Source: a virus. From it: 64,000 nucleotides of DNA. Of the stretch, positions 1 through 64,000 are shown piece by piece. The stretch's first letter is position 1; every line of letters begins with the position of its first letter. The notes under the pieces are model-generated. The model made no database searches. It had not been told where the DNA came from and saw only the letters and a list, made by a program, of their open reading frames with translations. The DNA lies in the IMG/VR virus record IMGVR_UViG_3300047443_000090, positions 23,260 through 87,259 of that record; one strand, given 5' to 3'. Position numbers and translations under genes: made by a program.

Positions 1-218
1 TTCGCCTCAAAGAATGGTCGTTCGGCCTCGGCGTCGAAATCGCGCGCGGCGCGGGCGGCGCGCAGCTCGCGCCCCTGCTTTTCGGCGGCGGCCATCTGCG
101 CGGCGGCGAGCGCAGCCGCATATCCATTGGGGGCTTCGGTGTTGAGCGTCGCGGCTAAGGCGATCAGCTTGTCCAGCTCCGACGCTTCGATGGCGGGCGG
201 TTGGGTCTTGTTGGTCAT
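1..218 (-). CDS. Hypothetical protein, 3' end outside the window
   Basis: This is a minus-strand reading frame starting at ATG 218 and open to the window edge, so only about 72 N-terminal residues are visible. The visible part is Ala/Glu-rich and helical, with a run like AALAAAQMAAAEKQGREL that could form a coiled coil. An AAGGA ribosome site lies 7-11 bases before the start. It begins 9 bases after the stop of the 228-728 gene and is the last visible member of the unit driven from the promoter at 1822-1850. I recognise no family. Confidence 0.6.
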   Translation of the reverse strand, partial: MTNKTQPPAIEASELDKLIALAATLNTEAPNGYAAALAAAQMAAAEKQGRELRAARAARDFDAEAERPFFEA

Positions 219-227
219 GGCGTTCCT

Positions 228-728
228 TCAGGCGGTGGCGGTGGCTTCAACGGGCATGAATATTTCATGCACGCGCGGCGATTCCAGAAAAGTCGATTTG
301 ACGACGGCGCGCAGTCCCTTGCCCATCGTCCCGAATAGGCCGTAGGATTTCCAGTTGCACGCCTTGCCGTCGCGGACGGTGCCCGTATCGCACTCGTAGG
401 GGTCGGTAGAGTGGCCTTCGCAGGATGGGCAAACGTACTTGCCGGAAGGGAAGGCAGACTTGAACGCATTGGGCGACTCGAACACGCGCACGTCGCCCAG
501 CTTCGGGAAGTTGGCCTCTTGGTAGAAGTTGATGGCGCTGTAGTCGCGGCGGCTCTCGATGGCGGCCAGCACGGCATCCGGGGTCATATCCAGCGCGGCA
601 GCGTATTCAGGCAGCACCCGGTCGAGCAGGGCTTGCACCCGGTTGACGCGCTGCTGGCCTTCCTTGCCCGGCCAGCTATCGGCGCATTCCTTGGCGATCT
701 TGTTGATGATTTCTACGGTAGTTGGCAT
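228..728 (-). CDS. Hypothetical zinc-ribbon-like protein, 166 aa
   Basis: The N-terminal half is helical and acidic. The C-terminal half has a Cys cluster, YVCPSCEGH followed by YECDTGT and KACNWK, that could bind one zinc. I chose ATG 728 (MPTTVEI); an alternative start at 764 adds 12 residues (MYYSHTHFGHIN). Neither start has a strong Shine-Dalgarno. It sits between the small CxxC protein at 836-1027 and the partial gene at 1-218, in the minus-strand accessory block. Function unknown; the zinc fold is inferred from Cys spacing only. Confidence 0.6.
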   Translation of the reverse strand: MPTTVEIINKIAKECADSWPGKEGQQRVNRVQALLDRVLPEYAAALDMTPDAVLAAIESRRDYSAINFYQEANFPKLGDVRVFESPNAFKSAFPSGKYVCPSCEGHSTDPYECDTGTVRDGKACNWKSYGLFGTMGKGLRAVVKSTFLESPRVHEIFMPVEATATA

Positions 729-835
729 GTTGATGTGTCCGAAATGGGTGTGCGAATAATACATGTATGTACGAAATTAATAAAGCCTAGTTTCGTACCT
801 CTTTTACTGTGGTGTACGGCGGTGGTCGATTCCGG

Positions 836-1027
836 TCAGTCGGCAGCGGCGGGGACGTTGTGTGCGGGTATGAATTCCATGCCGTTGAACTGCCTCAACT
901 TGATGACCTTCCCGCATTGGTCGCATATGGTGTGGCCGTCCTTCTCGCTGACGCTGTAGAAATCGCGTCCGACGATGCGATAGCCGCTTGCCTCGCACCT
1001 GTTTGGGTTCCTGCGTTTGGCTTTCAT
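836..1027 (-). CDS. Small CxxC protein, 63 aa
   Basis: This short basic protein begins MKAKRRNPNRCEASGYRIVG and has one clear knuckle, TICDQCGKVI, near residue 35. With Cys11 it could form part of a zinc site, but a fourth ligand is not obvious. It lies 13 bases downstream of the 1041-1376 gene on the same strand. I do not recognise the family. Small treble-clef or ribbon proteins of this kind are common in phage accessory blocks, and this block holds several. Confidence 0.6.
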   Translation of the reverse strand: MKAKRRNPNRCEASGYRIVGRDFYSVSEKDGHTICDQCGKVIKLRQFNGMEFIPAHNVPAAAD

Positions 1028-1040
1028 GGTTCGATCCCGA

Positions 1041-1376
1041 TCAGAGAGGTTCGCCCGCTTCGTTGAAGTAGGGGCCGTCCGGGCCGCGCTCCATCGACTC
1101 GGTATCGGCCCGCGTCCAGCGCCCGCTGTCGAAATCCTCGCGGTCGGATTGCTCGCTGTCCCACTTGATCGGCTGGCCGTTGTAGAACCATTCCGCGCCG
1201 AGGTCGGAGGCGTCGCAATGGGATTCCTTGCCGTCCGCGTCCTTCATATGCACGCAGCCGGTGAACTCCGGATCAGGAAACTCCAGCTCGGTGACGGTGA
1301 GGGTGACGCCGTTCAAGGTAACTTCATCGCCTGCGGTAATGCCGGTGCCGTCGTCGGTGCGGATCAGGTTAATCAT
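1041..1376 (-). CDS. Hypothetical protein, 111 aa, beta-rich N-terminus
   Basis: The start chosen is ATG 1376 (MINLIRTDDG), because a longer frame upstream runs back into the neighbouring gene. The first 40 residues look like a small beta-barrel (GITAGDEVTLNGVTLTVTE), similar in style to short phage proteins that set a ligand or ion pocket. The C-terminal half is acidic and Trp-rich with no motif I can name. It is the second gene of the unit starting at 1774. Function unknown. Confidence 0.65.
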   Translation of the reverse strand: MINLIRTDDGTGITAGDEVTLNGVTLTVTELEFPDPEFTGCVHMKDADGKESHCDASDLGAEWFYNGQPIKWDSEQSDREDFDSGRWTRADTESMERGPDGPYFNEAGEPL

Positions 1377-1405
1377 GTGGTTCTCCGGGTAGTTGGTGGT
1401 TGAGG

Positions 1406-1774
1406 TTATTCGTCTGCGAGGCGGGCTTTGAAGTACACCGGGCCTTCGGAGCTGGTGAACATGCAATCCCTGTCCATATCGCGGCGCGCTTGCTTGATCG
1501 CGTCGGCCTTGCCGGTAGCGCTTACTTCGTGGTCGAAGCCGTCTTTCTCGTCCCATGCCGGGTACTTCTTCCGCACATGGACGATGTACTTGCGCAGCTC
1601 CGGGGCGGCCTTGCTCGGCGCGACTGGCGCGGGCGCGGCGGGCGGCTGGCGCAGGCCAAGTGCCACTTCTACGGCCTCAAGCGTGCCTTCGACAGCCGGG
1701 GCACCGTAGCCGTTGACGAAAGCGTAGTAGACGATTTGCCCCTCGCGCATCAGTTGACCAATTCGAGCATCCAT
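1406..1774 (-). CDS. Hypothetical protein, 122 aa, first gene of its unit
   Basis: An N-terminal segment (residues 1-40) reads MDARIGQLMREGQIVYYAFV. A Pro/Ala-rich linker follows at about 43-57. The C-terminal domain (about 60-122) contains KYIVHVRKKYPAWDE and GKADAIKQARRDM, a beta-alpha pattern. ATG 1774 lies about 40 bases after the predicted start site of the conserved promoter at 1822-1850, so this gene leads a unit that runs at least to position 1. No family recognised. Confidence 0.65.
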   Translation of the reverse strand: MDARIGQLMREGQIVYYAFVNGYGAPAVEGTLEAVEVALGLRQPPAAPAPVAPSKAAPELRKYIVHVRKKYPAWDEKDGFDHEVSATGKADAIKQARRDMDRDCMFTSSEGPVYFKARLADE

Positions 1775-1821
1775 CGTGTTTCCTCCGTACCGCCGCGCCC
1801 AGTGCGCCGCCCATAACCGCT

Positions 1822-1850
1822 ACTGTATGCGCTCACGAAATAAGAGTCAA
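1822..1850 (-). promoter_or_regulatory. Early-type promoter with conserved operator, copy 1
   Basis: Read on the minus strand: TTGACT (1850-1845), a 17-base spacer, TACAGT (1827-1822). The block GTGAGCGCATAC (1836-1825) covers the end of the spacer and the start of the -10. It is shared by all six promoters of this class, which suggests one repressor or activator binding them all. It drives the gene at 1774. Confidence 0.8.
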
Positions 1851-1867
1851 GCGGTTTATGCAGCAGG

Positions 1868-1894
1868 CAATAAAAAAGCCCGGCGAACCGGGCT
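1868..1894 (-). terminator. Rho-independent terminator of the 3879-1916 unit
   Basis: On the minus strand AGCCCGG (1894-1888) and CCGGGCT (1883-1877) form a 7-bp stem with a TTCG loop, followed by a T run. It stands 22 bases after the stop at 1916 and directly upstream of the promoter at 1822-1850, forming a terminator-promoter cassette repeated at 36302-36376. Confidence 0.85.
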
Positions 1895-1915
1895 TGCTGC
1901 GATGGGGAGGGGCGT

Positions 1916-2167
1916 TCAGCGGATCACGAATACCGGCACGCCGCCGCGCGCACCAATCTTGCACAGGCCGTAGCCCCGGTCGAAGTCGGCCTTCGCGACC
2001 TTGCTCGGCGCGACAGCTTCGGTGAGCTGGAGATAGCCCGGCTCGCAATTGTTGTTTGTCGCAGGGATGGCGACAAGCGTGTGGTGGTCGATGCCGTCAG
2101 CGACCGCCTGCTGAAGCAAGCCGATAAGCGCGCTGATGCTCAAGTGGGTGGGGCGGGCGGCCTTCAT
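1916..2167 (-). CDS. Hypothetical protein, 83 aa
   Basis: Start ATG 2167 overlaps the upstream stop as ATGA, which favours it over a longer frame beginning at 2215. The sequence MKAARPTHLSISALIGLLQQ suggests an N-terminal helix. The rest is beta-rich (DHHTLVAIPATNNN, GVPVFVIR at the end). It is the last gene of a five-gene unit and is followed by a strong terminator. I know of similar short proteins in phages but cannot name a function. Confidence 0.6.
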   Translation of the reverse strand: MKAARPTHLSISALIGLLQQAVADGIDHHTLVAIPATNNNCEPGYLQLTEAVAPSKVAKADFDRGYGLCKIGARGGVPVFVIR

Positions 2168-2481
2168 GCCGCCTCCTGCGGCACGGCAGGGAGTTGGCGC
2201 AGCAGGGCGCTCCATGCGCTGTGCTCGCCAAAAAGCGGCTTGCGTTCATCGTCGGTCGATGCCTTCTCAAGCGCCGCGTCCAGCGCGTGCTTGCGGCCCA
2301 GTGCGAAGCCGTGCAGGAAGATTGCATCATCGCGCGGTACTTCGATATTGACGGCCCCGGCCTTGTCTGCGCGCCCGGCTGCTGTCTCGGCTTCGACCTT
2401 GGCATGGGTGCCGCCATCGTGGAGGTAGGTGGCAAGCAGGGATGCCATTTTCTTGCTGATCTTCAGGGCGGTGGTGCTCAT
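2164..2481 (-). CDS. Hypothetical protein, 105 aa
   Basis: It is mostly helical, MSTTALKISKKMASLLATYL at the start, then IEVPRDDAIFLHGFALGRKH in the middle and a Trp/Leu-rich tail. It overlaps both neighbours by four bases (ATGA at 2478-2481 and 2164-2167), so the three genes are probably translated in series. No motif was recognised. Confidence 0.6.
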   Translation of the reverse strand: MSTTALKISKKMASLLATYLHDGGTHAKVEAETAAGRADKAGAVNIEVPRDDAIFLHGFALGRKHALDAALEKASTDDERKPLFGEHSAWSALLRQLPAVPQEAA

Positions 2482-2888
2482 GGTGTTTCCTTGGTGGTGG
2501 TGGATGGCTCGGCGGCGGCCAGCGCCGCCTTGATGGCGTCCCGCTCCGCGATCAGCCCCTTGTAAACCGGGCTGTCCTCGTAAATCTTTAGGCCGGGGCC
2601 GGATAGTACAGCCATCTTAGCGTGCAGCGGCAGCAAGTCTTTCTCAATGGCGCTCAGGGCGCGCTTGGCGGCCCGTACAAGCCCCGCCTGTGCGTTGCAG
2701 GCCGCAATGATCGCGTCGGCTGCGGCGATGCCCTTGGCGCAGTTCTGGCTGGCTCGCGCCTCGTCAACGGTGGTGTTCAGATTGATCCCGAATACGGCGA
2801 CAAGCGAATTGCCCTCGGCGTCGGTGATGAAATTTGCGTTGTAGCCGTTCGCCATGCCGAGTTGCAGGGGGAGTTTCAAAGCGGTCAT
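2478..2888 (-). CDS. Hypothetical protein, 136 aa, helical
   Basis: The N-terminal 35 residues are beta-like (NANFITDAEGNSLVAVFGIN). Residues about 40-136 are strongly helical, with two long stretches that could form an antiparallel coiled coil (AAKRALSAIEKDLLPLHAKM and LIAERDAIKAALAAAE). The start ATG 2888 has no strong ribosome site. The stop overlaps the next gene. It may be an early regulatory or host-interaction protein, but no family is recognised. Confidence 0.6.
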   Translation of the reverse strand: MTALKLPLQLGMANGYNANFITDAEGNSLVAVFGINLNTTVDEARASQNCAKGIAAADAIIAACNAQAGLVRAAKRALSAIEKDLLPLHAKMAVLSGPGLKIYEDSPVYKGLIAERDAIKAALAAAEPSTTTKETP

Positions 2889-2899
2889 AGTGTCTAAGG

Positions 2900-3037
2900 T
2901 TAGTTGGTGTAGGTGCCAGCGATCAGGCGGGCGGCGTAATGGTAAATGTGCTGGTCAATGACAGGTTGGCCGTACTGGGCGGCGAGGGCGGGGCGGCGCT
3001 CGCAGCACTTCTGCAACAGGATGGCGGTGATGCTCAT
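2900..3037 (-). CDS. Small hypothetical protein, 45 aa
   Basis: ATG 3037 is preceded by an AAGGA ribosome site 8-12 bases upstream, and the frame runs 45 codons to a TAA at 2900. The protein begins MSITAILLQKCCERRPALAA and ends LIAGTYTN. It has two adjacent cysteines and a likely helix. It fills an otherwise empty gap between the 270-residue gene and the 136-residue gene in the same unit. Function unknown. Confidence 0.6.
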   Translation of the reverse strand: MSITAILLQKCCERRPALAAQYGQPVIDQHIYHYAARLIAGTYTN

Positions 3038-3066
3038 GTGACTGTTCCTTTCGTGAGGTTGAAGTC

Positions 3067-3879
3067 TTACCACTTATACCCAAGGCGCTCGAAGAAGTCG
3101 CGCACTTCCTTGTGCGTGTCGAATTCGGAGGTGCAGCACAGGGAGCGTATCGCGAGGTCGGCCAGTTCCTCGGTTACTTCCGGCGTGCGCGGCTCGGCCA
3201 GCTCGGCGCGGCGGCCAGTCTCCATGAAGGTGTCAACCGCGTTGACCTCGGCACCGGCAATGGCATCCGTCAGGCGGATATCGTCGTCGTGCTCGGCGGC
3301 GGTGCGGTACATCGCCAGTTCCTGCACCTTCGTGCGCGGCTTCGGGTTGAGCACTTCCTTAGTGATTTCGTCCATGCGCGCGGCGATCATTATGCGGTCA
3401 ATGTGCTGGTCGATCAGCGCGGCCTCCGCGCGCTGCGCCGAATAGACATTGGTGCGCTTGGCGGCGGCGGCTTCAATCGCGATGCCGACGCACAGCAAGC
3501 CCTTGAGCATCATTTGCTCGCCCGGCAGGCCGCGCCACTGGTCGATGATGGCCTGCGTGCGTTCGGTGACGGTCAGCAAAGGGCCGGTGGTGGCAGCGGT
3601 GGAAAACTTCATATTTGGGGTGGCGGTGGAGAGCTTCATATTAGATTCCATAGTGGGTATGCGGCGTACTGGCTCGGCCATGCGCTCGCGGTGGGCCTCG
3701 ATGTCGGCCATGCTGATGTCGCTCTTGTCGGACAGCTTGTACGCGCCGGTCGCCAGCATTTCGGACAGCCATTCCTTCGCCTCGAATTCCTCGCCGTTGA
3801 CGCTGAATTCCTTGGCGCGCTCCGCGCCGATGTAGCCCTTGTAGCCGTACAGGGTGTGAATGACCTTGATCGTTTTCAT
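3067..3879 (-). CDS. Hypothetical protein, 270 aa, first gene of its unit
   Basis: The N-terminal part (1-75) starts MKTIKVIHTLYGYKG. Residues about 79-93 hold an odd doublet, MKLSTATPNMKFSTAAT, that looks like a short internal duplication. The remaining 170 residues are helical with two cysteines near the end (LCCTSEF). It is led by the promoter at 3929-3957. The middle resembles a helical domain (TERTQAIIDQWRGLPGEQMM) seen in phage accessory proteins, but I cannot assign it. Function unknown. Confidence 0.65.
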   Translation of the reverse strand: MKTIKVIHTLYGYKGYIGAERAKEFSVNGEEFEAKEWLSEMLATGAYKLSDKSDISMADIEAHRERMAEPVRRIPTMESNMKLSTATPNMKFSTAATTGPLLTVTERTQAIIDQWRGLPGEQMMLKGLLCVGIAIEAAAAKRTNVYSAQRAEAALIDQHIDRIMIAARMDEITKEVLNPKPRTKVQELAMYRTAAEHDDDIRLTDAIAGAEVNAVDTFMETGRRAELAEPRTPEVTEELADLAIRSLCCTSEFDTHKEVRDFFERLGYKW

Positions 3880-3928
3880 GTGGTGCCTTATGTGTGCTGG
3901 CCGCGCCCACGCGCCGCCCTTGTTCGAT

Positions 3929-3957
3929 ACTGTATGCGCTCACGTTTACGGCGTCAA
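3929..3957 (-). promoter_or_regulatory. Early-type promoter with conserved operator, copy 2
   Basis: On the minus strand TTGACG (3957-3952), a 17-base spacer, TACAGT (3934-3929), with the invariant GTGAGCGCATAC block. The predicted start is near 3922, about 40 bases before ATG 3879. A plus-strand late-type promoter begins 22 bases to its right, so the two are divergent. Confidence 0.8.
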
Positions 3958-3979
3958 GAGTTATTTGCGTGGGCCGCTA

Positions 3980-4020
3980 GGAAAACTGCGCGCGCTCCCG
4001 CGCAGGCCCGGCTTTACAGT
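3980..4020 (+). promoter_or_regulatory. Late-type promoter, copy I
   Basis: GGAAAA at 3980-3985, exactly 29 bases, then TACAGT at 4015-4020. This is the best -10 of the nine copies. The predicted start is near 4027. No gene begins for 200 bases, so the transcript would carry a long leader across the dif-like site before the small gene at 4233. Confidence 0.6.
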
Positions 4021-4152
4021 TCTACCCAGTCAACGGCGGGATTCCATTGATACCGGGCGCGAAGCCGGTCAGAGCGTGTTGCGGTGGTGCTGTTCACTGC
4101 GGCAAGCGCTGGTCGGTAGGACGGATTCGCGCAACACCCAAATTCGTTTTAT

Positions 4153-4205
4153 GATTATGCGAAGTTAAAAAGTCTTTTAAAATCAAACACTTACTTCGCA
4201 TAATC
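4153..4205. repeat. 13-bp perfect inverted repeat around an AT-rich loop
   Basis: GATTATGCGAAGT (4153-4165) and ACTTCGCATAATC (4193-4205) are perfect inverted copies separated by 27 bases. The right arm is the XerC half of the dif-like site. The left arm is a second, inverted XerC-like half without a recognisable XerD half. Folded as single strand, it would form a hairpin carrying a recombination site. Confidence 0.7.
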
Positions 4206-4220
4206 TTTCTTATGTCAAAT
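4193..4220 (+). other. dif-like XerC/XerD recombination site
   Basis: The 28 bases divide as ACTTCGCATAA (XerC half), TCTTTC (6-base centre) and TTATGTCAAAT (XerD half). The proteobacterial dif halves are RNTKCGCATAA and TTATGTTAAAT, so the left half matches fully and the right half differs at one base. On a plasmid such a site can resolve dimers or serve as a pdif recombination site; on some phages it acts as attP using host Xer enzymes. No phage recombinase was seen in the window. Confidence 0.7.
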
Positions 4221-4232
4221 TGATAAGATTGC

Positions 4233-4391
4233 ATGATAAGTAACAGTAAACCCAAGGTGCGCCAGCGGGGCTTTGTCCTCATCAGCAATGCCTCGATCTG
4301 CGCTGCCATCGTCGTGGTGGCCGCTCTCGGCTGGGGCGTGGTTGAGTTGGCTCGCTGGGCGCTGTCCCATGTTCACCTGTCAATTGCTTGA
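4233..4391 (+). CDS. Small single-pass membrane protein, 52 aa
   Basis: ATG 4233 opens a 52-codon frame. A positively charged start (MISNSKPKVRQRG) is followed by a hydrophobic segment at about residues 22-41 (ICAAIVVVAALGWGVVELA), giving one membrane helix. A short helix ends the protein. The ribosome site is weak. It lies just after the dif-like site and 40 bases before the secreted protein at 4432, so the two may be expressed together as a cell-envelope module. Function unknown. Confidence 0.55.
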   Translation: MISNSKPKVRQRGFVLISNASICAAIVVVAALGWGVVELARWALSHVHLSIA

Positions 4392-4431
4392 CCCAGTTTT
4401 TTAACGTAGTGCAAACCAAAGGAGTGAGAGT

Positions 4432-4782
4432 ATGAAAGGTATGAAACGCAGCATGTTCGCCGTCATGGCTATGGCCGCGATTGCATTCAGTGCAACCGCC
4501 GCGATGGCCGCGCCCGAAGCGCCCAGCATTCATAAAGCCAGCACCTACAAAGCCGCCCAGCCGGTCGCCGTGGTCGCTGTCGAAGCTGTCGCCGTCGATG
4601 TCGCCCGCGTGGCCGTATCGCCCGCTGGCCGCGCGCTGGTCGCAGTTCCCGCCCCGGTGCCGCTGATGCTGGCCCAGCCGGGCGGCGGCGAGCTGGTGAT
4701 GGTATCGACCTCCCTGACCAAGTACGGCTCCCGCGCGGAACTGGAGGCAGAGCACAGTTGGGGCCATAGTCAAAGCACCTAA
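4432..4782 (+). CDS. Secreted Ala/Val-rich protein with signal peptide, 116 aa
   Basis: A strong AAAGGAG site precedes ATG 4432. Residues 1-26 form a classic Sec signal peptide: Lys/Arg near the start, a hydrophobic core, and an AMA cleavage site before APEAPS. The mature part is Val/Ala/Pro-rich (VAVVAVEAVAVDVARVAV) and ends with a short polar tail. It should be periplasmic or exported. It is on the plus strand inside a minus-strand block, and a two-way terminator follows. It may be a lysogenic-conversion gene (inference). No family recognised. Confidence 0.65.
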   Translation: MKGMKRSMFAVMAMAAIAFSATAAMAAPEAPSIHKASTYKAAQPVAVVAVEAVAVDVARVAVSPAGRALVAVPAPVPLMLAQPGGGELVMVSTSLTKYGSRAELEAEHSWGHSQST

Positions 4783-4821
4783 ATCCTGGCGGTCGCCGTT
4801 ATCTGAGAATGCGGCACCAAG

Positions 4822-4854
4822 AAAAAGCCCCGGTCTTTCGAGTCGGGGCTTTTT
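4822..4854. terminator. Bidirectional terminator
   Basis: AAAAAGCCCCG (4822-4832) and CGGGGCTTTTT (4844-4854) form an 11-bp stem with an 11-base loop and T runs on both strands. It ends the plus-strand 4432 gene and the minus-strand 7788-4870 unit, which converge here. Confidence 0.9.
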
Positions 4855-4869
4855 CCATTGTGGCGGGCG

Positions 4870-5247
4870 CTAGAACAGGCTGGCTTGAACTGGAGCGGCG
4901 GGTGGCAATGGCGATGGGGCTTGCGGAGCTGGCGCAGGCGGCGCTTTCTCTGCTGCCGGGCGGGATAGGTTGCGTTCATGGATCGCGCGCAGCCGTAGCG
5001 CGTTCTGGCGCGTCCAGCTATCGCGCGGAAGGTGCGCCCCGGTCGATCCGTCCCAGTCAGCGAACACAGCGTCAAGGAACCCGATGCTGCCGGGGTGCTG
5101 GCGTTGCAGCTCCACCAGTTCATCGGCCCAGCGCTGCCATGTGTGGTCGTCAATGATAGGGTCGTCCAGCTCGTAGTACAGGTACGAGTGGACGAGAATT
5201 TGCGTGCGCCGCTGCCGGATGCGTTCAGCGGGTGTCTGAGGCGTCAT
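4870..5247 (-). CDS. LigA-related protein: orphan domain Ia of NAD-dependent DNA ligase, 125 aa
   Basis: The first 60 residues contain HSYLYYELDDPIIDDHTWQR followed by a helix with ELVELQRQHP. This matches the pattern of domain Ia of bacterial NAD-dependent ligases (YYxLDxPxIsDxxYDxL...EL..LE..P), which binds nicotinamide mononucleotide. The adenylation, OB-fold and BRCT parts are absent, and the C-terminal third is a Pro/Ala tail. Start ATG 5247 overlaps the upstream stop as ATGA. It cannot be a full ligase. It may modulate the host ligase or handle NAD/NMN (inference). Confidence 0.65.
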   Translation of the reverse strand: MTPQTPAERIRQRRTQILVHSYLYYELDDPIIDDHTWQRWADELVELQRQHPGSIGFLDAVFADWDGSTGAHLPRDSWTRQNALRLRAIHERNLSRPAAEKAPPAPAPQAPSPLPPAAPVQASLF

Positions 5248-5783
5248 TGGTGCCTTGCCTTCCCGCTTGCCAGCCCACCTGTTTGGGCAATCGACTGCAT
5301 ATGGCATTTCCGGCACCACAGCTCGGCGTCCTGATCGTCCGAATGAGGCATGTTGTGCTCATCAAAGTACATTTTTAGACCCTTGATGGCCCAAGGGCCA
5401 TGCGTTACCCCGCATTTTGTGCATTCAGAGCGGGCGGCGATTCGTTTCACGGCGGTCTTGTACGATGCAAACGAGGGCAGATTAGGTGTCGCGCTTCTGC
5501 GTCGAATTGATGAGCATTGCTTGCTGCATGTTTTGATTCTATCGGCTTTGCTCGGCGTCTGCTCCATCGGTTTATCGCACGTTACGCACGCAGAAATGAT
5601 CCGAACCTTGCTTCCTTCCGCTCGGCAGCCCATCCCGCAGTAGTTCACCGCAACTCTTTTTGCGTGCGAAGGAGCGCGGCGAAAACTATTCCCGCAAACC
5701 GGGCAGGACATAAGAATCCCTCCGCATCCAGAGCCAAGAGCGCCGACACCGATGTCTCTCGGAGATTTGTTATAGACCAGCAT
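5244..5783 (-). CDS. HNH-type endonuclease-like zinc protein, 179 aa
   Basis: Three cysteine clusters are present: CPVCGNSF with NYCGMGC near 27-55, CVTCDKP with CSKQCSS near 66-90, and a C-terminal pair ECTKCG and LWCRKCH framing DEHN. The last cluster has the treble-clef shape of HNH nucleases (CxxC, HN, WCxxCH). The nuclease His is not certain by eye. It has a good ribosome site (AGAGGGAAG). It looks like a selfish endonuclease gene inserted in the operon, since its neighbours are small early proteins. Confidence 0.55.
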   Translation of the reverse strand: MLVYNKSPRDIGVGALGSGCGGILMSCPVCGNSFRRAPSHAKRVAVNYCGMGCRAEGSKVRIISACVTCDKPMEQTPSKADRIKTCSKQCSSIRRRSATPNLPSFASYKTAVKRIAARSECTKCGVTHGPWAIKGLKMYFDEHNMPHSDDQDAELWCRKCHMQSIAQTGGLASGKARHQ

Positions 5784-5806
5784 TACGCTTCCCTCTAATT
5801 TTTGTT

Positions 5807-6010
5807 CTAGTCAATGAATGACCCGCTTGGGTTACTGCGCCGGTTCGCCTCCCCGGCGAATGTCTTGGGGCAGAAATCAACTTCGTGCGTGGTGCTGCCG
5901 CAGTAGGTGCAGCGCAGGCTTGTGCGCGCCGCGCTGCCGCCGTAGGTGCTCGGGCACAGCGCGACGGGATGCGAGCCGCCGCAGTAGGAGCAATAGGCGG
6001 TCAGCGGCAT
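5807..6010 (-). CDS. Double zinc-knuckle protein, 67 aa
   Basis: Two CCHC knuckles are visible. The first is C7-x2-C10-x3-H14-x4-C19 (CSYCGGSHPVALC). The second is C34-x2-C37-x4-H42-x4-C47 (CTYCGSTTHEVDFC), the canonical retroviral-type spacing. Such knuckles bind single-stranded nucleic acid. They are unusual in bacteria but do occur in some phage accessory proteins. The start overlaps the end of the DUF6283-like gene by 10 bases. Possible role: binding ssDNA or RNA (inference). Confidence 0.65.
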   Translation of the reverse strand: MPLTAYCSYCGGSHPVALCPSTYGGSAARTSLRCTYCGSTTHEVDFCPKTFAGEANRRSNPSGSFID

Positions 6011-6516
6011 GGTGCCAGGATCGGGTCGGATGGGTCCACACCGTTCGCCTCGGCCATCGCACGGTAGGATTCATGCAGCTCGTGGCCGCCGTCGCTGATG
6101 GCGTCGAAGTCCATTTCGCCCTTGATGTACTTCATGCGGACGGTCATGTTGTGATCCGCGCCGCGCATCAGGAACCCGGCACAGGTGGCCGGTTTCTTGG
6201 TGCCCGATTCGTGGCATGAAAACATTTTATCCGCCCGGTCGTAGGCGGTGCCCGCAGTCTCGCGGAATGCCCCTGCCGGGAAGGTGCCGGTCTGGTCTAC
6301 GCGCCACGGACAGCCGCCGCACGGCTCGCGCCGATACTGGCCGCCGCCGCCAATAACCGATACAACCCGATGGTTCTCGTCTACCGGGCGAACGTCGGTG
6401 ATGCGGGTCGGCTTACGCGCGGGCCGCATGATTTCAGGCGGAACCGTCATGCACCCTTTGATCGCCTCGATAGCGGCCTGCTGGTAGTCGCGCAGCTTCG
6501 GCAGGTTCTTAGCCAT
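6001..6516 (-). CDS. DUF6283-like Cys-rich protein, 171 aa
   Basis: The core reads PCGGCPWRVDQTGTFPAGAF, then a CH at MFSCHES and a CAGFL stretch, the spacing I associate with the phage/actinobacterial family DUF6283 (CxxCPW...CH...CAGFL). Four Cys plus His suggest a metal or iron-sulphur site. The N-terminal 40 residues (PKLRDYQQAAIEAIKGCM) resemble the Q-motif of a DEAD-box helicase but no helicase follows. Function unknown. Family named from memory, not from a search. Confidence 0.6.
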   Translation of the reverse strand: MAKNLPKLRDYQQAAIEAIKGCMTVPPEIMRPARKPTRITDVRPVDENHRVVSVIGGGGQYRREPCGGCPWRVDQTGTFPAGAFRETAGTAYDRADKMFSCHESGTKKPATCAGFLMRGADHNMTVRMKYIKGEMDFDAISDGGHELHESYRAMAEANGVDPSDPILAPCR

Positions 6517-6769
6517 GTGTGGGCACCTTCAGCGAGAGCGGGTCGATGAACTGGATCATGGTAGCGTGCGGGGAAATCACGGTGCCATCGGCCAGCTCGA
6601 CAATCGCAACCGGGTGCAGGCCGGGGCCATTATCGAATTCCTCGTAGTCGGTGCCGAAGCTGTGGAACCATGCGCGCTCGTGCAGCAGTTCACGAACCCA
6701 TTTGGGGCTGTCCGGGTATTTGCGCATCGTGTAGACGCGCACTGGGCGCGTGGTGGCGGTGTTACTCAT
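6509..6769 (-). CDS. Hypothetical protein, 86 aa
   Basis: A small beta-rich protein beginning MSNTATTRPVRVYTMRKYPD, with a helix at WVRELLHERAWFHSFG and a C-terminal strand pair (VAIVELADGTVISPHATMI). It overlaps both neighbours by eight bases, typical of tightly packed early phage operons. No family recognised. Confidence 0.6.
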   Translation of the reverse strand: MSNTATTRPVRVYTMRKYPDSPKWVRELLHERAWFHSFGTDYEEFDNGPGLHPVAIVELADGTVISPHATMIQFIDPLSLKVPTHG

Positions 6770-7367
6770 GGCTCGCGGCCTCCTGTTGCTGGGGCGCGAG
6801 GAATTCGACGCCCTTGTGATTGCTGAAGCCGGACAGAATCATAGCGGTGATGAAATAGAAGTTGCGGCCCTTGTCGTAGATGACTTCTTCCTTGTCGGTG
6901 CCCGCGCTCAGGATCATCTTGGCGCGCTCGCTGTAGGATTTGTCGCCTATGGTGAAGCGCAGCCTGTCGCCCGCGCGCACTTGCCCTGCCCCGGTGACGG
7001 GCTTCCATTCGGGCGCTGGCGGGGTGTACGGCACGACCGGCTTGCCGCACTCATTGGCGACGCGCTCGACTGCTTCGCGGCGATACGACCAAATGCGGAC
7101 GTTCCCATTGTCGGCGTACACGGCCCATGCGGGGCCATCGGGGATCGGCGTGACGTGCCCCAGCGACCAGCAGCCGCTCACGCCGTCCATCCAGACGACG
7201 GAGGTATGCCCGCTCAGGATTTGCGCCTCGGTGCGCGTGGTGGTGATGATCGGCTTGTCTGAGCCGCCGTAGAGATTGACAGCGACGCGGCCACCGACTT
7301 TGCAGGCGGCATTGAAGGCGTCGCACTCGGCTTGCAGCGCGGCGAGGTCTGGTTTTTTGTATGTCAT
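6762..7367 (-). CDS. Hypothetical protein, 201 aa, with a C-terminal beta-barrel-like domain
   Basis: The N-terminal helix (LAALQAECDAFNAACKVGGR) leads into strands containing a VAVNLYGG stretch. The C-terminal region reads TGAGQVRAGDRLRFTIGDKS, which looks like a small SH3- or KOW-like barrel. The start lies two bases after the stop of the 28-residue membrane peptide. It may bind nucleic acid or a small ligand, but I cannot assign a family. Confidence 0.6.
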   Translation of the reverse strand: MTYKKPDLAALQAECDAFNAACKVGGRVAVNLYGGSDKPIITTTRTEAQILSGHTSVVWMDGVSGCWSLGHVTPIPDGPAWAVYADNGNVRIWSYRREAVERVANECGKPVVPYTPPAPEWKPVTGAGQVRAGDRLRFTIGDKSYSERAKMILSAGTDKEEVIYDKGRNFYFITAMILSGFSNHKGVEFLAPQQQEAASHE

Positions 7368-7369
7368 TC

Positions 7370-7456
7370 TTATTCCTTGTTAGCCCAGCAGATGCCCAGC
7401 GCGACGATAATCACGCCGATGATCTTCGCCAGCTCGATAATCTCCGCGCCGGTCAT
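7370..7456 (-). CDS. 28-residue membrane peptide
   Basis: ATG 7456 overlaps the stop of the upstream gene as ATGA, and the stop at 7370 lies two bases before the next start. The sequence (MTGAEIIELAKIIGVIIVAL, then GICWANKE) is a single hydrophobic helix with a charged end. The coupling on both sides argues it is translated. Tiny membrane peptides of phages often modulate envelope proteins; its target is unknown. Confidence 0.55.
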   Translation of the reverse strand: MTGAEIIELAKIIGVIIVALGICWANKE

Positions 7457-7788
7457 GCTGGCACCGCTGCGGCAATGAGGGCGTCAATCTTGGCCTTGTG
7501 TGCGGCCTCAATCGCCTTGGTGCTGGCGGTGATGGCGGCGACTTGTTCATTGCTGATCGCATGAACCGCAAGCGCTTCTTCTTTGGTGTCGCACAGGTAC
7601 AGGGCCGACTTGCGCGCGATGTAGTCGCCCTCATCCTCGCCGTGGCGATTCGTGAGGTAGATGCGCTGCCCGGAGGTCTTCACGACCATGCGTGGGCTGG
7701 CGCAGATGGTGTGGTACATGAAGGATTCTTTGCAGAGCCATTGGCCTGCATTGATGTCAGTGTCGGTGGTGATTTTGGTGATAGCCAT
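7453..7788 (-). CDS. Hypothetical protein, 111 aa, first gene of its unit
   Basis: I chose ATG 7788 (MAITKITTDT), with GAGAGAA upstream. The longer frame starting at 7818 cannot be used from the promoter at 7817-7846, because that codon lies in the -10. The protein is alpha/beta with IYLTNRHGEDEGDYIARKSA in the middle and a helical Ala-rich C-terminus. It leads an eight-gene unit ending at the terminator 4822-4854. Function unknown. Confidence 0.65.
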   Translation of the reverse strand: MAITKITTDTDINAGQWLCKESFMYHTICASPRMVVKTSGQRIYLTNRHGEDEGDYIARKSALYLCDTKEEALAVHAISNEQVAAITASTKAIEAAHKAKIDALIAAAVPA

Positions 7789-7816
7789 GCGGGTTCTCTC
7801 TGTTGTTTGAGTTGGC

Positions 7817-7846
7817 ATTGTATGCGCTCACATTGCGGACGGTCAA
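7817..7846 (-). promoter_or_regulatory. Early-type promoter with conserved operator, copy 3
   Basis: On the minus strand TTGACC (7846-7841), an 18-base spacer, TACAAT (7822-7817). The GTGAGCGCATAC block is intact, but the spacer is one base longer than in the other five copies, with the extra base outside the block. Confidence 0.78.
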
Positions 7847-7874
7847 GCTAGATCGTCCGCAATGGGGCATTTTC

Positions 7875-8252
7875 TTACGGCATGCAGTGCGGCGAGCTGC
7901 CGCATGCCATGTGATTGTCGATGTCGAATTCCTCGGGCTCGCTATACCATTCCCGCTTGCTCTCGCAATGGCGGCATTCGTATGTGAGGCGGCCTTTGTC
8001 GTTGTGCCAGAGCCCATCGGGCAGCTCGTCGCCCTGCTGCTCGCGCATCCATTCGGCGTGCTCGCCGGGCTTGCAGTCCGGGCACGGCGGGCGCGCAACG
8101 CTCGGATCGTCGCCGTCTGCATCCATATCGCTCATGTAGCCATCGGTACACATCAGGTCTGGATAGCGCGTGGTGCCGCTATAGCCTTGCTTGCAGCAGC
8201 CGGTGACAGGCGGCAGCGCGCGGCTGTGCTTGCGTCGCTGGTGCGCGTTCAT
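7875..8252 (-). CDS. Hypothetical zinc-binding protein, 125 aa
   Basis: The sequence has several Cys/His pairs: GCCKQGY near 18, CPDCKPGEH near 57, and YECRHCESK near 91, ending with HMACGSSPHC. The central and third pairs could make a zinc ribbon. The start ATG 8252 overlaps the upstream stop as ATGA. It is the last gene of the unit that begins at 9613. No enzyme motif seen. Confidence 0.6.
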   Translation of the reverse strand: MNAHQRRKHSRALPPVTGCCKQGYSGTTRYPDLMCTDGYMSDMDADGDDPSVARPPCPDCKPGEHAEWMREQQGDELPDGLWHNDKGRLTYECRHCESKREWYSEPEEFDIDNHMACGSSPHCMP

Positions 8253-8803
8253 GCGTGCCCGCCTTGCTGGTGGTGGCCAAGCGCGGCGAGCTGCGCGTGA
8301 TCCATCGTATCGGCCATGATGCTGGGCGTCAGGCTGGCGCGGCGCATGTAGTCAGCGATGGCGTCGTGGCCGCCCTCCCCGCCAATTGCGACTGGCGCGG
8401 CGTGTACCGGCATGTACGCCTTGATGCGCAGGTAATCGGTGTAGCCAATGCGCGCCAGATTGCAGGCGCGCGCCAGCGTGTCCATAGCGGCGGCTGGCGA
8501 GCCTTCCGCCATGCTGACTGGCCCAATCGCGCCGACGACTTGGGCAAGGTCGATGTTGTCAATAGCGCGGCGCACCGCCTCGGGGTTGGTGCGGTTCATT
8601 GGATTGTCGATGGAGGCCCGGCATGCTTCGCGCACGGCGCGGGCGACGGCCATAGCATCCGGGGCCGGGTATTGGTTCTCGACGCGGAAGCCAACGCGGA
8701 TAGCCTCGTCGGCCTCTTTAGCGCTGCAAGTGTGTTTGAGCTGGCCGCTATTCTGGTGGATGACCCATGAGGCCGCGCGGTGGTCAATGTCCATGTCTCG
8801 CAT
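8249..8803 (-). CDS. Hypothetical helical protein, 184 aa
   Basis: It is almost entirely helical. Segments include DHRAASWVIHQNSGQLKHTC at the start and AVRRAIDNIDLAQVVGAIG in the middle. The C-terminus carries several Ala/His-rich turns. The start is two bases after the stop of the winged-helix gene. I recognise no domain. Confidence 0.6.
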   Translation of the reverse strand: MRDMDIDHRAASWVIHQNSGQLKHTCSAKEADEAIRVGFRVENQYPAPDAMAVARAVREACRASIDNPMNRTNPEAVRRAIDNIDLAQVVGAIGPVSMAEGSPAAAMDTLARACNLARIGYTDYLRIKAYMPVHAAPVAIGGEGGHDAIADYMRRASLTPSIMADTMDHAQLAALGHHQQGGHA

Positions 8804-8805
8804 AA

Positions 8806-9351
8806 TCAGCCCACGCTCTTGAGGATGGCTTGCAACTGGCGCAGCTTTTGCGTGTCCTCGGCGCTCGATTCCATTTGCATTTGCGCATCCACGGCGGCAT
8901 TGCCCACGTCCGTGGCGAGCTGGCGCAAATCATCGGCCATTTTAGCGGCGCGCGCGGCCAGCAGGCCAAGGCTGTCGATTGCGGTTTGCGGTGCTGTCGG
9001 CTGGGCGGCGGCTGGCTTGGTCTTGGCTGAAATGGTTGTCATGGCGCGGCTCTCTGCTATCTCGTTGGTTGGTGTTTGTTCTGGTTCGGGTGCAGGCTTT
9101 TTTTCGGTGGCGTCACGCACGCCTACGCGGCGGAACTTACCTTGCAATGGCTCCGTGATGAGCCCCGCAGTTATCAGGGCGTTTATAGCGCCCCCCATTA
9201 CCCGGTGGTGCGCGCTGACGCTGTTGCGGCTCATTTCCGCGTAAATCTGTGATTGGCTCCACGCCTCCGAGATAGGCACGGAGGCATACACCTTCTGCGC
9301 TACCGATGACAGGCCGGAATGGATGATTTTGAATCGGGATGAACTGAGCAT
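8806..9351 (-). CDS. Winged-helix DNA-binding-like protein, 181 aa
   Basis: Residues about 15-75 read as a winged helix: a helix at VAQKVYASVPISEAW, a helix-turn-helix at SQSQIYAEMSRN with a recognition helix to HHRVMGGAINALI, and a wing ending GKFRRVGV. A Pro/Glu linker follows, then a long helix (ARAAKMADDLRQLATDVGNA) that could dimerise. ATG 9351 follows the upstream stop by one base. It is a candidate transcription regulator, but not clearly the immunity repressor. Confidence 0.6.
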   Translation of the reverse strand: MLSSSRFKIIHSGLSSVAQKVYASVPISEAWSQSQIYAEMSRNSVSAHHRVMGGAINALITAGLITEPLQGKFRRVGVRDATEKKPAPEPEQTPTNEIAESRAMTTISAKTKPAAAQPTAPQTAIDSLGLLAARAAKMADDLRQLATDVGNAAVDAQMQMESSAEDTQKLRQLQAILKSVG

Positions 9352-9352
9352 G

Positions 9353-9613
9353 TTAGAACCTGAGCCCGCCATTGCCGTGCGAGTCCGTAGCGGCGCGCTG
9401 GTGGCACGCGCTGCCGCAGAAGTGTTCTTGTGCTGGCGGCGTCACCTTGCCCCGGCTGAAGCGGCTGTAGCGGCTTACTGGCGCGGGGATGGTGCGCTTG
9501 ATGGCGGTTTCTACGTTGACCGGCTCGAAGCAGCCGCCGCACTTGATGATGGCGGCGCTGACCTGTTGCGTCGCGGCGTTCGGTGGTGAGGTGGGAAGTG
9601 GCATTTGTGGCAT
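9353..9613 (-). CDS. Small zinc-binding protein, 86 aa, first gene of its unit
   Basis: ATG 9613 has a GGAGAA ribosome site; a much longer frame reaching 9886 runs through intergenic sequence and the late promoter and is rejected. Two CxxC-type pairs are visible, IIKCGGCFEPV and HFCGSACHQR, spaced about 40 residues apart, consistent with one zinc site. The rest is Pro/Thr-rich. A possible promoter upstream is TTGCCT-17 bases-TAGGAT read leftwards from about 9675; it lacks the conserved operator block. Confidence 0.6.
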   Translation of the reverse strand: MPQMPLPTSPPNAATQQVSAAIIKCGGCFEPVNVETAIKRTIPAPVSRYSRFSRGKVTPPAQEHFCGSACHQRAATDSHGNGGLRF

Positions 9614-9718
9614 CGGTTCTCCAATATTTCGGTTAATGAATATAGGCATCCTAATACAAAAATATACAGCAGGCAATGGAAAGCCCCTTAAAAAATCGGG
9701 ATGGCGATAATTGGCATA

Positions 9719-9759
9719 GGAAAATGGGCCGCAGCAGCAATAGGCCGGGCCGGTAACAT
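9719..9759 (+). promoter_or_regulatory. Late-type promoter, copy A (predicted leaderless start)
   Basis: GGAAAA at 9719-9724, 29 bases, TAACAT at 9754-9759. The predicted start site (+1 = 9766) is the A of the ATG of the first baseplate gene, and no Shine-Dalgarno precedes that ATG. Confidence 0.6.
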
Positions 9760-9765
9760 CGGGCG

Positions 9766-10056
9766 ATGGACAATATTTCAGCAAACGATTTGCAGGGCAT
9801 GGTGTCGCACTGGGTTGCGACGCCGCCCAATGGCTACCTCGGCAGCAGCTACGGCGCGGATATTCTCGCCATGCTGCAAACGCCAATGAAAACGGGCTTG
9901 GCCGATGGCTTACTCAACAAGTTGCGCGTTGATGTCCCGCTGGCGGGCGCGCTGCCACCGGCTGCGCTCAATATGTACGCGGTTGATAAAGGCCCGGACA
10001 GGCGAGAAATCTACATCGACGCATCCGGCACGCTGGTTGCACTGGGGGGTAAATAA
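9766..10056 (+). CDS. Hypothetical phage structural-operon protein, 96 aa
   Basis: The first gene of the baseplate operon. It begins MDNISANDLQGMVSHWVATP and ends with a strand pair (YIDASGTLVALGGK). It directly abuts the baseplate J-like gene. The ATG has no Shine-Dalgarno and coincides with the predicted transcript start, so translation is probably leaderless. Position suggests a baseplate wedge component, but the sequence itself is not diagnostic. Confidence 0.65.
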   Translation: MDNISANDLQGMVSHWVATPPNGYLGSSYGADILAMLQTPMKTGLADGLLNKLRVDVPLAGALPPAALNMYAVDKGPDRREIYIDASGTLVALGGK

Positions 10057-11493
10057 ATGGCACTTACACGCGATGATTTTATGCAGGCTATCGCCGCTGA
10101 AATCTCCAATCAACCACTGGCCGCCCAGTTTTATCAGGCGGGCGACCCGCGCTTGCTGGCGCAAATGGGCGCTATGGCAACCATGCTGACGATGATTTCC
10201 CAGCAGATTGACGTACAGAGCATGGAGCCGTTCCTGAAGACGCGCGACACGACCGTGCTGGCCGACGCGACCATGAAGGGCATACTGCCGTTTGCGCGCC
10301 CTGCCCGCGTCACGCTGCTAGTGGAGAACGACGACCCATCCGGGTCTATCACGGTTTCCATTGGCCGCCGCCTCATTGGCGAGCAGGGCCGCGTCTACGT
10401 GGCAGAGACAGCCGCGACCATTGCAGCCGGGCAGTCGGGCACTATCTCGGCCAAGCAACTGACCACACGGACGTTCTCGCATACGGTGAGCGGATCGGTG
10501 CCCTTTTACCCGGTGCAGATTCCAGAATCGACAGACCCGGAGCAGTACATCAGCGGCGTGCTGGTATCTATCGCCGGGGTGCAGTACCCCTATGCCCCGG
10601 AGTTCTCGAATCTCGACGCGAACGAGCCCGGCTTCGCACTGGAAACGGACGAGCTGCGCCGCCTGTTCGCAAAGTTCGGCTGGCGCGACACCTTCGGCGT
10701 GCAGCCAGCGAACGGCACGGTAATCGACTTCATAATCGAGGAAACGAACGGGCAGTCTGCCCTTACCGCAAACCAGCCATTCACATTCGAGGGCTCGGCA
10801 CAAGCTGCTGATCGCAACTCGAAAATCACGCTGTCGTCGGTCACTTTCGTGGGCGCTAACCCGGTCGATATCCAGACCATGCGCGAGTGGGCGCAGTACC
10901 CCAGCACCTATGACGCCTCGGCGGTCTACCTCGGGAACTTCGATTTCCTCGTCCGGCGCAATCTGGCCGATCTCCGATTCCTGTCGGTCTGGAACGAGCA
11001 GATTGAGGAAAGCGTACGCGGCGCGAACGTGAGCAACATCAATACGCTGTTCGTTACCGCGCTCATGGACGGCACTACTACCGCGTGGCTGCAATCCACT
11101 ATCGGCCAAATCATCAGGGATGCCGACGACTCGTACAAAATCAAGTTTGTCACGGCTGTGGAGGTTGAGGTTCCTGTCACGATCAACGCCCAAGTGTCGG
11201 TAGTTCATGACCCGGCTGAAGTGGGCAGCAAAATCCGTTCGATCCTGTCCGGCCTGTACGGGCGCGACGCGACGGCGGTCAAGAGCGGCATGATGGTGCC
11301 GAATTCCAAGCGCATCTATGACGCGCTGAGAGCCGGTGTGCCTGCGCTGGCCGACGCCCTGAGTGATTTTCAGGTGACTATCCCCGCGCCCGCGCCCGCC
11401 ATGAAGCCTGAGCACTACCGCTATGTGTCTGACGCATCCATGACGGTCAACGTCACCCAATCGACTTACAACTCGGGCCTGTTCAGCCACTAA
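10057..11493 (+). CDS. Baseplate wedge protein, J/gp6-like, 478 aa
   Basis: The N-terminal 70 residues are helical. Residues about 85-130 carry the baseplate-J pattern of a strand pair with GSITVSIGRRLIGEQGRVYV followed by TIAAGQSGTISAKQL. The middle includes RNLADLRFLSVWNEQIEESV, and the C-terminal part has EVPVTINAQVSV and a short helix pair, as in gp6/J proteins that form the ring around the hub. It starts one base after its neighbour ends. Length fits the family. The call rests on pattern and position. Confidence 0.7.
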   Translation: MALTRDDFMQAIAAEISNQPLAAQFYQAGDPRLLAQMGAMATMLTMISQQIDVQSMEPFLKTRDTTVLADATMKGILPFARPARVTLLVENDDPSGSITVSIGRRLIGEQGRVYVAETAATIAAGQSGTISAKQLTTRTFSHTVSGSVPFYPVQIPESTDPEQYISGVLVSIAGVQYPYAPEFSNLDANEPGFALETDELRRLFAKFGWRDTFGVQPANGTVIDFIIEETNGQSALTANQPFTFEGSAQAADRNSKITLSSVTFVGANPVDIQTMREWAQYPSTYDASAVYLGNFDFLVRRNLADLRFLSVWNEQIEESVRGANVSNINTLFVTALMDGTTTAWLQSTIGQIIRDADDSYKIKFVTAVEVEVPVTINAQVSVVHDPAEVGSKIRSILSGLYGRDATAVKSGMMVPNSKRIYDALRAGVPALADALSDFQVTIPAPAPAMKPEHYRYVSDASMTVNVTQSTYNSGLFSH

Positions 11494-11496
11494 GCC

Positions 11497-12888
11497 ATGA
11501 CGAACTTTGTAACCCCAATCGCTGCGCCAGCGCTTCAACCGCTGGCGAATAGCTTTGAATATGACCAGCTCGAAAGCGAGCTGAAGGCGGTATTCTCAAC
11601 CGTCTTTGAGAGCCTTGTCCGTGACCGCGAGCGCAACCTCAATATGTACGGCATGGCGCACATCGGCGGCGATGACCTGATGGCTAGTAGCCTGAAGGCT
11701 GACGGGATCGCAATGGTGCGCCGCAGCTCGACACGGATGCAGTTCTTGATGAAGGCAGAGCGCTCGCGCAACCCGCGCCGTGGCCTGCTGTTCATCAAGA
11801 AGTACCTGCAATCCATCTGGCCGAACATTTGGGTTTGTGAGCCGCTGTGGCAGCCGGTGAGCGATACTGTCAACTACCCTTCCGCTGCGATACCCCTCAC
11901 GTCAGAATTGAGCATCGGCTCGGGCGTGACTGCGGATTACGCGGGCGGTGCGGTAGGCGACCCGGTGGCGCTATACCGCACTGATGGGACTGGTAAAAAC
12001 CTGCTGTACACCACGCCGCGCACCAATGCCTTGCGCAACAACACAATGCAAGGGGCCGTTAGCGGAACGCCGGGGACGCTTCCTACGAACTGGACGCTTG
12101 GAGCCGCACCCGGCCTGACGCAGCAGGTTGTTGGCGTGGGCTCGACTGGGGGTATCTCCTATATCGACGTTCGCGTTTTCGGTACGCCTACTTCCGTTGC
12201 AAACAGTTCTGCATTTCACTTCGATCTCCACGCAGTAGTTAATGCGGCAGTAGGCGAGAGCTGGACGGCCAGTGCATTCATCGCGCTCATTGCGGGATCG
12301 CTCGCAAACGTCGCCAACTTCGGTATCGGCTTTCGTGAGAGCGATGCCGCTGGGACTGCCCTTGTAACCGGATTGGGTGCGGCGGTCGCGCCTACGGCGA
12401 CCCTGACGCGCTACAGCGAAACGCACATTAATACGAATGCTGGGACGGCTAAGGCGAATTGCAACATTCGGTGGACGAATATCAATACCGTGTCGCCGGT
12501 AGATTTCACCCTGCGCATCGGTATGCCGCAGCTAGAGCAATCGAGCGTGGCAACGTCACCGATCCCGACGACGAACGCCGCAGTAACCGTGACGGACTAC
12601 TCCATTTCCGCGAGCGGCGTGGCGACGTTCGCCAGCGGCCCGCCGCCCACGAACGTTCGATACTTCCGCACCAGCCGCACCCGCATCACCCTGCCGGTGT
12701 CGGTGGACAACGGCCTCGGCCTGACGGAAATCGCAAAGGCGTTCCGCTCCACGCTGGCCGCGCGCCTGATGCTGGAATTCAAGCTGGGTACGGTTTTCGA
12801 CAATAGCGGCAATAACGGCGGGCTTGCGCTCGCAAATGCCACCATCGGCATCATGCCAATCACACTTATCGGCACGCTTCAAAACTAA
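11497..12888 (+). CDS. Baseplate/tail protein with an inserted carbohydrate-binding-like domain, 463 aa
   Basis: Residues 1-125 form a helical tail-protein-like domain (LLFIKKYLQSIWPNIWVCEP). Residues about 160-365 look like a beta jelly roll: NALRNNTMQGAVSGTPGTLP at its start and PQLEQSSVATSPIPTTNAAV near its end, the signature of sugar-binding modules in phage tails. The C-terminal part (about 380-463) returns to a baseplate-like domain. The jelly roll appears spliced into a conserved baseplate protein and may contact surface glycans (inference). Confidence 0.65.
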   Translation: MTNFVTPIAAPALQPLANSFEYDQLESELKAVFSTVFESLVRDRERNLNMYGMAHIGGDDLMASSLKADGIAMVRRSSTRMQFLMKAERSRNPRRGLLFIKKYLQSIWPNIWVCEPLWQPVSDTVNYPSAAIPLTSELSIGSGVTADYAGGAVGDPVALYRTDGTGKNLLYTTPRTNALRNNTMQGAVSGTPGTLPTNWTLGAAPGLTQQVVGVGSTGGISYIDVRVFGTPTSVANSSAFHFDLHAVVNAAVGESWTASAFIALIAGSLANVANFGIGFRESDAAGTALVTGLGAAVAPTATLTRYSETHINTNAGTAKANCNIRWTNINTVSPVDFTLRIGMPQLEQSSVATSPIPTTNAAVTVTDYSISASGVATFASGPPPTNVRYFRTSRTRITLPVSVDNGLGLTEIAKAFRSTLAARLMLEFKLGTVFDNSGNNGGLALANATIGIMPITLIGTLQN

Positions 12889-12897
12889 GAGGATCAC

Positions 12898-13749
12898 ATG
12901 GCTCAAAAGACAGAAATCATCCGTTACAACGTGCGCGAGCGGGGCCGCGCCCATCGGGGCAAGGATCGCAATTTTGATCTGCGCGCGCTGGCGTCGCTGG
13001 TCAACTCGCCAGAGATTCAGGAGCGCGTAAAGAACCGCGACATGGTGGGCTATTACGGCCACTGGCAGCGCATGAAGTTCGGCCTGACGCCACCAGAAAC
13101 AGTCATCGTAGATGGCCGCAACGTGAATCTTGAACCGGCTATCGTGACGACGATGCTGCGCGCCGACGCTGACGGCAACATCGAGCACCAGACCGAATTC
13201 CTCGACACGGCAGCGGGCAAGATTGCCGCGCGCCTGCACAAGAGCAAAACGGGCGGGTTCTCCAGCGCGATCAATGCCGTCCCGCGCGGCAACTTCGACG
13301 TGGCAACCGCGTTTGCCGGTTTCGATTATGTGCTGGAGCCGAACTACACGACCAATCGCGGCTATATTTTCGACAGCGCCGGGGCAGCCGCAGAAGGCTC
13401 CATCTTCGATTTCGTGATGCAGGACTACCACACGGGCACCGCGCACATGGCGACGCTGTACGACAGCCTGCAAGGCGATCACATGCTGGCGTTGCAGACC
13501 TTGCAGCGCGTGCAGGAAGAAAACATGGAGCTGCTGTCGATTCTGGCCGCATCCAATAGCCGCGCCGTGCTCGATGGCGTGGATAACGCCGTTGCGCCGC
13601 GCATGGTGGCAAAGAAGGCCACGACGGATTTTGCCCGCACCGCCGCCATGTTCCGCAATGCCGATCTGGTGGGCCTCGAAAAGCTACCTGATCCAAAGGG
13701 CGATATGGTTCTCGATCAGGTGGCGGCACACTACGGGATGGCGCGATGA
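12898..13749 (+). CDS. Candidate head maturation protease, 283 aa
   Basis: A His is found in VGYYGHWQRM near residue 57 and a Ser in KTGGFSSAIN near 122, with an acidic stretch (IEHQTEFLDTAAGK) between them. This order resembles prohead serine proteases (His then GFS/GGS). Length is close to the P1 head protease Pro. The C-terminal 90 residues are helical. It lies among baseplate genes rather than beside the capsid gene, so the call is tentative. It would cleave scaffold and capsid N-termini during head assembly. Confidence 0.5.
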   Translation: MAQKTEIIRYNVRERGRAHRGKDRNFDLRALASLVNSPEIQERVKNRDMVGYYGHWQRMKFGLTPPETVIVDGRNVNLEPAIVTTMLRADADGNIEHQTEFLDTAAGKIAARLHKSKTGGFSSAINAVPRGNFDVATAFAGFDYVLEPNYTTNRGYIFDSAGAAAEGSIFDFVMQDYHTGTAHMATLYDSLQGDHMLALQTLQRVQEENMELLSILAASNSRAVLDGVDNAVAPRMVAKKATTDFARTAAMFRNADLVGLEKLPDPKGDMVLDQVAAHYGMAR

Positions 13750-14513
13750 GCCTGCGCACGCCATTGGAAGTGGCGTTTGGCGGGTACTTGGGCCGCTTCT
13801 ATAGCCAGCTCATAGCAGATACGCCTGCGATGGCCGAATACGTCAAGCGCGGCCTTGCAAAGTCGATTTCATGGGTTCCGGGCCGGATGATAGACGGCGT
13901 GGAGGACATGCTGTCAGAGTGGCGCAAGAATGACAACTCGGGCGGCCCCGGCGAATCGTCGTTCCTGCCTGTCATGCTGGTTGCCATGAGCAAGGATTTT
14001 GTAACCGCCCTGCCCGATTGGGGCGTAGCTCTCGGCACGCCGGTTGATTTCGTGATCCCCGAAGACCCGGAGCAGCGCGCGTATAAGATTCGGCTTTCCA
14101 TGAATGAATACCGCTGCCAGATAGTCATAATCGCAGCGGAGGTGCATACCGCGCACAGCTTGGCTATGCAGCTCAACCTGTACGCGAACGGGCCGGATGG
14201 GCGGCGCTTTAAGCATATCCACATGCACGCGGGGTTCCCGCTGGAGTTCCCCGCCGTGCTGGAAAACATCGACATCGGCGCAATGGACAACAAGAGCGAG
14301 CAGAAGAACCTTACCGTTCTGGTTGCCGAAATCAACCTGCGCGCCGCCATACCGCTGATTCAAGCGCCGCGCGCTGATGAGCCGAATGATGGCGGCACGG
14401 CCCCAGCGGGCTATCCGGTGGTCATGGAGGTGAATTCGTTTGACGCGGTGAGCCTGAATAAGATCAGGACGTATGTCGATGGCGATGAAATCAAGACGGA
14501 GTTTTCCCGGTGA
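13746..14513 (+). CDS. Virion structural protein, 255 aa, possibly tail completion
   Basis: The start ATG 13746 overlaps the protease stop. Segments such as LPDWGVALGTPVDFVIPEDP and YRCQIVIIAAEVHTAHSLA are strand-rich, and the C-terminus (VMEVNSFDAVSLNKIRTYV) resembles sequences in tail terminator or sheath-stabiliser proteins. T4 gp15, of similar length, caps the tail below the neck. I cannot align it reliably, so only a structural role is claimed. Confidence 0.55.
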   Translation: MSLRTPLEVAFGGYLGRFYSQLIADTPAMAEYVKRGLAKSISWVPGRMIDGVEDMLSEWRKNDNSGGPGESSFLPVMLVAMSKDFVTALPDWGVALGTPVDFVIPEDPEQRAYKIRLSMNEYRCQIVIIAAEVHTAHSLAMQLNLYANGPDGRRFKHIHMHAGFPLEFPAVLENIDIGAMDNKSEQKNLTVLVAEINLRAAIPLIQAPRADEPNDGGTAPAGYPVVMEVNSFDAVSLNKIRTYVDGDEIKTEFSR

Positions 14514-14971
14514 GTTCGATTCGTGTAGCGGCTGAAATTACCGGGTATGCTGGCCCCGCTGTGTGCTTGCTGGGCGCGCTCGACGTGGATAGCGGGCTGT
14601 TCATCGTCGCCAAAGAGCTGAAGTTTGGCGAGCGCCCGGACGGTGCTGTCATTGTGTCGAACGACCCGCGATCAGAGCAGCGCGATAGCCTGTTCACGGA
14701 GGAAAAATTGCAGGACGCAATCCGCCTGTTCTTCCGCGCGCAGGCTACCGGCGTTGTGGAGCTTCTGCCGACTGTGACAAAGCATGAGCCGTCCCATCGA
14801 ATCGAATCTGATGGAATTGGCGAAAAGGGCACAAGATACCGCCTATCGCCTGACATCACGAACGGAAACGTAGCTGTCCTGGCCCTGCTGTCGGCATCGG
14901 ACAGCACGTACCGGGCGCAGGCCGCGACTGACTTTTCGACCGAACTAGCCGAAATGTTCATGACGATCTAG
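14510..14971 (+). CDS. Hypothetical structural-operon protein, 153 aa
   Basis: It starts with GTG 14510 inside the upstream stop (GTGA). The sequence is alpha/beta, with GPAVCLLGALDVDSGLFIVA near the start and EEKLQDAIRLFFRAQA in the middle. The C-terminus (TDFSTELAEMFMTI) is helical. It is the last gene before the late promoter at 14977-15017. Function unknown, probably a neck, tail or baseplate accessory by position. Confidence 0.55.
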   Translation: MSSIRVAAEITGYAGPAVCLLGALDVDSGLFIVAKELKFGERPDGAVIVSNDPRSEQRDSLFTEEKLQDAIRLFFRAQATGVVELLPTVTKHEPSHRIESDGIGEKGTRYRLSPDITNGNVAVLALLSASDSTYRAQAATDFSTELAEMFMTI

Positions 14972-14976
14972 CCATA

Positions 14977-15017
14977 GGAAAATAGCGCACTCCCCGCCTC
15001 GAAGCGAGCCGCAAAAT
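14977..15017 (+). promoter_or_regulatory. Late-type promoter, copy B
   Basis: GGAAAA at 14977-14982, 29 bases, CAAAAT at 15012-15017. The predicted start is near 15024, giving an 18-base leader that contains GAGGT before ATG 15042 of the tail fibre. Confidence 0.6.
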
Positions 15018-15041
15018 ATATCGGTTCACTTCGAGGTAACG

Positions 15042-16523
15042 ATGCCCACACCAAACCTTAACCCTAAAATCACGCAAGCCGGTCTAGCGCTGTTCCCTGC
15101 GCCATCGGTGCCCGGCTTCCATATCGAGCTGACGCACGTTGCGCTGGGCACCAGCATGTACGCGCCGCTCGGCAGCGAGACAGCCCTGAAAGCCGAAGTC
15201 GCCCGGTTCCCAATCCTTAGCGGCACAAACCCATCGCCGCGACAGGTGCAAGTCGGCCTCACGATCACGGACACGGACCCTAGTGGCAAGAGCGCGAACG
15301 GCAAGGGCGTTGGCGAAATCGGCTTTTACTCTGGCACTACCCTGTTCGCAATCTGGAGCCAGCCTACCGAACCTCTGTTCTACAAGTCGGCGGCGTTCGA
15401 TATTCCGCTGGCCTACACGCTCGATGTCTCGATCCTCCCGGCTGGCTCGGTGACGATCACGGTTGACGCCCAGCAGGCCGGGCTGTCGTCGTTCATCCTC
15501 GCGCACGAGGCGAAGGTAGACCCGCACCCGCAATACCTCACGGTGGTTGAGGGCGATGCTGCCTATGCGCCAAAGAGCCATACCACGGCAACCGATCCGC
15601 ACCCGCAGTATTTGACGCCAGCAGAGGGCGATGTGGCATACACGCCCCTCTCCCACGCCAGCGCGACCGATCCGCACCCCCAATACCTGACGCCAGCAGA
15701 AGGTGCTGCCGCCTACGCGCCGCTGAGTCACACGTCGGCAACCGATCCGCACCCGCAATACCTGACGCCAGCCGAAGGCGACGCCGCGTATATAAAACAA
15801 GGTGGCGGCCCCGGTCAGTCTGGTAATAAACTGAACATGGGCTGGACTGGCACTGGGGTTAAAGTATCGGTCGATAATGTTGACCTTGGGAGTATTGCCT
15901 TCCAAAGCTGGGTAAATCAACTTTTCACCGACCTCGTTGGCGCAGCGCCGCAGACTCTAAACCAGATCAACGAGCTGGCCGCTGCAATCGGTTCCGATCC
16001 GAATTTCGCAGTCACGATGTCCAACGCGCTGGCCGGTAAAGAGGCGAAATTCGCTTCCGGTACGCGCCTCGTGTTTTCGCAAGGTGCAGCGCCGACCGGC
16101 TGGACTCAAGTAACCGACGACTCGGCCAATAACCGTATGCTGCGCGTGGTAAACGGCGCTGGCGGCGGCACTGGCGGTTATCACGATCCATCGTATAACA
16201 ACGTAGTCGCAGCCCACACCCACGGCTTCTCGACCGGCAACGTCAGCGCGGATCACGCGCACGGTATTGGCGACCCCGGCCACGTTCACGGCGGCGGCAT
16301 GATGGTTGGCAACCTCAACTATGGTGCGGGCGGTAACTCATACCTCGAAGAAGGTGCGGGCGCACCGAACTACACGCGCGAGTGGATGACTGGCGCAGCT
16401 ACCGGCATTTGGCTTGGCGGTGCTACCTCTAACCACACTCACTCCGGTTCTACCGACAACGGTTCGTCGTCTACGAACTGGGAGCCTCGCTACATCAACC
16501 TGATTATCTGCTACAAGAACTAA
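15042..16523 (+). CDS. Tail fibre with collar repeats and His-rich tip, 493 aa
   Basis: Residues 1-150 form a phage tail-collar/gpH-like attachment domain (KITQAGLALFPAPSVPGFHI). Residues 157-255 contain four tandem copies of a 25-residue unit, DPHPQYLT-(P)AEGDAAYAPLSH. The C-terminus begins GTRLVFSQGAAPTGWTQV, a collar/tip domain, and carries HxH motifs (HTHG, HAHG, HVHG, HTHSG) that in other fibres coordinate iron in a trimer. It presumably forms the trimeric side or central fibre. A new transcription unit starts here from promoter B. Confidence 0.8.
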   Translation: MPTPNLNPKITQAGLALFPAPSVPGFHIELTHVALGTSMYAPLGSETALKAEVARFPILSGTNPSPRQVQVGLTITDTDPSGKSANGKGVGEIGFYSGTTLFAIWSQPTEPLFYKSAAFDIPLAYTLDVSILPAGSVTITVDAQQAGLSSFILAHEAKVDPHPQYLTVVEGDAAYAPKSHTTATDPHPQYLTPAEGDVAYTPLSHASATDPHPQYLTPAEGAAAYAPLSHTSATDPHPQYLTPAEGDAAYIKQGGGPGQSGNKLNMGWTGTGVKVSVDNVDLGSIAFQSWVNQLFTDLVGAAPQTLNQINELAAAIGSDPNFAVTMSNALAGKEAKFASGTRLVFSQGAAPTGWTQVTDDSANNRMLRVVNGAGGGTGGYHDPSYNNVVAAHTHGFSTGNVSADHAHGIGDPGHVHGGGMMVGNLNYGAGGNSYLEEGAGAPNYTREWMTGAATGIWLGGATSNHTHSGSTDNGSSSTNWEPRYINLIICYKN

Positions 16524-16532
16524 GGAGCCGAA

Positions 16533-16772
16533 ATGAGCAAAATTACCGGGCACCAATGGGGCGACGATATGCGCTATATCGGCGCATACGAGTTCCCAAA
16601 CAACCTCGACAAAGAGGAAATACACCTGCCGCCGCGTACTACCCTGCTGGAGCCTCCTATGGGCCTTCCAGTCGATCAGGAGGCCGCGTGGTTTGAGCGG
16701 GGCCAGCGCTGGATCGTTCGCGGCGTGATGATGTCGCACATGCCTACCCGCGAGGTGCCGGATGAGCATTAA
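16533..16772 (+). CDS. Hypothetical protein, 79 aa, after the tail fibre
   Basis: This small acidic protein begins MSKITGHQWGDDMRYIGAYE and has a proline-rich turn (HLPPRTTLLEPPMGLP). Its place right behind the fibre is typical of fibre assembly chaperones, but the sequence does not match one I know. Its last 11 bases overlap the next gene. Confidence 0.55.
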   Translation: MSKITGHQWGDDMRYIGAYEFPNNLDKEEIHLPPRTTLLEPPMGLPVDQEAAWFERGQRWIVRGVMMSHMPTREVPDEH

Positions 16773-17103
16773 TACCGTCATCACTTGCCCGCTTGGCTCC
16801 AAGTGCGAGGAAGTCCGCGACAACGCGATTCACCGCTGCGCGTGGTCTATCCAAATCGCCGGGCAAAACCCGCAGACCGGCGAGACAAAGGACGAGCACG
16901 CCTGCGCTATGGCATGGATGCCCATTTTGCTGATTGAGAATTCCAAGCAGCAGCGCGGCACGACCGTGGCTATCGAATCGTTCCGCAATGAGACTGTGCA
17001 GAGCAACGAGGCAAGCCGCGCGATGATGATGGCCGCCGCGTCCCTGCCAGCTATGGCGAAGCTGGCTCATGCCGCGCGCACGCATGGCGAGGTGGTGGGA
17101 TGA
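16762..17103 (+). CDS. Conserved phage hypothetical, Cys-containing, 113 aa
   Basis: The first 50 residues contain CPLGSKCEE, HRCAW and HACAMAW, a four-Cys arrangement with His that could bind a metal or iron-sulphur cluster. The C-terminal half is helical (ESFRNETVQSNEASRAMMMA). I recall proteins with this CPLGSKCEE...CAM pattern in other tailed phages but know no function. Its stop overlaps the next start. Confidence 0.6.
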   Translation: MSINTVITCPLGSKCEEVRDNAIHRCAWSIQIAGQNPQTGETKDEHACAMAWMPILLIENSKQQRGTTVAIESFRNETVQSNEASRAMMMAAASLPAMAKLAHAARTHGEVVG

Positions 17104-17699
17104 TCCGCGCCATGTGGGTGATGGTCTATGCTGTCGCGGTGCTGGTGAGCTTGGCTATCGACGTGGCCGCGCGCTTCTGCCTGAACTGGATCGTTGCGGC
17201 GCTGTGCGACGACAGCGGGAACCTGCCGCGCTGCCTGCGCTGGTTCCAGACCTTTGACGACGACTGCGACGCCGGTATGCGCGCGCGCCGTAACGAGCTG
17301 CGCCAGAGCCCGCCCGGCGATACATGGGCGGCGTTCGCCCCCTTCCCCGTTACGTGGCTAGACCGCTACCGTAACCGTGCGCTATGGCTGTTCCGCAATA
17401 GCTCCTACGGGTTTTCTTACTACCTTTTCGGTCGCTCGTTCAAGCCGTGGAAATGGGTTGTTGCCCGCCACATCGACACACCGGCCCTGACGCTGTTCAT
17501 TGCGACCGGCCCGCGCGGCGCGTTCAACGTCTACTATCACGGCCAGTTCGGCATGTGCAAGCTCGGCTGGAAGGCGTGGAACTACTACGTTCCCGCCGCT
17601 GGTGATTCCCCCGCGCGGTGGAAGGCATCCCCTTGGGGGTCTATGTGGCGCGTTCCTATGACGTTCTCGATCAACCCGTTCAAGCGCAAGGTGGGCTGA
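17100..17699 (+). CDS. Membrane-anchored phage hypothetical (DUF7338-like), 199 aa
   Basis: A hydrophobic segment at about residues 4-24 (AMWVMVYAVAVLVSLAIDVA) is one membrane helix. The rest is Trp/Arg-rich with LWLFRNSSYGFSYYLFGR and NVYYHGQFGMCKLGWKAW. I recall phage proteins with this layout under DUF7338; that name is from memory. It overlaps both neighbours by ATGA junctions. It is likely an inner-membrane protein made late in infection; function unknown. Confidence 0.6.
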   Translation: MIRAMWVMVYAVAVLVSLAIDVAARFCLNWIVAALCDDSGNLPRCLRWFQTFDDDCDAGMRARRNELRQSPPGDTWAAFAPFPVTWLDRYRNRALWLFRNSSYGFSYYLFGRSFKPWKWVVARHIDTPALTLFIATGPRGAFNVYYHGQFGMCKLGWKAWNYYVPAAGDSPARWKASPWGSMWRVPMTFSINPFKRKVG

Positions 17700-18016
17700 T
17701 GCCGTCGCCAATTTCAGCGGCCCGGTTCGTTACCGCCGTGCGGGCGTTCGCCGTGCAAACGCCGAACTGGGGCACGGCTATCCGCTACTACACGAAGCCG
17801 GACGAGCGCAACGACATCACGCTCATCGCCGACCGCGTGTACGGCGACCGCAGCGCATTCATGGCCGTGTTTGCAGCGGCGGGCATGGACACGCTGGAGC
17901 AGCAGCTAGACGAGCAATTGCTTGTCCTGCCGACCTATCAACAATTGCAGATCATCAAGCGACAAACAGGATATTTGACCGATGCCGAACAACTCGCGTA
18001 TAGCTCCCTCAGTTAA
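17699..18016 (+). CDS. LysM-like baseplate protein, gp53-like, 105 aa
   Basis: ATG 17699 overlaps the upstream stop and is preferred to a frame from 17618. The central part has ITLIADRVYGDRSAFMAVFA and ends with LLVLPTYQQLQIIKRQ, the order typical of LysM modules and of T4 gp53 (IA..vYGd...LP). In contractile phages such proteins join wedge and hub. It overlaps the next gene by 35 bases in a different frame. Confidence 0.55.
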   Translation: MPSPISAARFVTAVRAFAVQTPNWGTAIRYYTKPDERNDITLIADRVYGDRSAFMAVFAAAGMDTLEQQLDEQLLVLPTYQQLQIIKRQTGYLTDAEQLAYSSLS

Positions 18017-19013
18017 GGCGGCACTGGCCGGGGCAGTCTCGGTCAAGCGCGAGGCCGCCGACGCCGCAGCGTTCGATCTGGCGCGCAGGCAGGCCGCTAC
18101 GACCATCCTGCGCCCGAATGAGGTATCGGGCGAGTATGACGCTGGCCGCCTGCTGACGACTACCCTGCGCGGCGAGGTGCGCGCGCTGACGCATGACGAC
18201 ATTCGCGCGTTCCAGAACAACGTCGCCCGGCTGAAAAAGAAATTCAAGGGCGGCATCACGGCCCAGTCCGTAATCGACCTCGCGCTGGGCACCGACAAGG
18301 ATCGCGCGAACAAGCAGATCAACATGGCGGTTCCGGCCCACATACACGATGGGAAAGTGCATTTCATCACGAATGCCGGGCCTGACTCCAATGTGTCGCG
18401 GCACCACGTCCATGTGCAGTTTCTGGACTTTGACGCGGCGGTTGGCGCGTCGCCAAACGACCCTAAGAAGCTGGGCAAGCTGGTGGCGAATGGGCGGCTG
18501 CTGTTTGATTGCGACTGCGGGCGGCACACGTTCTGGTATCGGTACATCGCAACCATCGGCAAGTACAACACTGGCCGCGCGGAGACTGGCTATCCGAAGG
18601 TCAGGAACCCGAAGCTGATGGGCGTGGCGTGCAAGCACGTCCTGCGCACCATGCACGTCATCCTGAAGGATCAGGCGGTTCAAGTGAAGATCGCCGGGGC
18701 GGTGCTGAAGGCGCGCGCGGTGCTCGACGGCGGCAAGGTCAAGGCGGAAAAGGTCAAGGTCGCGGAGCTGCGCAAAATGGCCGAGGCGCAGCAGGCCAAG
18801 CGCAAGACGAGCACGAACCTTAAAACCAGTGATGAAAAGAAGCAGGCGGCGGCCATCAGGAAGGCCAAAACCGATATGAAAAAGGCGGCGACGGAGCAGG
18901 CCAAGCCGACGAATGCAATGCGACAGGTGGCGCGGCACGCGCAGTCACTTCTGGCGCTGGGCGCTATCACGCAGGCGCAATTTGACCAAATCGTAAAAGG
19001 AGCTGGGAAGTGA
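17982..19013 (+). CDS. SWIM-type zinc-finger protein, 343 aa
   Basis: At about residues 177-220 the sequence reads DCDCGRHTFWYRY, a 35-residue loop, then GVACKHVLRTM, i.e. CxC...CxH, the SWIM finger pattern. Before it lie strands with SRHHVHVQFLDFD. After it a Lys/Ala-rich helical tail (about 240-320) could bind nucleic acid. I recall similar CxC...CKH proteins in other tailed phages. Its place in a structural operon suggests a head-packaged or assembly protein; role unknown. Confidence 0.6.
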   Translation: MPNNSRIAPSVKAALAGAVSVKREAADAAAFDLARRQAATTILRPNEVSGEYDAGRLLTTTLRGEVRALTHDDIRAFQNNVARLKKKFKGGITAQSVIDLALGTDKDRANKQINMAVPAHIHDGKVHFITNAGPDSNVSRHHVHVQFLDFDAAVGASPNDPKKLGKLVANGRLLFDCDCGRHTFWYRYIATIGKYNTGRAETGYPKVRNPKLMGVACKHVLRTMHVILKDQAVQVKIAGAVLKARAVLDGGKVKAEKVKVAELRKMAEAQQAKRKTSTNLKTSDEKKQAAAIRKAKTDMKKAATEQAKPTNAMRQVARHAQSLLALGAITQAQFDQIVKGAGK

Positions 19014-19507
19014 TTAACAACGTACCGATCAAGATCATGGAGGCGTCGCGCATTGTCACGCTGCGCCATCCAAACTCCCTCGACTGCGGCGTGTACCGCA
19101 AGACCTTGCTACGCCCGCCAGAGGGGCCGCTGATGGGCGGCCTATCGACGCTGGGCGGGCTGGGCGTGCTCAAGAACGAGGACGATCCCGATTTCGAGTA
19201 TGTCTTGCTCGGGCCGGGGAAGTTGCATATTACGAGCCGTTTTGACGGCGGTGAAATGTTCGACCGTGGCGACGGCATCGCTTCGGACGAGCCAATGCAG
19301 GAGGCGAATATTGTGTCCGTCAAGGTGCCGGGCTTCGAGCCGAAGAAGGGCGACCTTGTGGCGGCCATGCCGGGCGGCGGCGTGGTGATAGGGTTCGAGA
19401 TTATCGGCACGACCGGCAATGTGTCGATCTACCCGTACACGACGAAGTTTGTCATCGCGCCGCGCGACGAGCTGCACGACCTCGCGCCGTGGACGCCAGC
19501 GCCCTAA
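19010..19507 (+). CDS. Hypothetical structural-operon protein, 165 aa
   Basis: It starts with GTG 19010 overlapping the upstream stop (GTGA). The sequence is beta-rich, with RIVTLRHPNSLDCGVYRKTL at the start, a Gly-rich turn (LSTLGGLGVL) and EYVLLGPGKLHITSRFD. It is the last gene of the promoter B unit and converges with the minus-strand gene at 19504, overlapping it by four bases. No terminator hairpin was found at the junction. Function unknown. Confidence 0.55.
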   Translation: MINNVPIKIMEASRIVTLRHPNSLDCGVYRKTLLRPPEGPLMGGLSTLGGLGVLKNEDDPDFEYVLLGPGKLHITSRFDGGEMFDRGDGIASDEPMQEANIVSVKVPGFEPKKGDLVAAMPGGGVVIGFEIIGTTGNVSIYPYTTKFVIAPRDELHDLAPWTPAP

Positions 19508-19821
19508 AAGAGAGAAAATCGCGGGTTCTTCATAAACAGGAACGTCCCCGCTTCAACGAAAGCGTTCTGTCGAACCTGCGCCGCGCGCTGGGGCGGTATG
19601 TCCAGCTTCACGCCCGGCGCGTGGAACATCATATCGCCAGCCTCAAGGTCAAAGCCGTTCGCCTTGAATAGCGACCGCAGAGCCCTCTCCTGCCGCGCAT
19701 GCTGCGCCTTCAGCCGCGTGTTGGCCGCGTCTACTGCCTTCAGTATCGCATCGAATGAAAGCTGTTCGCCCTGATACGTGACGTTGGCCGTAGCGGTGGC
19801 CTGCAAGCGCGCGGCGGGCAT
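19504..19821 (-). CDS. Hypothetical helical protein, 105 aa
   Basis: It is helical with a possible coiled coil (AILKAVDAANTRLKAQHARQ) and a C-terminal Phe-rich segment (FLFMKNPRFSLF). It is the last gene of the minus-strand unit from 21654 and ends convergent with the structural operon. No family recognised. Confidence 0.55.
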   Translation of the reverse strand: MPAARLQATATANVTYQGEQLSFDAILKAVDAANTRLKAQHARQERALRSLFKANGFDLEAGDMMFHAPGVKLDIPPQRAAQVRQNAFVEAGTFLFMKNPRFSLF

Positions 19822-19823
19822 GG

Positions 19824-20339
19824 TTAGCCTTCCATGCCAGTGTAGTTGCCCTGCGCCGCCAGAAGCGTCAACGCCGCTTCGATGGCGTGCTGAATCGCAC
19901 CTTTGGCGGTGCTGCCGCCTGTCAGCTTATTGAGGGCTTCACCGGCATCCGGGCTGATCCACGTCGTCAAGCGCCGCTCGCCGCGCTCGCGCTTCGCAGC
20001 GTCCGACTTGCCGCGCCGCTCTGCTGCCGACATAGCAGGCTGCCTCTCCCGCGCCTTGGTGGCCGTGCGCTTCGCGCCCTTCTTTGGCACTACAGCGAAA
20101 TCCTTGCCCATGAGGCTGCTGGCTGCGAATACCTCGCCCGGCGCGGCCAGCGCAGTAGCGCGCTCGACCTTATTGCCGGTGTCGCAGAAGTGCGTAGTGA
20201 CGTGCCCCAGCGATACCCACAACCCGCAGGCGTTGAGGGCTTCTACCGCCTTGTTCCTAGAGGTGGTGGCCACGATGACGCGCACTTGCTTTCCGTCGAT
20301 GAAGTCGGAGCCAGCGAATACTTTGATTTTGCTTTCCAT
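19824..20339 (-). CDS. Ribbon-helix-helix-like protein, 171 aa
   Basis: The N-terminal 90 residues form a compact alpha/beta domain (FIDGKQVRVIVATTSRNKAV). A basic linker follows (KKGAKRTATKARERQ). The C-terminus reads ERRLTTWISPDAGEALNKL followed by a helix AKGAIQHAIEAAL, the strand-helix-helix order of RHH DNA-binding domains. It may be a transcription regulator of the early region (inference). The gene lies two bases upstream of the 105-residue gene. Confidence 0.6.
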   Translation of the reverse strand: MESKIKVFAGSDFIDGKQVRVIVATTSRNKAVEALNACGLWVSLGHVTTHFCDTGNKVERATALAAPGEVFAASSLMGKDFAVVPKKGAKRTATKARERQPAMSAAERRGKSDAAKRERGERRLTTWISPDAGEALNKLTGGSTAKGAIQHAIEAALTLLAAQGNYTGMEG

Positions 20340-20364
20340 GATGCTTGCTTTCGATGTGATGCCG

Positions 20365-20742
20365 TTATTGTTTCATCGCCAGCAGGACGTGCTGGCCGGG
20401 TATTTCCGAGAGCGCCTTTTCCGGGTAGTCGCAAGCCTGCCAAACGACATTTACGACCGCGTGCCCGTTGCTGCCGTGCCCGGCGACAAAGCCGAGATAG
20501 CCTTCCGGCGTCCACACTTGCTGGCCGGGCGCGAACTGGCGCGGCGTGTCATCGACCAACACCGGATCGCCTGCGGGCTTGAATTGCTTGCCGAACTCTG
20601 TCAGCAGCGCGGCGGCTTGGTACTGGTCAGCCTCTTGGAACACGCGCCCGAGCAGCGTAAGGAAGTCGCCGGTTGCCTTCGCGCCCGGCTTCTCCGATGC
20701 GGCTTGCAGCTCGCGCTTGATGGCGTTGAAATGAGCTTCCAT
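20365..20742 (-). CDS. Hypothetical protein, 125 aa, with a C-terminal SH3-like part
   Basis: The first 60 residues are helical (FLTLLGRVFQEADQYQAAA). The C-terminal half reads FAPGQQVWTPEGYLGFVAGH then AVVNVVW, a small beta-barrel of the SH3/Tudor kind. I chose ATG 20742, one base after the upstream stop; ATG 20763 would add seven residues. Function unknown. Confidence 0.55.
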   Translation of the reverse strand: MEAHFNAIKRELQAASEKPGAKATGDFLTLLGRVFQEADQYQAAALLTEFGKQFKPAGDPVLVDDTPRQFAPGQQVWTPEGYLGFVAGHGSNGHAVVNVVWQACDYPEKALSEIPGQHVLLAMKQ

Positions 20743-20743
20743 G

Positions 20744-21055
20744 TTATTCGTAGTGGCTGTCATTGTCGCCGCCAAAGTCGTCAAGGTACATGCCGCCCGA
20801 TACCGGGTCATTTTCGCCCGGCAGATGGTTGAGGCTCACTTGCGGCTCAATCCACTTGTTGCTGGGCTGGGCGTCCGGGTAGGCGGCCAGCGCTGTTTCG
20901 GCGTCCGGGTAGGCGTCGATAAAGCATTTCATCGACTGGCCTTCGAGGACGGAGCCGCGCTCGTAGGTGCCCCAGCCGTAGACGCAGATGGGATTCTGCC
21001 CCATGCCCGGCTTGTATTCGTAGGTGTAGCACTCGTACTGTTCGCTCTTGCTCAT
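20744..21055 (-). CDS. Hypothetical acidic protein, 103 aa
   Basis: ATG 21055 has an AAGGAA site; a longer frame to 21178 overlaps the upstream gene and is rejected. The protein is acidic and Tyr-rich (YECYTYEYKPGMGQNPICVY), with a repeated AYPDA motif at two places (FIDAYPDAETALAAYPDAQ). No family recognised. It is the second gene of the unit under the promoter at 21686-21714. Confidence 0.6.
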   Translation of the reverse strand: MSKSEQYECYTYEYKPGMGQNPICVYGWGTYERGSVLEGQSMKCFIDAYPDAETALAAYPDAQPSNKWIEPQVSLNHLPGENDPVSGGMYLDDFGGDNDSHYE

Positions 21056-21090
21056 ATTGGTTCCTTGGTGGTTGCTTGAAAAAGTTGGGG

Positions 21091-21654
21091 CTAAAAACCG
21101 AAGTTCGAGGCGCAGATAGGGCCGATTCCTCTTTCGATAGAGTCTGGATCGGTCAGCTCTCGACCGCAGCAGGCGCAAATGCCGGTCTGCTGGCCGTAGG
21201 CGACTGCCGACTTGATCGGGTCAGCGCACAGCGTCACAATCTGCGCGCGCTGTTCGTCGCTGCAATCGCGCGAGCCGGTGAACTGGCCGTCAGCGATTTT
21301 GCCGAGGTATGCGTCGGATGCGGTGACGTAGATCGCGCCAGCGTTGCGCCCGGTGGCCGGGGCCATCTTCAGTACGAAATCGCCAAGGCGCAGTTTTGGA
21401 CGCTTCAGGCCGTTCTCGGTGGCCGTGGCGAAAGCGACTTGCACCGCGCCCACACCGGCAGAGCCGACTTCGACGCCAGCGGCGGCCACCGGGGCGGCAG
21501 CGTTGCGAGCGACGATCCGGGCGACCGCTGCAATCTGGTTATCGGTCAGCGTGCCCTTGGACTTCAGTTGACGATCCAGCGAGAACGCGAAGTCGTTAGA
21601 CGGCGCGTGCTGAATGATCCACTTGATTTCTGGTGCGTTTGACTTCAGTTCCAT
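21091..21654 (-). CDS. DUF6011-like zinc protein, 187 aa
   Basis: The C-terminal 35 residues read GICACCGRELTDPDSIERGI then GPICASNFG. This CxxCGRxLTDPxSxxxGIGPxC pattern is the DUF6011 domain, a zinc finger common in phage and mobile-element proteins. Before it is a Gly/Ala-rich domain with a beta core (LGDFVLKMAPATGRNAGAIY). It is the first gene of its unit. The zinc finger may bind DNA or replication proteins; function is not known. Confidence 0.7.
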   Translation of the reverse strand: MELKSNAPEIKWIIQHAPSNDFAFSLDRQLKSKGTLTDNQIAAVARIVARNAAAPVAAAGVEVGSAGVGAVQVAFATATENGLKRPKLRLGDFVLKMAPATGRNAGAIYVTASDAYLGKIADGQFTGSRDCSDEQRAQIVTLCADPIKSAVAYGQQTGICACCGRELTDPDSIERGIGPICASNFGF

Positions 21655-21685
21655 GACGGCCCCCGGTGCGTTGTTGATACTGCGT

Positions 21686-21714
21686 AGTGTATGCGCTCAC
21701 ACATTAAGCGTCAA
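21686..21714 (-). promoter_or_regulatory. Early-type promoter with conserved operator, copy 4
   Basis: On the minus strand TTGACG (21714-21709), a 17-base spacer, TACACT (21691-21686), with GTGAGCGCATAC intact. It drives the 21654-19504 unit. Confidence 0.78.
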
Positions 21715-21730
21715 GCTGTTTTTGGGGTAG

Positions 21731-21748
21731 CGCCCGGCGAACCGGGCG
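21731..21748 (-). terminator. Hairpin after the 22672-21755 gene, weak terminator
   Basis: CGCCCGG and CCGGGCG form a 7-bp stem with a four-base loop, seven bases after the stop at 21755. The stem core is the same as the terminator at 1877-1894, but no T run follows on the minus strand, so termination may be poor. It again sits right before an early-type promoter. Confidence 0.4.
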
Positions 21749-21754
21749 GTTTCA

Positions 21755-22672
21755 TTATTGCGGCTGTGCCGTCTTCGTCAAATCGGCCAGTTTTGCCGTG
21801 GATTCGTCAAGATAGCGCTTCCAGTACTCCGCGTCCTTATCTGATTCTGCCTTCTTCAGCAGCTTGGTATATTCCTTGATGTCGCGCTCGGCTCGCTTGA
21901 TGTCGCTGGCCAGCTCTTTGGCGGCTTTCTCTGCCTTCAGGCGCGGCAGATCGTCAATGCGGGCCAATTCCTTCAGGCAGGCCAAGCAGGTTACTTCTTC
22001 CCGGTTCTCGGTCGTCATCTTGTAGGTCTGCGCGCCCTGAGCGGAGGAAACGCAAGCACTGCTCTTGCGGCCATACCTAATTGCAGCGAAGTGCAGGCGA
22101 GGCGCATTGGCGGCCTTGTCGGCGGCGGTGACTGGCTTCAGCGGCTCCAGCTTCCAGTTGTTCAATCGGGCGGTCATGTACTCGATGCTCATTTCCGCTT
22201 CTTTGATGTTGCGGCGAAGGTGCTTGAGCCATTCTGCCGACAGCTCTTTGATGGCCGCTTCGATGGTCTTCGCATCGCTGTAGCTCTGCCATTTTTTCAC
22301 TTCCTTGCCTTGGGAGTCGATTGCTACCGGCAGGCCGCTTTCCGCCAGCTTTACAGTGACGAGGATAGGGTAGATCAGGTCGCCAGCGCGGGTAACTTGG
22401 CGGTACATCATGCGAATCTTGCCATCCTCGGCCAGCGGGTTCTTTTTCAGGGTGGCGATTTCGCCCTTCTTCGCGGCCACGTAGGCATTTGCGTGCTCGA
22501 TGCCGCGCGCCAGCAGGTCGCACGAAAGCTGGTAAGGCTTCGCGCCGGAACCGAAGCAAGCGCCTTGCTGCCAGCCGTTTTGGATCGTGTAGCCATGCTT
22601 GGCGATAGCGTGCTCGTGCGACTTCTGTTCACGCCCGCAAATCTGACAATTCCCGAAAAATTCAGCAGCCAT
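21755..22672 (-). CDS. Hypothetical coiled-coil zinc protein, 305 aa
   Basis: The N-terminus has a CxxC-type knuckle with histidines (GNCQICGREQKSHEHAIAKH). A second CxxC (VTCLACLKEL) lies near residue 230. The region about 150-180 and the last 60 residues (SDIKRAERDIKEYTKLLKKA) are strongly coiled-coil. It is the only gene of the unit under the promoter at 22701-22729. The arrangement suggests a DNA- or protein-binding early protein; no family recognised. Confidence 0.6.
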   Translation of the reverse strand: MAAEFFGNCQICGREQKSHEHAIAKHGYTIQNGWQQGACFGSGAKPYQLSCDLLARGIEHANAYVAAKKGEIATLKKNPLAEDGKIRMMYRQVTRAGDLIYPILVTVKLAESGLPVAIDSQGKEVKKWQSYSDAKTIEAAIKELSAEWLKHLRRNIKEAEMSIEYMTARLNNWKLEPLKPVTAADKAANAPRLHFAAIRYGRKSSACVSSAQGAQTYKMTTENREEVTCLACLKELARIDDLPRLKAEKAAKELASDIKRAERDIKEYTKLLKKAESDKDAEYWKRYLDESTAKLADLTKTAQPQ

Positions 22673-22700
22673 TGCAACCTCCGTGTGTTTGTATGTCGCT

Positions 22701-22729
22701 ACTGTATGCGCTCACGTTTATTGCGTCAA
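22701..22729 (-). promoter_or_regulatory. Early-type promoter with conserved operator, copy 5
   Basis: On the minus strand TTGACG (22729-22724), a 17-base spacer, TACAGT (22706-22701), with the invariant block. A divergent late-type promoter lies 30 bases to the right. Confidence 0.8.
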
Positions 22730-22758
22730 GTGTTTTTTTGCGACGGCGCAAATGAGCA

Positions 22759-22799
22759 GGAAAACAGGCGGCCCCGGCGCATCGCCAGCCAATGACAAT
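22759..22799 (+). promoter_or_regulatory. Late-type promoter, copy C (predicted leaderless start)
   Basis: GGAAAA at 22759-22764, 29 bases, GACAAT at 22794-22799. The ATG of the antirestriction gene at 22805 lies six bases after the hexamer, where transcription should start, and has no Shine-Dalgarno. Confidence 0.62.
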
Positions 22800-22804
22800 G
22801 GCGT

Positions 22805-25159
22805 ATGGACAAATTCGCTTATATCGACCACGCCGCGCACTCCGGGGCGAACGGCAACAACCAGCGCCAAGAGGCGACGCAGGCCCAGCAGGACGCCGGG
22901 AACTATGCCAAGGGCCGCTTGACCCTGCATGGCCTGCGCATCGCCATCGAAACGCCGCGCGGCACCCGGCGCGAGTGGCGCGCAAAGGACGGCACCAGCG
23001 GTAGCAACCTGCTGAAGTTCCACTACGGGTACTTCGAGGGCATAAGGGGCGCTGACGGCGACGAGCTGGATTGCAGCATCGGGCCGTGGCCTGAAGCTCC
23101 GCTCGCTTACGTGGTGAACCAGTACATGCGCGGCCAGTTTGACGAGCACAAGGTAATGCTGGGGTTTCCAGACCGCCGCACGGCAATCGCTGGCTACCTG
23201 AGCAACTACAGCCCCGGCTGGCAGGGCATGAATAGCTGCATTTCCTGTTCGATATCGCAGCTCAAATGGTGGCTGGCAAACGGTAATTTGAAACGCCAGC
23301 TCACGCAAGATCAACTCCCCTATGAAGGAACGGACGACACGATGGAAAAGGTACTTTGGGATAGCGCGCACAATCCGATGCGCTCGACGCTCGACAAGGT
23401 TTTGTACAGCCTGCGCGAGCATGACGCGGGCAATGGCCTGCTGTTCGACGCGGTGAGCATGGCCGAGATTCTGGCCGACTCGGACGGCGTGATGACGCTG
23501 GACGCGCTGGTTCTCCCCTACGCCCGGATTGAGCAGCGCATGACGCTGCTGCAAAAGGTTCTGGATCGCGCGGGCGAAGCCGTCAAGGTGGCCGCTATGC
23601 AGGTGTCCGAGCCATTCACGCAGCGCGGCTCGACCAACGTCGCAGTAATCTACGAGCTGTCGGACGGCCAAACCATTTCTATTTTCTTCCACAATCCCGA
23701 TGTGACGCCGAAGAAAATCACGCCAAGCGATGACGTGATTTCGTGGAAATGGCTGTTGAACAAAAAGGACATCACCGTTGCTGTCGCGCCGGAACGTGGC
23801 CGCGACCTGGACGTTCGCACGGTGGCATCGCGCATCATGCGGCTGGCCGAGAAAAATAGCGCCCGGTTCATCGCCGCCAACGGCAAGCGCGCCGAAAAGC
23901 TGCAAGTGATTTCCGACCTGAAGGGCGAGCTGGAAACGAAGAAAGAAACCCTGAGCGGGCTGGAGCGCCAGATTGAGGTTGCGATGCAGGAGCGCGAGCT
24001 GGCGGGCTTGGACGAGCCGCCAGAGCCTATCGTCCCGCCCGAGCCTGAACCGGAACCGGCCCCAGCGGCTACGCTGAACGTGGACGGCATCAAGGCCGTG
24101 ATTACGTCTGACGAGCCTATGCCGGGCGTCGCCGTGGGCGCGAACTGGGTAGTGATGAACGCCCCGCGCCCGCTGCTGGGCACCGAAACGATGTCCGATG
24201 GCGAATTCCTCGACGGTCGTTTCTACGCTGCCATCGACCCGAACGACTACATGGCGCAAGCCTACGTCGATGCGAACGTGAAGCTCGCTGCGAGCGTGGT
24301 GTTCGTGGCTGACGAGGCGACGCAGACCGAAATGGCGCTCAACACGATCAATCAGGACTACCTGCCCGCCTACATGAAAATGGACGAAGGCGAGCGCAAG
24401 ACGGCTCTGAGCGGCTTCATCGCCAAGCTCAACGGCTTCACCTATGGCGCGATGAAGGAGCTGGCCGCCAAGGGTATGCCGGTGGTAGCGGAGCCAGAGC
24501 CGGAACCGCAGCCAGAACCCGAGCCGAAGCCCGAGCCTGCGCCTACGTGGCGCAGCAAGTACATCGTGATCGAGTTGGTTGACCGATTCCGCGTCGCTGG
24601 CCTCAATGCCAACCCGATCAGCCCGTCCTACCCGACGCGCGCCGAAGCCGAGGCCGCTGCCGCCGCCTATTTCGCTGGCGGCGACAACTTCCCGGCACCG
24701 TCCGACTCCGACGAATTCGCGGCGCAAGAGGCTGAAAAGTTGGCTGCTGAAAAGCGGGCCGCCGAGCAGGCCGCACGCGAAGCCGCCGAGCAGGCCGAGC
24801 GCGATGCAGAGGCGGCACGCCAAGCCGAGGCAGCAGCGCAGGCGCAGCGCGACGCGGAGGCCGCCGCAGCCAACGAGGCAGCCAATATTGTAGTGCCGGT
24901 TGCAGAGGTAGCGCCGCAGCCTGAGCCTGTAGTGGAGCCAAGCGCGACCGGCGACAATCAAGAAGCTGCCGATGGCGATTTCCTCGCGCTGGCGGCAGCG
25001 GGCGACGTGGATTTCTACGATAAGGCCGTAACCGACCGCCTCGCCGCACTGGCGAAGCAATACACCGACCCCGAAGGCGCGTATCTCGATCTGGTCATGC
25101 AGGCCAAGACCGCCGCCAAACAGTTCTTCATCGCTGAGTTCAAAAAGAAGGTGGCCTAA
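22805..25159 (+). CDS. Polyvalent protein: InPase-like plus DarA-N-like domains, 784 aa
   Basis: Residues about 37-165 match the polyvalent 'InPase' domain: GADGDELDCSIGPWPEA, YVVNQYMRGQFDEHKVMLGF and a GW..S..KWWL end. Residues about 180-395 resemble the N-terminal domain of P1 DarA, with LSDGQTISIFFHNPD, SWKWLLNKKDITVAVAPERG and a conserved AEKNSARFIAAN helix. Two Pro/Glu linkers (about 407 and 570) and a long Ala-rich coiled coil (610-700) follow. By analogy with P1 it would be packaged in the head and injected to protect phage DNA from restriction (inference). Leads the locus. Confidence 0.7.
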   Translation: MDKFAYIDHAAHSGANGNNQRQEATQAQQDAGNYAKGRLTLHGLRIAIETPRGTRREWRAKDGTSGSNLLKFHYGYFEGIRGADGDELDCSIGPWPEAPLAYVVNQYMRGQFDEHKVMLGFPDRRTAIAGYLSNYSPGWQGMNSCISCSISQLKWWLANGNLKRQLTQDQLPYEGTDDTMEKVLWDSAHNPMRSTLDKVLYSLREHDAGNGLLFDAVSMAEILADSDGVMTLDALVLPYARIEQRMTLLQKVLDRAGEAVKVAAMQVSEPFTQRGSTNVAVIYELSDGQTISIFFHNPDVTPKKITPSDDVISWKWLLNKKDITVAVAPERGRDLDVRTVASRIMRLAEKNSARFIAANGKRAEKLQVISDLKGELETKKETLSGLERQIEVAMQERELAGLDEPPEPIVPPEPEPEPAPAATLNVDGIKAVITSDEPMPGVAVGANWVVMNAPRPLLGTETMSDGEFLDGRFYAAIDPNDYMAQAYVDANVKLAASVVFVADEATQTEMALNTINQDYLPAYMKMDEGERKTALSGFIAKLNGFTYGAMKELAAKGMPVVAEPEPEPQPEPEPKPEPAPTWRSKYIVIELVDRFRVAGLNANPISPSYPTRAEAEAAAAAYFAGGDNFPAPSDSDEFAAQEAEKLAAEKRAAEQAAREAAEQAERDAEAARQAEAAAQAQRDAEAAAANEAANIVVPVAEVAPQPEPVVEPSATGDNQEAADGDFLALAAAGDVDFYDKAVTDRLAALAKQYTDPEGAYLDLVMQAKTAAKQFFIAEFKKKVA

Positions 25160-27087
25160 TGAAGCAGGGGCAAGACGAATTCTTTGCCGTCGTCGGTGAA
25201 GGCGCTGCCCTGTTGAAAAATCTGGACGAGAAATCGTCCGGGTTTTTTGACGACCTGAACCGGCTGCGGGAAATCCTCGCCATTCTCGGCTATGAGTCGG
25301 CGGTGAAGCCGCTGCAATTCTCGCTGGCCGACAAGGAAGCCTCTGCCAAGGCGCTGTGGAGCTACCTTGGCAATGGCTTGGGCCTGCTGCCGGACGCATT
25401 GGCGGTATTCGAGGCGGAAACGGTGGCTGATCTGGCATCGCTGGCTGGCGACAAGAGCCTGAACCATGCGGCGCAGGAATGGGCAATCGACAACGGGAGG
25501 AAGCCGCAGGCGCACTTGGCGACAACGAAGCTGGCCGCGTTCGAGAACCTTGCGGCGCGCGGCGTGGATCATGGCGTGGAGCAGTCCGCGCTGGAGGGTG
25601 CTATGCGGGATGCCGACACGCTGCTGGCGCAGAGCTTGGAGGATAACCCGGCGTACAGCGCAGCACGCGCGCACTATGACAAAGTGGGTAGGGATCGCAC
25701 TGAGCAACTGGCCGAAATAAGCGAGAAGATAAAAGCTGCCCGCGTGGCCCGCGATTCGCAATATGGCAAAGAGCGCGCCGAGGCAGAGCAAATTCTTGAG
25801 GACTTGCTCAACGAAAGGGCGGCTTTAGCTGCGCCACTGGACGAGGCGCAGATTGCGGCATGGGATGCGGTAAAGGCGACCCATGCGAAATTCAACGAGG
25901 ATCGGGTGGCCGGGCACCGTGCGCTATTCGAGGAAAACGGCCAGAAGATCATCGCCAAGGTGGCCGAGGCATCGCCTATTACGCCCGAGCAGGCGCAGGC
26001 GTGGGCGAGCGAGCAGATCATTGACGACAACGCCAAGGCGAAGCTCAAGCGACTGGGCTACAAGCCCGATGACGTGGTGCGCGATATGGCCGAGTTCTAC
26101 CGCCTCACTGGCGGCAAGGCGTCGGCAATCCGCATTGGCCTTGACGGTGGCCGCCGCGCGAATGCGGTGGGCATTACCGAGCGGCTGGGCGAGAAGGTTA
26201 TCAATCTCGGCGGGCACTTCAACAAAACCGTGCTGTTCCACGAGCTTGCGCACCATTTGGAGAATGACCCGATTGCGAAGGCAGCATCCAATGGATTCCT
26301 GATTAAGCGCCGAGAGAGCGAGCAGCCGCACCGCCTGCGCGACCTGACCGGCAACAAGGGCTATGACGCGCGCGAGGTGGCCTATAAGGACGGCTTCACC
26401 GACCCGTATGTTGGCAAAATCTACCGTGATGGCGTAACGGAAGTGTGGTCGATGGGCGTGCAGTACCTCGCAAACCCCAAGGACGCGGCCATCTTCGCGG
26501 CGAAAGACCCGGAAATGTTCAAGCTGATTACTGGCTACCTGACCATGCCGACGACGCCAGCAATGAGCGCCAAGCTGAATATGCACAAGGGCGCTATCGG
26601 GGATGCTATCGAGAAGAAGCAGAACAAAGAAGCCCAGTACGAGCAGGCCGTGAAATACCTCGCTGCCCAAGCCGTGATTGCGAAAGACGACTGGTTCGAT
26701 ACGCTTGACCGCGAGGGCACGGTTTATGATCTGCTGTCGTCGTATGTGCTCTACAAGGCGAAAAAAGACCCTGCGCAGTATGTCGGCTCGAACGGCGACT
26801 ACCGCGTATTTTCTGGCGTGTTCCGCAACCCGGCCACCAAGCGCAACGCCAAGGGGTACATGATTGTCGATACCAGCACTGGCGGCGACGCCAGCAGCTA
26901 TCGTCGCTCCATTCCCGACCATGAAATCATCAATGGCGATCTGGAGCAAGTGCAGGCCGTTATTGCAGTTGCCAAGACAAACGGAACTGGCCTGTTTAGC
27001 GCGGCATGGAACTATTTTAGGAATGGCTCATATAGCGACCAAAAGCAAAATCTGGTTGACTTTGTTGGCGCGGAGAAACTGAAATGA
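25159..27087 (+). CDS. Polyvalent protein with a zincin metallopeptidase domain, 642 aa
   Basis: A HELAHH zinc motif lies at residues 361-366 (TVLFHELAHHLEND), with a likely third ligand Glu in TEVWSMGVQYL about 65 residues later, as in zincin peptidases. The N-terminal 110 residues are helical, and a long coiled coil (about 190-235) precedes the peptidase. The start overlaps the previous stop by one base. In such loci the peptidase may trim co-injected proteins or attack host targets (inference). Confidence 0.7.
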   Translation: MKQGQDEFFAVVGEGAALLKNLDEKSSGFFDDLNRLREILAILGYESAVKPLQFSLADKEASAKALWSYLGNGLGLLPDALAVFEAETVADLASLAGDKSLNHAAQEWAIDNGRKPQAHLATTKLAAFENLAARGVDHGVEQSALEGAMRDADTLLAQSLEDNPAYSAARAHYDKVGRDRTEQLAEISEKIKAARVARDSQYGKERAEAEQILEDLLNERAALAAPLDEAQIAAWDAVKATHAKFNEDRVAGHRALFEENGQKIIAKVAEASPITPEQAQAWASEQIIDDNAKAKLKRLGYKPDDVVRDMAEFYRLTGGKASAIRIGLDGGRRANAVGITERLGEKVINLGGHFNKTVLFHELAHHLENDPIAKAASNGFLIKRRESEQPHRLRDLTGNKGYDAREVAYKDGFTDPYVGKIYRDGVTEVWSMGVQYLANPKDAAIFAAKDPEMFKLITGYLTMPTTPAMSAKLNMHKGAIGDAIEKKQNKEAQYEQAVKYLAAQAVIAKDDWFDTLDREGTVYDLLSSYVLYKAKKDPAQYVGSNGDYRVFSGVFRNPATKRNAKGYMIVDTSTGGDASSYRRSIPDHEIINGDLEQVQAVIAVAKTNGTGLFSAAWNYFRNGSYSDQKQNLVDFVGAEKLK

Positions 27088-28922
27088 TAACGACCGAATA
27101 CAGCGTAGCAACGCCGCATGGCGTGTTCATGGCCCAGTGGGACGAGGACGAGGAAAGCCCAGTCAAGTACAGCGGCGATGATGGTGCAATATCCTACTTC
27201 AAAGCGTATCTCGACCTGAATTCTATCTCCGGGCCGGGCGGCGCGCTGGTGCGATTCGACGCGCTGGAACCCGCCGACCTGTACGGGTTTTGCCAGTCTG
27301 AAAAGTACGGCATTTTCGTCGCCCCGACACCGGACGACATCATGGACGATATGGAACAAGAACACGAAGGACAGAAAATGATTACTGTGCTGGACGCCGT
27401 GAGCGACGCCAAAGCCTTTGAGCTGATAGGCGAGGGCGCGCAAATCCTGAGCCGTCTTAACGAGGACTCGGAAACCTTTTTTGCCGACATCGGCACGCTG
27501 CGCGAAATTATTCAGCAGTTGGGAGATGACGCCCCCGAGCAGATCATCGCGGCAGCTCTGACCGGCACGGAGCTGGGCGACTTCCCCGATACGCCCGAGG
27601 GCCGCGTCGCCCTGCGCTCCGCAGCGAAAGACTACTTCGCCAAGCTCCAAGGCACAAAGGTGTTCAATGCGTCACTGAACGCCGATATTGGCTTCGCGCG
27701 CGAAGGCATCAAAAAGGCACTCTCCTTCAGCGCTGATCCGCGCAAACTCAAGCTGATCCCAGCCCTGCCCAAAATCCTCGCCTCCGCCGTGGACGCGAAG
27801 AAGCTGGCCCTGCGCGGCGATGACCCGCGCGTGGTGGCGATGCACGTTCTCAAGGCTGATGTGGTGGTGGGCGACGCCACGCTGACGGTGCGTGTCGTCG
27901 TAAAAGAGCGCGATGATGGCTCGTTCTTCTACGACCACAGCGTAAATAAAGGGGACTTGGGTGGAAGCACGGAGGTACTCGATTCCGTCGATAGCACGGG
28001 TCTTTCGCTGATCGCCCTACTCTGCACCGAGCCGTCGATGCAGCAAGTCCTTATGGATAGTGTAAGCCAATCCGGCGAAGTGTTCAACCTGTTCATCGAA
28101 GGCGAAGCTCTGGAAGAACTCACCGCTGAAGCCGCCCCTCAACCCGAACAATACGACGTGTCCATGCAAACTCTTATCTCCATCGCTGCCAATTCCATCG
28201 CGGAGCTGCGCCGCATCGACGTGTACCGCGTGCTGAATAGCGCGGGCAACCAGCGCGAAGCACTGGCGAATTTCATCATCGCAAACCGCCCGGACTTGCA
28301 AAAGGAAGTTCTGGACGTGATGGCCGAGGAATGGCCTGAGCTGGGCTACAGCGCCCCGGCTGCGCCTGCGGTGGCGGGCGGTGGCAATGCCGAGCTGGAG
28401 GCGGCAGGGTTCAAGAACGTGAGCGGCAACGAGTGGGCCAAGGGCGTGCAGGGCGAGAGCGGCAAGCTCAACCTCAACATTCGCGTGTTCGGCACCCCGG
28501 AGCAGTTCAAGCTGAAAAAGTCGGCATCGTTCACTGGCGGCATCAGCGGCTCGCCATCGCAAGAGGTGGGAACCTACAACACCGCCGCCGAAGTGGTCGC
28601 AGCGGCGCAAGCCGAAGCCGCAGCCTATGCGCCCGCCGCCGAGCTGCTGACCCCGAGCGAGGACGGCCAGCCCAAGCAGCTCGAAGTGCCGCCAGTGCCG
28701 GAAGCTGGCAAAGCGCCCGAGGCAACGCCGCAGCGCGCCGCCGACATTACCTTCCTGAGCGCGGTAATCGCGCACCAAGTCGATATGTGGGCCGATGATC
28801 TGGCCGACAAAATCGAGGCGCTGGGCGGCACCTATGCGGGCGATGCCGAGGTAGAAAAGCTGTGGGGCGACGCCATCAACGCCTACACCGATTTCATGTC
28901 TGCGGAAATGTCCAAGGGCTAA
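27084..28922 (+). CDS. Polyvalent-locus protein with LPD3-like domain, 612 aa
   Basis: Residues about 1-90 are a compact alpha/beta domain. A helical DarA-like segment follows (LNEDSETFFADIGTLREIIQ, a pattern also found at the start of the 642-residue neighbour, NLDEKSSGFFDDLNRLREIL). Residues about 240-290 (VAMHVLKADVVVGDATLTVR then SFFYDHS) resemble the LPD3 domain of large polyvalent proteins. The last 200 residues are Ala/Pro-rich with a small domain near 420-480. The three genes overlap and end at the terminator at 28959-28996. Confidence 0.6.
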   Translation: MITTEYSVATPHGVFMAQWDEDEESPVKYSGDDGAISYFKAYLDLNSISGPGGALVRFDALEPADLYGFCQSEKYGIFVAPTPDDIMDDMEQEHEGQKMITVLDAVSDAKAFELIGEGAQILSRLNEDSETFFADIGTLREIIQQLGDDAPEQIIAAALTGTELGDFPDTPEGRVALRSAAKDYFAKLQGTKVFNASLNADIGFAREGIKKALSFSADPRKLKLIPALPKILASAVDAKKLALRGDDPRVVAMHVLKADVVVGDATLTVRVVVKERDDGSFFYDHSVNKGDLGGSTEVLDSVDSTGLSLIALLCTEPSMQQVLMDSVSQSGEVFNLFIEGEALEELTAEAAPQPEQYDVSMQTLISIAANSIAELRRIDVYRVLNSAGNQREALANFIIANRPDLQKEVLDVMAEEWPELGYSAPAAPAVAGGGNAELEAAGFKNVSGNEWAKGVQGESGKLNLNIRVFGTPEQFKLKKSASFTGGISGSPSQEVGTYNTAAEVVAAAQAEAAAYAPAAELLTPSEDGQPKQLEVPPVPEAGKAPEATPQRAADITFLSAVIAHQVDMWADDLADKIEALGGTYAGDAEVEKLWGDAINAYTDFMSAEMSKG

Positions 28923-28931
28923 AAGCGACGA

Positions 28932-28972
28932 GGAAAACCGCCGGAATTCAGGCAACGAACGGGCAGCATACT
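28932..28972 (+). promoter_or_regulatory. Late-type promoter, copy D, nested in a terminator
   Basis: GGAAAA at 28932-28937, 29 bases, CATACT at 28967-28972. The hexamer lies at the top of the terminator stem, so transcripts starting near 28979 would contain only the descending arm and escape the hairpin. The DarB-like gene starts at 29016 after GGAAG. Confidence 0.6.
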
Positions 28973-28996
28973 TAACTGTACGCTGCCCGTTTTTTT
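28959..28996 (+). terminator. Terminator of the 22805-28922 unit
   Basis: ACGGGCAGC (28959-28967) pairs with GCTGCCCGT (28982-28990), followed by six further T residues. The 14-base loop holds most of the -10 and the predicted start site of late promoter D. Confidence 0.85.
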
Positions 28997-29015
28997 CACC
29001 TGACCCGGAAGTTTA

Positions 29016-32000
29016 ATGAGAATTTTTGACGACACTTCACCCGGCAACCCACTTGCCAATTTCAAGCTCGCCGCCGAGTTTGCCAAGCTCAAAAAAGAGC
29101 GCACGGCCATAGCGGATCAAACCGACAGTGCATCCCGCCTGCGCCTGCTGAAGATCGGCGTTCGCATTCGCGCGATCATACTGGAGCTGGGCAAGCGCCC
29201 TGCCCCTGCCCCTGCGCCAGCGCCGACCCAGTTGCAGGGCACGCCCGCAGCCGACACGGCGAAGTATTACCCGGAGGAAGGCAAGCGCACCAAAGGCCAG
29301 CGCCAGAAGGACAACAATGCGGCCATCGCCCTACTGGCGAAGATCAAGGCTGGCGAGGTTGCCGTAACCGACGCCGAGCGCGAAGTGCTGGCGAAGTACA
29401 GCGGCAATGGCGGCGGCCTGACGGACGCCAACGGCCTTACCGGCTCGCCATACGAGTATTACACCCCGAAGCCAATCGCGGGCGCGGTGTGGGGCTTGCT
29501 GGAAGAACTGGGCTTCAAGGGCGGCACCGTGCTCGACCCATCGGCAGGTTCCGGCGTATTTACTGCCATGCGCCCAGCCGGTGCTGTGATGACGCAGATT
29601 GAGCTGGATGCAACTTCTGGCGCGATCAACGGCGCAATCAATGACGGCCCGACCGTGAGCACGACCGTTTCCCCGTTTGAGGCGGTGGCCGCCGCGACGC
29701 CGGATGAAATGTACGACGCCATCGTAACCAACGTGCCATTCGGTGATCTGGCTATGCGCGGCGACAACCCGGAAAAGGACAAGCGTTTCCAGAAGTCGAA
29801 CCTGCAAGAGTATTTCGTTCTGCGCTCGCTGCAAAAGCTGAAGCCGAACGGGCTGGCCGCGTTCATCGTGCCGAAGTCCATCATGAGCGGCCTGTCGGCC
29901 AAGGAATCGAAGCTGCGCCTGAGCGCGTCGATGATGGCCGAGTTTGTCGGCGCGTACCGCTTGCCGAATAGTATTTTCACTACGGCGAGCGCCGACGTGA
30001 CGACTGACCTGATCGTGTTCCGCAAGTTCTCGCGCGAAGCGGCGACGAAAATCGCGGAGCTGCAAGAGCAGAACCCGGCTTTGCTGTCCCAAGCCAATGT
30101 GCTGTGGGATGAATTCCTGAGCGGTAAATACTTCGCTGGCGCGGGCCGCAAGTACATTTTGGGCGAGGAAGGCACGACCAACGGCAAATACGGCGAAGTG
30201 GCCGCCATCATCAACGACGACAGCATTGCGAACATCGCCAAGCTGATTAAGCGTTTCCCGCACTCGCATATCGACTGGGCGCTGCTGAATGCCACCGAAA
30301 CCGCGCCTATCGTCTACAACGACGGCGACGTGATCCATGCGAACGGTCAAACGCTGGAATTCAAGGACGGCCAGTGGGAAGCGCTCGACTCCAATTCCGC
30401 CGAAGATAAGACCATGCAGGCTCTCGGCCCGAAGATGCAAAAGCCGCTGGATTGCGTCAACAACGGCATCACTTGGGAGCAGGCGAAAAAATGGATGGAC
30501 TATGAGGGCATCAAGGGCCGCCATATCTCCATCCCATCATGGCTGGTGGCAGTCGGCAAGGCGTCGGACGGCATCCCCCAAAGTGAGTTTCAGGGCTGGT
30601 GGGAGGCAATCGCCGCTGGCCTGTCCGTCATGGGTCTGATGCAGGAATCGAGCAGCGTTGAGCCGTACAACTACAAGGATGGCTACCCTGTCCTGTCGGC
30701 GCAGCTCGCGCGCGTCCAATCCTACGGCAACAAGACCTTTGGCCGGGCCGCCAAGCTCATCAAAGACGGTTTGCTGAGTATCCGCAATGCGCGCGCCAAA
30801 GGCGCTTATACGCCGTTCTGGCTGGGCGAAATCCGCGCAAGCCAAGACGCCGTGGCGCTGACCCCTACCCAGCTCTACGAAAAGGTGAAATACGAGGCCG
30901 AAGATGAATCCGGCTACGTCACCGTGGATCGTCTGCGCGAGGCTATGCCCGACTTCGACCCACTGGAAAATGCCGAGTGGTGCGTGTCTGCTGATGGCAA
31001 GTCCGTGACGCACGCGAACGACTACTACAGCGGCAGCTATGCCGACTTCCTGCAAAATGCAGCCGCAGAGCTGGAAGCCTGCAACGACCCGGCTATCCGC
31101 GCCAAGCTGGTGATGCAGCACGACGCCGCGAAAGAGCGCTTGAACATGGTCGATGTGTCGTCCATGACGTTCAACCTGTTCACGCCGCACATTACGATGC
31201 TGCAAAAGCTCGAATTCCTGCGCGCCTACGTCAGCCCCGACATTTTCATGACGACCGACGCCAACGGGCGCGACGTGTTCGACATCAAGCAGCCGTCGCT
31301 GGGCAAGTTCGCATCCGAGGAAGAAGCCGCAAAGCATAAGTCCATGCAGCGGTTCGTCAAGGGCTATCTGAAGAACCAGAACATCACGACGCAGAGCAAG
31401 GCGACCGACGTGGAGGACGACCCGGCGAAAGAGGCAGCGCTGGTGATGCGAATCAAGGAAATCGCGGACAAGGCGAAGGCCCAATTCGATGCGTGGGCGC
31501 GCGCCAACGACGAGATTCAGGCCGGGCTGCACACTCGCCTGAATTCGCCTGACGCGCTGCGCTTCATTCAGGAGCCGGACGGCACGCCGCTGGACATTCC
31601 AAACCTGAATGTGGCCGACTTCAAACCGCACCCATACCAGTATGGCGCGGTGCGCCGTTTCTCCCGCAACTTCGGCGGCGTGCTGGGCTTCGACGTGGGC
31701 CTTGGCAAGACCCTGACCGCGCTCGCGGCTACCCAGTATTGCCAGAGCATCGGCGTCAAGCGAAAGACCGGCTTCGTCGTCCCGAATGCGACCCTGACCA
31801 ACTGGAAAAAAGAAGCGGGTAAGGCGTATCTGGACACGTCCGATTGCCTGTTCGTGGGTCTGGTGGTCAAGAATGGCAAGAGCAAGATTGACGCGGCACA
31901 GGTCAAGGCTGATCTGAATGCGATCCGCGAGAACCGCCACGCGAAAATCTTTATGACGCTGGAAGCGTTCAAGATGATCCCGGTGCGCGACGAAACGATG

Positions 32001-35000
32001 GCCGCCTACGTCACCTACCTGACCGAGAACGACGACGCTTACCTGCTGGCCGAGGAAGACGCCAACAAGAAAAAGGCCAACATCGCCGCCGATGCCAAGT
32101 CGAAGAACGTCAAGGCGACCGGCGAGAAGTCCGGCGCTATCCCGTTCTTCGAGGATATGGGCATCGACAGCTTGGTGCTGGACGAGGCGCACAATTACAA
32201 GAACAGCAAAATGACCAGCTCCCAGTTCAAGGGCGCGAAGTATTTGGCTGACCCGAGCAAGTCGCAGCGCGGCATGGATATGCAGGCTAAGGCGTGGTAC
32301 GTGCGCGGCCTGACTGCGCGCAATGACGGCGTGCTCTCCCTGACCGCTACCCCAGTCACCAATTCGCCGCTGGAAGTCTACGCCATGCTGACGCTGGCAC
32401 TGGGCGAGCGCGAAGTGAATGCTATGTACGGCGTGAGCGGTGCAGACTCGTTCATGGCGGGCGCGTGCGATATCGAAGAACGCGACGAGGAAAACATCGT
32501 CGGCATCGTTCGCCCGATCCGCGTTTTCAGCGGGTTGCAGAATGCCGGGCTGCTGCGCCGCCTGCTGCAAACCTCCGCAGTCATCAAGACCGCCGAGGAC
32601 GTAAAGGCCGATGGCCTGAATATCTCTGTGCCCGACGCTGACGAGGTTGATACTTCGGTCGATATCGGCCAAGAGTCCTTCAACAAGATCATCGCCTACA
32701 AGGAAGAATACATACTGGCGGTAGCGGCGGTGATGGCCGGTGGCGCATCCGAGGAAGACAAGTTGGCCGGTAGCCCGTTCAACCTGATCCGCAAAATGAC
32801 GAAAGTCATCAACGATCCCGAGCTGGACAGTGGCGTGTTTGTGTTCAAGCACGACAAGGCGCAGGCCGACGCCGCAGCCAAGGCAATCGCCTCGTTCAAC
32901 GCCAAGAACATTGTTGAGGAACGCGACTACAGCGACGACAACGCCGACCCGGCAGACATCAAGACGCGCATCATCAAGGACGTTGAAACCGGCCAGTCCG
33001 TGACCAAGTTCCTTATCACGGTGCGCGCGCGGGCGGCCTCCAGCGGCAAGGCAATCGAGCTGCTGTCTACCGACTACGAAACGCAGGAGGCGCTGCTGAA
33101 GCTGCTGGCCGCGAACGGCATTGAGCCGGGCGTCAACATCAGCCCGAAGCTGGCCGCCGTCATCGAGAACTTCCGCGCCGAAGCTGCTACGCCCCGCTGG
33201 ATGGGACAGGCCAAGCAAATCATTTTCTGCGACGAATTGAGCCTGCACCACAAGATCAAGCTGGCGCTGACGCAGGCCGTGGGCGTGGCGTCGGGCAAAA
33301 TCAAGATCGTCAACGCCGTGTCGGTCGATACTGCCGGTATGCAGGACGTGCAGGACGGATTCAACGCCGATGGCGAGGAAAACAAGTACACCGTCGTCAT
33401 CGCCAACAAAAAGGCGGAAGTCGGCATCAACCTGCAAAAAGGCACGCAGGCGATTCACCACATGACTATCGGCTGGACGCCTGACTCGATTCACCAGCGC
33501 AACGGGCGCGGCGTCCGTCAGGGCAACCCGGTCAGCAAGGTCAACGTCTACCACTATGACGGCGAGGGCACCTTCGACGGCTACAAGCGCAAGCTGGTGG
33601 GCATCAAGGCCGATTGGATTGGCTCGCTGATGTCGGGCGATTCTTCTTCGATCAAGATCGAGGGCGATATGTCCAAGGAAGATTACGAAATGCTGGCGAA
33701 CGCCGTGGGCGACGCTACCGCGATGACTCGTATCAGCGAGGAAATCGAGCTGCGCAATCAGCGCCAGAAGCGGGCCGCCATGAAGGTGTCCCAGCTCCAA
33801 AGCCTGCGCATCATCGAGGCGCAAACGCAATGGCTGGCGAAGTTCGGCGTGGTAGCAGGCCGAGAATCGCAGGGCTTTAATGCCTGGATCAAGAGCAAGC
33901 TGGCCGCAGCCGCTACTACCCGCAATACCATCAGCGGCTTGCGTGTCCGTCTGGATGAAACGGAAGGCCCGATTCTGGCCGCTCGCCTGCGCAAGCAGAT
34001 TGCCGAGCTGGAAGCCAAGCGCGTTGAGCAGTTGGCGATGCTGGGCGGCCTCCCCGTCGATTCGTCCGGCACCCCGATTGCGCCGACGAACGACTGGAGC
34101 GGCATCAGCGATGAAATGAAGCAGACCGCCGCCTATGCGAACTGGCAGAAGGCCGTCAACATCGCAGGGCGCATGTCTGACGAGGCCGCCGTGAGTTTCA
34201 ACGCTCGCGCAAGCGATGGCTATTCTACCGATGCACTGGAAGCGTTCAAGACCGGCGACGCGGCAATCATTGCCGGTGCGCTGGCGATGGTTGGCGACTT
34301 CGTAGAGCATGAGGGCTCGCTGATGGTAGTGCGCCAGCCTGTCTACCAACGTAGCGGCACGGAGCTGGAAGGCTACGACCCGGTAGGCAAGGCAAGTACC
34401 ACGCTGCTGCGCTTGACTGGCGCGAAGTTCGTCACGAAAGGCTCCCCGGCGTGGGCGGCGTCTGTGCAGCGCGCGGTGGCGCTCGATGTCGCAGCCATTG
34501 AATCGACCACTTCGGGATTCTCTGCCGGTAGCGTCTACCTGTATTCCACGTTCATTGCTGACGTGCGCGAATCCCTGCCGGTGGCGATCCCATCGCAGTC
34601 GATGTCTGCCGATAGCTTCACGTTCCGCGCGCCTGTGTTCCCGTTCCCTATCCGCGAGGACAAGAAAGGCGGCGCGATGACGGAGCAGATCAAGGCCGAG
34701 CAAGCGCCGCTGATTAAGTCGTTTGACCGCTACGGCTACATTTCGCTGCACGACCTCCGCAGCGTTGGTGAGGCTGTGCGCGGCACGAGTGAGGCGAAGG
34801 TGATGGCTTTGCGCGTGTACGCTATCGCCCACAAAATGCGCGCAACGCCTGATGATCTGATGGAAATCGTTGGCACTGACGTGAGTGGGACGCTTGAATC
34901 GCTTGGGACATTGAACGACTTTTTCAAGGCGCTGCCGAGCGGCGTTGCTGGCGTGAAGTCGCCCGATGAATTGGACGCATGGGCGCTGGCGTGGATGAAC

Positions 35001-35831
35001 GCCAATCAGGAATTGGTGCAGGTAGACGACTTGCAAGCCGCGCTGGGCTACAAGTTCAAGGGCTACCTTGCTACCGCCAACAAGATTGACGACGGCAAAG
35101 AGCGCTGGTTTAAGGTCGGCGTGGAGCAGAAATACTACTTCCACAAGCAGGCGACGGAAGCGCTGCGCGATGCTGTCTCCAATGGCCTGCTTACCGATGC
35201 CCTTATTGATGAATCGTCGTCATACACGGTGCCAACTTGGTTTGTTTCGCATAACCGTGATGCCTTTGCCGGTGTCCTGTTCACCGAAAACGGCGAGTAC
35301 CGCGAGCTGAAAGTCGGCGTCGAGGAATTGCGCGCCCACATGGGCCTCAATGCCAAAGCGCGCCTTTATGTCGAGAACATGGGCGATGCAATGTCTCTGG
35401 TGAGCTACTTTGTCGAGAGCGCATGGGCTAATCTGAAGGCTCTGGCGAAGAAGTGCAAGGCCGTGGCTGCGCTCGATGCCGCTGGCGTGGACGTGGATGG
35501 AATGCTGAAGGCTCTGAATGGCATTCCCGGTATATTATCTGCCACGCTGGGCATCAAAGACGAAATGAAGCCAGTGGATCGTTATTCGGCCAGCTATCTG
35601 TACAGGGCAAACGAATACGTCCTGCTGAAAACGGTGCGCGGTTCGGAAACGCATGAGAAAATCGCTTCGGCGGGCGCTGCTGGCCTGCAAGGGCGCACGT
35701 TCGATAATACTGCAAAAGCGTTCCGCGTGAACCTGAAGGACAGCGAGGTATTCAGCGACGGCAAGCCGGTAGCATCGGTCGCAACACTGTTCGCGCACTT
35801 GGGCTTGAACATCAAGGACTTCACCCTGTAA
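29016..35831 (+). CDS. darB: DarB-like antirestriction protein: methyltransferase plus SNF2-type helicase, 2271 aa
   Basis: Near residue 171 motif I of an adenine methyltransferase appears (VLDPSAGSGVF), with a catalytic-type NVPF at 239-242. A superfamily 2 helicase follows: Walker A DVGLGKT at 893-899, DEAH at 1056-1059, SLTATPVTNSP near 1108, and motif VI HQRNGRGVRQGN at 1493-1504. The layout and length (a little over 2,200) match P1 DarB, which is packaged in the head and protects injected DNA from type I restriction. The last 400 residues are unassigned. NVPF replaces the usual NPPF/Y. Confidence 0.8.
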   Translation: MRIFDDTSPGNPLANFKLAAEFAKLKKERTAIADQTDSASRLRLLKIGVRIRAIILELGKRPAPAPAPAPTQLQGTPAADTAKYYPEEGKRTKGQRQKDNNAAIALLAKIKAGEVAVTDAEREVLAKYSGNGGGLTDANGLTGSPYEYYTPKPIAGAVWGLLEELGFKGGTVLDPSAGSGVFTAMRPAGAVMTQIELDATSGAINGAINDGPTVSTTVSPFEAVAAATPDEMYDAIVTNVPFGDLAMRGDNPEKDKRFQKSNLQEYFVLRSLQKLKPNGLAAFIVPKSIMSGLSAKESKLRLSASMMAEFVGAYRLPNSIFTTASADVTTDLIVFRKFSREAATKIAELQEQNPALLSQANVLWDEFLSGKYFAGAGRKYILGEEGTTNGKYGEVAAIINDDSIANIAKLIKRFPHSHIDWALLNATETAPIVYNDGDVIHANGQTLEFKDGQWEALDSNSAEDKTMQALGPKMQKPLDCVNNGITWEQAKKWMDYEGIKGRHISIPSWLVAVGKASDGIPQSEFQGWWEAIAAGLSVMGLMQESSSVEPYNYKDGYPVLSAQLARVQSYGNKTFGRAAKLIKDGLLSIRNARAKGAYTPFWLGEIRASQDAVALTPTQLYEKVKYEAEDESGYVTVDRLREAMPDFDPLENAEWCVSADGKSVTHANDYYSGSYADFLQNAAAELEACNDPAIRAKLVMQHDAAKERLNMVDVSSMTFNLFTPHITMLQKLEFLRAYVSPDIFMTTDANGRDVFDIKQPSLGKFASEEEAAKHKSMQRFVKGYLKNQNITTQSKATDVEDDPAKEAALVMRIKEIADKAKAQFDAWARANDEIQAGLHTRLNSPDALRFIQEPDGTPLDIPNLNVADFKPHPYQYGAVRRFSRNFGGVLGFDVGLGKTLTALAATQYCQSIGVKRKTGFVVPNATLTNWKKEAGKAYLDTSDCLFVGLVVKNGKSKIDAAQVKADLNAIRENRHAKIFMTLEAFKMIPVRDETMAAYVTYLTENDDAYLLAEEDANKKKANIAADAKSKNVKATGEKSGAIPFFEDMGIDSLVLDEAHNYKNSKMTSSQFKGAKYLADPSKSQRGMDMQAKAWYVRGLTARNDGVLSLTATPVTNSPLEVYAMLTLALGEREVNAMYGVSGADSFMAGACDIEERDEENIVGIVRPIRVFSGLQNAGLLRRLLQTSAVIKTAEDVKADGLNISVPDADEVDTSVDIGQESFNKIIAYKEEYILAVAAVMAGGASEEDKLAGSPFNLIRKMTKVINDPELDSGVFVFKHDKAQADAAAKAIASFNAKNIVEERDYSDDNADPADIKTRIIKDVETGQSVTKFLITVRARAASSGKAIELLSTDYETQEALLKLLAANGIEPGVNISPKLAAVIENFRAEAATPRWMGQAKQIIFCDELSLHHKIKLALTQAVGVASGKIKIVNAVSVDTAGMQDVQDGFNADGEENKYTVVIANKKAEVGINLQKGTQAIHHMTIGWTPDSIHQRNGRGVRQGNPVSKVNVYHYDGEGTFDGYKRKLVGIKADWIGSLMSGDSSSIKIEGDMSKEDYEMLANAVGDATAMTRISEEIELRNQRQKRAAMKVSQLQSLRIIEAQTQWLAKFGVVAGRESQGFNAWIKSKLAAAATTRNTISGLRVRLDETEGPILAARLRKQIAELEAKRVEQLAMLGGLPVDSSGTPIAPTNDWSGISDEMKQTAAYANWQKAVNIAGRMSDEAAVSFNARASDGYSTDALEAFKTGDAAIIAGALAMVGDFVEHEGSLMVVRQPVYQRSGTELEGYDPVGKASTTLLRLTGAKFVTKGSPAWAASVQRAVALDVAAIESTTSGFSAGSVYLYSTFIADVRESLPVAIPSQSMSADSFTFRAPVFPFPIREDKKGGAMTEQIKAEQAPLIKSFDRYGYISLHDLRSVGEAVRGTSEAKVMALRVYAIAHKMRATPDDLMEIVGTDVSGTLESLGTLNDFFKALPSGVAGVKSPDELDAWALAWMNANQELVQVDDLQAALGYKFKGYLATANKIDDGKERWFKVGVEQKYYFHKQATEALRDAVSNGLLTDALIDESSSYTVPTWFVSHNRDAFAGVLFTENGEYRELKVGVEELRAHMGLNAKARLYVENMGDAMSLVSYFVESAWANLKALAKKCKAVAALDAAGVDVDGMLKALNGIPGILSATLGIKDEMKPVDRYSASYLYRANEYVLLKTVRGSETHEKIASAGAAGLQGRTFDNTAKAFRVNLKDSEVFSDGKPVASVATLFAHLGLNIKDFTL

Positions 35832-35840
35832 CCAGACCGC

Positions 35841-35862
35841 CGCCCCTTCGCCGGGGCGGCAC
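35841..35862 (+). terminator. GC-rich hairpin after the DarB-like gene
   Basis: GCCGCCCC and GGGGCGGC form an 8-bp stem with a short TTCGCC-type loop, nine bases past the stop. Only a purine-rich stretch follows, not a T run, so it may attenuate or stabilise rather than terminate. Confidence 0.4.
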
Positions 35863-35877
35863 TGAAGGAATAAAAAT

Positions 35878-36291
35878 ATGAGCGATACCGATTACAAGAT
35901 TGACCCCGAATTCCTGCGCGGCAAACTGGCCGGGCTGCAAAAGCAAGTTGGCGCGGGCAAGCCGCTGCTGCCGATTTTCGTTGAGCAGACCCGCAAGGTG
36001 CTGGCGAAAGACCAGAATAACTACCTGCGGTATGGCCCCTACTGGTGGGCTATCAAGCGCATCCTGCGCGCGGGCGGCGTGGCCGTGGGAACCTACGACG
36101 AGCCGATGTGGGCTACCGAGTACGAAATGAAGGGCGATGACGGCAGCGTGAGCGCTGAAATCACTTTGCTGGCCGCGTGGGAGTTCGCAGAGGACAACAT
36201 GGGCCAGTTCGGCGTGCTGACGAATGAATACGAGCTGGACGGTCGCACGTTCGTTCTGTTCGACCCGGATCAGACCGGGCGCGGCAAGTAA
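35878..36291 (+). CDS. Hypothetical protein, 137 aa, end of the antirestriction unit
   Basis: An AAGGAA site precedes ATG 35878. The protein is helical with NYLRYGPYWWAIKRILRAGG in the middle, then a beta-rich C-terminus (YELDGRTFVLFDPDQTG). It lies 46 bases after the DarB-like gene and before a strong terminator, so it is probably co-expressed with it and may be co-packaged (inference). No family recognised. Confidence 0.6.
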   Translation: MSDTDYKIDPEFLRGKLAGLQKQVGAGKPLLPIFVEQTRKVLAKDQNNYLRYGPYWWAIKRILRAGGVAVGTYDEPMWATEYEMKGDDGSVSAEITLLAAWEFAEDNMGQFGVLTNEYELDGRTFVLFDPDQTGRGK

Positions 36292-36301
36292 AAGCAGGTT
36301 T

Positions 36302-36326
36302 AAGCCCGGTTCTCCGGGCTTTTTTA
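36302..36326 (+). terminator. Rho-independent terminator of the DarB-like unit
   Basis: AGCCCGG (36303-36309) and CCGGGCT (36314-36320) pair around TTCT, followed by a T run. The same terminator and the promoter behind it occur on the minus strand at 1822-1894. Confidence 0.88.
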
Positions 36327-36347
36327 TTGCCTGCTGCAAAAAACCGC

Positions 36348-36376
36348 TTGACGGCATAAACGTGAGCGCATACAGT
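36348..36376 (+). promoter_or_regulatory. Early-type promoter with conserved operator, copy 6 (plus strand)
   Basis: TTGACG at 36348-36353, a 17-base spacer, TACAGT at 36371-36376, with GTGAGCGCATAC at 36362-36373. It is the only copy on the plus strand and drives the small genes at 36423 and 36679, separating them from late control. Confidence 0.8.
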
Positions 36377-36422
36377 ATCGGTTATGTGCTGCGCACCGCG
36401 CGGCAGGCAACCGGAGAATAGT

Positions 36423-36602
36423 ATGAACGCAACCATCACCAGCAAGACCATCAATGCTTCTTTCGCTAGAGCTGGAACCCGCGTCGAAGTGATCCGCAAG
36501 TGCGCCGATGACGAGTGCATCCTCCCCAACGCTTACATCGTCCGGTTTGCGAACGACATACGGATGCGCCTTCATGCGCTCGATCTGGCGATTGACGCCT
36601 AA
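36423..36602 (+). CDS. Small hypothetical protein, 59 aa
   Basis: ATG 36423 lies 40 bases after the predicted start of the promoter at 36348-36376, with GGAGAATAGT upstream. The protein is beta-rich (GTRVEVIRKCADDECILPNA) with two cysteines six apart. It is under early-type control although placed between late units, so it may act in lysogeny or early infection (inference). No family recognised. Confidence 0.6.
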   Translation: MNATITSKTINASFARAGTRVEVIRKCADDECILPNAYIVRFANDIRMRLHALDLAIDA

Positions 36603-36611
36603 ACAACCAGT

Positions 36612-36628
36612 GCCCGCCCCGAGCGGGC
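36612..36628 (+). terminator. Short hairpin, possible attenuator
   Basis: GCCCGC and GCGGGC pair around CCCGA, followed by only TTTG. It lies between the two small early-controlled genes and may reduce expression of the second. Confidence 0.4.
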
Positions 36629-36678
36629 TTTGTCAGTAGAAGGCGGCGCACTGAGCGCGGCGATAATTGGAGAGAAGC

Positions 36679-37095
36679 ATGGCATTCAAGATCACAAAAA
36701 CCGACGACAAACGAATCCGCGAGGCGCTGGAAAAGCTGGCCGCCGCCCGCTCGAAGCTCGAAGATGAAGTGTTCGTATTCAACGACGCGCAGGCCAAGGC
36801 GCGCGATGCCCTGCAAGTCCACATCGACGCCCACGACGAGGCGGCGCAGGAAGTGCGCGGGCTGATCGAGGATATTCACCGCGAGGCCGACGAGGAATTC
36901 GACGGCAAATCGGAGAAGTGGCAGGAGAGCGACAAGGGCGAGGCGGCCCGCGAATGGATCGACTCCGTTGAAGCACTTGTGGGCGAGATTGAGGACGCCG
37001 ACGCTAACCAGCTCCCCGGCGGTATAGAGGCGGATAGCCTGCTGCCGAGCGACCCGGTTGATGAGTACGACGCGCTAGACAAGGAACCGCAGTAA
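36679..37095 (+). CDS. Acidic coiled-coil protein, 138 aa
   Basis: I chose ATG 36679 (MAFKITKTDDKRI) with GGAGAGAAG upstream; a start at 36667 adds MERS. Residues 10-75 are a long amphipathic helix (EALEKLAAARSKLEDEVFVF and onward) that should form a coiled coil. The rest is very acidic (VDEYDALDKEPQ at the end). Such charge suggests a DNA mimic or scaffold-like role, but neither is shown. A strong terminator follows. Confidence 0.6.
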   Translation: MAFKITKTDDKRIREALEKLAAARSKLEDEVFVFNDAQAKARDALQVHIDAHDEAAQEVRGLIEDIHREADEEFDGKSEKWQESDKGEAAREWIDSVEALVGEIEDADANQLPGGIEADSLLPSDPVDEYDALDKEPQ

Positions 37096-37107
37096 CCCGC
37101 CCAGTAG

Positions 37108-37128
37108 GCCCGCTTCGGCGGGCTTTTT
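37108..37128 (+). terminator. Rho-independent terminator before the head operon
   Basis: GCCCGC (37108-37113), TTCG loop, GCGGGC (37118-37123), then five T. It closes the 36423-37095 unit eight bases before late promoter E. Confidence 0.9.
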
Positions 37129-37135
37129 CATTCGT

Positions 37136-37176
37136 GGAAAACTCGCGCCAGCCGGGCGCAATGCACGCGCAACAAT
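37136..37176 (+). promoter_or_regulatory. Late-type promoter, copy E
   Basis: GGAAAA at 37136-37141, 29 bases, AACAAT at 37171-37176. The predicted start is near 37183, giving a 22-base leader to the portal gene. Confidence 0.6.
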
Positions 37177-37204
37177 GATGGTTGACACATTACCGTGAGC
37201 AGCC

Positions 37205-38803
37205 ATGCTACAAGAACAATCCTCCAAAGCGCGCGGCTTTTTAGCCAAGGTGTTCGGCTCGAAGAACGTAGCCGCGAATACCATAACCGATGTCGAGCAG
37301 CAGGACGCCTTGACGGATGGCCTGTCTATTTCTACCCTGCTTGGCAGTACCAAGCGCAACGCCAGAAACCGCCAACAAATCTACATGAAGTGGCTCGATA
37401 TGATCGGTGATCCGATTGTATCGACCGCATTGCGCCTGCACGTCACGGCGGCGCTGGGCGGGCACGAAACATCGGGCGATGTCGTTTTCATCGAGAGCGC
37501 GCCGGAATTCAAGGATGACAAGGCATCGCAGAAGATTGTCGATGAACTGCGCGCAGACCTCACCGGCATATTCAACCGCATTGCGTACACCGTCGCGTTC
37601 AACGGCGCGGGCTACGGCGACGCCTACGGGCGCGTGTACACGGACGGCAAGAACGGCGTTGTTGATGTCTACGTGGACGAGATTGTCCATCCGTCGATGG
37701 TGACAGCCTACGAGCGCGGAAACACGACTGTGGGCTTTGTGGTCGCATCCGGGCAGAGGTTCACCGAGCGGCTGGACTTGCAACAGATGGCGCGCATGAA
37801 GATGCCGCGCATGGTCTACATTCCGCAGGTTCGCGCCTTGGAAAAGGCGATCCGCATCGCGCTCAAAGAAGATGATATCAACGCGCTCCCGATCCTCCCA
37901 GCCCTGTTCGGCGGATCGTTCCTAGACAGCGCAGAAGGCCCGTATGACGCGCTTTCGGCTGCGTTGGCTGGCTTGGTCGGCCAACGTGTTCTGGATTCGA
38001 TTGACGAGTCTATGCTGACCGTCAATATGGACTCGATGACGAAGGAGCAGCGCAAGTCCTACATGGTCAATCTGAAGGCCATTTTGACCGCCTCGAAGAA
38101 GCGCGCCGAGGACGCAATCAGCAGCGGCAAGCCGGTTCTGTCGCGCGTCTATAACATCATGCCCACGTATGGCGAAAAGCAGTTGACGGCGCTTAACGGT
38201 AGCCTGACTGGCGGCGGCGGGCGCGGCCAAAGCGGCAGCATCAGTATTGAGGACGTTCTGTTCCATGCAAAGCTGCTGTCCGGCGCAATCGGTATCGACC
38301 TCTCGATGCTGGGCTTTGCCGAGCTGCTGTCTGGTGGTCTTGGCGACGGCGGGTTCTTCCGCACGTCTGCGCAGGCCGCCGAGCGCTCGCGCCTGCTTCG
38401 CGTGGGGATGACGGAGTTTTTCAACCACATCATCAACATTCACACCTTCAACAAATACGGCATGGTCTACAAGCCGAACGAGCGCCCGTGGATGGTCAAC
38501 TTCTACGGCTCCATTTCCGCCCTTGAATCCGAACGGCAGCACACGAAAACCGAATCCATGAATACCGGCGCGATACTGGCGCAAACGCTGGCCCAGTTGC
38601 GCGACTTGCGACTTGATGACAAGTCGCTTACCGAAATTCTGACCAAGGTGATGCTGATGGATGAGAAGCAGGCCGAACTGATCGTCAAGGGCATGGCAAA
38701 GCCGCCGCCTGAAGATGGAGGCATGGGCGATATGGGCGGCGGCGGGCCGGGCGGCTTCGGCGGCAAGCCTGATGGCGCAGACTTTGGCGCGGGGCAGGAA
38801 TGA
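37205..38803 (+). CDS. Portal protein, 532 aa
   Basis: The N-terminal third has WLDMIGDPIVSTALRLHVTA followed by a strand-rich stem (VVFIESAPEF), then a wing region with YGDAYGRVYTDGKNGVVDVY, as in portal proteins of contractile phages. A hydrophobic helix pair near residues 345-380 (HAKLLSGAIGIDLSMLGFAE) fits the crown and stem. The C-terminus is Gly/Pro-rich. The dodecamer would sit at one capsid vertex, take DNA from the terminase and bind the neck. It leads the operon under promoter E. Confidence 0.75.
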   Translation: MLQEQSSKARGFLAKVFGSKNVAANTITDVEQQDALTDGLSISTLLGSTKRNARNRQQIYMKWLDMIGDPIVSTALRLHVTAALGGHETSGDVVFIESAPEFKDDKASQKIVDELRADLTGIFNRIAYTVAFNGAGYGDAYGRVYTDGKNGVVDVYVDEIVHPSMVTAYERGNTTVGFVVASGQRFTERLDLQQMARMKMPRMVYIPQVRALEKAIRIALKEDDINALPILPALFGGSFLDSAEGPYDALSAALAGLVGQRVLDSIDESMLTVNMDSMTKEQRKSYMVNLKAILTASKKRAEDAISSGKPVLSRVYNIMPTYGEKQLTALNGSLTGGGGRGQSGSISIEDVLFHAKLLSGAIGIDLSMLGFAELLSGGLGDGGFFRTSAQAAERSRLLRVGMTEFFNHIINIHTFNKYGMVYKPNERPWMVNFYGSISALESERQHTKTESMNTGAILAQTLAQLRDLRLDDKSLTEILTKVMLMDEKQAELIVKGMAKPPPEDGGMGDMGGGGPGGFGGKPDGADFGAGQE

Positions 38804-39585
38804 GCCTTTTCGACACCATAGCCAGTAAGGTTAAATCCAGTGTGGAAAGCAAGCTCCCCTCCATTGGTGTTGTAGGTGCGGCGCTTGGCGGGGCCGCTAT
38901 CGGCAAGTTTGTTCCGAAGAAGTTTCAGGGGGCCGCCGCCCGCGCGCTGCGCGGCGACATCAGCGGCGCTATTTCCTCTGGCATTACCGGCTTCATTGCT
39001 GGCGCGGCTGCGAAAAAACTGGGAAAGAACAAGCTGCTGGGCGGCATCACAATAGGCGAGGCTCGCCGGATAGCGAGTGAAATTCAGTCGGTCAGCTATG
39101 CCAAGAAAAACCTGTGGTATCTGGAGCTTGGCGATGGTGCGGCGGTGGATGGTTTTGAGGACATCGCACACACGTTCAACCTCTTTGCGACTGATGTCTC
39201 CTTTACCCCTTGGACTATCCAAAGCGAGGCCAAAGACATAGGCATGGGCGTGATGGACATTGTGACCGGATCGGAGCGCACTGAGCTTCGCATCACCACA
39301 TACGACGATACGGTGGGCACGATAAAAAGCTGGTTTGACGCAAAGTGCGCCTCTGTCTCGCGCCCTGATGGGACGATTGGCCTGCCGGTGGAATATCTGG
39401 TGAAAATCACCATAATCCAGTCGGCTACTGACGCAATCGGCGGCGCACTTTTCGGCAGCTACAAGCAAACATTCGTTATGCGCCCAACCTCGATTGAGGT
39501 TGAGCTGTCGCGCAGCGAGGACGCCTTGCAGCAGCTCCAAATGACTTTTTCGCAGTTCGACACATTCATGTATCAAGGACAGTAA
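38800..39585 (+). CDS. Tail tube-like baseplate protein, 261 aa
   Basis: The first 75 residues are Ala/Gly-rich helices (ISGAISSGITGFIAGAAAKK), possibly membrane-active. From about residue 90 the fold is beta-rich: ASEIQSVSYAKKNLWYLELG, ELRITTYDDTVGTIKSWFD and YLVKITIIQSAT. This order is like tube-initiator proteins (gp48/gp54 class) on the baseplate. It starts inside the portal stop. Role inferred from fold-like pattern and position. Confidence 0.55.
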   Translation: MSLFDTIASKVKSSVESKLPSIGVVGAALGGAAIGKFVPKKFQGAAARALRGDISGAISSGITGFIAGAAAKKLGKNKLLGGITIGEARRIASEIQSVSYAKKNLWYLELGDGAAVDGFEDIAHTFNLFATDVSFTPWTIQSEAKDIGMGVMDIVTGSERTELRITTYDDTVGTIKSWFDAKCASVSRPDGTIGLPVEYLVKITIIQSATDAIGGALFGSYKQTFVMRPTSIEVELSRSEDALQQLQMTFSQFDTFMYQGQ

Positions 39586-41700
39586 ATGTTTAATTCTGAC
39601 CGCGATGGCTTTCTGATCCCCGACGCGCCACTTCGCACCGACGAGCTGGCGCAGGGCATCATGGGCGTAAGGCGTAATACCGACACGATCATTGGTTTAT
39701 TGAAGGGGCGGGCAAAGGCTGCAACCCTTCAGCGCGCCCGCGTTGTAGTGCAGGGCAGCGCCAGAGGCGCTACAGGCTCGCCATTATCCGCAGGCGAGCA
39801 TCCGGGCGCACAGGCCCGCCGTGGGCCTTCAGGCGGCGCTATGGGCTCGTCTGCCGATGCTGGCGCGCGCGTGGCGGGCGCGGCCCGCCGTGGACCGTCT
39901 GGAGGCGCTACGGACGCATTGCCAGAGCGTGACAGCCGTGGCCGATTCGTCGCAAAGCCAATCGGTGACGTGGCAAAGGCTGTTCGCCAGCTTACGCGGC
40001 AGCAGTCCCAGGATATGGCTGAAAATTCGCGCCGCGAGGCCGCGCGCGAAAACCGCGAGGGCGGCAGCGCGGCAGGCGGCGAGCAGCAGCGCGACGCGCG
40101 CGGGCGGTTTGGCGCGGGCGGCGGCGGCCCCAATGACGACAAGGAAGGCGGCGATAGCAAGAGCCTCACCCTTGCCATCCTGAAGGCTGCGGCTCAGGGC
40201 GGCGCTGCGGCGCTGGGATCGACTGAAAAAGTAGACCCGGCAATTGAATCGGCGCAGGAAATTCATGGCATGGTAAGCGGCGCGGTATCAGCGCTCAAAA
40301 CTACCGGCAAACTTGGCATCGCGGTGGCCGGGCGCGCGTTCGGCAGCGCGAAAGAAAAGGATGTGCCGTGGTATCGCAAGCTGTTGCAGCAATTGAAGTT
40401 GATGCGCAGGGATGACGGCGAATTTCACCGTGCCGAGCTGCGCGCGCTGAATAACCGCGCTGGTGGCGGTGGCGGTGGCGGTGGCGGCGGTAGCGCGCTG
40501 CCTGACTGGGTGCCCAAGCTTCCGGGCGCTGTGCCTAAGCTGCTAGGGGCCGGTGCAAAGCTGCTTGGTAAGCTCGCGTTGCCAGCAGCCGCTATCGGGT
40601 CGGCTATCAAGTCATTTGGCACCAACACGAGCGATTATGCTGATCGCCTTGGGACAAAGGATGATGGCGGCATTGCAAAAAGCCTTGGCATACGCGCTGC
40701 CGGTGTGTTGGGCGACTTGGGGAGCACGCTCACACTCGGGCTGGCCGACAAACTTGGAAAATCAGAAACGCTGGGGAAAGTAATCGAGAAATCGGTTTCT
40801 GGCCTGTCGGCGGCAAAGGACTGGGCGCTAGGTAAAACGTCGCAGCTATTCGAGTCTGGACGCAAGGGCGCGGGCACCATATCTACGGGCAAGGGCGACA
40901 ACGGCGGCGTGTCTTACGGCACCTACCAGATGTCCACCACGAAGGGCGTTGCCGGGGATTTCGTAAAGGGCTCCAAGTACGCCAAGGACTTCGAGGGACT
41001 GAAGCCGGGCACTCCCGAGTTTAGCGCGAAGTGGAAGGAGGTTGCGGCGGCAGACCCATCATTCGGCCAAGCGCAGCACGACTATATCCAAAAGACCAAG
41101 TACGAGCCGCAGCAGCAAAAGCTGAAGGATTCAGGCATTGACCTGTCCAAGCGCGGCGCGGCGGTGCAGGATGCAATATGGTCAACCTCCGTGCAGTTCG
41201 GCGGCAATACGTCACTGATACAGGGCGCGCTGAAGGGCAGGGATGCCGCGAAAATGTCGGACGCGGAAATCGTGACTGCGATTCAGGACTACAAGCTGAA
41301 AAACAACGACGCGCTGTTCAAAAGCTCGTCGCCCGACGTGCGCGCATCGACAGCCAAGCGGGCGCAGAACGAGAAAGTTGACTTGCTTAAGCTGGCAGAA
41401 GGCGCATCGCCAGTAGCTCCGCCGACTGGGCTGGGCATCACAAGTTCGCCCGCTCCCAGCATCCCCCTGCCCACCGCAGGAGCAACCGTACCGGCGTCAC
41501 TGGCCGCCCCGGCCTCTATCCGCCCGCCGCCTGTCAGCGTAGCCCCTGCCCCGCCGCCTGCCGCGTCGCCGGAACTCCACGTTCCGTTGACCAGTAAAGG
41601 GCCGCTAGAAGTCACGGTGCGTAACGACCAGCTCGCCAATCAAGACGTAAAGGATCGCCGCCTTGCGCAAATTGCTACTGGTGGCGTATCAGGGGCGTAG
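39586..41700 (+). CDS. Virion-associated cell-wall hydrolase, possibly tape measure, 704 aa
   Basis: Residues about 1-190 are disordered Arg/Gly/Ala-rich, with two copies of RRGPSGGA. Hydrophobic helices follow at about 300-345 (GAVPKLLGAGAKLLGKLALP). The hydrolase-like domain, about 420-560, contains ESGRKGAGTISTGKGDNGG, SYGTYQM and IQKTKYEP, a pattern I know from phage tail lysozymes. The C-terminal 120 residues are a Pro-rich tail. It would cut peptidoglycan during DNA entry. No separate, longer tape measure was seen, so this protein may also serve that role. Confidence 0.65.
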   Translation: MFNSDRDGFLIPDAPLRTDELAQGIMGVRRNTDTIIGLLKGRAKAATLQRARVVVQGSARGATGSPLSAGEHPGAQARRGPSGGAMGSSADAGARVAGAARRGPSGGATDALPERDSRGRFVAKPIGDVAKAVRQLTRQQSQDMAENSRREAARENREGGSAAGGEQQRDARGRFGAGGGGPNDDKEGGDSKSLTLAILKAAAQGGAAALGSTEKVDPAIESAQEIHGMVSGAVSALKTTGKLGIAVAGRAFGSAKEKDVPWYRKLLQQLKLMRRDDGEFHRAELRALNNRAGGGGGGGGGGSALPDWVPKLPGAVPKLLGAGAKLLGKLALPAAAIGSAIKSFGTNTSDYADRLGTKDDGGIAKSLGIRAAGVLGDLGSTLTLGLADKLGKSETLGKVIEKSVSGLSAAKDWALGKTSQLFESGRKGAGTISTGKGDNGGVSYGTYQMSTTKGVAGDFVKGSKYAKDFEGLKPGTPEFSAKWKEVAAADPSFGQAQHDYIQKTKYEPQQQKLKDSGIDLSKRGAAVQDAIWSTSVQFGGNTSLIQGALKGRDAAKMSDAEIVTAIQDYKLKNNDALFKSSSPDVRASTAKRAQNEKVDLLKLAEGASPVAPPTGLGITSSPAPSIPLPTAGATVPASLAAPASIRPPPVSVAPAPPPAASPELHVPLTSKGPLEVTVRNDQLANQDVKDRRLAQIATGGVSGA

Positions 41701-41707
41701 CCGCGAA

Positions 41708-41743
41708 GAAATGAAAATGTGGTATGGTGCAACCTTTCATTTC
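41708..41743. repeat. 9-bp inverted repeat before the LprI-like gene
   Basis: GAAATGAAA (41708-41716) and TTTCATTTC (41735-41743) are perfect inverted copies around an 18-base loop with a possible extended -10 (GGTATGGTG). It could be an operator or an mRNA stem before the gene at 41758. Confidence 0.4.
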
Positions 41744-41757
41744 CCCATGATAGCCCC

Positions 41758-42144
41758 ATGAAATTTGTTACGACGCTGATCCTTGTGGCCGCCTCTGGCA
41801 TGTGCGGCGCTGCCGAGCCAAGCTATACTAAGCAGTTCAGCGCGTGCATGAGCGCTTCGGACGGGGTCACCGATGCGATGCTTGACTGTATAGCGACGGA
41901 AACCCGAAATCAGGATGCCATGCTCAACGCGACCTACAAGGTTGCGCTGAAGGCGACGCGGAAGCCGCGCCAGCCAAGGCTGCAAGAGGCGCAGCGCAAC
42001 TGGCTAAAGTTCCGTGACTCGAATTGCGGCTTCTACGCTGACCCCGAGCATGGCACGAGCGCTGATGTAGCTGCCGCCGACTGCGCGTTGTCGATGACGG
42101 CAGCGCGCGAACAAGAATTGCGCATGTTCACCGAGTCAGAATAG
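41758..42144 (+). CDS. LprI/DUF1311-like secreted protein, 128 aa
   Basis: ATG 41758 gives a signal peptide (MKFVTTLILVAASGMCGAA); a longer frame from 41719 would bury it. The mature part has KQFSACMSASDGVTDAMLDC, then LQEAQRNWLKFRDSNCGFYA and a final AADCALSM helix, the LprI/DUF1311 pattern of Cys-bonded helical proteins with Trp. LprI-type proteins can inhibit lysozymes in the periplasm. It lies right after the tail lysozyme gene and before a terminator, so it may be a lysogenic-conversion gene. Confidence 0.65.
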   Translation: MKFVTTLILVAASGMCGAAEPSYTKQFSACMSASDGVTDAMLDCIATETRNQDAMLNATYKVALKATRKPRQPRLQEAQRNWLKFRDSNCGFYADPEHGTSADVAAADCALSMTAAREQELRMFTESE

Positions 42145-42159
42145 CCCCCTTCATCCCTC

Positions 42160-42192
42160 AAAAAAAGCCCGCTGCCGCAGCGGGCTTTTTTT
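42160..42192. terminator. Strong bidirectional terminator
   Basis: AAAAAAAGCCCGCTG (42160-42174) and CAGCGGGCTTTTTTT (42178-42192) form a 15-bp stem with a three-base loop and T runs both ways. Late promoter F begins 14 bases later. Confidence 0.92.
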
Positions 42193-42205
42193 CGTCCATC
42201 GCTTA

Positions 42206-42246
42206 GGAAAACCCGCCCGAGTACCTTGTCACCGCTGCGTCAAAGT
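42206..42246 (+). promoter_or_regulatory. Late-type promoter, copy F
   Basis: GGAAAA at 42206-42211, 29 bases, CAAAGT at 42241-42246. The predicted start is near 42253; the leader contains AGGTGA before ATG 42279. Confidence 0.6.
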
Positions 42247-42267
42247 GGAGTCATTAACACTCCACTT
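42243..42267. repeat. 9-bp inverted repeat over the start site of promoter F
   Basis: AAGTGGAGT (42243-42251) and ACTCCACTT (42259-42267) are perfect inverted copies around a seven-base loop. They cover the -10 and the predicted transcription start, so they could be an operator for the tail-tube unit. Confidence 0.55.
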
Positions 42268-42278
42268 CTAGGTGACAC

Positions 42279-42767
42279 ATGACCATTTCGACTGGCGCAT
42301 ATCTGGCGCAATCCTACGGGCAGGTAAAGGCACTGGGCGACAAATCCATTTCGTCCGATGCAATGTTCGTTATCGACGGCTTCGAGCATTTGCGCCTGCT
42401 GGCAAAGCAATTCCCTTGGCCGATTCTCTCGACCGCTGGTGAAATCGAGACTGTCACGCCAATGGGCGGTGCCGCGTGGCAGTCGCAGCAGCTCAAGACG
42501 AACATGCAAGGGCAGGTCACGTTCTACGAAACCGTGCGTGGCGACATCGAGCAATTCATCGAAATGATCGCGTCCGCAGGCGGCAAGTTCAACGGCAGCA
42601 TCTACGAGGGCACGATGGAGCGTCACAGCCGTGGCGTCCGCATCGTTGATGCGTTCTTCCAGTTCGATAGCCCGGATCGCGACTGGGAAAACCGCGCGCA
42701 GGCCACTACCGTTTCCGGCACCCTGTTCTACCACTACTTCGGTGAAAAAATCCCCGGCAACATTTAA
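42279..42767 (+). CDS. Tail tube protein, gp19-like, 162 aa
   Basis: It is compact and beta-rich: AMFVIDGFEHLRLLAKQFPW, then QVTFYETVRGDIEQFIEMIA and GVRIVDAFFQFDSPDRDWEN. This order (strand, loop, helix near residue 90, then two long strands) is that of contractile tail tube subunits, and the length is typical. Hexamer rings would stack to form the DNA channel inside the sheath. It leads a unit of its own under promoter F. Confidence 0.7.
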   Translation: MTISTGAYLAQSYGQVKALGDKSISSDAMFVIDGFEHLRLLAKQFPWPILSTAGEIETVTPMGGAAWQSQQLKTNMQGQVTFYETVRGDIEQFIEMIASAGGKFNGSIYEGTMERHSRGVRIVDAFFQFDSPDRDWENRAQATTVSGTLFYHYFGEKIPGNI

Positions 42768-42779
42768 GGGTAAATAGCC

Positions 42780-43163
42780 GTGACACTGGGAGAACTGGCC
42801 TTATCGGTCAACTGGGCATTCGGCCTCGTCATAGACGACGCCGACATCAAGAAACAGGCGTGCAACGCTGCGCGCCTGTATCTGACGTGGGGCGACATCG
42901 CCAGCCTCGCCACTAGCGATCCGTCTGTGGCGCTTGATGACGTTGACGAGAACTGCGACATCACGCCGGGCGAATGGGGCGTTATCAAGGCGCTGCATGT
43001 GCTCTACGTGGAGCGCGAGAACGCGCGCGCGCTGGAGGCGTCGCGCGGTAACGGCGTGGACGTGTACGGGCGCACAGTGTCGGAGATTGACCAAGCTATC
43101 ACGCAATACGAGTCGCAGGACTTGCCGCGCGCCGCGTTCTCGCAACTGCCGGAATCAATCTAA
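42780..43163 (+). CDS. Head-tail or baseplate accessory protein, 127 aa
   Basis: It starts with GTG 42780 twelve bases after the tube gene. It is mostly helical: IKKQACNAARLYLTWGDIAS, WGVIKALHVLYVERENARAL and SEIDQAITQYES. The pattern resembles small head-completion proteins but also tail chaperones. It precedes the hub gene with no gap. Function uncertain. Confidence 0.5.
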   Translation: MTLGELALSVNWAFGLVIDDADIKKQACNAARLYLTWGDIASLATSDPSVALDDVDENCDITPGEWGVIKALHVLYVERENARALEASRGNGVDVYGRTVSEIDQAITQYESQDLPRAAFSQLPESI

Positions 43164-44042
43164 ATGATTTCGATTGAGGGCGTGCGCGCCGAGTTCCTGC
43201 TGTCTGGATGCCTCCGGTACGATCTAGCGCCTATCCCGCTCACGCTGGAGGCGCAGATTCGCATTACCCCGGCAACCGCGCCCCTGATGCAAGACGGCGG
43301 GCTGATCCGGGTAAATGAAATCCCCTTCCGCATCATCAAGTGCGAGCCGCTGCGCAATGTCGGCGGCGGCCCGCAGGGCGATTCTCCGCTGTCTGCCGTT
43401 ACCATCACGGCATTCCCTGACGCGGTAGTTGGAGTGGCCCGTAGGCGTCGCTCTGCCGTTATCGCGCAGGGCGAATCATTCGCGTCAATTTACAGGTCGT
43501 GCGGCGCTACCGTGGGCATTGATGGCGACTTCCCGGTAAGCCGCTTCGCATGTTTCAAAGGGAGCGTACCGACGTTCAACTTAGCCCAAATTCTGCAAGA
43601 GGAATCGGCGGTAATGATGTGGGCATCTGGCCGTGTGAAGATCATGCGGCTACGTGATGTCATGGCACAAGCGCCAGTAATAGGGCTGTCCGTAACCGCG
43701 TCAGAGGACGTTGCAAGTAGCTTTCTCGAAAACGACGAAATCCCCACTTACATATCGACCGGCCCCGATGGGAAATTCATCTTGGGGGCGCGGCGCTTTG
43801 AGTCGCAGGCAGTCAAGTATTCGCCGCACAAGGGCGAGCGGGAGCTTGGCTATATGGGGCGCGTGCTGGTGCGTCGGCGGGTTCTTACCAGCCTCCCAAA
43901 TCTAAGCCTTCAGGCCGGTGCTGTTGTTGAATCGCGCAATGGGCCAATGGTCGTTATGACGGCAGCGCACTACATGCAAAACAACACGGACGGAGCTGGG
44001 GCGTCCCAGTATTCGCGCTTTTGGCTTGGGAGCATTTCATGA
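43164..44042 (+). CDS. Baseplate hub protein, gp27/gpD-like, 292 aa
   Basis: Beta-rich with LTLEAQIRITPATAPLMQDG in the first domain and SLQAGAVVESRNGPMVVMTA near the C-terminus. The helix-turn near residue 105 (QGESFASIYRSCGATVGIDG) is typical of hub proteins, where it is followed by a barrel bearing the spike. The next gene is the spike and overlaps it, which supports the call. It would form the trimeric hub that joins the tube to the spike. Confidence 0.65.
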   Translation: MISIEGVRAEFLLSGCLRYDLAPIPLTLEAQIRITPATAPLMQDGGLIRVNEIPFRIIKCEPLRNVGGGPQGDSPLSAVTITAFPDAVVGVARRRRSAVIAQGESFASIYRSCGATVGIDGDFPVSRFACFKGSVPTFNLAQILQEESAVMMWASGRVKIMRLRDVMAQAPVIGLSVTASEDVASSFLENDEIPTYISTGPDGKFILGARRFESQAVKYSPHKGERELGYMGRVLVRRRVLTSLPNLSLQAGAVVESRNGPMVVMTAAHYMQNNTDGAGASQYSRFWLGSIS

Positions 44043-44632
44043 TTGGCTTGATGCCTGCTGAAGTAGATTCAATCGACCGCGAAAAGCGCATCGCGCGCGT
44101 TCGCATTCCGGGGCTGACCGATGGCGCAACGAGCCTGCCGGAAGCGCAGTTCTGCAACCCAGTGGGCGACAAAAGCGAACACACGGAAATTCGCATCAAG
44201 CCCGGCGACCGTGTTTGGCTGGCCTTTGAGGGCGGCGATCCGCGCTACCCAGTCATCGTCGGCTACCGCCCGCGCAATCAGGAAAACGGCATCGACTGGC
44301 GGCGCTTCGAGCACGCAAACTTTCAATTCGACGCCGACCAGAATTTCATCATCAACGCTGGCGCGAATGTAACCGTGAATGCGGTCAACGTGGCCGTGAA
44401 TGCGTCATCGAAGGCGACGGTTACTTCGCCGTCAATTCTGGTCGATTCGGCTGATACCAAGTTCACCGGGCCAGTGACCATACAGGGCTTGCTTACCTAC
44501 GCGGCGGGCATGAGTGGGACGGGCGGCGCTGACATCGCGGGGAGCATGAAGAACAACGGCAAGAACATCGGCAGCACTCACGTTCACAGCGGCGTGGGAC
44601 GCGGACAAAGCAATACGGACGCACCAACTTAA
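44039..44632 (+). CDS. Baseplate spike protein, gpV-like, 197 aa
   Basis: ATG 44039 overlaps the hub stop as ATGA. Residues 1-85 form an OB fold (RIARVRIPGLTDGA, then TEIRIKPGDRVWLAFEGGDP and PVIVGYR). A repetitive strand region follows (INAGANVTVNAVNVAVNASS), as in the triple beta-helix of P2 gpV or phi92 spikes. The C-terminus has STHVHSGVGRGQS, an HxH metal site typical of iron-tipped spikes. It would pierce the outer membrane when the sheath contracts. Confidence 0.78.
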   Translation: MIGLMPAEVDSIDREKRIARVRIPGLTDGATSLPEAQFCNPVGDKSEHTEIRIKPGDRVWLAFEGGDPRYPVIVGYRPRNQENGIDWRRFEHANFQFDADQNFIINAGANVTVNAVNVAVNASSKATVTSPSILVDSADTKFTGPVTIQGLLTYAAGMSGTGGADIAGSMKNNGKNIGSTHVHSGVGRGQSNTDAPT

Positions 44633-44650
44633 AGGGAAAGCAGGGAAAGC

Positions 44651-45142
44651 ATGGCAGATAAAAAAACACTGATTTTCGACTTCTTCGAGCTGTCGGAAAA
44701 AGACGCCTCGATTAAGAAAGCGAAGCGCTACTTCGAGCAGGCCGGGGCGAGCGTGACGAGCGTCGATGTGGACTCGAAGGTACGCCGCGCCGCTGGCGTG
44801 TCCTACCGCGAAGTGCAGTTCGGCTTTGCCGATAGCCAGTCGGTCAGCTTCGGCGTGAAAAACACTGGCGACGTGTATCAGGTCAAGGTCAACGGCAAGC
44901 TGACCCCACTGAAAGCGCAGGACGACCACCTGAAGGCAATCGGTGAAATCGTGGCCGCGATGACCAAGGGCAGGGCCAAATTCCAAGCGGCGCTGGCAAA
45001 GGCCAAGGTTGCATTGCCCGCCTCGATCCGCACCGCCGCCCCAAAGATGGAGCAGGCATTGCGCGAGCAGATTACGGCGGTAGACGAGGCAATCGTCGCG
45101 GCAACCGAACGGCTCGCCGCCTTGCAGCCAGCAGCGGCTTAG
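44651..45142 (+). CDS. Candidate internal head or scaffold protein, 163 aa
   Basis: The N-terminal 100 residues are alpha/beta (KKTLIFDFFELSEKDASIKK, then SYREVQFGFADSQSVSFGVK). The C-terminal 60 residues are helical (APKMEQALREQITAVDEAIV). The position right before the capsid gene fits a scaffold. I also recall a distant likeness to small DarA-related proteins, which are internal head proteins of P1-type phages; this is from memory. It ends before late promoter G. Confidence 0.45.
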   Translation: MADKKTLIFDFFELSEKDASIKKAKRYFEQAGASVTSVDVDSKVRRAAGVSYREVQFGFADSQSVSFGVKNTGDVYQVKVNGKLTPLKAQDDHLKAIGEIVAAMTKGRAKFQAALAKAKVALPASIRTAAPKMEQALREQITAVDEAIVAATERLAALQPAAA

Positions 45143-45182
45143 GAAAACTGGCGGAAATCACGCTGCGCCCCGCCTTGACAAT
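45142..45182 (+). promoter_or_regulatory. Late-type promoter, copy G, before the capsid gene
   Basis: GGAAAA at 45142-45147, overlapping the end of the previous gene by one base, 29 bases, GACAAT at 45177-45182. The predicted start is near 45189. The leader is about 69 bases, longest of those that lead directly to a gene, and includes a GTGCGG/CCGCGC hairpin and AAGGTAGGA. Confidence 0.62.
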
Positions 45183-45257
45183 GAAGGCTCTAAGTGTGCG
45201 GGGTTCCGCGCATTTGTTTACGTGTTTCGACAATCACATTTTTTATAAGGTAGGACT

Positions 45258-46892
45258 ATGAGCGGAACTGAAAAGAAGTACACCACCAATGATGCCAACG
45301 AGCTGCAAAAGTTCGTCAGCACCGTTACCAGCGCTGAAGGCAAAGAAGGCGTGGTATTCGATTCGGCCAGCATGACCGCATCGGCGGTTGATGCAATTGG
45401 CAATCAATCCGGCAGCACCCCGCGCGTGCTGTCCGAACTGCTGGGCGTTTCGACCATTGAAGAAAAGGCCATCGTCAAGGCCGTGTTCGATGGCGTCAAT
45501 GCGTACACCCGCGAACATGGCGTCGCACCGACCGGCGACGTTCTGCTGTCGGCAATTCACCAAGCGCGCGGCATCTTCGACTCGGTGAGCAACGGCCACC
45601 ACGACCAGATTTCGGTGTTCCCGAATGCCCCTATCGTCGCCATCATGGGCGCGATGGCCGAAGCAACCCCGTTCGCTGGCTACCTGCCCGCCGACAAAGG
45701 CTCGAATGAAGCCCGCCTCATCATCGTCAACCACAATGCCGGTAGCGCATGGGGCGATTACAAGGCTGGTGACATCATGGACGGTATCGCCGCTGGCGGT
45801 TCCTACCTCGGTTCCTCGCGCACTGCTGAACTGGCCGCGCCGAACGACACCGTAAACTACAAATTCACCTTCAAGAACGGTTCGGACGGCTCCGGCGCGG
45901 TGTTGAACATGCTGCGTGGCCGCTCCATCATCTACGTCAACGGCGTGATGGCTGCAACCGAATCGGCAAACGGCCCTAGCGGCGCGGCCACCGTTGCAAT
46001 CAACGGCTACATCAACTTGGGCGGCACCGATTACACGCTGGCGGGCACCGTCAAGCCAGCCAGCGGCGAAGTTGTCGTTACCCCTACCCCGGCCTTCCCC
46101 GGCGGCACCGTAGTTACCACCGAAGTATTCGTGGACTACGAAGCTGACCCAAGCGTGACGCCACGCATGGCCGTGCAGGCATCCAGCTACTCGCTGTTCG
46201 CCAACCCGTTCCGTGCCATCTACCAGATCACCCCTGAAGCTCGCTCGCAGTTTGCGAACGAAGTGGGCGTGGACGCTGGCGCCGAAGCGATGCTGGCGGT
46301 TCGCGGCCAGTACGCGCAAGAGCGCCACTACAACGCGCTGACCAAGGCCAAGATGATGGGCAAGTACAACAACGCGGCCACCTACGACTTCGCCTATGCT
46401 GCGCAAATCCTGCAAAAGACCCGCGCACAAATCTGGCAAGACTTCGCCTCGGTACTGGGCGCTGTCTCGCAAAAGATGGCCGAAGATACCGCCGACCACG
46501 GCGTCACCCACCTGTACGTTACCCGCAGCGTCGCCGCGCAGTTCCTGTCGATGCCGCGCGAGCTGTTTGAGCCGAGCGGCATCACCGCACGCCCTGGCGT
46601 CTACCGCGTGGGCCGCCTGTTCGGCCTGTACGACGTGTACTACACCCCGAAGGTGCTGAATGAAGCAGGCGGCGGCGCTACTGCCGAAATCCTGTGCGTT
46701 GGTCGCTCGACCCAAACCGCGCGCTGCCCGATCATCTTTGGCGATGCGGCGGCCCCAGTATTCGAGCAACTGGGCACCGGCACCGACCTGAAATCCGGCT
46801 ACGGCTTCAATGCGCGTTCGTTCACTGCGACGAACCCGCACCTGATGTCGGCCAAAGGTGCCGCGCTGATTACCGTCAGCAACCTGAAGTAA
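45258..46892 (+). CDS. Major capsid protein, 544 aa
   Basis: The N-terminal 110 residues are helical (VLSELLGVSTIEEKAIVKAV). The central domain is beta-rich, with an insertion at about residues 205-300 (GTVVTTEVFVDYEADPSVTP). The C-terminal domain has RGQYAQERHYNALTKAKMMG, then VTHLYVTRSVAAQFLSMPRE and a strand pair FGLYDVYYTPKVL, as in T4 gp23/P1-type capsid proteins of the HK97 fold. The long leader and strong ribosome site fit an abundant protein. Confidence 0.78.
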   Translation: MSGTEKKYTTNDANELQKFVSTVTSAEGKEGVVFDSASMTASAVDAIGNQSGSTPRVLSELLGVSTIEEKAIVKAVFDGVNAYTREHGVAPTGDVLLSAIHQARGIFDSVSNGHHDQISVFPNAPIVAIMGAMAEATPFAGYLPADKGSNEARLIIVNHNAGSAWGDYKAGDIMDGIAAGGSYLGSSRTAELAAPNDTVNYKFTFKNGSDGSGAVLNMLRGRSIIYVNGVMAATESANGPSGAATVAINGYINLGGTDYTLAGTVKPASGEVVVTPTPAFPGGTVVTTEVFVDYEADPSVTPRMAVQASSYSLFANPFRAIYQITPEARSQFANEVGVDAGAEAMLAVRGQYAQERHYNALTKAKMMGKYNNAATYDFAYAAQILQKTRAQIWQDFASVLGAVSQKMAEDTADHGVTHLYVTRSVAAQFLSMPRELFEPSGITARPGVYRVGRLFGLYDVYYTPKVLNEAGGGATAEILCVGRSTQTARCPIIFGDAAAPVFEQLGTGTDLKSGYGFNARSFTATNPHLMSAKGAALITVSNLK

Positions 46893-46925
46893 TCGGCTTT
46901 CATAAACCATAAAAGGACGGCAACA

Positions 46926-47231
46926 ATGGCAAAGCAAAAAGCCAGTGTTGCCGGTTCCAATTCGGAACCGGCAGCAGGCAATACGGAAGGCATGGGCGCG
47001 TCCCATGAAGTAGTCGCGGCATTCCCGCGCGAGGTCGAAATCATCAACGATACCGCGATCCCGTTCACCATCGCTCGCGCATATATCGAGCCGCGCACCT
47101 CCGTGCGCGTCATGGTGGGCGACGACGACGAAATCACCCGCATCAAGACCGACTGCGAACACATCCTGTCGATGAACGAAGTGTATGCAGCGCTGGAAGT
47201 GCCAGCGCTGCGCGTTGTTGACACCATCTAA
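46926..47231 (+). CDS. Hypothetical head or tail accessory protein, 101 aa
   Basis: The N-terminus is a flexible Ala/Glu-rich stretch. The rest is compact alpha/beta (FPREVEIINDTAIPFTIARA, then SVRVMVGDDDEITRIKTDC). It lies between capsid and sheath genes, a common place for neck or decoration proteins, but no clear match is seen. A GGAC-type site precedes ATG 46926. Confidence 0.55.
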   Translation: MAKQKASVAGSNSEPAAGNTEGMGASHEVVAAFPREVEIINDTAIPFTIARAYIEPRTSVRVMVGDDDEITRIKTDCEHILSMNEVYAALEVPALRVVDTI

Positions 47232-47245
47232 GGGAAAGGGAACTG

Positions 47246-48877
47246 ATGTTCACCCCTCACACTCGCCAACTGGGCGCACAGCCCGGCGTGCAACTGAATC
47301 CGCTGCGCGATTCGACGGACGGCTTCGCTGGCGACAATAGCGACCAGATCGCCGCTGTTGTAGGCCGGTTCCGCCGTGGCCGTATCGACCGCGCTTTCCG
47401 CGTCAACCGCCAAAACCTGCGCACGAAGCTGGGCGTGCCTGAATCCCTGCGCGTGTCGGCGCTGAATGAAGCCTATGTACAGACCTATGAAGGTGTGAAC
47501 AACGGCATCTACGAGGCTGTGGTAGCGCGCCTCGTCACCTCTGCCTACACCAATGGCTACGCCGTTTTCAACATCGCCGGAACTGGCACGTCGTCGTTCT
47601 CGGTATCGCCTACCGTCCCAGCAGGCCCGTATCTGTTCTACCTGCAAATGCTCGACTGCTTCAATGATGGCTACCAGTTTGAGCTGTTGGCTGCAAAAGT
47701 TCTCGCGTCGGACGGCGTTACCTCGGCACCTGCAAAAGTCGTAACTCTGCGCGTGCGTGAGCCCGATGGCACGCTGATGCACGAATTCACTGGCTCGCTC
47801 GACTCGCTGGCTGTCGATGAATACGGCAAGGACTACTTTATCGGCACCGTCATCGCAAACCAGACCGACGCTGTGCAGATCACCGTTTTCAACGGCGCAA
47901 CCGTCCCGATTAACGCTGATTGCTATGGTCGCAATACGGATGGTTCGGACAAGGTTGCGGCAAGTGGCGCAAACCCGCTCGTACTGTTCACCGAAGGCGG
48001 CACTGGCTACATCGCTACCGACTACGACAGGGCAATCGCCCTGCTGGAAAACGGTTCGGTTGACTTCGGCTATATCTACAGCGGCGGTTCGCAAGCGGTA
48101 TCCCTGCTGTCGAAGCTGGCGCAGCTCGCGGTGCGCGCCAACCGCCAGTTTGCGTTCGACGTTCCCGGCAACCTGACGCCGACAGCGGCCATCACGTTCA
48201 TTGCTCAATTGAACCTCGATACCCATTATGCGCAAGCGTACTGGGCACCGCTGATTACCGATGATCCGGTCAACGGCGGCAAGGCTTATATCGGCACGGC
48301 GGCCTATAACGTTGGCCTGCGCTGCGCCCGCAACGCGCAGACCAATGCCTATGGCTTGCCCCCCAAAAACTTCCCGGTCGCGGGCAAGGAATGGCCGCTG
48401 AATCGTACCGGCGTCAAGCAAACCGGCGCACCAAACGACTATGAACTGAGCGATTTGGCTACCGCCAAGATCAACCCGGTTCTGTACCAGCGCTACAACG
48501 GCGGCGGCGGCAAGTACGTTTTCACCGACGTTCTGACCTGCGCCAAGGTTGCGACCTCGTATCGCAAACTAGTATCCGTGTCGGAAATGAGCGCGACCGT
48601 GGATGATATGGTTGCCAAGTTCGGGCGCGAGGTAATGCTGCTGCCGATTGATACCGCAATGAAGCGGCTCGACTCGTTCCTGAAATCGACTTTCGATGCC
48701 TGCCGTTCGTCTGACTGGCTGGTTGCATCCGATGATCCGGTGCTGGGCGAAAAGGGCTATACCTTCACGGTGGCCCGCAATAAGGTTCGCCCGGCTGACC
48801 GCATCGACGTTACCTACGGCACGCACTACGATGGCGTTGCTCGCGCAATCTACATCACGCAAACCCTGTCCAAATAA
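47246..48877 (+). CDS. Tail sheath protein, 543 aa
   Basis: The C-terminal half is typical of contractile sheaths: SVDFGYIYSGGSQAVSLLSK, LDTHYAQAYWAPLITDDP, NVGLRCARNAQTNAYGLPPK and ATAKINPVLYQRYNGGGG, a set of strands and helices that wrap the tube. An N-terminal domain and a variable middle domain (about 105-230) precede it. Ends with the strand TYGTHYDGVARAIYITQTL that links neighbouring subunits. Contraction drives the tube through the envelope. Length and order fit P1 and T4 sheaths. Confidence 0.85.
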   Translation: MFTPHTRQLGAQPGVQLNPLRDSTDGFAGDNSDQIAAVVGRFRRGRIDRAFRVNRQNLRTKLGVPESLRVSALNEAYVQTYEGVNNGIYEAVVARLVTSAYTNGYAVFNIAGTGTSSFSVSPTVPAGPYLFYLQMLDCFNDGYQFELLAAKVLASDGVTSAPAKVVTLRVREPDGTLMHEFTGSLDSLAVDEYGKDYFIGTVIANQTDAVQITVFNGATVPINADCYGRNTDGSDKVAASGANPLVLFTEGGTGYIATDYDRAIALLENGSVDFGYIYSGGSQAVSLLSKLAQLAVRANRQFAFDVPGNLTPTAAITFIAQLNLDTHYAQAYWAPLITDDPVNGGKAYIGTAAYNVGLRCARNAQTNAYGLPPKNFPVAGKEWPLNRTGVKQTGAPNDYELSDLATAKINPVLYQRYNGGGGKYVFTDVLTCAKVATSYRKLVSVSEMSATVDDMVAKFGREVMLLPIDTAMKRLDSFLKSTFDACRSSDWLVASDDPVLGEKGYTFTVARNKVRPADRIDVTYGTHYDGVARAIYITQTLSK

Positions 48878-48891
48878 GAAGGAGATACCAA

Positions 48892-49620
48892 ATGTTTAAC
48901 AATCACCCCCTGCGCGAAGCCATGATCACGGCTGTCACCAAGCCAGCGGTAGCCGAAAAAAAAGGCGGCTCGCCTATTTTCGACAGCGCCAACGATGGCG
49001 AAATGGCGATGTCGGGCGCGGCCTCCTATGCCGCTGCCGATATGCGCCTGAAAGCTGCGGCAGTCGTGCAGCAATGGGCCGAAACTACCGCTGACGATAT
49101 GGGCGGCGGCGAAACGCTGTCGGATCGCCTGATCGCAATGGTTGTAGGCGTCGTTGATGCTGACAAGGATGGCGAAATCTCGGACGTGGAGCAGGAAGTG
49201 TGCGACATGCTGCTGAACGAGATTTACGACTACCTCGAAACCAAGGGCGTGTCGGAAAGCGACTGCGATGCGCTGCTGAACGACGGCGACGCCGAAGCTG
49301 GCGAGCGCGTGCATGATCTGATCGTGGCCGCCCTGCCCGATGGCGACGAAGCCGCCGCTGCCGAAATGGACGCCTTCGCGTTCGACAAGGAATCGGACAG
49401 CGCCGTATTCGATGCTGCCGTTCTCGATGCCGTCTACAAGAAGAAGGTCGTCATTCGCGCGGGCCATAAGGTTCGCATCAACAAGCGCGTTTCCGGCCAT
49501 GTGCGCCTGTCGGCAAAGCAAAAAATCTCGATCCGCAAAATGCTGCGCAAGTCGCACTCCGCAACTGCCACCATGCACCGCATGAAATCGACGCGCATTC
49601 GCCGTCAGGCTGGTCTGTAA
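48892..49620 (+). CDS. EF-hand-containing tail-operon protein, 242 aa
   Basis: An AAGGAGATA ribosome site precedes ATG 48892. At residues 89-100 the sequence DADKDGEISDVE is a canonical EF-hand loop with ligands at 89, 91, 93, 95, 97 and 100. The helices before and after fit. The C-terminal 70 residues are very basic (KKKVVIRAGHKVRINKRVSG, then KSTRIRRQAGL) and could bind nucleic acid. It lies between sheath and a terminator. It may sense Ca2+ or be a structural Ca2+ site in the tail (inference). Confidence 0.65.
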   Translation: MFNNHPLREAMITAVTKPAVAEKKGGSPIFDSANDGEMAMSGAASYAAADMRLKAAAVVQQWAETTADDMGGGETLSDRLIAMVVGVVDADKDGEISDVEQEVCDMLLNEIYDYLETKGVSESDCDALLNDGDAEAGERVHDLIVAALPDGDEAAAAEMDAFAFDKESDSAVFDAAVLDAVYKKKVVIRAGHKVRINKRVSGHVRLSAKQKISIRKMLRKSHSATATMHRMKSTRIRRQAGL

Positions 49621-49636
49621 CAAGCTATAGCGCCAT

Positions 49637-49667
49637 AAAAAGGGCCGGGTAAAACCGGCCCTTTTTT
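49637..49667 (+). terminator. Rho-independent terminator after the EF-hand gene
   Basis: AAAAAGGGCCGG (49637-49648) pairs with CCGGCCCTTTTT (49655-49666) around a GTAAAA loop, with a further T. Late promoter H starts five bases later. Confidence 0.92.
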
Positions 49668-49671
49668 CTTT

Positions 49672-49712
49672 GGAAAACTCGCCCGGATGCTCCCTACTTT
49701 GGCACGCATACT
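49672..49712 (+). promoter_or_regulatory. Late-type promoter, copy H (predicted leaderless start)
   Basis: GGAAAA at 49672-49677, 29 bases, CATACT at 49707-49712. The predicted +1 is 49719, exactly the A of the next ATG, which has no Shine-Dalgarno. Confidence 0.65.
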
Positions 49713-49718
49713 CCGCGC

Positions 49719-50543
49719 ATGGCTACCGAAAACGAAATAACCTTCCTGTCGTCCCACTGGAAGGGATTATCAAAGCATCTGATTGCAGTCTTCTATCCGC
49801 TGAAAAGACTGCCGGATGGCTCTGGCTGGGAGCAAAGTTCGGGAACCCGCGAACTCAACGCCAAGGACAAGTACATAGTCGATGATGGGTTCGAGGTGCG
49901 CGCGCCAATATCGGACGGCAATCAGGAAATGACCCTGAACTGGAATAGCCCATTTGAAGGCACTGGCGCAGAAGCGAAGGCACCAGCCCTGACTGCGATG
50001 CTCCAGTCCGGCACTTTGAATGGGACGCTGACGGCGGCAGCGCAATGGATTGGACGCCAATTTGGGGCTGGCGACGTAGATGCCGCCGCAGCTACCGGCT
50101 TGCTGGGTCGTGCCACTGGCCGGACTGGTATCACAAAGTTAAATTCCACGCAGATTTTCTCTGGTATGCCGCCAATAAAGCTGACGATGACGCTTCATTT
50201 CCGGGCGTTGGAAGACCCGGTAAAAGAAGTGCGCAAGCCGATCATGCAGCTCAAGCAATGGGCCTTGCCGCAGCTCTTGTCTGCCGATGGGCTGATTTCC
50301 GGGGTAATCAAGGGCAATGAGGATGGCTATATCGAAAAGATATTCCCATCTATCTCGCCGCAAATCATTGGTATGCGCTATGGCGATATGACCTATGAGC
50401 CAATGGTTATAGAAAGCATATCCGAACCATTCACATTACCGCGCTCGAAAGATGGCGTCATTGTTGCGCAAAGCATCCAAATTACGCTTGCAACACTGAC
50501 CGCCCTTGATCGCCGCGACCTCGAAAAAATTTACATACGATGA
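49719..50543 (+). CDS. Baseplate or tail-tube-cap protein, 274 aa
   Basis: Segments such as GFEVRAPISDGNQEMTLNWN and PIKLTMTLHFRALEDPVKEV are strand-rich, with a helix pair in the middle (VRKPIMQLKQWALPQLLSAD). The C-terminus resembles LysM-bearing tube-cap proteins (EPMVIESISEPFTLPRSKDG). Position after the sheath and before tail-assembly genes fits. The ATG coincides with the predicted transcript start. Confidence 0.5.
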   Translation: MATENEITFLSSHWKGLSKHLIAVFYPLKRLPDGSGWEQSSGTRELNAKDKYIVDDGFEVRAPISDGNQEMTLNWNSPFEGTGAEAKAPALTAMLQSGTLNGTLTAAAQWIGRQFGAGDVDAAAATGLLGRATGRTGITKLNSTQIFSGMPPIKLTMTLHFRALEDPVKEVRKPIMQLKQWALPQLLSADGLISGVIKGNEDGYIEKIFPSISPQIIGMRYGDMTYEPMVIESISEPFTLPRSKDGVIVAQSIQITLATLTALDRRDLEKIYIR

Positions 50544-51298
50544 TTGCTATCTCCCCTCTCCGCACTCGCCGCCTTGATGTCCTGCTGCGCGAGCTTTCCA
50601 TTGGCGATGAAATCGCCCTTTGCCATCTGCCGGAAGGCGCGCACGAAAAAGCGATCACCGAATTCCTGGCCCGCGCCGTTGAGTCGGCCAGCGCGCCAAG
50701 CGAGCGCCACGTAACGAACCCGCGTGCATGGAGCGTAGGTGAGCGCCTCTTGGGCCTCGCCCACTACTGCGCCCATACGCGGGATGACAAGCCAGATTAT
50801 GCGGTAACGGAAAGCTCCAAGCTGTCCGACTACCTCGACATCGGCATGGATGCCCCGGCCACGCCATCGAAATTCGAGCTGCACGGCGACCGCTGGGTTC
50901 TGGCCCCTCTCACCGGGGCCGCACTGGAGGCGCTGGAGGCGATGCAAGCAGAGAGCCCGGATAGCGGGCGCGAGCACTGGATTGTCGGCGCAATGGCGGC
51001 GCAGCTCTTGCGCGAAGGCGAGGAAACGCCCGACCCGGTTGCCTACTTCAGCGACTACATGGATTGGCTGCGCTCGCGCATGGAAACCATGCGCGCCCTC
51101 CCCAGCTCGGCATTTGAATTGATGTACGCGCGGTACTACGCCGCAACCCAATCTGACACCCAATTCTTCCGCATCTGGTTTGACGAGCAAGGCGTAATTG
51201 TGCTGCCAAAGGAGGCCGGGGCAGCTACGCCACCGGCCCGATTTCTCGTTCTTTCCAGCCTCGGCACGGTTGCGCTTTCTCTTGCAGGAAAAGCATAG
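50540..51298 (+). CDS. Tail or baseplate assembly protein, 252 aa
   Basis: It is helical, with VLLRELSIGDEIALCHLPEG at the N-terminus and PDPVAYFSDYMDWLRSRMET in the middle. The N-terminal pattern (LRELSIGD..L..LP......T.FL) is like tail assembly chaperones or hub-assembly proteins. Overlaps the upstream gene by four bases. A second, shorter frame continues at 51303, so the two could act together (see findings). Confidence 0.5.
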   Translation: MIAISPLRTRRLDVLLRELSIGDEIALCHLPEGAHEKAITEFLARAVESASAPSERHVTNPRAWSVGERLLGLAHYCAHTRDDKPDYAVTESSKLSDYLDIGMDAPATPSKFELHGDRWVLAPLTGAALEALEAMQAESPDSGREHWIVGAMAAQLLREGEETPDPVAYFSDYMDWLRSRMETMRALPSSAFELMYARYYAATQSDTQFFRIWFDEQGVIVLPKEAGAATPPARFLVLSSLGTVALSLAGKA

Positions 51299-51302
51299 CG
51301 AA

Positions 51303-51521
51303 GTGCTCGCCAGTTTGTTTCTAAACTTCGGTATTGATTACGAAAAGGCGCTGCGCATGCGGCGCTCCGATGTGCAGTCAATTTTCGAGAGCAAAGCGTT
51401 TTCCGAATGGAAGAAGAACCGCGAAGGCTCTCAAAAAATTGATATGGCAGTAATTGAGCGGCTCGATGTAGTCATTAAGGCTATCGGGAATTTAGGCAAG
51501 GCACTGAGACTGACGCGATAA
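51303..51521 (+). CDS. Small helical protein, 72 aa, GTG start
   Basis: The frame starting at GTG 51303, four bases after the upstream stop, gives LASLFLNFGIDYEKALRMRR at the start and MAVIERLDVVIKAIGNLG near the end. An earlier ATG at 51198 exists but overlaps the upstream gene by 100 bases with unlikely residues, so I prefer GTG. It could be a partner or a recoded extension of the 252-residue protein. A GGAAAA motif lies just upstream. Confidence 0.5.
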   Translation: MLASLFLNFGIDYEKALRMRRSDVQSIFESKAFSEWKKNREGSQKIDMAVIERLDVVIKAIGNLGKALRLTR

Positions 51522-51543
51522 GCGACAGATTGGAGAATAAGAA

Positions 51544-51894
51544 ATGGCAGAACCAGTATCGACCCTCGCGGCAATCCTCGCATCGCTCGCCAAGTGGGTT
51601 TTGAGCCTCTTGCCGGGCGCAGCCGGGGCGGCAATATCGTTGAAGTTTTTGGGGGCCGAACTGAGCAAGTCGCAAAAGCTGACTTCATTCGCTGTCGGCT
51701 TCGCGTGCGCCATCTACATCGGCCCGGCAATCATCGAGCTATTCCCCAGTGCTAGTGGCCCGCGCGCCCAACCCGCAATTGAGTTCCTTGTTGGCCTGTT
51801 TGGTTTGGCGACTGCCCGTGAATTGTTCGCTGAAATCAACGACGCCGACATCATCGGCGCGATCAAACGCCGCTATTTCGGGGGCGAAAAATGA
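51544..51894 (+). CDS. Holin-like membrane protein, 116 aa
   Basis: Three hydrophobic segments can be placed at about residues 7-32, 46-66 and 77-92 (LASLAKWVLSLLPGAAGAAI, FAVGFACAIYIGPAIIELF, FLVGLFGLATA). The C-terminus is charged (RRYFGGEK). Location before the endolysin gene is typical of holins, which form membrane lesions to release endolysin. A GGAGAATAAGA stretch precedes the ATG. Confidence 0.6.
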   Translation: MAEPVSTLAAILASLAKWVLSLLPGAAGAAISLKFLGAELSKSQKLTSFAVGFACAIYIGPAIIELFPSASGPRAQPAIEFLVGLFGLATARELFAEINDADIIGAIKRRYFGGEK

Positions 51895-52031
51895 TTGCCA
51901 GGGCCATCTTATTCGCAATCGTGTGCGCTTGCGTTTGGGGCGTTCTCAATCCGCGCCTTGAAACAAGGACGCTTGGCACACTCGCCCTGTCCCTTATCGC
52001 CATGCTGGCCGTGGTATTCCTCCTATGCTAA
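51891..52031 (+). CDS. Small two-helix membrane protein in the lysis cassette, 46 aa
   Basis: ATG 51891 overlaps the holin-like stop as ATGA. The 46 residues have two hydrophobic segments (MIARAILFAIVCACVWGVL and LGTLALSLIAMLAVVFLLC) joined by a charged turn. Its end overlaps the endolysin start. It may be a second holin or an antiholin. Confidence 0.55.
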   Translation: MIARAILFAIVCACVWGVLNPRLETRTLGTLALSLIAMLAVVFLLC

Positions 52032-52663
52032 TTCTTGCAGATCAACTCGTAGTCATCATGCCAGCCTCCGGGCCGGTATCGGCTGTATTCACGCCGCCGT
52101 TGAACGCGGCGATGCATGAATTCGACATCACGACGCAGCGCCGCGCTGAATTCTTCATGGCGCAAATCGCCGTTGAATCCGGCCAGCTCCGCTCGTTGCA
52201 GGAGAATCTGAATTACAGCTCCGAAGGGCTGATGAAAACGTGGCCGGGCCGGTTCCCCACCAAGGCCATTGCCGACGCCTACGCGCACCGCCCGCAGGCC
52301 ATCGCCAACAAGGTGTATGCCAACCGTGGCGGCAATGGCGACGAGGCCAGCGGCGACGGCTGGCGCTACCGTGGCGCGGGCCTGATCGGGCTGACGTTCC
52401 ACGACAACCAGAAGAAGTGCGCCGACTACTTCGGCATCGACGTGCGCGACGTGGGCGACTGGCTGCGCACGCCAGAAGGCGCTTGCCGTTCGGCGGCATG
52501 GTTCTGGCGCGAGCATGGTTGCAACGTGCTGGCCGATATGGGCGACTTCGACGGCGTTTCCGATGCGATCAACATCGGGCACCAGACCGCCGCAGAAGGC
52601 GACGCCATTGGCTACGCTGACCGGCTCGCCTTCCTCGCCGCCGCGCAGGAGGCCAACGTATGA
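52025..52663 (+). CDS. Endolysin, GH19 chitinase-like, 212 aa
   Basis: The GH19 pattern is clear: FFMAQIAVESGQLRSLQENL with a catalytic Glu near residue 51, then YSSEGLMKTWPGRFPTK, IANKVYANRGGNGDEASGDG and WRYRGAGLIGLTF. The C-terminal half completes the family fold (GVSDAINIGHQ). It cleaves the glycan strand of peptidoglycan. There is no signal peptide, so release needs the holin. Length is normal for single-domain GH19 phage lysins. Confidence 0.85.
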   Translation: MLILADQLVVIMPASGPVSAVFTPPLNAAMHEFDITTQRRAEFFMAQIAVESGQLRSLQENLNYSSEGLMKTWPGRFPTKAIADAYAHRPQAIANKVYANRGGNGDEASGDGWRYRGAGLIGLTFHDNQKKCADYFGIDVRDVGDWLRTPEGACRSAAWFWREHGCNVLADMGDFDGVSDAINIGHQTAAEGDAIGYADRLAFLAAAQEANV

Positions 52664-53259
52664 AGCTGATTTTTTCGCTGATGACGCCCGGCGCATGGCT
52701 CGCGCTGCTGGCCGCCCTGCTGCTGTCTGTGGGCGCTGGCGGCGCAGTCGGCTATCAGGTTGCCTCCGGGCTGGCCGAAATCCGCGAGCTGAAGGTGCAG
52801 GGCGAAATTCAAAGCTGGAAATTGGCCTATGCCGCCGCGCAGGCCCACGAGACTGAAAAAGTAAACCGCTTGACCGAAGCCCGCCTCAAGGACGTGGCCG
52901 AAGTTGCAAGCAAACACAAAGAGGAAATGGACGATGCAAAAAACACTATCGACGCTCTGCGCGCTGACGTGCGCAATGGCGCTGTGCGGCTGTCAATCGC
53001 AACCCGCCCGCCAGCTCGTCCCAGTGGTAGTGCCGCAAGCGGCAATCCCTCCCCTGCCGATGGAGCTGGGGCGGAAACGCGAAGTGAACTTTCTCCCGAG
53101 GCTTCTGAATTTCTTATCGACTTCGCCGGGCGATGCGACGCAAACACCCGCCAACTGAATTCCGTAATCGACGCCTATAACTCCATTCGACAGCCTGTTA
53201 GTTCCGGCGCTGCCACGGTTGAAATGTCAACGCTTCAAGTGGAGAGTAGCCGTGATTAA
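52660..53259 (+). CDS. Rz: Inner-membrane spanin Rz, 199 aa
   Basis: One N-terminal membrane helix at about residues 11-34 (AWLALLAALLLSVGAGGAVG) is followed by a long periplasmic coiled coil (about 40-105, ending NTIDALRADVRNGAVRL) as in Rz i-spanins. It bridges to the outer-membrane lipoprotein Rz1 nested in its gene to fuse the membranes in the last lysis step. The last 62 bases overlap the 3' end of the opposing HNH gene, and the C-terminal 20 residues may be altered by that insertion. Confidence 0.75.
   Translation: MKLIFSLMTPGAWLALLAALLLSVGAGGAVGYQVASGLAEIRELKVQGEIQSWKLAYAAAQAHETEKVNRLTEARLKDVAEVASKHKEEMDDAKNTIDALRADVRNGAVRLSIATRPPARPSGSAASGNPSPADGAGAETRSELSPEASEFLIDFAGRCDANTRQLNSVIDAYNSIRQPVSSGAATVEMSTLQVESSRD
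52934..53158 (+). CDS. Rz1: Outer-membrane spanin lipoprotein Rz1, nested in Rz, 74 aa
   Basis: ATG 52934 starts a frame shifted against Rz. A lipoprotein signal ends in the lipobox LCGC (TCAMALCGC), followed by a Pro-rich mature part (VPVVVPQAAIPPLP), the normal Rz1 layout. A longer frame from 52904 adds ten residues (MQANTKRKWT). The protein would be anchored in the outer membrane and bind Rz. Confidence 0.75.
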   Translation: MQKTLSTLCALTCAMALCGCQSQPARQLVPVVVPQAAIPPLPMELGRKREVNFLPRLLNFLSTSPGDATQTPAN

Positions 53260-53830
53260 GTCGGCTCAAAACGGTTCCGTAGCGTGCGCCGTATTCGGCG
53301 CTCCACTCGAAAACCGTTTTCGTTTGCCCGTCTATTTCAAGGAATCGGCTGGTCGATTTGTTCAGCGCTTGATCTGGCAAGGGAACCCATTTGCAATTTT
53401 CCTTGCAGTAGCCCTTGGCGTTGTCGTCACGCTCAATCGAGGCATTCTCGAATGGCCTTGGCAGCATATCAGCCGCGAAATTCTCGAACTTCATCCACCG
53501 CTCGCAGACCGAAATGCCTTTCGCTCCGTAGTCTTTATAGGAGCTGTGCTTTTTATTCGTGCATCGCTGGATCATGGTTTTCCAAGCGCTGTACTCCGCG
53601 CTGCTGGACTGGCCGTGCTTCGTATGCTGCGCGCGCGTTTTTTGTGGGACTGCACAACCGCAGCTTTTGCTGGCACCTCGAATAAGGCTGGGCGCAGCGA
53701 TGTCCTTTTGCCGCCCGCAGTCGCACCTGCAAAGCCACCTAGTGTGCTTATTCGGCACGGGGGGGCACATGGAAATAGCGGTCAACATGCCGAACTTTTG
53801 GCCCGTAAGATTCTTTGCTTTACCAGTCAT
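53198..53830 (-). CDS. HNH homing-type endonuclease, 210 aa
   Basis: The N-terminal part has LTGQKFGMLTAIS then WLCRCDCG and KSCGCA, a zinc element found in phage homing nucleases. The middle contains SAWKTMIQRCTNKKHSSYKD, YGAKGISVCERWMKFENFA and SIERDDNAKGYCKENCKW, the HNH/AP2-associated pattern of this class. The start ATG 53830 is chosen over TTG 53839. It opposes all neighbours and overlaps the end of Rz, which marks it as a recent insertion. Confidence 0.75.
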   Translation of the reverse strand: MTGKAKNLTGQKFGMLTAISMCPPVPNKHTRWLCRCDCGRQKDIAAPSLIRGASKSCGCAVPQKTRAQHTKHGQSSSAEYSAWKTMIQRCTNKKHSSYKDYGAKGISVCERWMKFENFAADMLPRPFENASIERDDNAKGYCKENCKWVPLPDQALNKSTSRFLEIDGQTKTVFEWSAEYGARYGTVLSRLNHGYSPLEALTFQPWQRRN

Positions 53831-53859
53831 TGAAAACAATTCTTGTAAGTGGAAACCTA

Positions 53860-53937
53860 ATGATCTTATCTGAATGCAGCATCGTAGTAAAGAGCCACGA
53901 CGCCTACGAAGCCCTGAGACTGCGAGAGGTCGAGTAA
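53860..53937 (+). CDS. Possible 25-residue peptide, coupled to the next gene
   Basis: ATG 53860 opens a 25-codon frame whose TAA shares its last A with the next ATG (TAATG at 53935-53939), a classic coupling junction. The peptide reads MILSECSIVVKSHDAYEALR then LREVE. It may be a real leader peptide or the remains of a gene cut by the HNH insertion. Confidence 0.35.
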   Translation: MILSECSIVVKSHDAYEALRLREVE

Positions 53938-54128
53938 TGGCGAACTACGAAGCAATCACGGCGGCCCGCCTCGCGCGCCGCAAGCTCGGCCCGCTGTATG
54001 CGTCCGGCCAGTGCCAAATGTGCGGGTATCGCGTGCCAGTAAAGGCGCTCTGGTGCTCGGGCGAGTGCGCCACCGAGTACGCCGATGAAACAAAGAAACT
54101 TGAACTATCGAAAGAGCAGCCTGAATGA
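53937..54128 (+). CDS. Small zinc-finger protein, 63 aa
   Basis: Two Cys pairs, GQCQMCGYRV and LWCSGECATE, spaced about 14 apart suggest one zinc site. The N-terminal 20 residues are a basic helix (ANYEAITAARLARRKLGPLY). GAGG lies 7-10 bases before ATG 53937. It precedes the fibre genes and overlaps the next start. Confidence 0.6.
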   Translation: MANYEAITAARLARRKLGPLYASGQCQMCGYRVPVKALWCSGECATEYADETKKLELSKEQPE

Positions 54129-54496
54129 GCACTATTGATTGGAAACGCGGCGACAGCTTCCTCGTTGAAGAACTGGGAATGCTGAAGCCTGACCCTGACG
54201 GCACCCTCAAGATGATCGTCAACGGCGAGGAAGTGCCCGCCTCCGCGCTTGATATGACCGGCTGGGCCGTCGCGTCGCAGATTCGCCGCAAGGATAGCGA
54301 CGAGCTGGTGTGCGACTTGGAATTCGCGTGGGTCAATCAGGTTCAAGGCAGCTACCGCCTTCAGGCAAAGGACACGTCGGCATGGCCGCTGGCGATGCTG
54401 TCATGGGACGTGCAATTCACGAACCCGGACGGCTTTATCTCGTCGTCCGAAACCATGTTCATTCGCTGCAAAAAAGATCAAACGAGGGCCGCATGA
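54125..54496 (+). CDS. Tail-fibre-associated protein, 123 aa
   Basis: Beta-rich: STIDWKRGDSFLVEELGMLK, then GWAVASQIRRKDSDELVCDL and WDVQFTNPDGFISSSETMFI. Proteins of this type (W.GD.F at the N-terminus and Q-strand pairs) sit before fibre genes in many tailed phages and are thought to be structural. Both ends overlap neighbours as ATGA. Confidence 0.55.
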   Translation: MSTIDWKRGDSFLVEELGMLKPDPDGTLKMIVNGEEVPASALDMTGWAVASQIRRKDSDELVCDLEFAWVNQVQGSYRLQAKDTSAWPLAMLSWDVQFTNPDGFISSSETMFIRCKKDQTRAA

Positions 54497-57400
54497 CAGT
54501 GCTTCAAAACAATTTCCTGATTGATGGCCGGATCGTGTCGAACCTCACCGTTGAAGGCGCGCGCTCGAATCTGACTCTGGTATCCCCACAAATCAATTCG
54601 TCGCTGTCTCTCGCGCAAGGCCCGGCAACGAACCTTGCGATTGGCGGAAACCCTGTTCTTCCTTCGCTGGTTGTCGGATCGTCCGATAAGGAGCTGGCTG
54701 GTGCGTCCGAAGCTACCGCGCAGGCCCGCATTGCCGCCGCCGCCGCCATCAGCGCGGCATCCAGTGCTGACGCTGCGCAAGATGCTGCCGACAGCACCAA
54801 GACCGATTCTGACGCCGCAAAGCTGGCCGCCGCCCAAGCCGTAGATAGCGCTGTGCAAGCCCGCGCCGATGCCGATGCTGTGGCCGCTGAAGCCGCCGCC
54901 GTTTCTCAGGCCGCCGCGAGTGTTGCCGACATCGAGCACAGCGTTAGCACGCTGGCCGGGGAGGCTGGCATAAGCGCTGCCGCTGCCAAAGCTGATGCCG
55001 TATTGGCTGGGAAAGCGGCGCAGGCGGCGTTCGACGCGCGGGACGCATCGCAGCAGTCAGCCAATGACTCCGCGTACTCGGCCAGCGCTGCCGACGATAG
55101 CGAGGCCGCTGCGCTGGCCGCCCAGCAAGCCGCCGCCGCGTCTGCTGCCGCCGCACTGGCTTCGCAGCAGGAGGCGACCGCGCAGGCCGCCGCCGCCGAC
55201 GACAGCAAGGCCGCCGCGCTGGCCGCCCAGCAGGCCGCGACTGAGCAGGCCGCCGCCGCCGCGCAATCCGCCGCCGCCGCCGACGACAGCGAAGCCTCCG
55301 CGCTGGATGCCAAGCAGGCCGCTACGGCGCAGGCTGACGCCGCCGCTCAATCCGCCGCCGCCGCCGCCGCGAGTGCGCAGGACGCGATAGTTTCACAAGT
55401 TCAAGCCAACTGGACTGAAGCCGACACTGCAAACAAGGGCTACATCAAGAACAAGCCCGCACTCGCCGCCGTTGCTACGACTGGCGCGAAGGCTGACGTT
55501 GGCCTTGGCAGCGTGGACAACACCAGTGACGTGAACAAGCCGGTAAGCACCGCGCAGGCCGCCGCCATCGCGTTGAAGCAGGACGCCTCGGCCAAGGATG
55601 CCTCTGACGGCTTCGCGGGCCTGACCTTGTTCAAGTTGAATTTGAAGAATGCGGCTGGCGCGATCACGTCATTCCTGACGAACGCCGCGACAGTCGCGCG
55701 CACTTGGACTTTCCCCGACAAAGACGGCACGGTCGCGATGCTGTCCGACATCACCGGCACCAACTCGGGCACCAATACCGGCGACGAAACGCTGGCAACG
55801 ATCAAGACCAAGCTGGGCATTGCCACGCTGTCCGGCTCGAACACTGGCGACCAAACGCTGGCCTCGCTGGGCATCCCGAACGTGGACAACACCAGCGACG
55901 TGAACAAGCCGGTATCGACCGCGCAGCAGGCGGCGCTTGACCTGAAAGCCCCGCTGACTGGCGCTGGTGCTTCTGGCACTTGGCCTATCGGCGTGTCGGG
56001 CAATGCGGCCACCGCAACCAAGCTGGCGACGCCGCGCACCATCAACGGCGTGACATTCGACGGAACGGCCAATATCACGCTGGCAAAGGCTGATATCGGC
56101 TTGGGCAGCGTCGATAACACCAGCGACGTAAACAAGCCAGTATCGACCGCGCAGGCCGCCGCGCTTGCACTGAAAGCGCCGCTGGACTCGCCCACCTTCA
56201 CCGGCCCGGTCAACGTGCCGAACGTCGCCGCTGGCAACAACACGGCACTGGCCGCCAACACGGCATTCGTGACGGCGGCGGTCGCGCAGGGCAAAGCCGA
56301 TATTCTCGGCTCGGCCCCGGCTGCACTTGACACGCTGAACGAGTTTGCCGCCGCGCTGGGCAACGACGCCAATTTCGCCACGACTACCGCGACCTCGCTG
56401 GGCAACCGCCTGCGCGTGGACACGGCAACGCAAGGGCTGACCGCAGGCCAGAAAACCAATGCCGCGACGAACCTTGGCCTCGCCGCCGTCGCCACGTCCG
56501 GCGCGAAAGCCGATGTCGGCCTCGGCAGCGTGGACAACACCAGCGACGCCAGCAAGCCGGTATCGACGGCGACGCAGACCGCCTTGAACCTGAAAGCGGA
56601 TAAGGCCAGCCCCACCTTCACTGGCACGGCTACCGCGCCCAACTTCGCGGGCAATCTGACTGGCTACAAGAACGTCGATAACACGAACGAAATGACGCTG
56701 GCCAATGGTTTTGCTGGCGGCCAGTTGTACATGAACTACCGGGGCGCATCGAGCGCTATCACGCAGGTATTGGTCGGCAATGGCATACCTGCCAGCGGCG
56801 TTCTCGCCAAGATCATCGCCCTCAATATCGACGCATCCGGTAACGTGACCGGCAATGCTGCCACGGCAACCAAGCTGGCAACGGCACGCACGATCAACGG
56901 TATCGCCTTTGACGGCACCGCCAATATCACGCTGGCGAAGGCTGACATCAGCTTGGGCAGCGTAGACAATACCAGCGACATGGGCAAGCCGGTATCGACG
57001 GCGCAGGCCGCTGCAATCGCGCTGAAGCAGGACGCGGCTGGTAAGGATGCCTCTGACGGCTTCGCGGGCCTGACGCTGTTCAAGTTGAATTTGAAGAATG
57101 CGGCTGGCGCGATCACGTCATTCCTGACGAGCGCCGCGACAGTCGCGCGCACTTGGACTTTCCCCGACGAAGACGGCACCGTTGCCATGCTGTCCGATAT
57201 CACCGGCACCAACTCGGGCACCAACACTGGCGACGAAACGCTGGCAACGATTAAGGCCAAGCTGGGCATTGCCACGCTGTCCGGCTCGAACACTGGCGAC
57301 CAAACGCTGGCCTCGCTGGGTATCCCGAACGTGGACAACACCAGTGACGTAAACAAGCCAGTTTCGACAGCGCAGACCGCCGCGCTTGCGCTGAAAGCCA

Positions 57401-60204
57401 ATATTGCCAGCCCGGTATTCACTGGCGTGGCCGCTGCGCCCCAGTTCTTCTCGACCACCTCCAACGGCTACCGTATGAAGGACTCGACGGCGACCACCGG
57501 CTATGCCTCGTTCTGGCGCAAAGACAGCTCGGCGCTGTATCTGATGCTGACTGACTTGGACAACGCTGATGGCACGTTCAACGCGCTGCGCCCGATGACG
57601 GTCACGCTCGCCACCGGCAAAGTAAACTTTGGCAATGGAGCGCTCACGATCAACCACGGCGGCACCGTAACCGCCGTGACGCCAGCGCCCGGCGACAACA
57701 GCACGACGCTTGCAACGACTGCTTACGCTGACACATTGGGGGCAACGAAAGCCCCACTGACCGGCGCTGGCACGTCGGGCACTTGGCCTATCGGTGTGAC
57801 CGGCAATGCTGCCACGGCAACCAAGCTGGCGACGCCGCGCACCATCAACGGCGTGGCTTTCGACGGCACCGCGAACATCAGCCTCGGCCTCGCCGCCGTC
57901 GCCACGTCCGGCGCAAAGGCCGACGTGGGCCTCGGCAACGCCGATAACACCAGCGACGTGAACAAGCCAGTTTCGACCGCGCAGGCCGCCGCGCTTGCGC
58001 TGAAAGCGCCGCTGGACTCGCCCACTTTCACTGGCCCGGTCAACGTGCCGAACGTCGCCGCTGGCAACAACACGGCACTGGCCGCAAACACGGCATTCGT
58101 GACGGCGGCGGTCGCGCAGGGCAAGGCCGACATTCTCGGCTCGGCCCCGGCAGCACTGGACACGCTGAACGAGTTTGCGGCGGCGCTGGGCAACGACGCG
58201 AATTTCGCCACGACTACCGCGACCTCGCTGGGCAACCGCCTGCGCGTGGACACGGCAGCTCAGGGCTTGACCGCAGGCCAGAAAACCAACGCGGCGACGA
58301 ACCTTGGCCTCGCCGCCGTCGCCACGTCCGGCGCGAAAGCTGATGTCGGCCTCGGCAGCGTGGACAACACCAGCGACGCCAGCAAGCCGGTATCGACGGC
58401 GCAGGCCGCCGCCATCGCGCTCAAGCAGGACGCGGCTGGTAAGGATGCCTCGGGCGGCTTCGCGGGCCTGACCCTGTTCAAGTTGAATTTGAAGAACGTC
58501 GCTGGCACCTTCATTTCGTTTTTCACGAACACGAACACGGCAGCGCGCACCTACACCCTGCCCGACAAAGACGGCACGGTTGCCATGCTGGCCGACATCA
58601 CCGGCACCAACTCGGGCATCAACACTGGCGACGAAACGCTGGCTACGATCAAGACCAAGCTGGGCATTGCCACGCTGTCCGGCTCGAACACTGGCGATCA
58701 AACGCTGGCCTCGCTGGGCATCCCAAACGTCAATAACACCAGCGACGCCGCCAAGCCTGTTTCTACTGCGCAGCAGGCAGCGCTGGACTTGAAGGCGAAC
58801 ATCGCCAACCCAAGCTTCACGGGTATTGTTAATTCGAGCGGGCCAATTGAGTTAGGACAAGTTGGTACTTCTAATTCACCGTTTATTGACTTCCATTCGG
58901 GGGCTACTGGCGTTGATTACGACGCCCGCATAATGGCAGGCGGAGGGAACGGGACTAGCGGCAATGGTTCTCTGCAAGTATATTCGGCCTCGCTAGACCT
59001 CACGACCGCTGGCAATGTGACGGTGGCGACGAAGGCCCAAGGTAACAACAGCACGAGCGCTGCCAGCACGGCCTACGTGGACGCCCTCGGTGCGACGAAA
59101 CAAGCCTCACTCGGCTACACGCCGATTCAGCAAGGGGGCGGGGCTACACAAGGCACTAATAAGATTTATATCGGCTGGTCTAGTTCAAACCAGATGGCGT
59201 TGCAGGTTGATGGAACAAGCTTTGGCTCAACGTGGCCTATGAGCGTGACAGGTTCGGCAGGATCTACGACGTTTGTTGCCGCGCTGGCAAATTACGTTTG
59301 GGATGCCTCGACTTTGCCCGCCTCCTATGCGTTAGGTATTCAGTCGAGTTTTGTACAAGCTGCCCAAGGGTTCCCTAGCTACGGCTCGTTGATGACGATG
59401 AAGACGTATAGCGGCGGCGGCGGCAGCTTGCAAATGTACGTGCCTTACTCGCCGACCAATGGCGGCTCCAGCATCAAAGTTCGCTTCGGTAACTTCGATG
59501 TGAGCAGCGGCAATTCATGGACTGGCTGGGGGACGATTCCTTGCGTTGAAAACTCGAACTATTGGACTGGCACGCAACAGTTCAAAGGCAACAAGGGCAA
59601 CGGCTCGTTAAACGGCGCGCAGTTTAATTACCCCCTTATGGCGTATTCGGACGACTTGGGTGCCGCCGCCATGTCCTTCCATCGTAGCGGTGCTTACGCC
59701 ATCAACATGGGTCTTGACCCGGATAACGTGTTCCGCATTGGCGGCTGGTCTATGGCTCAGAACAGATTCCAGATGGATCCATCTGGCAATCTGACGATGG
59801 CAGGTAACATCATTGCCTATTCCGACGAGCGGTTGAAAACCAACTGGCGCAGCCTGCAACCCACGTTCATCGAAGAATGGGCGCAGGTAAAGCATGGCGT
59901 GTATGACCGCATCGACAGTGGAGAGACTCAGCTTGGCGTTTCCGCTCAGGGCGCGCAGAAGGTGCTGCCGTTCTCCGTGACGAGACAAAACGACGGCTAC
60001 CTCGCGTTCAACTACGGCGCAGCGGCAGCGGTGGCGACGATTCAACTCTCGCAAGAGGTGCTGCTGCTGCGCGCCGAGTCGCGCAAGCAATCCGCACTTA
60101 TTAAAATTCTGATGGATCGCATGCCGCTGGAAATCCCCTGCGTACAGCGCTCGCGAGTCGCAGCTATGATCGACCGGCTGAAGAAAAAGATAGGACTGAA
60201 ATGA
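54493..60204 (+). CDS. Giant tail fibre with S74 autoprocessing chaperone, 1903 aa
   Basis: ATG 54493 overlaps the upstream stop; a longer frame from 54310 is rejected. Residues about 75-310 are Ala-rich coiled coil. About 330-1500 are built from tandem repeats of two modules (TNSGTNTGDETLATIKTKLG and LNEFAAALGNDANFATTT types), each present two or three times at high DNA identity. The C-terminus has the S74 intramolecular chaperone: YSDERLKTNWRSL with the catalytic Ser at 1777, QLGVSAQGAQKVLP, and a final coiled coil. The chaperone (about 127 residues) trimerises the fibre then cuts itself off. Confidence 0.85.
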   Translation: MTVLQNNFLIDGRIVSNLTVEGARSNLTLVSPQINSSLSLAQGPATNLAIGGNPVLPSLVVGSSDKELAGASEATAQARIAAAAAISAASSADAAQDAADSTKTDSDAAKLAAAQAVDSAVQARADADAVAAEAAAVSQAAASVADIEHSVSTLAGEAGISAAAAKADAVLAGKAAQAAFDARDASQQSANDSAYSASAADDSEAAALAAQQAAAASAAAALASQQEATAQAAAADDSKAAALAAQQAATEQAAAAAQSAAAADDSEASALDAKQAATAQADAAAQSAAAAAASAQDAIVSQVQANWTEADTANKGYIKNKPALAAVATTGAKADVGLGSVDNTSDVNKPVSTAQAAAIALKQDASAKDASDGFAGLTLFKLNLKNAAGAITSFLTNAATVARTWTFPDKDGTVAMLSDITGTNSGTNTGDETLATIKTKLGIATLSGSNTGDQTLASLGIPNVDNTSDVNKPVSTAQQAALDLKAPLTGAGASGTWPIGVSGNAATATKLATPRTINGVTFDGTANITLAKADIGLGSVDNTSDVNKPVSTAQAAALALKAPLDSPTFTGPVNVPNVAAGNNTALAANTAFVTAAVAQGKADILGSAPAALDTLNEFAAALGNDANFATTTATSLGNRLRVDTATQGLTAGQKTNAATNLGLAAVATSGAKADVGLGSVDNTSDASKPVSTATQTALNLKADKASPTFTGTATAPNFAGNLTGYKNVDNTNEMTLANGFAGGQLYMNYRGASSAITQVLVGNGIPASGVLAKIIALNIDASGNVTGNAATATKLATARTINGIAFDGTANITLAKADISLGSVDNTSDMGKPVSTAQAAAIALKQDAAGKDASDGFAGLTLFKLNLKNAAGAITSFLTSAATVARTWTFPDEDGTVAMLSDITGTNSGTNTGDETLATIKAKLGIATLSGSNTGDQTLASLGIPNVDNTSDVNKPVSTAQTAALALKANIASPVFTGVAAAPQFFSTTSNGYRMKDSTATTGYASFWRKDSSALYLMLTDLDNADGTFNALRPMTVTLATGKVNFGNGALTINHGGTVTAVTPAPGDNSTTLATTAYADTLGATKAPLTGAGTSGTWPIGVTGNAATATKLATPRTINGVAFDGTANISLGLAAVATSGAKADVGLGNADNTSDVNKPVSTAQAAALALKAPLDSPTFTGPVNVPNVAAGNNTALAANTAFVTAAVAQGKADILGSAPAALDTLNEFAAALGNDANFATTTATSLGNRLRVDTAAQGLTAGQKTNAATNLGLAAVATSGAKADVGLGSVDNTSDASKPVSTAQAAAIALKQDAAGKDASGGFAGLTLFKLNLKNVAGTFISFFTNTNTAARTYTLPDKDGTVAMLADITGTNSGINTGDETLATIKTKLGIATLSGSNTGDQTLASLGIPNVNNTSDAAKPVSTAQQAALDLKANIANPSFTGIVNSSGPIELGQVGTSNSPFIDFHSGATGVDYDARIMAGGGNGTSGNGSLQVYSASLDLTTAGNVTVATKAQGNNSTSAASTAYVDALGATKQASLGYTPIQQGGGATQGTNKIYIGWSSSNQMALQVDGTSFGSTWPMSVTGSAGSTTFVAALANYVWDASTLPASYALGIQSSFVQAAQGFPSYGSLMTMKTYSGGGGSLQMYVPYSPTNGGSSIKVRFGNFDVSSGNSWTGWGTIPCVENSNYWTGTQQFKGNKGNGSLNGAQFNYPLMAYSDDLGAAAMSFHRSGAYAINMGLDPDNVFRIGGWSMAQNRFQMDPSGNLTMAGNIIAYSDERLKTNWRSLQPTFIEEWAQVKHGVYDRIDSGETQLGVSAQGAQKVLPFSVTRQNDGYLAFNYGAAAAVATIQLSQEVLLLRAESRKQSALIKILMDRMPLEIPCVQRSRVAAMIDRLKKKIGLK
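55606..58770 (+). repeat. Long imperfect DNA repeats inside the fibre gene
   Basis: A segment of about 310 bases coding SFLT..TNSGTNTGDETLAT and onward occurs near 55610, 57060 and 58459. A second one of about 480 bases coding PTFTGPVNVPNVAAG to VGLGSVDNTSD occurs near 56092 and 57910. Copies differ mostly at third bases, suggesting expansion by recombination or conversion. Confidence 0.75.
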
Positions 60205-60851
60205 ACGCTTACGAAATCACCAATGTAGTGCCGGAAGTTACCGATGGCGTCATGGTCAATTTGGATTTTGACCTCACCGTATCGGACTACATGGGCAATG
60301 CCGAAAGCCGCCACCTTCAAGGTAGCGGCGGGGGCGTCCCAGTCCCATCGAGTGACGCGCTGCAAGCCATGTGCTTCAATATCGCAAAGGAACAGGGCAC
60401 CATTCAGCAGCTCGATACCATGCTGTCCGACAGGCGCACGCCTGTCTATGTCCCGCCGCCGCCGCCGCCACCGCCGTCGCTGGATCAGGTAAAGGCGACG
60501 CTCATGGCGCAGATCGACGCCAACATTGCGCGGGTCTACAGCCTATACACGCGCTTCCAAATGGAATACGAGGAGCGTGAGAAAGCCGCGCTGGAGTACA
60601 AGGCGTCCGACTACACGTCCGATCCGACGCCGTGGCTGACTGCGTTCGCAGACACTACGGGCATATCCTACCCAGCATGCGCGGAGCTGGTGCTGTCGCA
60701 GGCCAATGCGCTGCGGGACGCCATCAAGAGCCTTGGCATCCAACGCATGTACAAATACAAGGTGTATAACGCCGCCACCGCAGAAGACGCGCAAAGTGCA
60801 TTTGGCACGGTCATGGCTGACGTAGCAGTGATTGCAAGGAGTCTGCCATGA
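60201..60851 (+). CDS. Tail-fibre-assembly-like protein, 216 aa
   Basis: The N-terminal 75 residues are beta-rich (MVNLDFDLTVSDYMGNAESR). A run of eight prolines follows near residue 84-92, then a helical C-terminal domain (MAQIDANIARVYSLYTRFQM onward, with a YPACAELVLSQANAL segment) like the DUF4376 fibre-assembly family. It directly follows the giant fibre and overlaps its stop. It probably helps fold or attach the fibre. Confidence 0.6.
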   Translation: MNAYEITNVVPEVTDGVMVNLDFDLTVSDYMGNAESRHLQGSGGGVPVPSSDALQAMCFNIAKEQGTIQQLDTMLSDRRTPVYVPPPPPPPPSLDQVKATLMAQIDANIARVYSLYTRFQMEYEEREKAALEYKASDYTSDPTPWLTAFADTTGISYPACAELVLSQANALRDAIKSLGIQRMYKYKVYNAATAEDAQSAFGTVMADVAVIARSLP

Positions 60852-61330
60852 GCCTGCCGTCGTCAGGTCAGATTGATATGAACCAGATCGAGGTGGAGGC
60901 TGGTTTCTCAGGCGGGCAAAATATCTGGCTCGACCACGCCGCTATGCGAACCCTCGCTGGCCGCCCCGGCTCAGGGACTTACATTGCGATGTCCGACTTC
61001 TACGGCAAAAGCTCGTTCTCAGCGTGGGGCAACAACGCATCGGCTGACATGGATACGTCTGGTAGTGGAGGCTACGTCACATGCTTCCCATCGGTAACAC
61101 CAGTTGGCGGCACCGGGTCGTACACCTACTCGTGGGCTGTCAATTCCAACGATATGTCAGCAACCGTGAGCAACACGACCTCACAGTCTTGCACGGTGCA
61201 AAAGAACGTGGGCAGAAACTCAGGCGGTAGTGGCACTTGCATTCTCCAATGCACCGTGTCCGACACCGGGGGACACACCGTTACGGTATATAACATTTCC
61301 GCTGTGCTCAGTTGGAGCAGCAGCATGTAA
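60848..61330 (+). CDS. Receptor-binding or fibre-tip protein with Ig-like domain, 160 aa
   Basis: The first 60 residues follow the common phage adhesin layout: MSLPSSGQIDMNQIEVEAGF to MSDFYGKSS. Residues about 65-160 form an Ig-like beta sandwich (TPVGGTGSYTYSWAVNSND, SCTVQKNVGRNSGG, CILQCTVSDTGGHT). Such proteins sit at fibre tips or on the virion surface. It overlaps the previous stop. Function inferred from pattern and place. Confidence 0.6.
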   Translation: MSLPSSGQIDMNQIEVEAGFSGGQNIWLDHAAMRTLAGRPGSGTYIAMSDFYGKSSFSAWGNNASADMDTSGSGGYVTCFPSVTPVGGTGSYTYSWAVNSNDMSATVSNTTSQSCTVQKNVGRNSGGSGTCILQCTVSDTGGHTVTVYNISAVLSWSSSM

Positions 61331-61340
61331 GGGGTATGGA

Positions 61341-61739
61341 TTGACTGCATTTGCTTGGCTCAAACGCTTTGCCGTTTTACTTTTGTTGTGGGCCGCCCGC
61401 GTCGCCGCGTCTGCGCTTTCTTCCGCCCCGATGCTGCGCGCGATTGCTTGGTTCAAACGTTTTGCCGTCTTGCTTTTGTTGTGGCCTGTCTGTGTCGCAG
61501 CATCGGCACTTTCTTCCGCCCTGATGCTACGCGCGATCATCTTCAACCATGATCGCGCGTGGCGTCAGGCGATATCCTATGACCAGCTCGCCAATGCCGC
61601 AACTGGCGGCAGCGAGGACGAAACCATAAGCTCCAGAGCGAACCGCGCGGAGTCGAACGGGCGGAGGTGGGGCTGTGTGCTGTGCAGGCTGCTTGATAAG
61701 GTTGAAAAAGACCACTGCCGAAAATCGGCGGGCACCTGA
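61341..61739 (+). CDS. Conserved phage membrane protein with a duplicated N-terminus, TTG start, 132 aa
   Basis: TTG 61341 follows AAGGGG by six bases; no ATG fits. The C-terminal 60 residues read DRAWRQAISYDQLANAATGG then SEDETISSRANRAESNG and LCRLLDKVEKDHC, a conserved phage and prophage pattern. Ahead of it lies a 31-residue unit, AWLKRFAVLLLLW...SSAPMLRAI, twice in a row, each with a hydrophobic helix. The repeat is also seen in DNA at 61353 and 61446. It ends two bases from trfA, convergent. Confidence 0.65.
   Translation: MTAFAWLKRFAVLLLLWAARVAASALSSAPMLRAIAWFKRFAVLLLLWPVCVAASALSSALMLRAIIFNHDRAWRQAISYDQLANAATGGSEDETISSRANRAESNGRRWGCVLCRLLDKVEKDHCRKSAGT
61353..61538 (+). repeat. 93-bp tandem duplication inside the membrane-protein gene
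   Basis: Two copies, 61353-61445 and 61446-61538, are mostly identical, with differences largely at third positions and in one divergent central stretch. The unit keeps frame (31 codons) and doubles a membrane helix. Confidence 0.75.
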
Positions 61740-61741
61740 GC

Positions 61742-62605
61742 CTATTGCTTTGGCAGCGCCCGAACCCGGATGACGGAAACAACGTCCGACACCGGGTCTA
61801 TGTTCCAGTGGGATAGAAAGCCGCAGTCCTTCAGCTTTTCGAGTGCTTTTTTCAGCAGGCCACGAAACGAGCGCAGTTCCTTGCACTTCGAGCCGCATAG
61901 GCCATACAGCGTTTCAACGCGATATTGGAATGGCTCGCGGTGCGTGAAGTAGAAGCTGTGCAGCCATTTTGCCAGCGGCGTAAGTACAAGCCGCTGATCC
62001 CAGTCCACTAGCGTGTAGCCATCGGATGCGAAAAGCGCGACGATTTCCCGCTCAAGGTAGATCGTCCATTCCGTACTCGCGCCGCCGCCAGTTTCATCTT
62101 CATCTATCGACCATTTGACTTTCCGAAGTAGGCTGCCAGTGAAGCCCTTGCGGCCATCGGCCCTTGCAACGATCACGGTTGACTCGGACAGGCGCAGCAG
62201 CGATTCGCGTAGGCGTGCATAGTCTTGCTTTCCGCGCCCCCACCGCAAGGCCATCAGCATGCGATGCGCTGTAGTCTTAGCGCCTTCCTCGGTGCTTCGC
62301 AGCCGGGCGATATGCACCGCCTGCAAAAAAACGTCCTCGTCATCCTGCCGCAATTCCTCGCCGGTATAGTAGAGATCAAACCCGTTCACGGTGGCGATCC
62401 GCATTCGCTTCATTGTGTCGCGCGGCTCTTTTTTGCCTGCCGCCGTGAAAAGTGCGCTACGTGCAAATGGGTTTGGTATGCCGCGTTGCTCGTCGGGCCA
62501 TAGGGGGAGCTGCACCGGGGCGGCGACCACGCGCCGCTTTTCTTGGAGGCGCTTTGCGGCGTCAATGAGGCGGCTGCTATTTTCGTTGTGCTCGTCTTGG
62601 CTCAT
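61742..62605 (-). CDS. trfA: TrfA-family plasmid replication initiator, 287 aa
   Basis: The N-terminal part carries the TrfA signature RGIPNPFARSALFTAAGKKE near residue 40. Two winged-helix domains follow (TVNGFDLYYTGEELRQDDED; LARSALF-type turn; LTPLAKWLHSFYFTHREPFQ and a RSFRGLLKKALEKL helix near the end). I chose ATG 62605 (MSQDEHNENS) because the longer frame to 62737 is a translation of the iterons. TrfA binds iterons, opens the origin and loads DnaB, and sets copy number. The iterons lie directly upstream. Confidence 0.85.
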   Translation of the reverse strand: MSQDEHNENSSRLIDAAKRLQEKRRVVAAPVQLPLWPDEQRGIPNPFARSALFTAAGKKEPRDTMKRMRIATVNGFDLYYTGEELRQDDEDVFLQAVHIARLRSTEEGAKTTAHRMLMALRWGRGKQDYARLRESLLRLSESTVIVARADGRKGFTGSLLRKVKWSIDEDETGGGASTEWTIYLEREIVALFASDGYTLVDWDQRLVLTPLAKWLHSFYFTHREPFQYRVETLYGLCGSKCKELRSFRGLLKKALEKLKDCGFLSHWNIDPVSDVVSVIRVRALPKQ

Positions 62606-62623
62606 GCTGTCCTGCTGGTGGCG

Positions 62624-62810
62624 TTCGTGTTTTGAGCTGCGGTAGTTGCTTGCTGCCAGAGCTGCGGCCCCGGTTCGTGTTTTGAGCTGCGCCCCGGTTC
62701 GTGTTTTGAGATTCGATATTCGTGTTTTGAGCTGCAAAAACCGATTTCATTCGTTCTTTGAACTGCGGTCTATCGTGTTTTGAACTGCGGCAATTCGTGT
62801 TTTGAGCTTC
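62624..62810 (+). repeat. Seven direct iterons, 17 bp, consensus TTCGTGTTTTGAGCTGC
   Basis: Copies start at 62624, 62674, 62698, 62719, 62750, 62772 and 62794. Three are perfect (62624, 62674, 62719); 62698 and 62794 differ near the end; 62750 and 62772 are more diverged. The last copies are spaced 21-31 bases, close to two helical turns, as expected for cooperative binding by a TrfA-like initiator. Confidence 0.85.
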
Positions 62811-62854
62811 AGCGCCGTTCTGAATTTCACATTAGAATCAATGACTTAGGGTGG

Positions 62855-62863
62855 TTATCCAGA
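62855..62863 (+). promoter_or_regulatory. DnaA-box-like site
   Basis: TTATCCAGA differs from TTATCCACA at one base and lies between the iterons and the AT-rich tract, where host DnaA would assist opening. Confidence 0.5.
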
Positions 62864-62913
62864 CCCCTATAATCTTCTTTTAATCATCTTCTAATCAAAA
62901 CCAGCGCTTTCCT

Positions 62914-62930
62914 GCAACTCAAAACACGAA
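62914..62930 (-). repeat. Inverted iteron beside the parB-like gene
   Basis: The reverse complement reads TTCGTGTTTTGAGTTGC, one base from consensus. It lies three bases before the stop of the parB-like gene and is separated from the direct iterons by the AT-rich tract, so it may serve in handcuffing or autoregulation. Confidence 0.7.
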
Positions 62931-62932
62931 CA

Positions 62933-63526
62933 TCAGGCTTCCGCATCCGGCGAATAGTGCTTTGCGATCAGCGCATCAACATACCCAGTGACCGCTTTTT
63001 CCAGTGCTACCTGAATCGAACGGTGCTTCGGGACGTTATCGGCTACCCATGCAAGCTTTGCATGCAGGGCTCTCGACATTCTGAAATTGTACCCAACAAT
63101 GCTATCCGGGCTCTCGACTTCCCAAGGGGCTGGTTCTGCGGGCGCTGGAGGCTCTTTCGGCGCGTCGGTGGCGCGTTTATGCGTATGAGGCTGCGCGTCG
63201 CTTGTAGGTGGCTTCTCGGCCCTCCCATCGACCTTCGGCTTGCGAGCGGGTTTGTCCTGGCTGTTCGCGGCTGTAGCTGCCGCTGGTTGCGCGGATAATT
63301 CTGGCAGCGCTTCAGCAAGCGCGGCATCTTTGGCCGCTTGCGCTGCGGGCGGCAGGGGTGGCGTGCTGGTAGCTGCCTGCGCAGGCGTTGTCGCCTCTGC
63401 TGGCGAGGTCAGTGCTTCGACAGGCTTGCCAGCCGGGTTTATCGCCAGATGTTCTTCGGGGAGGTTGTTGGCGGCGGCCACGAAATCGGCGGGCGACCGA
63501 AAGCCCTTTTTCGCTGGCTTGTTCAT
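62933..63526 (-). CDS. ParB-like centromere-binding partner, 197 aa
   Basis: ATG 63526 overlaps the parA stop as ATGA, with AGAGG upstream; ATG 63532 is the alternative. The N-terminal 25 residues (MNKPAKKGFRSPADFVAAAN) are basic and could contact ParA. A long Pro/Ala linker follows. The C-terminal 60 residues (IVGYNFRMSRALHAKLAWVA then IQVALEKAVTGYVDAL) look like a ribbon-helix-helix DNA-binding domain. Paired with ParA it would segregate the plasmid. No classical ParB HTH or CTPase domain is present. Confidence 0.6.
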   Translation of the reverse strand: MNKPAKKGFRSPADFVAAANNLPEEHLAINPAGKPVEALTSPAEATTPAQAATSTPPLPPAAQAAKDAALAEALPELSAQPAAATAANSQDKPARKPKVDGRAEKPPTSDAQPHTHKRATDAPKEPPAPAEPAPWEVESPDSIVGYNFRMSRALHAKLAWVADNVPKHRSIQVALEKAVTGYVDALIAKHYSPDAEA

Positions 63527-64000
63527 GCCCATACCTCTTTCGCCAGTGCGCGCATTTCTTCGGCGGCCTTTTCGTCGCCCCTGATGTACTCGACCGCTGC
63601 CATTCCATCGCGCGCGCAGAGCCGGTACGTCTTGCGGTCTTTCACGATGGTATCGAGCATGGTGTAGTTCTTCAGTTCCTCAACAAAATCGGCCATTTCC
63701 TGCGCATCCGTCATCCTCGGGTTCGTCGGCGCGATGTTGGTCAGGATTGCCGCTTGCAGGTTGACGTTGAACGCTCTTGCCTCGGCTACCAGCTTGTCCA
63801 TCTTCGACAGCGTGAACACGTCGAACTGGGACGGCTTCGCAGGCGTCACGATGGCGTCAGCGACCAGCATCCCGGCGCGCAGCTCCAGAGAATCCACGCC
63901 TCCAGCGTCTATCACGATGTCATCGAACTTACCGGCCAGCCGCCGCACCTCGTCGGCCAGCGTGGAGCCGTACACCGACACGCAAGTGATGTGGGGTGTG
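63523..64000 (-). CDS. parA: ParA-family partition ATPase, N-terminus outside the window
   Basis: The frame is open to the window edge, so the Walker A motif is not visible. Seen are FDDIVIDAGGVDSLELRAGM (Walker B-like, with DAGG in place of the common DTPP/DxG), ADAIVTPAKPSQFDVFTLSK and LQAAILTNIAPTNPR, in the order of ParA/MinD ATPases. The C-terminal helices follow normally. It would drive plasmid partition with the partner encoded downstream. A GTG at 63981 is not a credible start. Confidence 0.75.
   Translation of the reverse strand, partial: TPHITCVSVYGSTLADEVRRLAGKFDDIVIDAGGVDSLELRAGMLVADAIVTPAKPSQFDVFTLSKMDKLVAEARAFNVNLQAAILTNIAPTNPRMTDAQEMADFVEELKNYTMLDTIVKDRKTYRLCARDGMAAVEYIRGDEKAAEEMRALAKEVWA

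Follow-up and report, generated by a model that had tools for sequence, protein, structure and literature searches.

Phage P1 is the textbook phage-plasmid, and its late genes lie in many dispersed units whose promoters have a -10 without the usual -35 and use a ACAAGTGACT-like box at -22 together with the activator Lpa (gp10), whose gene adjoins the terminase genes in the P1 annotation. In Mu, the activator site is found upstream of the -35 position, the promoter elements are non-consensus, and the late genes are activator-dependent (PMC4461284). The late units of P2 are dispersed and have an upstream activator site and no -35, with the Ogr sites near -55. The lambda CI protein at PRM is an XRE activator that sits near -42 beside sigma region 4; it binds palindromes as a dimer, as XRE proteins usually do.

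Here we examine nine sites in part of an 87-kb P1-like phage record (IMG/VR IMGVR_UViG_3300047443_000090). The window is the whole stretch of 64,000 nucleotides that was analysed, positions 23,260 to 87,259 of that record. The nine sites are likely to serve a P1-like phage or phage-plasmid as its late promoters, those of the virion genes, and the record's gp20 is the most likely activator; no RNA or binding data stand behind this reading. The words "late" and "no -35", as used in a preliminary description of the window, hold as sequence statements only. The sites and their units are as follows.

3980..4020, + strand, putative late promoter 1: GGAAAA 3980-3985, -10 TACAGT 4015-4020, predicted +1 about 4027
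4233-4391 and 4432-4782, unit of promoter 1: two short ORFs of unknown function
9719..9759, + strand, putative late promoter 2: GGAAAA, -10 TAACAT 9754-9759, predicted +1 9766
9766-14971, unit of promoter 2: baseplate; the predicted +1 is the A of the ATG (leaderless)
14977..15017, + strand, putative late promoter 3: GGAAAA, -10 CAAAAT 15012-15017; tail fibre unit 15042-19507
22759..22799, + strand, putative late promoter 4: GGAAAA, -10 GACAAT 22794-22799; DarA-like unit 22805-28922
28932..28972, + strand, putative late promoter 5: GGAAAA, -10 CATACT 28967-28972, predicted +1 about 28979; DarB-like unit from 29016
28957..28992, + strand: terminator hairpin enclosing the -10 of promoter 5
37136..37176, + strand, putative late promoter 6: GGAAAA, -10 AACAAT 37171-37176; portal/tail unit 37205-42144
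42206..42246, + strand, putative late promoter 7: GGAAAA, -10 CAAAGT 42241-42246; tail tube unit 42279-45142
45142..45182, + strand, putative late promoter 8: GGAAAA, -10 GACAAT 45177-45182; capsid unit 45258-49620
49672..49712, + strand, putative late promoter 9: GGAAAA, -10 CATACT 49707-49712, predicted +1 49719; PmgG-like unit from 49719
beyond the PmgG-like gene in the same unit: putative lysis cassette (assigned by eye), then tail fibre genes
record 14453-15157 (window -8806 to -8102): gp20, directly ahead of the terminase genes and some 8 kb to the left of the window

The locus resembles P1 in its homologous portal, capsid, DarA and DarB genes, in its many dispersed late units with a -10 and no usual -35, and in the candidate activator gene next to the terminase genes, but the box differs, as GGAAAA is found here at -47 to -42 and the P1 box at -22. 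The P1 box has a single match with one mismatch in the window (minus strand, 18943-18952; 1.65 expected), and Lpa was not found in this record or the other 14 non-P1 records in a search that does find the P1 protein; Lpa matches were restricted to enterobacterial records. With neither the -22 box nor an Lpa gene found, membership of the P1 Lpa type was rejected. The box resembles the Mu activator site in lying upstream of the -35 position and differs in that there is one box only, whose 29-base distance from the -10 is almost constant. Dispersed units, an upstream site and the lack of a -35 are shared with P2, whose Ogr sites lie further upstream than the box. The Mor/C and Ogr/Delta zinc-finger families were each found in 0 of 15 records (each was detected in one of 14 control genomes), and the Mu C and P2 Ogr types were rejected on this ground. 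Lambda CI is a works-like analogy only, an XRE activator beside sigma region 4, and it differs in that the box here is non-palindromic and gp20 has a long helical C-terminal region. The preliminary description's claim that the class differs from P1, P2 and Mu is supported: the annotated P1 late promoters look different, and the Lpa, Ogr and Mor/C families were not found in the record. A -10 with a fixed upstream box before virion-gene units meets the criterion for activator-dependent phage late promoters, the need for a phage activator being inferred.

Nine GGAAAA boxes, each set exactly 29 bases from a stated hexamer, had been reported in the preliminary description and held at every site, as did A at the fourth hexamer base in eight of nine (eight fit NANANT and the copy at 9719 fits NANNNT). 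All nine sites are intergenic and directed at plus-strand genes, with the first G of the promoter 8 box doubling as the final base of the stop codon before it. The window contains 11 matches to the strict pattern GGAAAA-N29-NANANT, none of them on the minus strand, against 0.33 expected from dinucleotide shuffles, and none of 100 shuffles reached 11. In noncoding plus-strand sequence the NANNNT form occurs nine times at N29 and 0-4 times at any of the other spacings between 10 and 50; GGAAAA by itself has 28 plus-strand and seven minus-strand copies. Further N29 matches lie inside genes at 29771 (the DarB-like gene), 44281 and 51287; the last two recur in the related genomes G1 and G2 within conserved coding sequence, so coding constraint could account for both. 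Nine of the 17 plus-strand genes with a gap of at least 40 bases ahead carry a site and eight do not. When hexamer/spacing pairs were enumerated with the -10 form preset as NANNNT, GGAAAA-N29 was the best element common to the record's gaps, shared by eight of them, and no dyad was common to more than four gaps in 60 shuffles. The shuffles, spacing profile and enumeration led us to reject a chance origin.

The sites were claimed to precede structural or antirestriction genes, and this is true of eight of nine, since promoter 1 precedes the two short ORFs of unknown function. A promoter occupies the equivalent place in G1 and G2, and blastp found no relative of the two ORFs there; no RNA family reached the gathering score across the window, and none appeared up to an E of 1 at 3900-4500. 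At promoter 2, six bases separate hexamer and ATG in this record, G1 and Rb1, and five do so in G2. The ATG of the promoter 4 unit, at 22805, is five bases past the hexamer and also predicted to be leaderless. The hairpin around the promoter 5 -10 folds at -23.5 kcal/mol (z -7.7), and the sequence from 28979 onward folds at -3.5 (z 0.4); a transcript beginning near 28979 would be without the 5' arm of this hairpin, a match to which is found in G1 and G2. Promoters 6, 7 and 9 lie directly past terminator-like hairpins. The capsid assignment of the promoter 8 unit rests on blastp to the P1 gene annotated gp23. At promoter 9 the predicted +1 is the A of the ATG (leaderless), and the six-base gap is kept in G1 and G2.

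Relatives keep the box-to-hexamer geometry within one base although the spacers have diverged. A portal-gene profile gave 441 related viral loci. In 77 further IMG/VR loci (80 portal-profile loci minus the discovery records L009-L011), noncoding GGAAAA-NANNNT occurs 116 times at N29 and 2-28 times at other spacings (28 at N28 and at N36, 14 at N30), and the 31 coding occurrences at N29 fall inside the range of 14-48 and form no peak. The motif scan proposed in the preliminary description thus gave a noncoding peak only, and the refutation it offered, equal frequency in shuffled or coding sequence, was not borne out. Only two of 110 distinct sites are identical letter for letter to sites in the discovery genomes. 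Upstream of the portal, N29 was found in 48 of 73 loci, N28 in 10, and other tested spacings in 0-6 (L096, L124, L151 and L152 begin too near the match and were omitted). Noncoding boxes number 187 on the late strand and 32 on the opposite one. Across the 28 long records (over 60 kb, without the three discovery records), the GGAAAA pattern on both strands, coding included, has 247 matches and the reversed control 49, with G029 (7 to 12), G030 (7 to 6) and G031 (1 to 1) showing little or no excess.

The -10 appears without being imposed: in 173 distinct boxes, A reaches 70% at -11 and T 73% at -7. No conserved -35 hexamer was found at 16-18 bases upstream of the -10 (at positions -35 to -30, no base exceeds 43% in 110 sites), and a sigma -35 was rejected. 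In 32 of the 110 distinct sites there is an ATG at an offset of exactly six bases from the hexamer, and any other offset is seen in 0-7; this sets the +1 on the ATG, so several late mRNAs are likely to be leaderless and to start on the A of AUG; this is a prediction with no transcript data. The reading of the sites as promoters with an activator box is supported where sequence can test it, because the spacing is kept over diverged spacers, orientation is biased, the -10 is unimposed, the ATG offset marks the +1, a -35 is lacking and the annotated P1 late promoters differ. The sequences show a conserved promoter class of fixed geometry with a predicted +1; starts and timing are inferred.

The box takes the form GGAAAA in Burkholderiales, Xanthomonas and others, GGAAAG, GCAAAC or GGAAAA in Pseudomonas, and TGGAAC/T in Acinetobacter. 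By enumeration the box ranks first among dyads in 10 of 13 genomes and within the top four in the other three, where TTGACG (G2) and unrelated dyads (AO and PF) rank above it; the PA and PF signals are weak. BV has four gaps at N29 and six at N30, the spacing in AO is shorter by one base, and certain loci have N28. In A. soli, which was left out of the regulator profile, AT-rich GCATAA/TGCATA dyads come first and box forms only fifth and eighth, with TGGAAT-N29 at four sites. Enumeration found no such dyad in P1 or the Aeromonas relative. Among 68 host-genome loci, the N29 box upstream of the portal was GGAAAA in 20, TGGAAC in nine, GGAAAG in two, GCAAAC/G in two and GGAAAT alone in two; the P1 -22 box was present in two and nothing in 31. 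No N29 box was found upstream of the portal in 3/3 Psychrobacter, 3/3 Collimonas and 11/11 Enterobacterales loci. In certain portal misses, the aligned match begins inside the gene. Of the 57 non-enterobacterial loci, 35 have any of five box forms upstream of the portal at N29 and 13 have one at N28, against 2-13 for the remaining spacings (18 to 40); GCAAAC/G alone at N29 is no higher than controls (2 vs 0-3). Ten of the host-genome loci duplicate elements that had entered the analysis as IMG/VR loci, and L276 (match at the edge) is left out of these sets.

The preliminary description identified no activator in the window; a strong candidate lies outside it in the same record. gp20 has an XRE helix-turn-helix at residues 29-95 followed by long helices, which likely form a coiled coil. 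Profile matches include the ICEBs1 Xre regulator (E 3.6e-7) and SinR (8.7e-5). The AF2 model has a multi-helix Cro/CI-type HTH fold within residues 29-95 (block pLDDT 81-88), and the best Foldseek matches are the 434 repressor, ClgR, C.Csp231I and SinR (best E 0.0026, none below 0.001); as a model prediction, gp20 meets the criterion for the XRE fold. The family is present in 13 of 13 genomes by called genes, in 14 of 14 promoter-bearing genomes by six-frame profile search, and in 28 of 28 further long records, and is absent from P1 and the Aeromonas element; no other called-gene family outside the virion units has this distribution. In 10 of 14 genomes its gene precedes that of the large terminase by 0.9-5.4 kb; in PS, AO, AB and AS the two are 10-25 kb apart. 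A tblastn search with gp20 found only Rb1 among 50,697 phage records and only BV and ID among 72,556 plasmid records; the PS, PA, PP, PF, AO and AB members found by profile go undetected in it, so it says little on the family's rarity. Scanning viral contigs with the profile yielded 50 loci (weaker ones unexamined). No description of the promoter class or of gp20 was found in the open-access literature searched, which is weak evidence given its open-licence scope; PMC10345192 mentions an Xre regulator and does not contain the word promoter.

The recognition helix of gp20 varies with the box. The residue before a conserved Glu is I or V in 28/28 records with the main box GGAAAA, W in 2/3 with GGAAAG (the exception is G030, with one GGAAAG site) and F or Y in 3/3 with GCAAAC, and an N-R...E helix accompanies TGGAAC/T in 3/3. 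Four of the 28 GGAAAA records rest on a single site, and five of 42 have no site in the flank examined. The co-variation tracks clades and carries no phylogenetic correction. More than one type of box occurs among the Pseudomonas-hosted elements, with GGAAAG and GCAAAC each paired with its own regulator type, which favours a phage factor.

We propose that host RNA polymerase with the main sigma factor would read only the -10 hexamer, and that a phage activator, most likely gp20, would sit on the non-palindromic box beside the expected position of sigma region 4 and provide the missing contact, so that the late units may start together. The sequences show that gp20 co-occurs with the promoters; gp20 binding to the box, activation by it, the sigma contact and the timing are all inferred. 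No second half-site for the box stands out in the 110 sites, which speaks against the proposal given the dimeric binding to palindromes that is usual for XRE proteins, as do the departures in spacing, the dyads that outrank the box, the gaps of at least 40 bases without a site and the distance of gp20 from the terminase gene in four genomes.

It is unlikely that some other phage protein, one that is very small or lacks annotation, reads the box and that gp20 acts elsewhere, e.g. in control of lysogeny or packaging. This is allowed for by the lack of any study of gp20 found, by a Pfam HTH_31 match below cut-off and PHROG matches that include repressors, by the distance of gp20 from the terminase in four of 14 genomes, and by the fact that genes under 40 residues were left uncalled, so a very small activator could have escaped. 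It is opposed by the distribution of gp20, unmatched among called families outside the virion units, and by the helix that changes with the box. A host factor or alternative host sigma factor exploited by the phages is less likely still. The box type does broadly track the host group (GGAAAA in Burkholderiales and others, TGGAAC in Acinetobacter), and motif enrichment in host chromosomes is untested, but Pseudomonas-hosted elements carry GGAAAG, GCAAAC and, upstream of one portal, GGAAAA, and one box is common to hosts from Burkholderia to Xanthomonas, Halomonas and Ectothiorhodospira; 29 bases from the -10 is also too far for a sigma -35. That the repeats are another late-gene landmark (packaging or recombination sites) or chance is all but ruled out: no transcripts are mapped for these sites, but they keep a fixed place just upstream of units, have -10 and +1 signals, point toward the genes and are unmatched in the shuffles.

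Under the preferred reading, the particle-building genes of a P1-like phage appear to be turned on from a set of matching start signals, which relatives share and P1 lacks, and the late switch of P1 (Lpa and its -22 box) may be atypical of the group. Late-gene maps would be predictable from sequence alone for a large group of elements, and gp20 is named as the one protein to test. The natural series of matched boxes and recognition helices provides material for reading a protein-DNA code, and the predicted leaderless virion genes make the translation question directly testable. A bolder reading, against which we lean slightly, makes gp20, as a single-half-site XRE activator family, the original late switch of the P1-like phage-plasmids found in Beta- and Gammaproteobacteria, with Lpa having taken its place in Enterobacterales; the recognition helix would set the box letters, the roughly 29-base geometry would be frozen, and several late mRNAs would be leaderless by design, favouring bulk late translation.

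TTGACG is the second recurrent dyad of the record and of G2. As examined in this record, it belongs to a distinct promoter of early type, in which a 13-bp operator-like sequence is embedded, and is not of the late class.

A preliminary description of the window, made from the sequence alone, had claimed nine intergenic plus-strand sites (3980, 9719, 14977, 22759, 28932, 37136, 42206, 45142, and 49672) at which a GGAAAA box is followed by exactly 29 bases (N29) and a -10-like hexamer, NANANT in eight of the nine. All nine are exact. It was also stated that the promoter reading would be refuted if the spaced motif were as frequent in shuffled or coding sequence as in these gaps, and neither was the case. 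The strict pattern GGAAAA-N29-NANANT occurs 11 times in the window, always on the plus strand (0.33 expected), and none of 100 shuffles reached this count. When the hexamer was relaxed to NANNNT and the spacing varied from 10 to 50, there were 9 noncoding matches at N29 and 0-4 at each other spacing, even though noncoding sequence makes up just 7.7% of the window. The claim that the copies precede baseplate, fibre, antirestriction, DarB-like, portal, tail-tube, capsid, and tail-assembly genes holds for eight sites, which open virion or antirestriction units (baseplate, fibre, DarA-like, DarB-like, portal, tail tube, capsid, and PmgG-like), and not for the site at 3980, which has two short ORFs downstream.

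The portal encoded in the window (bases 23260-87259 of an 87,259-base IMG/VR record) has relatives in P1, in Xanthomonas phage Rb1, and in many phage-plasmids. The remaining 23 kb was added, genes were called on the sequence, and the full record (Q) was compared with IMG/VR records G1, G2, and G3, Rb1 (RB), P1, B. vietnamiensis pBVIE05 (BV), part of an Ideonella plasmid (ID), an Aeromonas plasmid (AE), Pseudomonas plasmids (PS, PA, PP, and PF), Acinetobacter plasmids (AO and AS), and phage ABMM1 (AB). The late region is syntenic among Q, G1, and G2. Nine intergenic plus-strand copies of the element are present in G1 and nine in G2, of which 7/9 and 8/9, respectively, precede the orthologue of the gene downstream of the matching window site. 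The 29-base length is conserved although most spacer letters differ. The element also lies upstream of late genes in G3 and RB. In P1, all 11 late promoters that are annotated carry a -22 box and lack GGAAAA at the corresponding place.

The promoter at the place equivalent to 3980 is kept in G1 and G2. The ORFs that follow it in the three phages are not linked by blastp, and each phage has a short ORF there that is rich in Ala and Val and whose start is signal-like (116, 89, and 133 residues). Within 4040-4782, short segments conserved in all three phages come first and are followed by this ORF. Rfam gave no match at 3900-4500. The region may hold a small RNA or a leader, or it may encode a secreted protein that changes fast.

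Two intragenic GGAAAA-N29 matches (44281-44321 and 51287-51327) recur in G1 and G2 within conserved coding sequence. The latter is shortly upstream of holin-like and endolysin-like genes and may be a real lysis promoter or may merely reflect coding constraint. A 677-base gap ahead of the last tail fibre unit (53260-53936) has no late box.

All hexamers at spacings of 14 to 35 before NANNNT were also enumerated in the upstream gaps, genome by genome. GGAAAA-N29, or a one-base register shift of the same site, was the top dyad in Q, G1, BV, G3, ID, and RB, with both N29 and N30 present in BV. The top dyads were GGAAAG-N29 in PS (12 gaps), TGGAAC-N29 in AB (13 gaps), CGCAAA-N30 in PP (equivalent to GCAAAC-N29), and, weakly, AAACCC-N27 in PA, which is the same site. 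The site ranked within the top four in G2, PF, and AO (one base shorter in AO), and nothing comparable was enumerated in P1. In 60 shuffles of the Q gaps, from which the 3980 site was excluded as it is beyond the 250-base gap limit, no dyad was common to more than 4 gaps, versus 8 in the real gaps.

A portal profile identified 441 related viral loci, of which 80 were kept and the 77 not used before were examined. Noncoding GGAAAA is maximal at N29 (116) and coding sequence has no peak. Without imposing the -10, A is found at -11 in 70% and T at -7 in 73%, and the box is on the late strand 187 times versus 32 on the opposite strand. An ATG occurs 6 bases past the hexamer in 32/110 distinct sites (31/108 once two sites shared with the discovery genomes are dropped), with 0-7 at other offsets; the A of this ATG would be +1 because the -10 hexamer ends at -7. 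In the window the corresponding gap is 6 bases at 9719 and 49672 and 5 bases at 22759. Counted over the whole of 28 further long records, the pattern totals 247 versus 49 for the reversed control; the excess is absent from two of these (G029 and G031) and barely present in a third (G030). Host-genome loci with GGAAAA come from Paraburkholderia, Burkholderia, Pigmentiphaga, Halomonas, Ectothiorhodospira, Luteibacter, and others, and those with TGGAAC from Acinetobacter, Alkanindiges, and one Moraxella; ten duplicate elements already counted.

The preliminary description found no activator in the window, and the candidate identified here, an XRE helix-turn-helix (HTH) protein with a probable coiled coil, is encoded outside it:

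Record 14453-15157 (window -8806 to -8102), gp20, candidate activator

Among the families of called genes, gp20 is the sole one outside the virion units that every one of the 13 promoter-bearing genomes has and P1 lacks. In a six-frame profile search that also included the other non-virion genes of Q, gp20 was found in 14/14 genomes with A. soli added and, at an E of 0.001, not in P1 or Aeromonas; Aeromonas has no strong dyad. Each of the 28 additional long records also carries it, with a best E no higher than 4.7e-37, and Lpa, the activator of P1 late promoters, was detected only in enterobacterial records. The gene is 0.9-5.4 kb ahead of the large terminase gene in 10/14 genomes and 10-25 kb from it in PS, AO, AB, and AS. 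In the model (mean pLDDT 78.6, pTM 0.47), residues 29-95 form an HTH, and two long helices span 106-167 and 178-213. Among solved structures the closest folds are those of 434 repressor, ClgR, SinR, and restriction controllers, although none of the Foldseek matches has an E below 0.001.

Box and recognition helix were compared in 42 records, five of which had no site in the examined flank, without correction for phylogeny. With GGAAAA as the main box, the recognition helix has I or V ahead of its conserved Glu in 28/28 records (four rest on one site). The residue is W in 2/3 records with GGAAAG and F or Y in 3/3 with GCAAAC, and TGGAAC/T accompanies an N-R...E helix in 3/3. Recognition of the box by a host factor instead is disfavoured because the Pseudomonas box types differ along with the regulator types.

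We consider gp20 to be the likely activator of -10-only late promoters, with binding, activation, and timing all inferred. The protein would be expressed from the operon on the terminase side ahead of the late genes, bind the box, and recruit or stabilise sigma-70 polymerase. Promoters working in this manner would resemble the activator-dependent late promoters of other phages. Of the features that define the P1, P2, and Mu types, none of those tested is present, and to that extent the claimed difference from these types held. No description of the class was found in the open-access literature that was searched.

A separate repeat, GTGAGCGCATACA, occurs seven times in exact form in the record, and six of these copies are in the window:

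1824-1836, minus strand, copy of GTGAGCGCATACA
3931-3943, minus strand, copy of GTGAGCGCATACA
7819-7831, minus strand, copy of GTGAGCGCATACA
21688-21700, minus strand, copy of GTGAGCGCATACA
22703-22715, minus strand, copy of GTGAGCGCATACA
36362-36374, plus strand, copy of GTGAGCGCATACA
Record 21168, minus strand, copy of GTGAGCGCATACA outside the window

Every copy comes soon after TTGAC, overlaps into a -10-like hexamer, and is ahead of early-type genes. Exact copies occur in BV (4) and G2 (1) and not in G1, G3, RB, or ID, and with 3 mismatches permitted the window has no more copies than expected by chance. These sites probably represent early promoters that carry a dispersed repressor operator, which can be likened to the C1 operators of P1.

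The -10 of the DarB-like promoter is nested in a strong putative terminator:

28957-28992, terminator hairpin (-23.5 kcal/mol, z -7.7) that encloses this -10

Transcription beginning at 28979, the predicted start, would leave out the 5' arm, and the remaining sequence folds at only -3.5 kcal/mol (z 0.4). Matching sequence is found in G1 and G2. It is possible that the hairpin halts upstream read-through yet spares the new transcript, a function that is inferred.

Follow-up and report, generated by a model that had tools for sequence, protein, structure and literature searches.

A predicted XerC/XerD dimer-resolution site beside an IHF consensus in a P1-like phage-plasmid that encodes no tyrosine recombinase

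How does a P1-like phage-plasmid that encodes no tyrosine recombinase stay monomeric? The question is raised by a dif-like site in virus record IMGVR_UViG_3300047443_000090 (G000; record length 87,259 bases). Bases 23260-87259 of this record, 64,000 nucleotides in all, were analysed as the window, and positions are those of the window unless the record is named. The ends of the record are identical over 127 bp and parA reads across the join. The genome is thus a circle of approximately 87,132 bp, although the record is classed as linear. The identical ends, the ParA over the join and a TrfA-type replication initiator (Table 1) support the label of phage-plasmid that an earlier, sequence-only reading had given to the element. 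G000 encodes a baseplate protein related to P1 BplA (24% identity) and a DarA-like protein. At 22805-25159 a DarA N-terminal domain is fused to an inorganic-pyrophosphatase-like domain, and a short ORF at 4870-5319 contains only the N-terminal NAD-binding domain of DNA ligase (PF22745). A search with the product of the gene that bounds the site region upstream (Table 1) found no relatives.

The claim that a dif-like XerC/XerD site lies at 4193-4220 is confirmed. ACTTCGCATAA-TCTTTC-TTATGTCAAAT is found there exactly on the plus strand, letters and coordinates both being right, and it has the xrs layout of matching 11-bp arms around 6-8 bp. The XerD arm has a single difference from that of E. 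coli dif, a C in place of T. The scoring matrix was made from the 24 beta- and gammaproteobacterial chromosomal dif sites published in Table 1 of PMC2731167. The site scores 37.5 bits, within the range of the 24 training sites themselves (29.6-41.6 bits). The runner-up in the 87-kb record is the same site on the opposite strand (14.0 bits), and 4193-4220 is the sole match in the record at three mismatches or fewer. A chance match is ruled out by shuffling. The top score was 18.8 bits in 100 dinucleotide shuffles of the whole record and 25.8 bits when the surrounding AT-rich 142 bp were shuffled 2000 times, with no shuffle equalling the site. Judged by its sequence, 4193-4220 is a real XerC/XerD-type site.

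Table 1. Features of the site region and of the carrier, in window coordinates
Feature	Position	Strand	Remarks
Gene divergent from the site region, bounding it upstream	3067-3879	-	270 aa, no Pfam match
Conserved XerC-side (accessory-type) region	3985-4192	+	From the TAGGAAAAC block up to the XerC arm
Stem element, closing stem GCGCGAA...TTCGCGC	4057-4132	+	Variable interior; 9/9 family records examined, again in G024
Palindrome TCGACAATA-N7-TATTGTCGA of relatives	4140-4166	.	Degenerate in window: AAATTCG..CGAAGTT
Perfect 13-bp inverted copy of XerC arm + 2 bp (GATTATGCGAAGT on +)	4153-4165	-	0/20000 shuffles
Perfect IHF consensus WATCAANNNNTTR (AATCAAACACTTA)	4181-4193	+	A-tract before it; abuts the XerC arm
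XerC-type arm ACTTCGCATAA	4193-4203	+	Sequence exact; matrix score; same as Thiobacillus/Methylobacillus dif XerC arm in Table 1 of PMC2731167
6-bp central region TCTTTC	4204-4209	+	Differs from usual dif TGTATA
XerD-type arm TTATGTCAAAT	4210-4220	+	Same as XerD arm of both Burkholderia mallei dif sites in Table 1 of PMC2731167
TrfA-type replication initiator	61742-62737	-	PF07042, E 4e-30
ParA, C-terminal part	63523-63999	-	Continues across the record join; 42% identical to ParA-family protein in L045

The site is kept in the same place and orientation in relatives. A terminase search of IMG/VR (record gene g28) gave five loci, one being a 5.6-kb fragment with 100% identity and the others longer relatives, four in number, with 80-88% identity, and a dif-like site is present in all four of the latter. 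It lies between homologues of g48 and g52 in G012, G013, G014 and G015, oriented as in G000. Paraburkholderia sp. C35, Undibacterium crateris and further viral contigs were obtained through terminase alignment, and the Burkholderia vietnamiensis plasmid pBVIE05 through the baseplate. The site is in the terminase-baseplate interval of G019, pBVIE05 and contig C141 of C35, again in the orientation of G000. The diverged site of G024, CCGGTTGATAA-CTTTGT-TTATGTCAACT, was not found by the strict patterns and was located through the stem element, just downstream of which it lies. Absence of the site from collinear relatives would have spoken against the sequence-only reading. An Xer-type site is borne by 8/8 non-integrated relatives that hold the interval and have a terminase at least 60% identical (G012-G015, pBVIE05, G019, C35 and G024). 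All eight were found by terminase or baseplate and not by the site; G013 and G015 are near-identical at the site and share one sequence there. Two other loci, L159 and L171, were retrieved by the site pattern and give no independent support for its presence.

Among the distant TrfA relatives chosen by Rep (L052-L061), the strict pattern found the site in 0/10 and a looser pattern in 1/10 (G001). Some of these records have dif-like places below threshold near trfA. No site was found in the terminase-relative fragments L062, L075, L077, L079 and L080 (4-11 kb), in G021 (45 kb, 48% terminase identity) or in G025 and G026 (52%). A 628-kb contig of Undibacterium crateris (L128-L133) contains an integrated P1-like prophage with collinear structural genes, traceable over approximately 484-562 kb. 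In this prophage a tyrosine integrase frame of 387 aa lies near 568 kb, and neither an Xer site nor the stem element was found at the homologous place. The Rep and ParA of G000 have no tblastn match in the 120 kb examined.

The XerD arm of the family is TTATGTNAAAT (TTATGTCAACT in G024) and the XerC arms are varied, so that the XerD arm is the better conserved, a difference that the search pattern partly builds in for some records. The XerC arm tracks the type of host, with TCGCATAA in some sites and TCGATAA or TTGATAA in (Para)burkholderia. The dif of Undibacterium (AGTTCGCATAA) carries TCGCATAA, like the site of the window. In pBVIE05 the site is CTGTTCGATAA...TTATGTCAAAT, with TCGATAA as in the dif of B. 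mallei, whose XerC arm contains TCGATAA and whose XerD arm is TTATGTCAAAT in Table 1 of PMC2731167. The site of the C35 phage contig is GAGTTTGATAA...TTATGTCAAAT, of the TTGATAA type. Other Xer-like places in the C35 genome read GTTGATAA and GGTGATAA, and TTGATAA recurs at one of them. An Xer-like site at approximately 21.8-24.3 kb of another C35 contig (G016:C165, L100) lies near two tyrosine recombinase genes. The central hexamers of the family are TCTTTC, TCTATC, TTAGCA, TTGTAT, TTTAGT, GTTTGA and CTTTGT. None is the usual TGTATA, and all differ from the dif centres tabulated in PMC2731167, among which TTTATC of Ralstonia is near.

Conservation of the flanks is one-sided. The XerC side is conserved over approximately 220 bp in 6/6 close family members (L159 and L171, retrieved by the site pattern, are among the six), and the XerD side is at background immediately. 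The conserved XerC-side DNA is predicted to act as accessory DNA. The cer site of ColE1 and the psi site of pSC101 likewise have two 11-bp Xer arms and approximately 200 bp of accessory sequence on the XerC side, and the accessory sequences of small enterobacterial plasmids work with ArgR or ArcA plus PepA (PMC11724359). An ArgR or ArcA accessory box was rejected here, the best matches in 12 records having at least 4 (ArgR) and at least 5 (ArcA) mismatches to the E. coli consensus. Only three perfect IHF matches occur in the G000 record, and one of them adjoins the site (Table 1). This consensus begins at -11 to -14 in the close clade; the close relatives share its fixed bases and differ at its four N positions (ACAC, AGAC, CGGG, AGGC, TGAC). 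The consensus is missing at the sites of pBVIE05, G019, C35, G024 and the Pseudomonas plasmid W02, and the family as a whole therefore does not depend on it. The locus thus differs from cer and psi in its 87-kb phage-plasmid carrier, the IHF consensus by the XerC arm, the lack of a good ArgR or ArcA box and the extra stem element.

The closing stem of that element has the family form GCGCRAA/TTYGCGC. One pair is changed on both sides, from G-C to A-T, which gives thin evidence for a possible fold, and the stem segment of the window folds only slightly better than shuffles (z -1.96). The expression used for the element was composed after several members had been seen, with a background of approximately one chance match per 64 kb by a hand estimate. 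An Rfam search of eight loci gave matches that were all far below gathering scores, and a known RNA family in the site region was rejected. The 13-bp inverted copy (Table 1) corresponds to 4193-4205, lies 27 bp upstream and is found only in the phage of the window, where relatives have the palindrome. A lox-like arrangement of this repeat was also rejected because its arms point outward and it is absent in relatives.

Tyrosine recombinases were sought with PF00589 in 20 records, in 23 records and in G000 itself. The profile search gave 0 matches in the whole G000 record and none in G012-G015, G019, G024, pBVIE05, G027 and G030. There is none on contig C141 of C35, whose matches all sit elsewhere. 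The sequence-only reading had stated that no recombinase is visible. This holds for tyrosine recombinases over the whole record and fails for a serine recombinase of the small resolvase/invertase type at record positions 21614-22261 (PF00239, E 3.8e-39). Its gene lies 5.2 kb away from the site, beyond the edge of the window by approximately 1 kb, so the statement is true of the window only.

Large records that have the site and no PF00589 match are G000, G012, G014, G015, pBVIE05, W02 (site ACTTCGCATAA-TACCGA-TTATGTTAAAG), G024 and C35 C141, together with G027 (L159), G028 (L166) and G029 (L045). No convincing site was found in P1 and six P1-like records that are PF00589-positive (G025, W03, W04, W05, W07 and W08); W08, which has a tyrosine recombinase, shows a one-mismatch match of no more than 14.8 bits. 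The P1-like W06, W09, W10 and W11, and also G021, lack both a convincing site and a tyrosine recombinase. Both an IHF-Xer site and a tyrosine recombinase occur in G031 (L156, 51.5 kb, three matches) and G037 (L165, 19 kb, one). Site and tyrosine recombinase are not perfectly exclusive of each other. For this reason, and because the records are related to each other, no p-value is claimed.

The best explanation is that 4193-4220 is a dimer-resolution site for host XerCD, of the accessory-sequence type and probably with IHF, in place of the Cre-lox of P1. We consider this likely because the site scores in the dif range, is kept in place and orientation, has a XerC arm that follows the host and is carried by a record without a tyrosine recombinase. 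Further grounds are the conservation of the XerC flank only, the IHF consensus, a GC skew of one sign on both sides of the site and the lack of the site in the integrase-bearing prophage. The comparison also supports the earlier suggestion that the element may use the host Xer system, given the site kept in relatives, the host-type XerC arm and the missing tyrosine recombinase. Host XerC would act on the arm at 4193-4203 and host XerD on that at 4210-4220. Together they would recombine two direct copies and turn dimers produced by homologous recombination into monomers, the same job as that of Cre-lox in P1. Control would probably lie with the conserved XerC-side region and not with FtsK/KOPS. 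IHF would bend the DNA beside the XerC arm, in the role of ArgR or ArcA in cer and psi, and the atypical six central bases would prevent crossovers between the element and chromosomal dif. We infer the binding of XerCD and IHF, the recombination, its direction and its purpose from these comparisons. Against this reading stand the gaps in the IHF consensus, the records with neither system (W06, W09, W10, W11) or with both (L156, L165), W08, and the report that enterobacterial plasmids of 30-100 kb are usually without xrs (PMC11724359).

The serine recombinase of G000 and its close relatives could also resolve dimers. It would then form the dimer-resolution system with a res site of its own, and the Xer site would be a back-up, much as plasmid R27 has two redundant systems (PMC11724359). 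Homologues 72-76% identical are encoded by G012, G013, G014 and G015. However, no common region that might be a conserved res site is seen by eye upstream of the gene among G000, G012, G014 and G015. The homologue in pBVIE05 is only 31% identical and on the opposite strand, and searches of stretches of G019, C35 and G024, which have the Xer site, found no homologue at E 1e-5. We consider such a division of labour unlikely.

IHF motifs beside Xer sites are also found in other viruses. ATCAANNNNTTR lies 0-14 bases before the GCATAA of a dif-like site in 27 IMG/VR stretches, several of them near-identical to one another or already-known family members, versus 1 for a scrambled motif. The spacing is -11 to -14 in the phage-plasmid family, L045, L153, L155, L156 and L166, and -18 to -21 in many smaller phages. 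L045 and L166 are large contigs unrelated to the phage-plasmids. There are 38 stretches with the mirror pattern, IHF being on the XerD side (26/38 at one fixed spacing), so that IHF is not found on the XerC side only. Terminase homologues are present in 26/38 XerD-side loci and 13/23 XerC-side loci (the 27 stretches minus four family loci), mostly 0.3-3.5 kb off. Loci in which a perfect IHF consensus stands at a fixed distance from a dif-like site near a terminase include L018, L024, L030, L049, L162, L180-L214 and others. L045, a 98.7-kb viral contig, has the same IHF-XerC-6-XerD order at approximately 3007-3044 in a different ParA-bearing element without a tyrosine recombinase. It is possible that the terminase-adjacent IHF-Xer sites of unrelated tailed-phage contigs serve Xer-dependent circularisation or lysogeny.

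The lox site of P1, which is near pac, can circularise an infecting linear genome. The site of G000 might likewise act mainly in circularisation, as the position of Xer sites near terminase homologues in many unrelated phages would suggest. In records that hold both, the large terminase gene starts approximately 11-16.5 kb upstream of the site, and a headful phage could duplicate a site so placed in its terminal redundancy. That this is its main role seems improbable to us, and circularisation is in any case compatible with dimer resolution and not exclusive of it.

Control of the chromosomal kind is less probable still. FtsK would then activate recombination and the upstream conservation would reflect gene regulation only; on visual inspection, 3929-3957 resembles a sigma-70 promoter directed leftward. 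The 28 bp, the 6-bp centre and the dif-range score are shared with chromosomal dif and with the FtsK-type xrs of megaplasmids. However, the unusual centre and the 87-kb replicon set the site apart. FtsK controls the xrs of enterobacterial replicons larger than 250 kb, and xrs of this type belong to large replicons, all above that size (PMC11724359). There is no GC-skew switch at the site, and conservation reaches the XerC arm and stops at the XerD arm.

The sequence-only reading had also allowed for integration at the chromosomal dif. The site would then be an attP used by host XerCD, as in the IMEX filamentous phages, where a dif-like attP is well known (PMC5357621) and which, like this phage, lack an integrase; terminase-adjacent dif-like sites with IHF motifs are moreover common in other viral contigs. 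We regard this as very unlikely, since the element has Rep and ParA genes for plasmid replication and partition, pBVIE05 is a free, circular 88-kb plasmid record that keeps its own site, the central hexamers are unlike the dif centres tabulated in PMC2731167, and the sole integrated relative found encodes its own integrase and lacks a site of this kind. No copy of the clade integrated at dif was seen among the few genomes available. Movement of pdif-type modules is not supported, because the record has a single 28-bp Xer site and no module between two sites, unlike the Acinetobacter plasmids that carry such modules.

A dimer-resolution site for host XerCD belongs to a known class, the xrs. What is new is that such a carrier is combined with an apparent IHF partner and a stem element. 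The carrier resembles P1 in its BplA-like baseplate protein, DarA-like protein, ParA and single site per genome, and it differs in having an Xer-type site and no tyrosine recombinase. PepA and ArgR are reported to have no regulatory effect on Cre at loxP (PMC2409434). The word 'phage' is absent from the main text of PMC11724359, and IHF is not mentioned in the available text of PMC5357621. No description of an Xer site on a phage-plasmid, or of IHF as an accessory of Xer sites, was found in titles and abstracts of the open-licence literature.

A wider proposal is put forward tentatively, as one somewhat more apt to fail than to hold. These sites may form a phage-specific class of Xer site in which IHF, and not ArgR or ArcA, is the XerC-side accessory. 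In Burkholderiales P1-like phage-plasmids this class would replace Cre-lox, with an upstream structured RNA or DNA element taking part in control (compare the Rcd RNA of ColE1). The pairing of IHF and Xer on either side would mark a wide terminase-adjacent class through which integrase-less tailed phages could circularise or establish lysogeny by means of host XerCD.

The site suggests a way in which P1-like phage-plasmids outside the enterics may remain monomers although they encode no tyrosine recombinase. It also suggests that such a site has to suit the Xer specificity of each host, which may limit host range. If the link with IHF is true, it would be a third accessory system for plasmid Xer recombination, and many other phages seem to bear IHF-coupled Xer sites by their terminase genes.
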